DNA of 27,381 nt. Source: Cytauxzoon felis. Lineage: Eukaryota; Apicomplexa; Aconoidasida; Piroplasmida; Theileriidae. Each line of letters begins with the position of its first letter. Position 1 is the stretch's first letter. The position numbers and the translations under genes are program-made. Under the pieces are notes generated by a model, which saw nothing but the letters and a program-made list of their open reading frames with translations, was not told the DNA's origin and did not search any database. The stretch covers positions 1 through 27,381 of the forward strand of contig JAIQCW010000180.1 in assembly GCA_020283715.1 (NCBI GenBank), written 5' to 3'. Of this stretch, positions 1 through 27,381 are shown piece by piece.

Positions 1-171
1 ATTGGACCTCAAGTGGAAATAGAATACCTGGAAGCGATCTACGGGAGCTGGAAGGGGAGGTAAATAGAGAAGGCCACCACGGCGAGTGGAAAGATCTAAA
101 GTGGAGAAGCTGACGGCAGGACAGACCTCTGGTGGAGTCCTAAATGTCGTCGGATGTACCTCAAGTGGAAG
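1..171. repeat. Cassette 1, right half only (cut by window start)
   Basis: Begins with the boundary motif ATTGGACCTCAAGTGGAA and runs through the module CCTGGAAGCGATCTACGGGA (11 bases from the end of the first motif), the AGAGAAGGCC / CCACGGCGAGTGG module, a GCTGACGGCAGGA module and a final CCTCAAGTGGAAG. All modules are in the right-half, G-rich orientation. It lies just upstream of a splice acceptor at 191-192, so it is probably the 3' part of an intron whose left half is outside the window. Confidence 0.8.
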
Positions 172-192
172 ATGATATATATATGTATATAG

Positions 193-2048
193 GTTGGTGA
201 CAAAGGATGTTCGTTATATGTTTATATTACGTTATTTGGTGGATATAGTATTGGGTATATGTTTTGTTGGTATAAATGGTGTAGATGATTTGAGTAAGGT
301 AAGGATGAGTATAGATCCTGAGGTAAAGAATGCATTTAAGATATTGAAGATATTGAGTATGAATATATTATTAGATTGGATATTAGAGAATGTTGTATTA
401 GTATATACATGTTCTATTATAGAATATATTGGTATATTATTAAAAGATTATTATCATATTAATGATCAATCATGTGATTGTATATTATGTTCATATATAT
501 GTTATTATTCATCAAATTATTATATACATAAAGATTGTACATGTTCTAATTCACCTATTATTAATAATTTACCATCTATACCACATTATCTTGAACTTAT
601 TAATAATCTACCATGGGATAAATTTGATCCTAATGGTTATGATGATAAAAATAAAATATTAGCATATATATTACTCAATCTAACAAATCTACTCATGTAT
701 ATCATCAATAAATTACATCAAATCAAAGATACACCCAATCTTAATTGCCGATTCATACTAATACATCTCACCATCAAACTCACACATACACTCATACATA
801 CTCAACACTTTATCATGAATGATAATAATATACATATGATACTACAACTCTATACACTACTCGGGTTCGTTTAATACATATATTATATTATACATTCAAC
901 ACATACTACAATACAACACTCCACTCGAGGTTACAATCCACCTCTTTTCGTCCTGCCGTCAGCTCTCCACTTGAGGTCCAATCCAACTCTTCTTCCACTC
1001 GCCGTGGTGGCCTTCTCTAATTACCTATCTCTAAAGAGTAGAGCCACTCCCAGAGATCGTGGCGGTTGTGTAGTGATTGGACCTCAAGTGGAAACCTGGA
1101 AGCGATCTATGGGAGCTGGAAGGGGAAGTAATTAGAGAAGGCCGCCACGGCGAGTGGGAACAGACGTGGATTGGACCTCAGGTGGAGAGTTATATTGTAC
1201 TTTGTATTGATTGTCTAATATGCATTAATATTTGATTGAATATAGATCTTCAATGACGTGTAAGACGGATGATGAATTATATTTGAAATTAATATCGCAA
1301 AGTTTATATATACTCGATGAAATGCTAAAAAATACACATAATGTACATCTTATTGAATTACATCAAGCACTAGTAAACCTACTCGTTGATAAAATTCCAC
1401 AATACCCTATATATTTAAGTAAGTCACACATATATAATCCTCCACTCGAGGTCCATCCGACGACCGTTAGGTCTCCACCTGAGGTTATTCCACTAGGCGT
1501 GGAGCCTCTTCCAATTACCTCCCCGTAAACGGTATAGCCACTCCCAGAGATCGTGGCGATAATTTAGTCGATTGGACCTCAACTGGACTACCCGCAGCTG
1601 ATTTCAGGGAAGCGGAGGGGGAACTAATTAGAGAAGCTGTCTGCAAGACGAAGAGAGTCGGATTGGACCTCAGGTGGAGACCTAACGGTCGTTGGATGGA
1701 CATAGAGTGGAACATTTGTTATATTCGTTTGATTATATATTATATTTAGGATTGAATATGAAGGTTGATTCTCCATTTAAGCATACGATGGTGGTAATGA
1801 AGCAGGTTGAGCGTATAGAATCGTATGTATTGAAAGTTTTGTATAATTATCAGATGTGGAAGTATTGTCAGACTCATAATATTAATGATTTGCAAGTGAA
1901 TGGGATGTTCTTGGATAAGAATATTATGCTTAAAGAGGAATCATTACGTTTTAGAATATTCACAAATCTCGCCTTTATATTATCTTGTACTATAAGTGAT
2001 ATCAATTCCGACAAGGAATGTAATGACATACTTGCTCTATCAAATTAA
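193..2048 (+). CDS. 3' exons of an unrecognised helical protein (partial)
   Basis: Three exons fit with matching phases: 193-864, 1246-1418 and 1750-2048 (TAA). Donors are GTTCGT at 865 and GTAAGT at 1419. Acceptors are TATAG at 1241-1245 and TTTAG at 1745-1749. Introns of 381 and 331 nt each hold a repeat cassette. The 5' part lies outside the window; exon 193 follows an acceptor AG. The visible ~380 residues are rich in Leu, Ile and Asn and predicted helical, with a Cys cluster (CDCILC, CTC) near the middle of the first exon. I see no convincing membrane segment or family signature. Exon 193-864 begins G-rich and ends C-rich on the + strand, as do other cassette-flanked exons. I do not recognise the function; HEAT-like helical scaffold is only a guess. 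The exon structure is well supported by phase continuity at both junctions. Confidence 0.65.
921..1188. repeat. Cassette 2, fold-back element in intron 865-1245
   Basis: The left half carries CCACTCGAGGTTAC, CCTGCCGTCAGCTC and CCACTTGAGGTCCAATCC. The centre has CTAAAGAGTAGAGCCACTCC and CAGAGATCGTGGCGG. The right half carries ATTGGACCTCAAGTGG, the CCTGGAAGCGATC module and a closing CCTCAGGTGGAG. Positions 995-1024 and 1128-1157 form a 30-bp inverted repeat with 29 of 30 positions complementary and a loop of about 103 nt. The cassette sits ~57 nt from each splice site. Confidence 0.9.
1441..1712. repeat. Cassette 3, fold-back element in intron 1419-1749
   Basis: The outer arms are 1453-1485 and 1667-1699, 33 nt with 32 positions complementary. 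The stem includes a stretch (GACGACCGTTAGGTCTCC and its partner) that I do not see in other cassettes. Inside are CCACTAGGCGTGGAGCC, CCCCGTAAACGG, CAGAGATCGTGGCG and the module CCCGCAGCTGATTTCAGGGA followed by AGCTGTCTGCAAGACG. Left modules read C-rich and right modules G-rich. Confidence 0.9.
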
Positions 2049-2361
2049 GATGGTATGAAAGGTAGAGTACTAATGTTAAAGATTCAAATTCCTGTGTTAT
2101 AATCGCAGAATTTATTTTGGTCAATAATTAATTTCTAAACATGATTTTTTTTTGAAATAATATAAATAAAATTTTATATTCTATACAATTTTTATAATAT
2201 CATTCACAATTATTATAACTTCATATATAGCTTTTACATCCTTAGACAATACGTTGGGGATTCCACACATTAGATGTTTGTTTGGAAATTTACAACGATA
2301 TATTAATGAATGAATTTGGGTATAAATTTGGTGCGCTGATGGCTATGAGAGGTGTAAAATT
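2049..2361. other. Intergenic, AT-rich
   Basis: About 310 bases between the stop of the upstream helical protein and the start of the L7/L12 gene. It is AT-rich with an unbroken T run near 2145. I see no cassette, RNA gene or further exon. It should hold the 3' end of the first gene and the promoter of the second. Confidence 0.5.
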
Positions 2362-2980
2362 ATGTTAAAATCGCAATTATCAAATATATTACTGGTGTTT
2401 ATAAGGATATATTTCCATGTGTTGATATTAAGATTGGATTTAATTAGTCATACAAATGGTATAAAAAATATCGGATATGTATCATATTATATAAGGGGTA
2501 ATCATTTTATTAGAAATTACAGAAGTAATTTCAATGTTATAAAGAGTAATAAAGTTGACGATATAATCGAGGATTTAAAGGGTTTAACATTATTAGAAAC
2601 ATCAGAATTAGTTAAAAAAAATTGAAGAAGTTTTCAATGTATCTGCACAATTACCTATTAATACTATAGCATTACCTGCCGGTGCAACTGCTACAGGTAC
2701 ACAAAATGCTGATGGCCAATCGAATATTGAAGAGGAGGAGGAAGAAGAAGATATCATCACTAAATCATCATATGAAGTTGTTTTAACTGATGTTCAACCT
2801 GATAAACGAATGTTGATGTTTAGAGCGCTAAAATCAATTTTCCCTAATCATGACTTGCAACAGATTAAAGGCAACATTGATAATTTACCGTTTAGCGTCA
2901 ATACATGTAATTCACAAAACGAAGCGGAAATACTCAAAGCTAAACTAGAGGAAGCGGGTGGTATCGTGAAGATCGAATAA
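2362..2980 (+). CDS. Organellar ribosomal protein bL12 (L7/L12), interrupted by a frame break
   Basis: Two frames together make an L7/L12 protein. 2362-2625 gives a ~65-residue leader, hydrophobic then Arg/Asn-rich, followed by the N-terminal dimerisation signature LKGLTLLETSELVKK. The frame then stops at TGA, but the +1 frame continues without a gap as EEVFNVSA, an acidic hinge (seven Glu) and the C-terminal domain: VVLTDVQPDKR, then a degenerate helix, then KAKLEEAGGIVKIE, TAA at 2978-2980. The change of frame falls on a run of eight A at 2614-2621; seven A would keep one frame. The leader suggests import into apicoplast or mitochondrion, where bL12 forms the factor-binding stalk of the 50S subunit. 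The break may be a sequencing error, a real lesion, or slippage on the A run. I see no GT-AG intron that would fix it. Confidence 0.85.
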
Positions 2981-3314
2981 CGCTGGAGGTACTCGACTCT
3001 CTTCACCGACAGCTGGAAGTACCCTAGAGATTTAATAAACACCAATACTTTATTTAAAAAATTATATCATTTTATATATTATTTACAAACATATTTACTG
3101 ATAACGTTGAACATTTTGTACAAATTCGATCCAACATTTAATTTAACCTCTTGGATTTATATCGACACGAACATTCAAGATTGACCCATATAAGCGATAA
3201 AAATTCAAATATAATGACACAAAGCGTCATTTAATAACCTTTAGTCCTTTAAAATGATAACATTTACATTCAATCGTCCCGCTCTACTTCAATTAATCTT
3301 CAAATAGTCGAAAT
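2981..3314. other. Convergent intergenic region
   Basis: Lies between the stops of L7/L12 (+) and the TOM22-like gene (-). A short GC-richer patch at 2981-3025 has two imperfect copies of GCTGGARGTAC, about 32 bases apart. The rest is AT-rich and should carry both 3' UTRs. No RNA gene is seen. Confidence 0.4.
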
Positions 3315-4639
<1,325 letters not shown>

Positions 4640-5205
4640 TTTATAGGTGAAAAAGTTTGTCTAATTATAATTATCGCACATAAAGGTTGGTATGAAATAA
4701 TCTAATTGGAGATTGTTTTATATCTGAAAAAAATATGAAAATAATTTAATTTAATGTTCATTTGAAGAAGATATTCATTATTCAATTCATTTAAAAGGTG
4801 TGTGTCCTTTTGGGTTAGATCTTAAAATTATTCACGTGCACCAGTAATTGATATAATGGTATGTTAAATAAGTATAATAAATTGTACCTATCAATATAAC
4901 CATTGTCTATTATGCAATTGGTGGATGAGATTGCTACCATATGCGTTCCTATTCAATTATGAATGCACGTGTACTAATTATATACAGCTAGTTTTGATCC
5001 CCAGATCAATTGTAAGGTCTTAAATATTTGTCTTTGTCATATTAAATTTTATGTAAGATTTTTAAAACAATTGTATTATAACTTATTGAATCAAATTTAA
5101 GGTAATATTTTATATTTTATAGATTTTTTTGAAATTGATAATATAATTTGTAATCATTGTATCACACAAAAAAATAGGTGTGCAAATTGTATTGTAGTTT
5201 TCGAT
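4640..5205. promoter_or_regulatory. Upstream region of the giant gene, two CACGTG sites
   Basis: AT-rich stretch of ~565 bases. Two sites stand out: CACGTGCAC at 4833-4841, which contains GTGCAC, and TGCACGTG at 4964-4971. Each is followed within a few bases by a similar AGTAATTGATATA / ACTAATTATATA stretch. GTGCAC and TGCA-type cores are known ApiAP2 targets in Plasmodium; use here is inference. From about 5106 the sequence is open in the frame of the next gene and encodes C-x2-C pairs (CNHC, CANC) just before the chosen ATG. No tRNA or snRNA recognised. Confidence 0.35.
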
Positions 5206-8200
5206 ATGTCTGATTATATTGTTTTTAATCTTCCAGAAAATCTAGATTCCATAGGTAAAAATATTTCAAAATTTAGTGATAATTTAAATGTATTATATAA
5301 AAATGTGTTGGAATATTTACATAATTTAAAACAGGTAATTGTAGGTTATTTTAATGGTAATTTAATATTACAATTGGAATTTGAAGGTAAAAATGCACTT
5401 ATTAAGGTAAATAATAGTCTTGTTGAGGTTAAAAAAAATGAGACTACTGATGATACTAATATATTAATTTTTGGTATCATCTTTATGTTTGTCTATCCTT
5501 TAATTGAACATTGCATTCGTAATGCAAATCCATCTAATGTTTTCCAAATTAGGTTCAGATCGCTTTTGAATGAGGGTAAGAATGCTATTCTTAGTACGTT
5601 CCGTACCTTTTATGTTGATGGGGGTGATTTCCTCCGTTCTAAATTCCAGTCCTTTTGTGAGGATGGAGCAAATGTATTGTATGAATTTAAATCCAGGTTC
5701 GAATCTCCTTTTAGTAATGGAGAAGGTATATTCAGAGTTGTTAGCTCTAGAGTTCATTCTCTTGTAGAGGATGAAGGAAATGATTCCCTTGTAGACGGTA
5801 AAATACCAAATGTATTGTTAAAACTCCCGTCAATTGTTGGGGATAATATTGAAGGTAAATGCAGTGCTTTAGTAAATTGCGTCAGCAATATTAATAATAA
5901 CGATAGGTATTTTCAAATGAGAAGAGATATCATAAATCATATGATAAATTTGAATGAGGTAAAATTAACTATAGAAGAGTATAAGGTATATCTTAATGAT
6001 ATGATACGTAATCTTGAGGTATTGGATAGTAAATATTTCAAAGACTACACGGGCAAAAGGACATGTCTTTTGCCACATATCTGTTCATTGGACAATGCAA
6101 AGGATTCATTACCTGATAATGATCATCAATTTGCAGAGGTTAATATTATGTTTATGTCATTTCTACGTTATACTAGTATAATATATTCGTCATTGTACAC
6201 TACAAGGAATCAGGATACAATTTTCTATCAAGGTTTAAGATCATTGATTGAAGGTATAAAGGCTACATCTAATGATGATGAAGTCTTTGAAGATGAAATT
6301 GAGAGGAAAATTGATTTATCAAATACCCAATTTATTTTCTGTGGTAATAATATATTATTGGATCATTACACATTGGTCAAGTCCATTAAAGCTCAATTGT
6401 GTAGGCATGTCATGGAATGGTTGGCACAACTGAGGGATGTTGAAGGAAATTTAGAGGACCACAATGTTATCCAGACTCAGTTGACTAATTGTATTATGAC
6501 ATTTCAGTATAATCCTAGGGATGTATTGGTTGATGACGATGATCTTGACTATACGCGTATTATACATCCGTACACAAAAATTCTAAATCGACTACGTGTT
6601 ACTGCATCAGATGCTGATGACTGTGATGGTATTAATGTTTGTACTGATACTGAGGGTAAAGTCAGTCTTGAAGTTATACCGAGGGCTGATTTGTTATATG
6701 AAATTGGTGATATATATTACTTTAAGCCAATTTTAAATTATTACATACAGAAAGCGAACAAATTTAATTTAGATGGCGTTCATGATATATATGAAGGGGT
6801 TGATTTTTCTCGTTACACAAGGAAAAATCATAGAAAATGTTGTGAAGGTTCAACAACTTCATCTAGTCCTGATAAACCTTTGTGTTCATCTGGTATAAAC
6901 TTATTACAGGTTCACGTAATGAATGTGATAGATTACATTCTATCATTGGATTTTGACAGGTCAATTCTTAAAAATCGCAAGCCGATGAAGGTTAAGAAAC
7001 CGGAAAGGACCAATAAGTTTGTTAAAAAGGTTAGATTTGTCAATAAACCGACGATAATACCGAAGACTAAATATGTACGAGATCCGTCTATACATATAGA
7101 TCTGTTTTCTAGTAGATCTTCAGACCATAACCTTATGGATCCTTCTACAATATTCCCTGACATGTCATTGGCTTTAGAATTGATTAAGCAGAAGTATGGA
7201 AAAAATTTGGAAGGTTTAAATAATGATATGGGGGTTAGGGATTCAAAGAGACTGAAGGCGTATATTGACATTTTTGAAAGAAAGTTTAATCGAGGTGATT
7301 GTGATTACGATTTAGATGAAAAATGGATTAATGCATTGATTGATATATCATATCCGAGTATAAATTTGGTAAATATAGTGCATAAATTAAATATTTTATT
7401 GAGTCATACATCAGAATATGATCCTTTTGGTTTTATATTTAATAGATTGTCTATATTATTATCTGAGTTATCTTCGATATTGGGTCTTAGTTCTGGTGAT
7501 TCATTTAAAAATAATATTGAATTATCATTGGACATATCATGTGAAATGATTGCTGATAACGTTGAAAGTTTTACAAGGTTGGATTCTATAAAATATTTGA
7601 TTGATATGATTGAAGAAGTAATTAAATCATTGAGTAGTATTTTTATGGATGGGAATAGCCGTATTGATATATTATCTGACTCTAGAAAGGCTGTTGAATT
7701 GTTATATGTTAAGGTTTACTGTATGATACAATTATTACATGTTGATATTGTATGTGATACAAAGTCAATCACTGATTTGAATGGTATAAACACATTAGAA
7801 TATGGTCCTGAGAGTATATATGAGCCTATTTTTGCAATGATTAATGACAAATTGAAAATGATATTTGAACGTGATGATGGTTTCTATTCTTTTGATTTGA
7901 ATGTCCCAAGGCCTGGGACTATTATAAATAATGGTCATGAAGGCGGTGATATCGTTTCTTATTCGGAAAATAATCAAGGGACTCTCTCAAATACTCAAGG
8001 TACGTGTCAATTCCCGATGAGCATCAACATTTCCTTAGAGACAGAGAGGAAGTTATTTTTACATATATTGGACATCATGATCTTCATATAGATGGAGATG
8101 CTCGGCGATGGATCAGTGCTGGAAGTGGCGGCGAGGACGATTACAATAACAATAGCGGGAGATTAATCGGAAGCGGAAGTTGGAGCGACGTCGGAAGTGT

Positions 8201-11200
8201 TGATTGCAGACGAAGTGAGAAAGATGACGACGATGATGATGAAGAAGAAACCGAAACCGAAACCGATTTCTGGGAGGCTGAAGGCAAGCTAATTGAAGAA
8301 GCTGTCTGCAAGACCAACGGTGGAATGACGAATAGGAAGGAGAGTACTAATGTAACTTCGAGTGAATTACCTGGAAGCGATCCACGGGAGCTGGAAGGGG
8401 AAGTAAATAAGAAAGCTGTCTGCAAGACGACCCCAGGTGGAGAAGCTGACGGCAGGAATGTAACCTCGAGTGGAACGGCGGGCGGAGAAGAGAAGGTTGA
8501 AATTAAATTTTGGGACATGGATGAGATTGTAGAAGAAGTACGAGAAGAGGAGGAATCTAAAGCCGATTTCTGGGATGTTGAAGAGAGCAAAATGGAGGAG
8601 GAAGAAGCTGTTACAATTTCACCACTAATTCTTGAACCGGAACCAGTAATTGTCCAAGTTCCAACATTAGTATCAGATCCAGCACCAAGTTATGTAGATG
8701 AGAAGTTCTCGTGTCATGAAGATTATGAAGTCTCGTCTCAAGATGAGGTCTCATGTCAATATCCGGAGGATGTGTCTGATGATTATATGGAATTTATGGA
8801 TGACATATCATGTAGTGATGGTCTTGAAAGGTTTATAAATGTATTATATGATGTATCATTATATATTGAATCAAAATTCATTGATGTGGCGGGATCCCCA
8901 TTTACCTCATTATATGGGGTATTTGGTCATGATGAAGGTGGGTACTTTTTATGGGTTGATGGATTGATAGATGATTTGAATGATGATAATCAATATGGTA
9001 ATCAGGATGATTATTTAATTTTTAATGGATCGCTGGATTTATATGATAATAATGAATCAGATGAATATCAACCATTTAAATATTATCCTAGAAGTAATGC
9101 TACATTATTTAACATGACATCACAAAATGATGGGGATAATTTACCCCATTTATATGTAATTGATGAGGAGGATGAATTTAATGAATGGGATATGAGTTCA
9201 CCTCGTGATGATGATAATGAATTTAATTTACCAAATGGATGGGATTCTAATCCATTTTCATGGGATGATAAATCATTAGATAGTTTCAAATGGAATGATG
9301 ATACATCAAATACATTTTCATGGACAGGTACATCACCTAATACTTTTTCATGTAATGATAAATCACCCCATAGTTTTAAATGGAGTATGGATTCACCCCA
9401 TACGAATGATTTTGATTTATCACAATATATGAATGAAAATATAATATTAATAGATATATCATCAAAGGATGAAGTAATTAATATAAATGAAAATAAATTT
9501 AGTAAAATAGAACTTTTGCCCCATGATTATGTAGATGATACGAATTATGATAATTGTAGGGCTAGTATTTGTAATGTAGAAGATCCAACACAACAATTTA
9601 TAAATGATGAATCTAATAATAAAATATTTTATAATAAAAAACCCCATAATGTTAATAGAAGGTATAATACAACAAATTGCGTATTTAAAAGTATTATAAA
9701 TGATGATATAATACCCAAGCGTTCATATACATATTCCATCACATTAAATAATAATCATAGAAATGATACCCAAATAAACAACGAGACCATAATAAGTGAT
9801 CTACCACTAAGCATAGATTACACCCCACTCACATCATCCATTGTATCACAAAGATCAACCTCGTTAGAAGATACATCCTTTCCAATGCCTCCACTCGAAG
9901 TCCACTCCAACTCTGATCCACCCGAGGTTGTCTTGCAGACAGCTCCTCTATTTAGTTGTCCCTCCGCTTCCCTGAGATCAGCTGCGGGTTCCACTCGAGG
10001 TCCAGTACTACACTTCATTCCACTTGAGGTTACATCCAACATATCCTTAGCACCATCTTCCATCATTCCCATGATGGATGATCCATCACTGCCTTCGCCA
10101 CGATCTCCGGGAGTGGCTCTGCCGTTTACGGGGAGTGAGTTAGGAGAGGCTCCACGCCTAGTGGAAGACAAGGATCTATCCATGGCTACAGATGCTCCAC
10201 TCCTGCTTGAAGATATGTTTACAACATCAGGATCGACTTTAGACACATCTATTGGTGAATTTGAGAGTGTAATCCATGATGATAAGAGAACTATGTCATT
10301 ACCATCAGTTTTAGAACCTTTATCACAATCTCCTACTGTAAAGTTAACTTCAGATTCATTTTATTTAGAATATGTTCATAAACATGAGATGAATAATCCA
10401 TCTATAGATTGTGATGATGGTCCATTGCATGCAGATGATGAAGGATTAATATTAAATAAAAATGATAGCCCATTTACTGGAATTAAAAATATAGCATCTG
10501 ATAAAGATGTAAAATTTTATGAAGAAATGGATAATATAGTTATGGAATATTTAGATGAATATTTTAATGATAATAACCCCGTATTTAATGGGGAATATTT
10601 AGATGATTTTAATGAAGATTTATTTAAATTTAATGCAGTTGATGATAATTTAAAAAATGAATTAGATTATACAAATGATGAAAATAATATTAAAACATCT
10701 ATAGCCACAACAGGCTCCACTGAAGATTCAATATGTATATCGCCCGAAATTATAGGGCAACATTTAAATACAAATGGTAGTTCAAATTTATGGGGTAGAC
10801 CCAAAATAGTTATTTATAATGGTAGTATTTTTATTGATAATTTAATGATTGACAATGATAATGATTCAGTTTATCATTTAATCGCACATTTAACAGGTAT
10901 AGATTATATTTATTCAACATTGTATTATTGGATACATTGTCCAATGTTATGTGATGCCCCACAGTGGAACATCAATTTTAGCTTAACATATTTGTTGTTT
11001 AGCAGTAATACTGTATATTATACATTTAAAGAGGATTTTCGCAATATAAAATTCCGTGGGGATAATTTTAAATTGTTTTTTAAGGATGATTCAAATTCAT
11101 CCAAAGGTAATAATTTCAATGGAGGAAAATCGACAGAAGAAGAAAGAGTCGTCAAATCTTCACAAGAGGAAGTGAAGGTTTGTAAAGGAGATGTGAAATC

Positions 11201-14200
11201 ATCTCAAGAAGCTTTACTAGTTGATAGGGTTCCAATTTTAAATGCACCAGAGAAACGAAAATCCGAACAGAGTGAGGATGATGGAGATAGAGTAATAAAG
11301 GAGTCATCGACACCAAAAGAGAGGGCATCATCGTCATCAGCTACCAATTTTAGTGCAGGTAGGGTGTCCTCTTCATCCTCAAATGGTGTAAATATTTTTA
11401 ATTTTGATGATCCATTTAGTATTGCGCGTGGTTTTATCCCCAAAATCAAAATGTCATACTCTACTATAATGGACTTTATAATGAATGACGAAATTTTTTC
11501 TCTATTTCCGGCATGTCTAGAGAATCGCGTTTCTACACTTGTAAAGGATTTCGAATGTAGAAGTGAAGAGATTAAAAGCACCACTAACACGTGCGTATCT
11601 TCCTCTACCACATCTTCACCCAATCCTTACCATTACCATCACTCTACCATCACTACTCATCACCCTCCTCTTCACTCCCATCCCCCTCCTCACCCTAAAT
11701 CAACAACTTCAACACATCCCTCGTCACGACATTTCCCATCCTCCTCACTACGTTCATCACTTTCTTCTTCCTCCATACGTTCGTTGACAACAGCACCTCC
11801 TTCGTCGTCGTCGTCGTCACTTCATTCAGTAATTCCTCCTCCCCCACCTCCTCAACGTACACCTTCTAGGTTGAATACGCATCGGTTAGGAGTGGATAAT
11901 TTCGCCTCATTTGATTATAGTGACGATGTGTATGGATTTGGATTCAAGAGGGGGAATAAAAGTGGTAGAGAGAATGAAATTAATAAGGGTGATTATTCTA
12001 AAAGGGTGGATGGTGATGGTAATGGTTACTTTTCAATTTCGAAAATTACAGCAAAATTGAAATCATTTGGTAGGATGAAAATAAATGAAAATAGGGCAAC
12101 TAAAACTGATGATTTTTGCTCTGGTAAATGTAAAATAAACACAACAGACAAATCGGGTTGTGGTGTTTTTTATCCATCTGATGTAAATTATTTACAAAGT
12201 ATTAATTCCGGTGTTACTGAAAATCAAAGTGTATCATATACACTATCAGATGATAGTAGTATTAATACATGTTCTATTAATAACTCATATTATTTAAATA
12301 ATGAATCAAATCCACCATCCCCACAAATTATTGATGATTTTGAAACCCCCATAAATATTATAGATTTCTTTAAATCATTGATATATTGGGTATCTAGACG
12401 TTTTGATAGGATTGAAAATGGTTGTATAATTTCATTTAATGAGATGCCATCACTTTTAGATGCTGATGTATTAAAGAGGTTAAATAAGATTTTTATACGT
12501 GTAGATGGTTATGTCGGGTCAATATTTGATATATCAGATGATAATAATGATGGTTTCATGGAATTTGAGTTAAGTAATGACTCATCAAATCTATATTTAT
12601 CACGATTCTTTAGTAATGATAAAATTTATAAAATCCAAAATAACAACAATATAATATGGGAACATAATCATCTTAATAACACATTTTGTATGTTTATAGA
12701 TTATATCTTCGATCTATTCGGTAAACATCTTATCAAAACAATTGGAATTATGGGGCAAAATGGGGTTAAATATTTGGTATCATTGGATGGTGATGTATGG
12801 AATGAGTTATCGATGGATAGATATGAGTTATTATGGGATGCTTTAGAGTTTGGTGTATCTAATATTGATATATTTAATGTAGAGGATGCATATAATAGAA
12901 TTGGTGAGCCAAGTTCATATACCGAGTGTTATTTTTCAATTTATTCACCAGATTTTTATGAAAAGTATAATGATTCCAATAGATTTAAATCATTTTATGG
13001 TAATATGGGTGGTTTTAAAGTGGATTTAATAGAACCACTTACCCCATTTTCCTCCCCACAATCATCACAAGTTGGTGTTGACGATGATTTCAAGGCTATA
13101 CATTCTAGAATGATAAATGGTGTTTTTTTGAAACATTTTACATTATCTAAACCTAGACCTAATGTGGGGTATTATAGGTATTTAAATATAAATGATAGAA
13201 TATCATCAATACATGATAATGGGGGTAATTTAATATGGAGTATGGCAGATGGGGATAATTATTGTATAGATTTCATATATATAATGATGAATAATGATAT
13301 GATATTATCCTTATTGACATTTAGATACAACAAGTTGTATCTCGCTAAAATCGAAAATCAATGGATCCAAGTAAATCAGTACACATACTATACATTACTC
13401 ATAAGAGTTCTGCATGGGGCTATTTATGTACCATCAGTAGATGATTTTAGAGGTGGTGATGGCAATGTGGAAGAATGCAGAGGTTGTGATGATTGTTGGG
13501 AGGAGAACGTTGTAATTGATGAAGGGGGTATCGATGGAACTGATGATATCAATACTAATCAGTTTTCAATCGATGATACCTCTATACAACAAGCTTCAAC
13601 GATCTTCCCCTGCGATAAGGGACAGATTGTGCCTGATATCAAGGTAAACGAGTCTAGAAGAAATATCGAGGACGCTGAATGTAAAGCTAAAACTGGAGAG
13701 TCACAATTAATAATTGACACCGCTTTAAACACAACAAGAGATTGTACAAGTGCCGAAGATCAAGAAACACCAAAGGAGGACGTATTTCCATTTAAGGATG
13801 AGACATTAAGTAACAATTCAGACGAAAAATTAAAGGAAATTACTCCACAAGACCCATGTGGGGATATGAAAACGACGACAGAGGAGAGAAGTTCCGAACG
13901 AAGTGAGGAAGGTATTTCCGAGGAACGAGGATCTGAAGGAGGAGGGTCTGAAGAGCGTAGCGATGAAGGAGGAAGTGATGACAGAACTTCCGATAGGATT
14001 GAGGAGGATGTTGAGGAAAAATACAATCCTCTCTTCTTCGAAGAACACAATCTTCCCTCCTCACTTCGTTCGTCGGAGATACCTCCCTCACTTCAGTCAT
14101 CATCTCGGGCGCTCTGTAATTATATGCGTTACATGTCAGTCGAGGGTCCGACGGAAGATATGATATTGGATGTAAGTGTCCGTGGTTATAGTGATCGATT

Positions 14201-16694
14201 TGAACTTGTATTGATGAGGACGCAAGTATCGTTATGTTATCAATACTTTCCAAAGTCTGGCAGTATATCGAGAGTAATTGATGGTAATATAATAATATGG
14301 GATGGCAGCGGTATTGACAAATGCTCCAGCGTTATATTATACTATTCTAAGCTTAAAAAGAAATTTATGGCATACATTTTACAAATTATTGGATATCCTG
14401 ATCATTATTTATATTTTGATATGAGATATAATGGATGGTCATGGATACATGTTAATAATTTCGGTGATTTATTATTAAAATTCGAACGTGATCATCACAT
14501 TACCCCAATTAAATCATTAAAAATATATACTGATCATAATAACGTCACCCCATTATTAATCGGGTACATTACGAAATGTGGGGTAGTATTGGGTGGAAGT
14601 GCGGCGATATTGAAGATTAAATATAAGGGATATAAGAATTGTAAAAAATTGATATCATATAATGGTAATTATGATCCAGATTATTGTGTAAATGCAATCT
14701 ACGAGGAGTTGGAAAAAATTTACACGATTAAATGTTATATTCCAGAGGGTATAGATGAAAATAGAATTATAATAGATGATATACCAATAACATTTGATGA
14801 ATATCCAATACCAATAGAACCTATACCACCAAATTATCCATCAATACAATTTAATTATGATTATACCCCACAATTATCAAATGAATATAAATCAGCATCA
14901 ATGTTTGGTACATTTGAGACACCATCATTTTTAACAGAAAGAGTACAAGGTAAATGGATATGTGTATATGTAATGGAGAATGATGATTTATTATTAATGG
15001 ATAATAATATAAAATTATCATACTCTGATATATTATCAGGTTTAGAAGAATCATATACAAGTGTTAAAGAATATATATTAAATGAATTTAAAAAACCATT
15101 AAAATTAACAGTTGTAAGAGATGATACTATAAATTGTTTAATGTTTAAATTAAAATTAAATATAAATACAATTTATACTTATTTATTATCATTTAATATA
15201 AAATTATTAAAAATTATCTCAAGCAAATTAAAATTTAATATTTGTGATCATTTATACCTATTTTATGTCAAATTAATCATTAATTGGTATATTCTACTCT
15301 ATAAATACAATAAGAAAAAATTATTATACAAACTCTATCATAATCATCATGTCAATATATACCTCAAACATACAATCATCATCATCAATCTCAACTACTC
15401 ACAAAACACCATCAAATTCGTCAAATCCATCCCATATCATAAAAAATATACCCAAATAACATCTCTTCATCATCCACACGAGGTTACAACCACTGTTCCA
15501 CTCGCCACTCCACCTGAGGTCAAATCTACCTCCTCTTCCACTAGGCGTGGAGCCTCTTCCAATTCACTCCCCGTAAACGGTAATACCACTCCCAGAGATC
15601 GTGGCGATATCAACCCGGAAGAACAAACTTCAATTGTAGTAGATGTAACCTCGAGTGGACTACCCGTAGCTGATCTCAGGGAAGCGAACGGTGAGGTAAT
15701 TAAAAGAGGCCGTCTGCAAGACGAAGATAAGGTTGGAGGTGGAATGAGGAAGACAGTGATTGGACCTCGAGTTGAACCCGCAGCTGATCTCAGGGAAGCG
15801 GAGGGGGAAGTAATTAAAAGAGCTGACGGCAGGAATGTAACCTCAGGTGGAGATGTTGATATTATGACAGGTGAATTAATAGATGATATTGATGATCAAT
15901 CTTCTTCTTCTTCTTCGATGGATTATAAGAAGAAGGTATGTATGCATGGTGTTGTAAGGAGGTTGGTTCATCCTACTGAGATGGAGAATCCGAGTTCATT
16001 TTTGAAGGTATATGGTGATCCTTTATGTGATTTGGCTAAGAATACAAAGGTTAATGTTAATATGGGTGTTGATGGTAATTGGCGTTGTTATTCTTGTAAT
16101 AATATCAATTTCCCTAGACGTATATATTGTAATCAATGTTCTACCAAGAGAAATAAGGATGGTGATTCTATAGTATTAAAATATGCCATACAATTATATA
16201 ATAAATATATCAATGGTGATTATAATTTAGAATCTACTATTCGTAATAAAGTTGTAATCAATAAAAAAAATAAATCTAAAGGTAAAAATTATGGGGATTA
16301 TGGGGACATTCAACTTGTTAATAATGATGTGAAATATGAATCATTATCATCTAATGAAGATGATGTAAATAAAAGGTATAATAATGAAGAGTATAAAGAT
16401 GATAAGAATTTAATAATTAATAAAAATCGTTTATATTCTAATACAATTAAGAAAAAAGTTAAATTAAATAATGAAATCACAGGTAATAAATCAACAATAA
16501 ATGATAAAAGTCCAAAGGTAATTAAAAATGATATCATTATAAACACATCATTAAATCAAAAAAATACATTTGCAAATATTACAAAAAGGTCATTAAATGA
16601 AAAATCCAATTCACCAATACATCAAAATAAAAAATCTATACATCACATCAAAATCATAGAAGAACCATCCAACAAGAAAATCAAACACACATAA
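5206..16694 (+). CDS. Giant acidic protein with FAINT-like modules and a RanBP2-type zinc finger; may be more than one gene
   Basis: A 931-codon ORF (5206-7999) joins in phase 1, across a 92-nt intron (8000-8091, GTACGT...CATATAG), to an unbroken reading frame 8092-16694, giving ~3,798 aa if nothing else is spliced. The first part has one hydrophobic stretch (NILIFGIIFMFVYPLIEHC) and no recognised domain. The second part has an acidic start with three F-W motifs (TDFWEAEG, IKFWDMDE, ADFWDVEE), Ser/Asp repeats at 9248-9410, a Pro/Ser/His tract at 11580-11870, and three FAINT-like modules near 12580-12810, 13126-13380 and 14210-14455 (aromatic/IIW core, beta-rich, ending W-x-x-V/L). FAINT proteins in Theileria are mostly secreted host-interaction proteins, but no signal peptide is seen here. 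Cassettes at 8273, 9888 and 15473 are read through in frame; they could be introns that happen to be open. The zinc-finger end is listed separately. Confidence 0.5.
8273..8485. repeat. Cassette 4, right-half modules, in frame in the giant gene
   Basis: Holds AAGCTGTCTGCAAGAC twice, CCTGGAAGCGATCCACGGGA, GCTGACGGCAGGAATGTAAC and CCTCGAGTGGAA, all in the right-half orientation. No left half is seen upstream, and the skew switch found at other cassettes is absent here. It is translated as part of the giant protein (PGSDPRELEGEV, AVCKTTPGGEADGRNVTSSG). Confidence 0.8.
9248..9410 (+). repeat. Imperfect tandem repeat in the giant gene (~36 bp unit)
   Basis: Encodes about five copies of a 12-13 residue unit with the pattern D-K/T-S-x-x-S/T-F-K/S-W/C, such as NPFSWDDKSLDSFKWNDD and SPNTFSCNDKSPHSFKW. 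It sits in the acidic, low-complexity part of the protein. Confidence 0.7.
9888..10167. repeat. Cassette 5, in frame in the giant gene
   Basis: Left part: CCACTCGAAGTCC, GTCTTGCAGACAGCTCC, CTCCGCTTCCCTGAGATCAG and CCACTTGAGGTTACATCCAAC. Right part: CCACGATCTCCGGGAGTGGC, GCCGTTTACGGGGAGTGAG and GGCTCCACGCCTAGTGGAAG. A 94-bp inner segment (about 10023-10116) recurs inverted in cassette 9. The DNA is open in frame and encodes Ser/Pro-rich sequence; the opposite strand is open too (9818-10246). Confidence 0.85.
11580..11870 (+). repeat. C-rich low-complexity tract (Ser/Thr/Pro/His) in the giant gene
   Basis: A strongly C/T-rich + strand tract encoding Ser-, Thr-, Pro- and His-rich sequence (HYHHSTITTHHPPLHSHPPP, poly-Ser). 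It ends abruptly at about 11870 in G-rich sequence encoding acidic and basic residues. It contains no canonical cassette module but shows the same C-rich to G-rich switch. Confidence 0.7.
13896..14098. repeat. Reverse-polarity inverted repeat in the giant gene
   Basis: Arms 13896-13921 and 14073-14098 are complementary at 22 of 26 positions. A second pair, 13895-13909 and 14058-14072, is perfect over 15 nt (CGAACGAAGTGAGGA). Here the left side is G-rich and the right C-rich, the opposite of the cassettes. It encodes Glu/Ser/Gly/Arg-rich then Ser/Pro-rich sequence. Confidence 0.7.
15473..15853. repeat. Cassette 6, in frame between FAINT-like part and zinc finger
   Basis: Left: CCACACGAGGTTAC, CCACTCGCC, CCACCTGAGGTC, CCACTAGGCGTGGAGCCTC and CCCCGTAAACGG. 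Right: AACCTCGAGTGGA, two copies of the GCTGATCTCAGGGAAGCG module (15669 and 15784), ATTGGACCTCGAGTTGAA, GCTGACGGCAGGAATGTAAC and CCTCAGGTGGAG. Open in the giant frame. Its position suggests it may be an intron or gene boundary rather than coding. Confidence 0.85.
15919..16694 (+). CDS. RanBP2-type zinc-finger segment; possible separate gene
   Basis: An ATG at 15919 follows cassette 6 and is in the giant frame. The product would be ~258 aa: MDYKKKVCMHGVVRRLVHP, then a compact conserved-looking region, then a RanBP2-type zinc finger at 16080-16139 (WRCYSCNNINFPRRIYCNQC, matching W-x-C-x2-C-x3-N-x6-C-x2-C), then an Asn/Lys/Asp-rich tail. Such fingers bind ubiquitin or single-stranded RNA; an RNA-binding role is common when Asn and Arg lie between the Cys pairs, as here. 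The segment differs in composition from the FAINT-like region before it, and cassette 6 in between behaves elsewhere as an intron or spacer, so I think an independent gene or a spliced exon is likely. It overlaps the giant CDS entry because the sequence alone does not decide. Confidence 0.5.
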
Positions 16695-17407
16695 TTTATA
16701 CATAAACCATAATCTCCTTATTACATCTTATTCACTTCAACTCTCCTTCCCACCTGAAGTCTATCCTGCCGTCAGCTCCACCTGATGTCCAATCCTACTC
16801 TCTTCGTCTTGCAGACAGCTCTTCTATTTACCTCCCCTCGGATTCCCGTAGATCATCCTCGGTATAATGTCTACCCGGAGGAACAGACATCCACTCGAGG
16901 TTATAACCTTATCTTACACTCGCCGTGGAGGCCTTCTCTATTTACTTCCCAGTAAACGGTAAAGTCAGTCCCGGAGATCGTGGCGGAAGTGTAGTGATTG
17001 GACCTCGAGTGGAAGTGGATTACCCGCAGCTGATCCACGGGAAGCGGAGGGGGAAGTAATTAGAGAAGGCCTCCACGGCGAGTGGGAAGACCTCAGGTGG
17101 AACGCCTAGTGGGAACAGAGGTGTATTTGACCTCAAATTGGATGATGGTAGAGAATTGGGTATATAGAGTACAAACTATGGTATGGATGATGAATTGACA
17201 ATGATATAGTATATAGAATGAATACACATTTAGTATTTGGGTGAACGATAATTAAAATGGATTATAATTGAATGATTTAATGGACATGTGTAATAATTTT
17301 ATTGTAATTTGTATGGAATTCGGTTATGTCTTTCATAATGGCTGCACCCTATTACATTTGTAATATAATTAAATATAACTATAAATATCAATTAATGGCT
17401 AGTAATA
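16695..17407. other. Intergenic region holding cassette 7
   Basis: Between the zinc-finger stop and the next gene. The first ~45 bases are C-rich on the + strand, then comes cassette 7, then a G-rich and later AT-rich stretch (17146-17407) that should hold the promoter and 5' UTR of the next gene. The cassette might lie in a 5' UTR intron, as most others are intronic. Confidence 0.5.
16740..17145. repeat. Cassette 7, longest perfect-looking fold-back
   Basis: Arms 16917-16950 and 17051-17084 are complementary at 33 of 34 positions and contain the GCCGTGGAGGCC / GGCCTCCACGGC form of the module. Other modules: CCACCTGATGTCC, TCTTGCAGACAGCTC, GATTCCCGTAGATCATCC, CCACTCGAGG, AGTAAACGG, GGAGATCGTGGCGG, GCAGCTGATCCACGGGAAGC and CCTCAGGTGGAA. 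Confidence 0.9.
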
Positions 17408-18720
17408 ATGGTAGAATTATTAAGGACAGAGACTAAATATTATTTTGATGTGACTGAGAAGTGTTGGTGGATATTAGGTCGCTGTCACAATGAGTGGAAA
17501 ATGTTACCGAATGAAGATGCGTATAAATTAGGATTATTTAAAGCAGTGAATGAAAATGATTGTAAATTTATAGATACTGATATTGAACATTATAATAAGG
17601 TAGTAAAAGATTTAGTTAAACAACTTGCTGTACAATCCTCCTGTATAGTGAAACATAAGTCTAATGAAATAGTAAAACATGAAGAGATTAATACACCTCC
17701 TGTTGAAAAATATAAGACAACAACATCATCTGATACAATACAATCTCAGATTGATAATTTAATAGCTAGCACCTCAGACATGAAAAGAAATTATCGTGAA
17801 CAACGCTTATCTAGGACTGAACCATGTCCATCTCTAAGAAGTACAGTAAAGAAATTAACATATGTAAATAATGGTGGTCTAGCAGGCTGTCTCAAAACTG
17901 TAGCAGAAGAACGCGAAAAAAATGAATAAATTAAGTACGTAATTCATATATAAATACCATACATCTATAGATATATCATCCACACCTATACAAACCAAAA
18001 ATGCCAAACTTCAAAAAATGATGCAACATGCAAGATCAATGGCCGCACAAACCATCGATAATGATGAAAAAAATAATAAAAATAATAAACCATCAAGTAT
18101 GTTCATAGATTTAAACAATACAAATGAACCATTCTATATACAATGTATAGCAACATCTATACCTGAAGTCATCTTACAGACAGCTCTCCACCTGAGGTTA
18201 CAACCACCGTTGGTCTTGCAGACAGCTCTTCTATTTACCTCCCCCTTCGCTTCCCTGAGATCAGCTACGGGTAGTCCACTTGAGGTTACGTCCTCACTAT
18301 CTTCTACTAAACCTTCACCTCCGCCACGATCTCAGGGAGTGGCTTTACTCTTTAGAGATAGGTAATTGGAAGAGGCTCCACGCCTAGTGGAAAGGAGAGG
18401 TGGATGTAACCTCAGGTGGAGTGGCGAAGATAGTGATTGTAACCTCAAGTGGAGAGAAGTATATTAATCTGTGGTGTATAGTACAATATATCCTTTATAT
18501 TTTTATTGATATGATGATAACAATAGGTTCGGTGAGTAGTAATGATGCGAGGGTGGACAGACATGTATCGGATGTTAAATTTGAGGCATCATCGGACTCA
18601 TCAAGTTCATCACCTGATGATCGTATAAGGGAGGTAAAATCGGATCAAGGTTTGGAGCATATATTATCTCAGCGTTTATCTGTACGTAGAAAGACGGCTA
18701 TAGTGATAAATAATGAGTAA
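17408..18720 (+). CDS. Unrecognised spliced gene (284 aa in the preferred model)
   Basis: Preferred model: 17408-17863, 17904-17934, 17971-18144, 18527-18720, all phases consistent, with introns of 40, 36 and 382 nt. The last intron (GTATAG donor, CAATAG acceptor) holds cassette 8. The protein starts MVELLRTETKYYFDVTEKCW, has an aromatic N-terminal block (WWILGRCHNEWKML), a Lys/Ser/Thr-rich middle, a basic helical part (KLQKMMQHARSMAAQ) and an acidic/Ser-rich end followed by LSQRLSVRRKTAIVINNE. Alternatively the first exon runs on to a stop at 17929 (173 aa), and a second reading frame starts at ATG 17922, overlapping that stop by 8 nt in ATGAATAA. I do not recognise a family. The 18144/18527 junction is the best supported. 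Confidence 0.5.
18161..18455. repeat. Cassette 8, fold-back element in intron 18145-18526
   Basis: CTCCACCTGAGGTTACA at 18186-18202 pairs perfectly with 18405-18421 (17 nt). Other modules: GGTCTTGCAGACAGCTC, CTTCGCTTCCCTGAGATCAG, CCACTTGAGGTTAC, CCACGATCTCAGGGAGTGGC, GGCTCCACGCCTAGTGG, and a final CCTCAAGTGGAG. Left modules C-rich, right modules G-rich. Confidence 0.9.
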
Positions 18721-19047
18721 TGGTATTATATTATCTCTATTATTCCCCACTGTTGATGATTATAAAATTTTATGTAAATGTAAATTAAATGTTAATAAAA
18801 TTTAATTAAAAATGTTAGTTATATAAATTTATTTATTTATATTTGTATTTATGAGGTGGAAGTTTTTTTTAAAATTTTTAAATTAGTGGTCGTATCTGTA
18901 CTAATTGTAATGCTAACTATTGTACGCTATACTTCTTTTTCATTATTAGAATAACAACAATTATTCTTTCATAATTTTTTTTAAAAAAAATCATTTGTAC
19001 ATTAAAAGAAATTCAAATATTGTCATTATTTTTTTTCCATCTTCAAA
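18721..19047. other. Intergenic, AT-rich
   Basis: Roughly 330 bases rich in A and T with several T or A runs of eight or more (18866, 18976, 19030). It should hold the 3' UTR of the previous gene and the promoter of the ArfGAP-like gene. No cassette or RNA gene is seen. Confidence 0.5.
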
Positions 19048-21009
19048 ATGTCAAAACCTAATCATAGAGACCTCGGCATATCAAATAAGGAATATGAAGA
19101 AGCTGTCATATTAGAAAGATTATTTAAACTCATTAAAAAAAATTCATGCTCTACATGTTTATTAAAGGTACGTTTTCAATTCTATCTAACTTCATTTTAT
19201 CATATCATCACCCACCTCATTCTGTCATTTATGTTCCAAATTCCAAATTTCTACTGCATGATCATTAGAATTTAAAATTTTATTATTCTGCAATGACTTA
19301 AATTAATTCCAATACCATTAATATGCCCACATTCGTTTATTTTCGTGCCATGGAACACCCACAAAATACCATCAACATTGTGCATTCTGATCCTCCATTA
19401 CACATTCAACCAGAGGCCCATCATCCCTTCCAATTCCATCAAAGATATAATCACTATTTTCTACACACACCATTCCAACTCTTTTCATCATGCAGAGAGC
19501 TCTCCACCTGAGGTCCAATCCAACTCTCCTTTCCAGTCGCCTCTACCGTAGGTCGTCTTGCAGACAGCTCTTCCAATTATCTATCTCTAAAGAGTAGAGC
19601 CACTCCCAGAGATCGTGCTGAAGGTAGTGATGGATCATCCATCATGGGAATGATGGAAGATGTTCTAAGGATGTGTTGGATGTAACCTCAAGTGGAAGTG
19701 CAACACCCGTAGCTGATCTCAGGGAAGCGGAGGGGGAAGTAAAAGGAACAGGCTCCACGCCTAGTGGAAGGAGATGATGAGGATGTGAGTTGGATTGGAC
19801 ATTGGGTGGTGTGGACAGAATATAATTTATTAAATTTTTATTTTAATTTTATTTATTTTTATATAGAAACCGACACATATTGATTTGGATCGTTATGAAT
19901 TATTATGTTCTACATGTTCTAGGCGTTGTTCATCTAAGGTTCAGATTGGTGATGGTGTTATAACGATGTATGATTTGGAGCGTTTGGAGAAGATATATGG
20001 TTCGAAATCTAAGAAGAAGAGTGGTGATAAGCATAAATCTAAGAGTCGTGCATATTCGGTATCATCTTATAGTTCTTATGATTCTGATGATTCATATAAT
20101 CAACGTCATCGACATAAATCTAAAAAATCCAAAGATGTTCATCGCTATAGTAGGCATTATGATGATGAATATACATCTAGGACTGTACCACTTGCTAATG
20201 ATTATTATAATGATTCTAAGGGTGGTTATTATTCTGATAGGACAGGTTATAATGATGAATTACATAGAAGGGGTTCTAAAGAGAATAGAAGAAGGGATCA
20301 TGATGATAGAAGAGGTTATAATGATGATAATTATAGAGAATCAAGATGGGATAGTCGTGGTAACTACCTCGAACCTTCACATGATAGAGGTAGAAGGTCT
20401 ATAAATGAACGTAATGATGTAAGAGGTGATGTAGATTTACGCAATTATAGAGATCGTGATACATCTAGAGATTTACGTGCAAGAGGTGATGTAGATTTAC
20501 GTGATTATAGAGATCGTGATACATCTAGAGATTTACGCGCAAGAGGTGATGTAGATTTACGTGATTATAGAGATCGTGATACATCTAGAGATTTACGTGG
20601 AAGATTTTTAGATTATCAACAACCACGTAATAATTCTACATTACAGTCACCACAAGTTCATGAACGTTCATCAACATTAACTTCACCAAGATTATCATCA
20701 TCTAGGCGTGATATACCGGGTATGGTTGGATTATTAGCATCAAGTAGGGTACAATATAAAGATGATTGGCCAGTAGTAGATTCTAATAATAGGATCAATT
20801 CAAATATACGTCAATCTATAAATAATAATAATACATATAATAAAAATAGTAATAATCCATTTGCAAAAAAAGATAATCAAAGCAATACATATGATTTTAA
20901 TAATATGAAACAAGCATTGGCAATATGTAATGGACCAAGAGATAATAATCGTCAACATTATAATTATGGTGTTGATACATATAATAATATAAAATATGAT
21001 CGTTATTAA
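19048..21009 (+). CDS. AGFG-like ArfGAP zinc-finger protein, Arg/Asp-rich
   Basis: Two exons, 19048-19167 and 19867-21009 (420 aa), joined in phase 0 across a 699-nt intron (GTACGT...ATATAG) that contains cassette 9. The junction completes an ArfGAP zinc finger: CSTC, 16 residues, CSTC. What follows (VQIGDGVITMYDLERLEKIYG) lines up with the ArfGAP fold of the AGFG/HRB subfamily (VKSIS-M-x2-F...L-x-K-x-G). Residues ~80-230 are Lys/Ser/Arg/Asp/Tyr-rich, including three 20-residue tandem copies. A single NPF motif (NNPFAKK, near 20845) is of the type AGFG proteins use to bind EH-domain endocytic adaptors. The position of the catalytic Arg, five residues after the last zinc Cys, is Ser here, so GAP activity is doubtful. 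A role in vesicle traffic is inferred from the family. Confidence 0.7.
19500..19805. repeat. Cassette 9, fold-back element in intron 19168-19866
   Basis: GTCCAATCCAACTC at 19513-19526 pairs perfectly with 19787-19800. Contains CGTCTTGCAGACAGCTC, CTCTAAAGAGTAGAGCC, CAGAGATCGTG, an inverted copy of the 94-bp segment of cassette 5 (about 19602-19694), GCTGATCTCAGGGAAGCG and GGCTCCACGCCTAGTGG. The ~330 intron bases upstream, after 19270, are increasingly C-rich. Confidence 0.9.
20424..20603 (+). repeat. Three tandem 60-bp repeats in the ArfGAP-like gene
   Basis: Exactly 60-nt period, three copies, differing at only a few bases (GCAATTAT vs GTGATTAT; ACGTGCA vs ACGCGCA). Each encodes the 20-residue unit RGDVDLRDYRDRDTSRDLRA (first copy with N for D). 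High identity points to recent expansion. Confidence 0.9.
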
Positions 21010-21012
21010 TAA

Positions 21013-24000
21013 ATGTATAAATGTAATATTTCATTATTATATAAAAATAATTGTCCAATTGAATGCCCATTTTGGGCACCTAGTATAGTTTGGGATAAGA
21101 TTGGTATTTGTACAACTCAATCTCAATGTAATTTATATAATCCTACATTAAACTATATAAATTTACATAATAAATTATGTCTACCATGTAATATATTCGG
21201 TTGTATTAATTGTACAATTACAAATACCAATATACCAGATTTTTGTATTGAATGTGCAAAAGGTTTTATAAGATCGACAGATGGACGATCATGTTATCTA
21301 ATTAATACAAAATATTGGAAATATTCTATTATTTTAATTCTTATCATCTTATTTCTAATATTATTTATACTAACAACAAGAATTATACTCAATCAATGGC
21401 AATTCAATAAAAATATCAACACACTCAGAATCGCACTCGAACATCGTGAAGATACAACACTCCATCATACAAAAAATAAAAATCCATACAAATTCAATAC
21501 CAATTTATTAAATAAAAATGTATGCGGTATCGGATTCATGCTCTACTCCAGGTATATAATACAATATAAATAATATATATACAAATACTCCACCTGATGT
21601 ACAATACTACCTTCCTTTCCACTCGCCGTGGTGGCCTTCTCTATTTAGTTCCCCTCGGATTCCCTGAGATCATCCTCGGTTTGTCTACCCGGAAGAACGT
21701 AGATGTCCAACCCCTAAGAACAGGAATTCTACCCGAAGTCCAATACACCTCTCTTCGTCCTGCAGACAGCTCTCCACCTGAGGTTACAACCTTGTCTTCC
21801 TCTTGCAGAGGGCCTTATCTATTTACTTCCCCTTCCAGCTCCCGTGGATCGCTTCCAGGTATTCCACTTCCACTTGAGGTTACATCCTCACTACTCTTCT
21901 CACCGCCACGATCTCCGGGAGTGGCATTACCGTCTACGGGAAGTGAATTAGAGGAGGCTCCATGCCTAGTGGAACATATAGTGATTGGACCTCAGGTGGA
22001 TGTGTATTGTACTTCAGGTATAGATTCCTCAACTAGACATCATAATATTTCAATTATTTTTAGGTTTTTGGTGTTTATATCACTTGTTATGTCGATAATA
22101 TTATTGTTGAATTTATTTCATAAGCCTTTACCATGTTCGAAATTATTGAGGTCATTTAAGGATCCATTGGTATTACCAGAAGATTCATTAGATGAATCAT
22201 CATCATTGATACAATATTTTATACCGGGTGATCAATATCTTACAGAGGATATATTAAAACTTAATAATGTTGATGATGCTATTAAATGGAATGTTGAATA
22301 TTATAGTAAAGAAATGAATAATATAACCTTCAAGATTTATATTATTGTTATGTTCATTACTGTTATTTATATGTCTATACAACGTAAATTTATCAAAACT
22401 AATGTTGATGGTAATCTACAAGTCAAAAATTTCACACTCTTATTCAAAATTATAAATCCACAACAAATCACTGAAGATGATCTCAAAATTATCATCAAAA
22501 ATATCAGTAATGCTAATATACACTCCATCACACAATGCTATAATTATAAAATGTGCATCAAAGATGTCAATGATATACTCAACTCTATCAATACCAATAA
22601 CGAAATCAGCTATGTAAGTCATATACCATACATATAAATATATTAACACCCCATTCGATGTCTAATCCTCTCTCTTTTCCACTCGTCTCCACCTGAGGTC
22701 CAATCCACCTCCTCTTCGTCTTGCAGACAGCTTCCTCTATTTACCTCCCCCTCCGCTTCCCTGAGATCAGCTGCGGGTATTCCACTTGAGGTCATAATCA
22801 CTGTATTCCACTACTTCATTTTTACCTCTAAAATCTGAAGGAATTTCATTATTTTCAAATAAACTACTGACAATATCTCAATGAGTATTGGATGAATTAT
22901 AAATATCAATGCACCATTGAAAAGGAATTTGATGATTGTATTTAATATACTCATCCTCACTTTATTCCAATTTATTTCCATTGAGATATCCTAATAAACA
23001 TGAAAATCGTCACTTTATCCTTATCTCGTTGTGATTAGATTTTATACCTGGAAGCGATCTACGGGAGCTGGAAGGGGAAATAAATAGAATAAGCCTCCAC
23101 GGCGAGTGGAAAATAGAGGTAGATCGGACCTCAGGTGGAGACGAGTAGAAAGGAAGGTGGAGATGATGAGGATTTGACATCGAGTGTAATGTTGATATAT
23201 TTATATTTCATAATTTCATATAGATAAATTTGGATAGTGTTGTGAGGGTGAATGAGATGATAAATGGTATGGGTATATATTTTGTTACATTTGAGGATAT
23301 AAATGATAAATTGCGGGTTATGAATGATAGATTTAATTATAATGGTATAAAGATTAGTGATTGTATGGTAGATCCTGATAAGGTTATATGGGATAATATT
23401 GGTAATGATAATAATTTGAAATTAAAAATTATATTAATACCATTTATTATTATATTATTAATTATATTTTGGACTATATTATTTTTATACCATATGCTTT
23501 ATATACATTACATACTACTATGTCTTATATTATGGAAATTATTATATTAAGTATTTATATAGAATTTGGTAATTATATTGTTAGTATTATATTAAATAAA
23601 TTTGTAAAGAATATGGGGTTTATTGATATAGATTCTATGGATAGTTTTATAATGTGGTCAAATTATATAATAAAATTAATAAATATAGGGTTAAATATAA
23701 TATTAACACATTTAAATAATTATGGGGGTAGTAATAAAATAATAAAAACAATAGATATTATACAATATTATAATACAATTACATATAAAATAGGTGAAGA
23801 AATATCATTTAGTTTTAGTTTAATATTATATATAATTGATATATTATTATTACCAAATTTATTATTATTATTTAATTTATATATATTACCTATAATATAT
23901 TCATATCTAATATTAACATTAGATTTTAATATTAATAAATCTTGTTTATTATTAGAATATCCTAAAATTAATTTAAATCATTTATATTGTAATTCATTAT

Positions 24001-24479
24001 TAAATTTTACTTTTATATTAACATTAATGTTTATTATTAAAGATAAACAACAATTTTTATTATTATATCTATTAGCTACTTTATCATTTATTATTAATTA
24101 TTATAAATTTAAATTTATATTATTATATAAATCTAAACCATCATATCATCATACCTGGTATCTAGAACATATTACTATTATTATATGGGGATTCCCAACA
24201 CTTATATTATCTATATTACCATCATATTGGAATTGGAGATTTAATAATACAACTTTTTATAATATCATCACTACATCAATTATACATCTTATCATCTATC
24301 ATACTATAGTCTATCTCATTTTCGGTACCATCTCATTCCTAGATAATAATGATAACAACTCAATCTATCTACCCGGTAAATATAATATACAACATATATC
24401 ATCACTCAATCTACCACGAAAATATACATATAAAGACTTTAATCCAATACATAAAATACAAAAACTTAATCTAATCTAA
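21013..24479 (+). CDS. OSCA/CSC1/TMEM63-family membrane channel with Cys-rich ectodomain (frame break)
   Basis: Exons 21013-21551, 22064-22613 and 23224-24479 join in phases 2 and 0; the two introns (512 and 610 nt) hold cassettes 10 and 11. The N-terminus is a Cys-rich region (15 Cys, e.g. CLPCNIFGCINC, CIECAKGF) before a membrane helix (SIILILIILFLILFILTTR). Then follow family-like elements: GIGFMLYSRFLVFISLVMSI (helix), a cytosolic block with GIYFVTFEDINDKLRVM, and DPDKVIWDNI just before the next helices, matching the VTF...P-x-x-I-W-x-N-L pattern of OSCA/TMEM63 mechanosensitive cation channels, then many hydrophobic segments. The frame shifts by -1 between about 23465 and 23550; no intron fits cleanly, so an indel at a T run is likely. 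No signal peptide is seen at 21013, and the start lies 3 nt after the previous stop, so upstream exons may be missing. Confidence 0.6.
21588..22001. repeat. Cassette 10 in intron 21552-22063
   Basis: Modules in order: CCACCTGATGTAC, CCACTCGCCGTGGTGGCCTT, GATTCCCTGAGATCATCCTC, GTCCTGCAGACAGCTC, CCACCTGAGGTTACAACC, CTATTTACTTCCCCTTCC, GGATCGCTTCCAGG, CCACTTGAGGTTACATCC, CCACGATCTCCGGGAGTGGC, GGCTCCATGCCTAGTGG and ATTGGACCTCAGGTGG. Mostly left-half modules with a short right end. Open in frame with the next exon, which is why it can be mistaken for coding. Confidence 0.85.
22649..23185. repeat. Cassette 11, split fold-back with AT-rich spacer, in intron 22614-23223
   Basis: Outer arms 22678-22701 and 23126-23149 are complementary at 23 of 24 positions and contain ACTCGTCTCC, not seen at other cassettes. 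The left half ends near 22795 and the right half starts near 23047 (CCTGGAAGCGATCTACGGGA). The ~250-base spacer is AT-rich, with an 11-bp inverted pair ATATCTCAATG / CATTGAGATAT and no ORF. Confidence 0.9.
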
Positions 24480-24520
24480 TATTTAGCATGCCATAATATA
24501 AATGATTACATTACTAATCT

Positions 24521-25072
24521 CTTCGTCCTGACGTCAGCTCTTCCACAGAGGTCCAATCCAACTCTCTTCCACTCGGCGTGGAGGCCTCTTCTAATTACCT
24601 ATCCCTAAAGGGCAGAGCCACTCCCAGAGATCGTGGCCTCTTCTGTTTAGTTCCACTTCCACCTCCCATAGATCGCTTCCAGGTAATGAACTTTTATCAG
24701 ACTCGTTGAGGAGTATACGAAGGAGTTGGATATGAAACATGAATGCTTTTGTAATGTACCACCTCTAGGCACGGCAATCAGTAGTTTATTTCAGACATTT
24801 GGTAAAGGTGTTAAATCATGGTTTACTACTCTTTTTTCAGGCAATGGTAATTCATCAGGAGGCACTGCATCTACACAAACCCAGGGGAATGAGGAATCAA
24901 TATGCAAGTGTTGTAACGGCAAAGAAGAAGAAGGAAACTGCTTAAAGGATGGAAACACGTGTAATGTATGCAATATAAAGTAGATCTCAAGTGGAATACC
25001 CGTAGCTGATCTCAGGGAAGCGGAGGGGGAAGTAAATAGAGGAGCCGTCTGCAAGACGACCTCAGGTGGAAT
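24521..25072. repeat. Cassette 12, split; encloses a small ORF
   Basis: Left half 24521-24691: CGTCCTGACGTCAGCTC, CCACAGAGGTCCAATCC, CCACTCGGCGTGGAGGCC, CTAAAGGGCAGAGCC, CAGAGATCGTGGCC, TAGATCGCTTCCAGG. Right half 24984-25072: CTCAAGTGGAATACCC, GCTGATCTCAGGGAAGCG, GCCGTCTGCAAGACG, CCTCAGGTGGAA. Between them lies a 290-base non-repeat insert with an ORF. It follows the channel gene, not within a demonstrated intron. Confidence 0.85.
24702..24983 (+). CDS. Small Cys-rich ORF inside cassette 12, unrecognised
   Basis: The frame from ~24702, or from ATG 24732, to TAG 24983 encodes 83-94 residues: an acidic/basic start (LVEEYTKELDMKHEC), a CFCNVPPLG motif, an amphipathic stretch (SSLFQTFGKGVKSWFTTLF), a Gly/Ser/Thr/Gln linker and a Cys-rich end (CKCC, CNVCNIK). 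Eight Cys in total. No signal peptide or known family. TTTTATCAG at 24692-24700 could be a splice acceptor, making this an exon of something larger. GC content is higher than in neighbouring genes. The left and right cassette halves abut it almost directly, as if it were carried by the element. Whether it is expressed is unknown. Confidence 0.4.
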   Translation, partial: LVEEYTKELDMKHECFCNVPPLGTAISSLFQTFGKGVKSWFTTLFSGNGNSSGGTASTQTQGNEESICKCCNGKEEEGNCLKDGNTCNVCNIK

Positions 25073-25397
25073 GAAGAGTAAAATAGAGGCGGTTGTAACT
25101 TCAATTATAGTGACAGTATAAAGAAGATATCGTATAAGACGATAAGTATAATATTATAATAATTAATATATATATAATAACTATAATATAATATATAACT
25201 ACTAACATGATGTGAAGTATACTAACTACATAAGATAACAATACATTTATATAAATAAATACATTTCATAAAATTATTAAAATATTAAACTTCAGTTATA
25301 AATGATTATATTAATTTAGTAATATGATATTATAATTATAATAGTTGTATTATAGTAGTTAAATTAATTATAAACACTAAATGTGGGAATGACTTCT
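25073..25397. other. Intergenic, very AT-rich
   Basis: Roughly 325 bases between cassette 12 and the NudC stop. Nearly all A and T from 25140 on, with simple TATAATAAT-type runs. It should hold the NudC 3' UTR. Nothing else is recognised. Confidence 0.5.
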
Positions 25398-26321
25398 TCA
25401 ATCATCACCGCCTTGAACATTGAATTTTTTCCACGTTTCCATGCCAATATTCTTATTTCTATCTTCTTGTACAAGCTTCAAGATCTCGTGTTGTTCGGAT
25501 GTGCTAAATTCAGATAGATTCTTAGTAGATTCAATCTTCTGTGTATCTATGGTTTCATGCCCTTTAATGACACAATCCCACCATAACTCTTGTGATTTTT
25601 CAATTGAAATCAATACATGTGAATTGTCTTCTAGACTCCACGTACATTCAGATGCATTTATAGAATTGCATAATTCACCATCGATAATTAAATCGTCCAA
25701 TACGGAGATGTGCAATCTATTTTTTTGAAATACAACCCTTATATCCTTTGTACGGGTATAATTCGGAAGGATAATCTCCATTGTTAAATCTGTTAAGCTC
25801 TGAGTCCATTGATATTGTGATGTACATCCACCATTCCACGATGGTATTGTATATGATTTCTGGACTGTTATTCCATCGTTTACAACTGCGTTGATCTTTG
25901 GAGGCTTCATTTCTTCGTTTAATACTCGAGGTTTATACTCTACATTTACTGAATTGATGGGCTTATCAGGCACAAATTTATCACGCATTTCATTCCTCTC
26001 GGAATTCTCATGACGACTTTCACCTTTTCCAAGGTAACTGTCATGTGATTTATCTTTCAGGAGATAGGGTTGCTTCTCCCTTCTGTAAATTAGATAATTA
26101 TCATTAATTATTCTATTAACAACTTCAATCATTTGTCCTCTTTTAAATCCTCTAGAATTCACACTATTGTCAAGCTTAAATTGATCAATTTCGTCTGGTG
26201 TTAGGAGAGTGTGATAGAAATCTGTATAACGCCTTAGAAATGAAAAGAAATGATCGAGTAATTCTTGAATGTTATTGAAATCCCTAATGGATACTAACAT
26301 TAATTCATCAAATTTATTCAT
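25398..26321 (-). CDS. NudC nuclear movement protein homologue
   Basis: Single exon, 307 aa from the ATG at 26321; an ATG 12 bases upstream is in frame (311 aa). I prefer 26321 because MNKFDELM...[17 protein letters not shown] matches the NudC N-terminus in spacing (animal NUDC has RFD-x-M-L then FFSFLRRKTDFF). After a charged linker comes the CS (p23-like) domain from PSWNGG through the [15 protein letters not shown] strand, [16 protein letters not shown] and WWDCVIKG. The C-terminal helix with [15 protein letters not shown] is also NudC-like. NudC acts as an Hsp90 co-chaperone linked to dynein and cell division. The start overlaps the stop of the E2 gene upstream by 8 nt. Confidence 0.9.
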
Positions 26322-27002
26322 TTTCTTCCTCATCTAACAATATTTGTGCTGATGTTATTGATTCTTTCACTGATAATTTGACTCTTCTTATATATTCACT
26401 ACGATTTTCTTCGAATAGACATGCGGCTTCATTATTTGCTGGACTTTTTGTATTTGGATCAGTTAACAACGACTGAAGGAGATTATATTTAATTTAGTTG
26501 ATTATAAATAATACTTTAAGATAATATACTTCAACTAACCTGAATTGATAATAATATGCTGGATACATCAAAAACAGGACACCATTCGTTTTGTAATATG
26601 TCTAGGCATATTGAACCATCTTGGTAAACTATTGGAGGTGATATGATGTTTTAAATATTAGACATTACCATTTGGATGGAATATTTTGGTGATAAACTTG
26701 ACGAGTGGTGCTTTATTTGGATATTCTGGTGGGAAATTTAATGATAATGTAAAGATTCCTATAAATGTGTAGATATATAATGGTATAATATGAGATATAT
26801 ATAAACCTCCTTCCCACTCTGTATTATTTGGACCTAATATTACAGCTTCCCAATTGAAAATATTTTCATCTATTGGACTTGCGCATATACCATCTGGAAT
26901 ATCCCTTTGTAGCTTTCGCAAATCTATCATTAATCTTCTTTCCTAGAGATTATTATGAACAAAAATTTTATTTATACTTTGACTTACAGCATCAGTGCCC
27001 AT
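26314..27002 (-). CDS. RAD6/UBE2A-type ubiquitin-conjugating enzyme E2
   Basis: Five exons: complement of 26988-27002, 26807-26942, 26669-26758, 26540-26628 and 26314-26472; 162 aa. All four introns (45, 48, 40 and 67 nt) have GT-AG ends and phases agree. The UBC fold is complete: [65 protein letters not shown] with the active-site Cys after the HPN box, then [17 protein letters not shown]. The wording of LDILQN-x-W and SPAN identifies the RAD6 group, which ubiquitinates histone H2B and PCNA. An acidic tail (LLDEEENE) resembles that of yeast RAD6 but is short. Exon 1 is only five codons; the joined sequence E-R-R-L-M matches the family. Confidence 0.93.
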
Positions 27003-27090
27003 ACGTAAATTTTATTATTTTTAAACCACATTACATGTTATACCCATATTTTAATTGATAAATATTATAGTATAATTAAATTTTATATAA
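27003..27090. promoter_or_regulatory. Divergent promoter region (E2 / PPIL4-like)
   Basis: 88 AT-rich bases between the divergent starts of the E2 and the RRM protein. No motif recognised. Confidence 0.35.
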
Positions 27091-27381
27091 ATGTTTGAAA
27101 ATACAGAGCCTTTGCCTGATGAAAAGGAGGCATTAGCTAAGGAATTTAAAGAAATTGAAGAAATCAAAGCACGTGAAGCTAAATCACGAGCAGTTGTTCT
27201 AGAAATCTTAGGAGATTTACCAGATGCAGATATCACACCACCAAAAAATGTCCTCTTTGTATGTAAATTAAATCCCGTCACAGAAGAAGGAGATCTCAAA
27301 ATCATTTTCTCCAGGTTCGTTTACCTAAAGAATATAGTCACTCCTCCACTCGAGGTCAAATCCAACTCTTCTTCCACTCGG
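27091..27381 (+). CDS. PPIL4-like RRM protein, first exon (partial)
   Basis: Exon 27091-27314 (74 codons + 2 nt) with donor GTTCGT at 27315; the intron carries the start of cassette 13. The sequence [20 protein letters not shown] followed by [14 protein letters not shown], then DLKIIFSR, matches the linker and RRM start (RNP2) of PPIL4-type cyclophilins. In PPIL4 an N-terminal peptidyl-prolyl isomerase domain precedes this; here only ~20 residues ([15 protein letters not shown]) come first, and the divergent E2 starts 88 bp upstream, leaving no room for the domain. So it is either a PPIase-less homologue or begins with distant exons. Likely a nuclear pre-mRNA-binding protein. Confidence 0.75.
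27343..27381. repeat. Cassette 13, left end (cut by window end)
   Basis: CTCCACTCGAGGTC, AAATCCAACTCTTC and TTCCACTCGG, in left-half orientation, 28 nt into an intron of the PPIL4-like gene. The exon before it is C-rich at its end, as at other cassettes. Confidence 0.85.

Follow-up and report, generated by a model that had tools for sequence, protein, structure and literature searches.

The 27,381-nucleotide stretch of Cytauxzoon felis DNA analyzed here (contig JAIQCW010000180.1, positions 1 to 27,381; the window) carries inverted, modular repeats at thirteen sites, which raises the question of what kind of repeat this is and how it came to be scattered through a genome. A preliminary description had proposed an undescribed family of fold-back cassettes built from shared modules in variable order and number, and had placed thirteen of them in the window. 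An all-against-all self-comparison, independent of those modules, likewise yielded 13 clusters, and the proposed modules were present at the window sites. A fuzzy scan with the modules missed some copies, and the cluster set rests on the self-comparison instead. Overall, the C. felis genome holds thousands of mosaic fold-back repeat copies, both outside exons and in frame inside genes, and these probably represent one dispersed, translation-compatible family of non-autonomous fold-back selfish elements, mosaicized by recombination.

Within the window, the first copy is a right half-cluster on the + strand cut by the window start (1-171), with its boundary motif at 6-17, head B at 27-49, tail T2 at 109-121 and an outer boundary at 158-169. 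Two full clusters, at 909-1200 (order ---++) and 1441-1712 (order --+++), are apparently intronic, the surrounding introns having been read by eye from the sequence alone, as were all window introns, at ~868-1244 and 1418-1749; the inverted pair 963-1024/1128-1189 of the first is 89% complementary. Three clusters lie in frame in an open reading frame (ORF) of 2,906 aa on the + strand (7974-16694), whose sole match in a domain search was a RanBP zinc finger below the curated cut-off. One of them consists of right-arm units only (8257-8474, + strand, +++), another (9889-10172) has a left arm together with head A at 9965-9982, core C at 10099-10117 and tail T4 at 10148-10165, and the third (15473-15853, order --+++) combines core C with two heads A (15669 and 15783) and tails T1, T2 and T4. 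Downstream of the ORF stop at 16694 are clusters at 16749-17134 (---++), 18158-18453 (--++; apparently intronic, with a GTATGT donor near 18097), 19470-19812 (-+; flanked by two coding-looking stretches and apparently intronic by eye), 21587-22003 (-----+; apparently intronic, donor near 21552), and 22647-23145 (--++), the last with an AT-rich core of ~250 bp and among the nine aligned copies of this core subfamily. A left half-cluster on the - strand (24518-24693) and a right half-cluster on the + strand (24981-25079), which immediately follows the frame 24690-24983, may be two halves of one cluster, and the start of a left arm (~27344-27381, - strand) is cut by the window end. The self-comparison itself delimited several of these clusters more narrowly, at 1-121, 1441-1688, 9890-10172, 15496-15853, 16752-17134, 18168-18441 and 19470-19776.

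The repeats were not confined to this locus. The 12-base boundary motif ACCTCRRGTGGA had 8,274 exact copies in the genome, against ~1 expected and none for its reversed control, and core C had 2,557 exact copies (reversed control, 0), as expected of a single family of modular fold-back repeats dispersed across the whole genome. In a 227-kb sample, 116 repeat clusters made up 13.3% of the sequence, with a GC content of 48% compared to 29% outside them; simple arithmetic extrapolates these values to ~3,800 clusters and ~1 Mb genome-wide. Every one of the 116 clusters matched another, which is partly by construction, as clusters were defined through repeat matches. The stretches L042 and L047 were element-free. 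The novelty inferred in the preliminary description was upheld to the extent that no account of this family was found in the open-licence literature searched.

The copies followed a common grammar. The window contained 33 exact boundary motifs (16 on the + and 17 on the - strand), and neighbouring motif pairs in the sample were distributed as 125 --, 120 ++, 81 -+ and 4 +-, so that left halves ran in one orientation and right halves in the other, as had been proposed, in 326 of 330 pairs; on contigs C1-C4, all 59 neighbour pairs obeyed the rule. Such a convergent arrangement could alternatively arise from hairpin selection. The boundary motif read TCCACYYGAGGT on the left and its reverse complement on the right; inverted terminal motifs were thus present, yet the outer ends were ragged. 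The long inverted arms were built from short subrepeats and varied in length, a Foldback-type feature, and two kinds of core were found, module C and the AT-rich core. Concerning half-clusters as ends of larger composites, left-then-right pairs numbered four and right-then-left pairs two, too few for a conclusion.

In the proposed mechanism, a core (module C or AT-rich) would lie between arms made up of short units, every unit ending in the boundary motif, and insertions would have gone into introns, intergenic DNA and exons, new sites presumably being reached by transposition. Ectopic gene conversion and unequal exchange would then swap cores, as well as arm units, among thousands of homologous copies and so generate the mosaic order and the variable unit number. 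Near-identical cores were indeed found at different loci with unrelated outer arms, and gene conversion is the shuffling mechanism that we infer.

Two results bear on whether transposition took place at all. Target-site duplication, which the preliminary description had not seen, was not detected by either of two methods: the similarity between the flanks of a cluster did not exceed that of cross pairs for k = 2-10 in 80 clusters (one with ill-defined ends), and the longest shared flank word did not differ from that of cross pairs (76 clusters). A profile search of the genome gave no match to DDE_3, DDE_Tnp_4, MULE, Y1 transposase or tyrosine recombinase; prokaryote controls matched in 3/14 (DDE_3), 1/14 (DDE_Tnp_4) and 3/14 (MULE), and these negatives cover the profiles with a responding control (that of the P element stayed silent). 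The only reverse transcriptase found was telomerase, the sole RVT_1 gene also carrying Telomerase_RBD, and a retroelement origin was rejected on this ground. The earlier remark that no transposase or reverse transcriptase was visible thus extends genome-wide for these profiles, telomerase excepted. Together with cases of local copying (a 189-nt stretch at 99.5% identity between sites ~7 kb apart on the same contig, and a 343-nt stretch at 98% identity inside one frame), the missing enzyme and duplication are what would be expected if a host-derived inverted-repeat module had multiplied solely by recombination, template switching and gene conversion. This origin is nevertheless unlikely, as thousands of sites are occupied, some of them in unrelated genes, three inspected copied pairs shared no flanking homology beyond the arms or adjoining unique sequence, and new sites do not arise from gene conversion alone. 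The non-autonomous foldback element remains the likeliest kind, but as a class it is unproven, as no mobiliser, no duplication and no DNA-level empty site in a closely related genome came to light.

The location of the copies also bears on a possible function in splicing, in which the host would keep the arms because an RNA hairpin brings splice sites together. The claim that the cassettes are spread through introns held in part: several window clusters are apparently intronic by eye, but three of the 13 window sites lie in the 2,906-aa ORF, and 18 of 85 testable clusters (those with enough flank) were in open frames, defined as frames uninterrupted through the element and 150 nt on each side. 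Automatic intron calling produced models for 81 of the 116 clusters, many visibly wrong, and no count was taken from it. Two window stretches read as introns folded far better than their shuffles (868-1244, z = -13.7; 1418-1749, z = -11.3), and the small hairpin of module C kept its pairing through two-sided changes at two positions (97% paired compared to 82% in shuffles, 81 distinct copies), as a splicing role would predict. Over 38 clusters, however, the median fold z was only -4.0, the weakest reaching -0.28. Moreover, the arms were complementary family-wide and unmatched within a locus, own arms pairing no better than those of other loci (median rank 42/76), and where both flanks scored as coding (47 clusters), the two were on opposite strands in 8 cases. 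A GTA[AT]GT donor within 120 nt upstream accompanied none of the 18 open-frame clusters compared to 33 of the 67 others (either strand), and the antigen gene cf76, which contains copies, has been reported as a single exon. Selection for splicing is accordingly an improbable reason for the arms. A known structured RNA was also rejected, an Rfam search of the window giving one match (E up to 5), far below the gathering score and outside the elements.

Of 94 clusters of at least 150 bp, 37 had a frame without a stop along their whole length, whereas mononucleotide shuffles predicted 10.2. In the 18 open-frame clusters, the left motif used the same frame in 26 of 27 cases and the right motif used two frames (37/49 and 12/49), and the spacing of like-oriented motifs was divisible by three in 41 of 63 cases (p = 5e-7). 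Left-to-right spacing broke the triplet phase in 10 of 17 cases, which is expected given the two frames of the right motif. This frame lock, and the presence of the units in the surface antigen cf76, would suit a shuffled coding domain selected for its peptide (DLREAEGEVN, ATPGDRG, PPEV, TSGG), the other copies being by-products. Such an origin is very improbable, however, as 67 of the 85 testable clusters lay outside open frames, where the spacing preference was weak (74/59/49 by phase; p = 0.07), and the codon-position test was mixed, a third-position excess being suggested for module B but not for module A. The hexamer score showed both flanks to be clearly coding in just 8 of the 18 open-frame clusters. 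Under the selfish-element reading, the units would share one stop-poor reading phase, and some in-frame insertions would persist for this reason, lengthening the host protein rather than disrupting it. Five host frames possessed Pfam domains, namely CPSF_A (a frame of 2,545 aa), PSME4 mid HEAT, a PHD-like zinc finger, ankyrin plus methyltransferase, and a marginal metallophosphatase whose frame may be read as Mre11-like. At the protein level, the T. parva and three Babesia homologues of the ankyrin-methyltransferase lacked the element peptide.

The cf76 ORF carries two element copies. The element peptide of L033 had no match in a protein database under a length limit that excluded cf76, and a longer element-peptide query found cf76 (scoring was limited to the 7,998 candidates that shared most words). 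The cf76 element peptide recurred in many other C. felis frames, and copies other than those of cf76 are probably translated as well. Between the two cf76 alleles (isolate sequences from genomic DNA), differences lay mostly around copy 1 and at the level of units. The assembly is fragmented (181 contigs), but an assembly or contamination artefact is hardly conceivable, as published cf76, with both copies in an ORF amplified from cDNA according to its own paper, matched the genome at 100% over 723 aa, two copies are likewise present in the second deposited allele, and frames remain open through clusters. A wider reading, possible but less likely than not, is that the family moves without target-site duplication or a recognized transposase (e.g. 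through a hairpin or by recombination), has colonized about a tenth of the genome, and gives many, perhaps hundreds of, unrelated proteins, including cf76, a shared isolate-variable peptide cassette.

Among known systems, the Foldback and Galileo elements of Drosophila have long inverted arms that consist of short subrepeats and vary in length, as well as a variable middle, and create target-site duplications. The C. felis family resembles them in its arms and middle and differs in having no detectable duplication. With MITEs it shares inverted ends, high copy number and the lack of a visible mobility gene of its own, but not target-site duplication, fixed length or a single end pair, and no transposase was matched among the profiles searched. 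Rickettsia palindromic elements (RPEs), according to PMC10969869 and PMC2996958, are short palindromic repeats (~150 bp) that occur in frame in unrelated bacterial genes and lengthen the protein, R. conorii having 44 copies in ten families. Compared by description, and with no claim of membership, the C. felis family probably works like these RPEs, being palindromic and in frame within unrelated genes (18 of 85 testable clusters, five host frames with Pfam domains, and cf76). Unlike them, it is eukaryotic, numbers thousands of copies, most of which lie outside open frames, and has modular arms of variable unit number and two core kinds. PARCELs, as presented in PMC2996958, are palindromic, protein-coding DNA proposed to shuffle within genomes; to that extent they are similar, but they are tandem repeats of 25 residues found in ORFs of no assigned function, whereas the C. 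felis insertions are mosaic and occupy conserved genes as well as non-coding DNA. The introners of Amoebophrya, according to PMC7789003, are inverted-repeat elements spread through the introns of an alveolate genome, with direct repeats overlapping the exon/intron boundaries. Identity with introners was rejected: element ends did not coincide with the by-eye splice sites, lying at least ~20 bases inside the window introns (~20-50 nt or more remain outside the element), and open frames and the single-exon cf76 contain copies as well.

A survey of 64 apicomplexan genomes (PMC9141347) reported transposable elements to be absent from the cat parasite C. felis and class II elements from the entire phylum, MITE candidates having been dropped as false positives. 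A family covering about a tenth of the C. felis genome alters this picture of a transposable-element-free lineage and offers a model for selfish DNA tolerated within conserved eukaryotic genes; C. felis gene models may also need re-examination. On the practical side, cf76, the best-known C. felis vaccine antigen, contains repeat-derived peptide. Judged by position, the C-terminal cf76 fragment of serology and vaccine work would carry it, and some antibody reactivity to cf76 may therefore target the repeat and cross-react.

In the window (27,381 bases), 13 repeat clusters rich in GC were present, together with the beginning of another left arm. Across the whole genome (8.62 Mb, 181 contigs), the 12-base boundary motif occurred exactly 4,106 times in forward and 4,168 times in reverse orientation (composition predicts about 1, and the reversed-pattern control gave 0), and the core module C in 1,306 + 1,251 exact copies (control, 0). 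With thousands of copies of each, the family is clearly not confined to this locus, an outcome that would have refuted the preliminary description. Clusters were delimited by self-comparison of the window and 20 stretches of 10 kb (227,381 bases in total), a repeat base being one with at least five matches elsewhere in this sample. Repeat bases numbered 30,204 (13.3%, with a range of 9-17% when the 20 stretches were bootstrapped), and 116 clusters were obtained (median 250 bp), with a GC content of 48% within clusters and 29% outside. All 116 matched another cluster, partly by construction, and 109 did so over at least 100 nt, with a median best identity of 88%. As the 20 stretches were drawn from nine contigs, all with earlier matches, totals were scaled by the motif density (0.96 per kb genome-wide compared to 1.10 in the sample), giving by this arithmetic about 3,800 clusters, or 11.6% of the genome. 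No cluster was found in two of the sampled stretches, L042 (C86:30001-40000) and L047 (C85:20001-30000), other stretches reaching 26%; a long frame ran off the end of each (1,354 and 997 aa, respectively), and both are possible element deserts.

The boundary motif closed each unit. Common to the heads A, B and C were a linker like GGGGAAGTAAATAGA and a GATC....GGGA stretch, after which came one of the tails T1-T4, these being interchangeable. Left halves had been described as lying in one orientation and right halves in the other, and neighbouring motif pairs in the sample agreed (125 left-left, 120 right-right and 81 left-right, but only 4 right-left); among 100 places listed on contigs C1-C4, the 59 pairs at most 300 bases apart included no right-left pair. 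In one subfamily the core was AT-rich and about 250 bp long; of 12 candidates aligned, nine were convincing. In the window, a short cysteine-rich frame (24690-24983) had a left-half cluster on one side and a right-half cluster on the other, an arrangement resembling a single split element around it. A 60-bp tandem repeat (20421-20604; 3.1 copies, 95% alike), within the frame 19867-21009, was unrelated to the family.

Two window stretches read as introns were much more stably folded than their shuffles (z-scores of -13.7 and -11.3), and in a subset of 38 clusters (alternate members of a set of 80, with 15 shuffles per cluster) the median z-score was -4.0 (range -19.4 to -0.28). The short module C hairpin was 97.2% paired in 81 distinct copies (2,000 shuffles: mean 82.2%, maximum 86.7%), with pairing kept through two-sided changes at two positions. 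Among 76 clusters, arms of the same cluster paired no better (mean -68.4 kcal/mol) than arms of different clusters (-71.4 kcal/mol); arm complementarity is a property of the family, without tuning to single loci.

The intronic location proposed in the preliminary description failed as a general rule, since 18 of the 85 clusters with sufficient flank lay in frames open through the element and 150 nt on each side, eight of them with both flanks clearly coding. Among the 94 clusters measuring 150 bp or more, 37 contained a frame without interruption, compared to 10.2 expected from mononucleotide shuffles. A GTA[AT]GT donor within 120 nt upstream was present for none of the 18 open-frame clusters and, with either strand counted, for 33 of the 67 others. 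Over the whole sample of 116 clusters, both flanks passed the coding threshold, set near the 90th percentile of shuffled sequence, in 47, and in 39 of these the two flanks shared a strand. Six of the 18 open-frame clusters were held by a single 2,545-aa frame with a CPSF_A domain; other host frames carried PSME4 HEAT, ankyrin and methyltransferase, or PHD-like zinc-finger domains, and one had a marginal metallophosphatase match, tentatively Mre11-like. Six further frames, one of them without an element, gave no Pfam match. In the 18 clusters, 26 of 27 left motifs encoded P-P-E-V; of 49 right motifs, 37 encoded T-S-G-G and 12 used a second frame. The distance between like-oriented motifs was divisible by three in 41 of 63 pairs (74 of 182 elsewhere), that from left to right in just 7 of 17. 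The element peptide of the ankyrin-methyltransferase protein was absent from its T. parva and three Babesia homologues and sat in a linker variable among them, T. parva having an unrelated long linker at that place. A NudC gene showed affinity to the Theileria clade. Short introns at window 3976-4640, in what looks by eye like a U1 snRNP C-type zinc-finger gene, appeared free of elements.

Near-identical cores with different outer arms were found on contig C45 at two sites separated by about 7 kb (189 nt, 99.5%), on different contigs (190 nt, 97%) and, within a 343-bp block that also takes in adjoining unique lysine-rich coding sequence, at two places of one CPSF_A frame (L050:3758-4100 and L050:6011-6353; 98% alike). 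These cases fit gene conversion or template switching; cores would be copied between loci by such exchanges, with endpoints in the arms, and first arrival at new sites needs another process. The reported lack of a transposase held for the profiles searched (DDE_3, DDE_Tnp_4, MULE, Y1_Tnp and Phage_integrase), which gave no match in the genome while detecting prokaryotic controls; the one RVT_1 gene found is telomerase. This gene (L051:1-2826, contig C56) lay in a 3.3-kb stretch in which exact patterns of the boundary motif and core loop were absent.

The family works like fold-back elements and like the Rickettsia palindromic elements, but fits their definitions at most in part; target-site duplications, which fold-back elements make, were, as first noted, not detectable when cluster flanks were compared. 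No description of it was found in the open-licence papers searched, in line with its presentation as undescribed. According to the accessible text of a mobilome survey (PMC9141347), C. felis has no such mobile elements and Apicomplexa lack those of class II, and in that of PMC3748084, PMC6310948, PMC10058880 and PMC9860807 "repeat" and related words concern just a 30-bp repeat of the surface antigen cf76.

The cf76 gene itself, located at C114:6540-8708 (100% over 723 residues), carried two element copies in both deposited alleles, at about residues 178-280 and 573-662 of the protein record P0012. This exact match identifies the genome as C. felis; at 8.6 Mb the assembly is smaller than the 9.1 Mb given in 2013 (PMC3748084) and may be another release. 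A protein query containing element sequence matched cf76 at 67% over 82 residues, inside the element part, and a cf76 search of the genome gave, with the best 62 of 3,347 candidates scored, at least 94 further matches, mostly to element parts and some with internal stops. According to the available text of PMC3748084, the ORF was amplified from cDNA as a single exon, and one of the primers printed there contains the boundary motif. Of 730 alignment columns, the deposited alleles (723 and 706 aa) differed in 61; 59 of these fell within columns 101-300, in and upstream of copy 1, where whole units differed, and copy 2 was identical. As the alleles differ in element units, their difference in length is to be placed within the element and its surroundings. 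The 30-bp tandem repeat, reported in ten of 11 samples and single in one (PMC3748084, available text), probably corresponds to the T2-plus-boundary unit, which copy 2 contains twice and which is counted here as 33 bp. Copy 2 also falls, by position, within the C-terminal fragment reported there to be recognised by survivor sera, in a protein that is the lead vaccine antigen.
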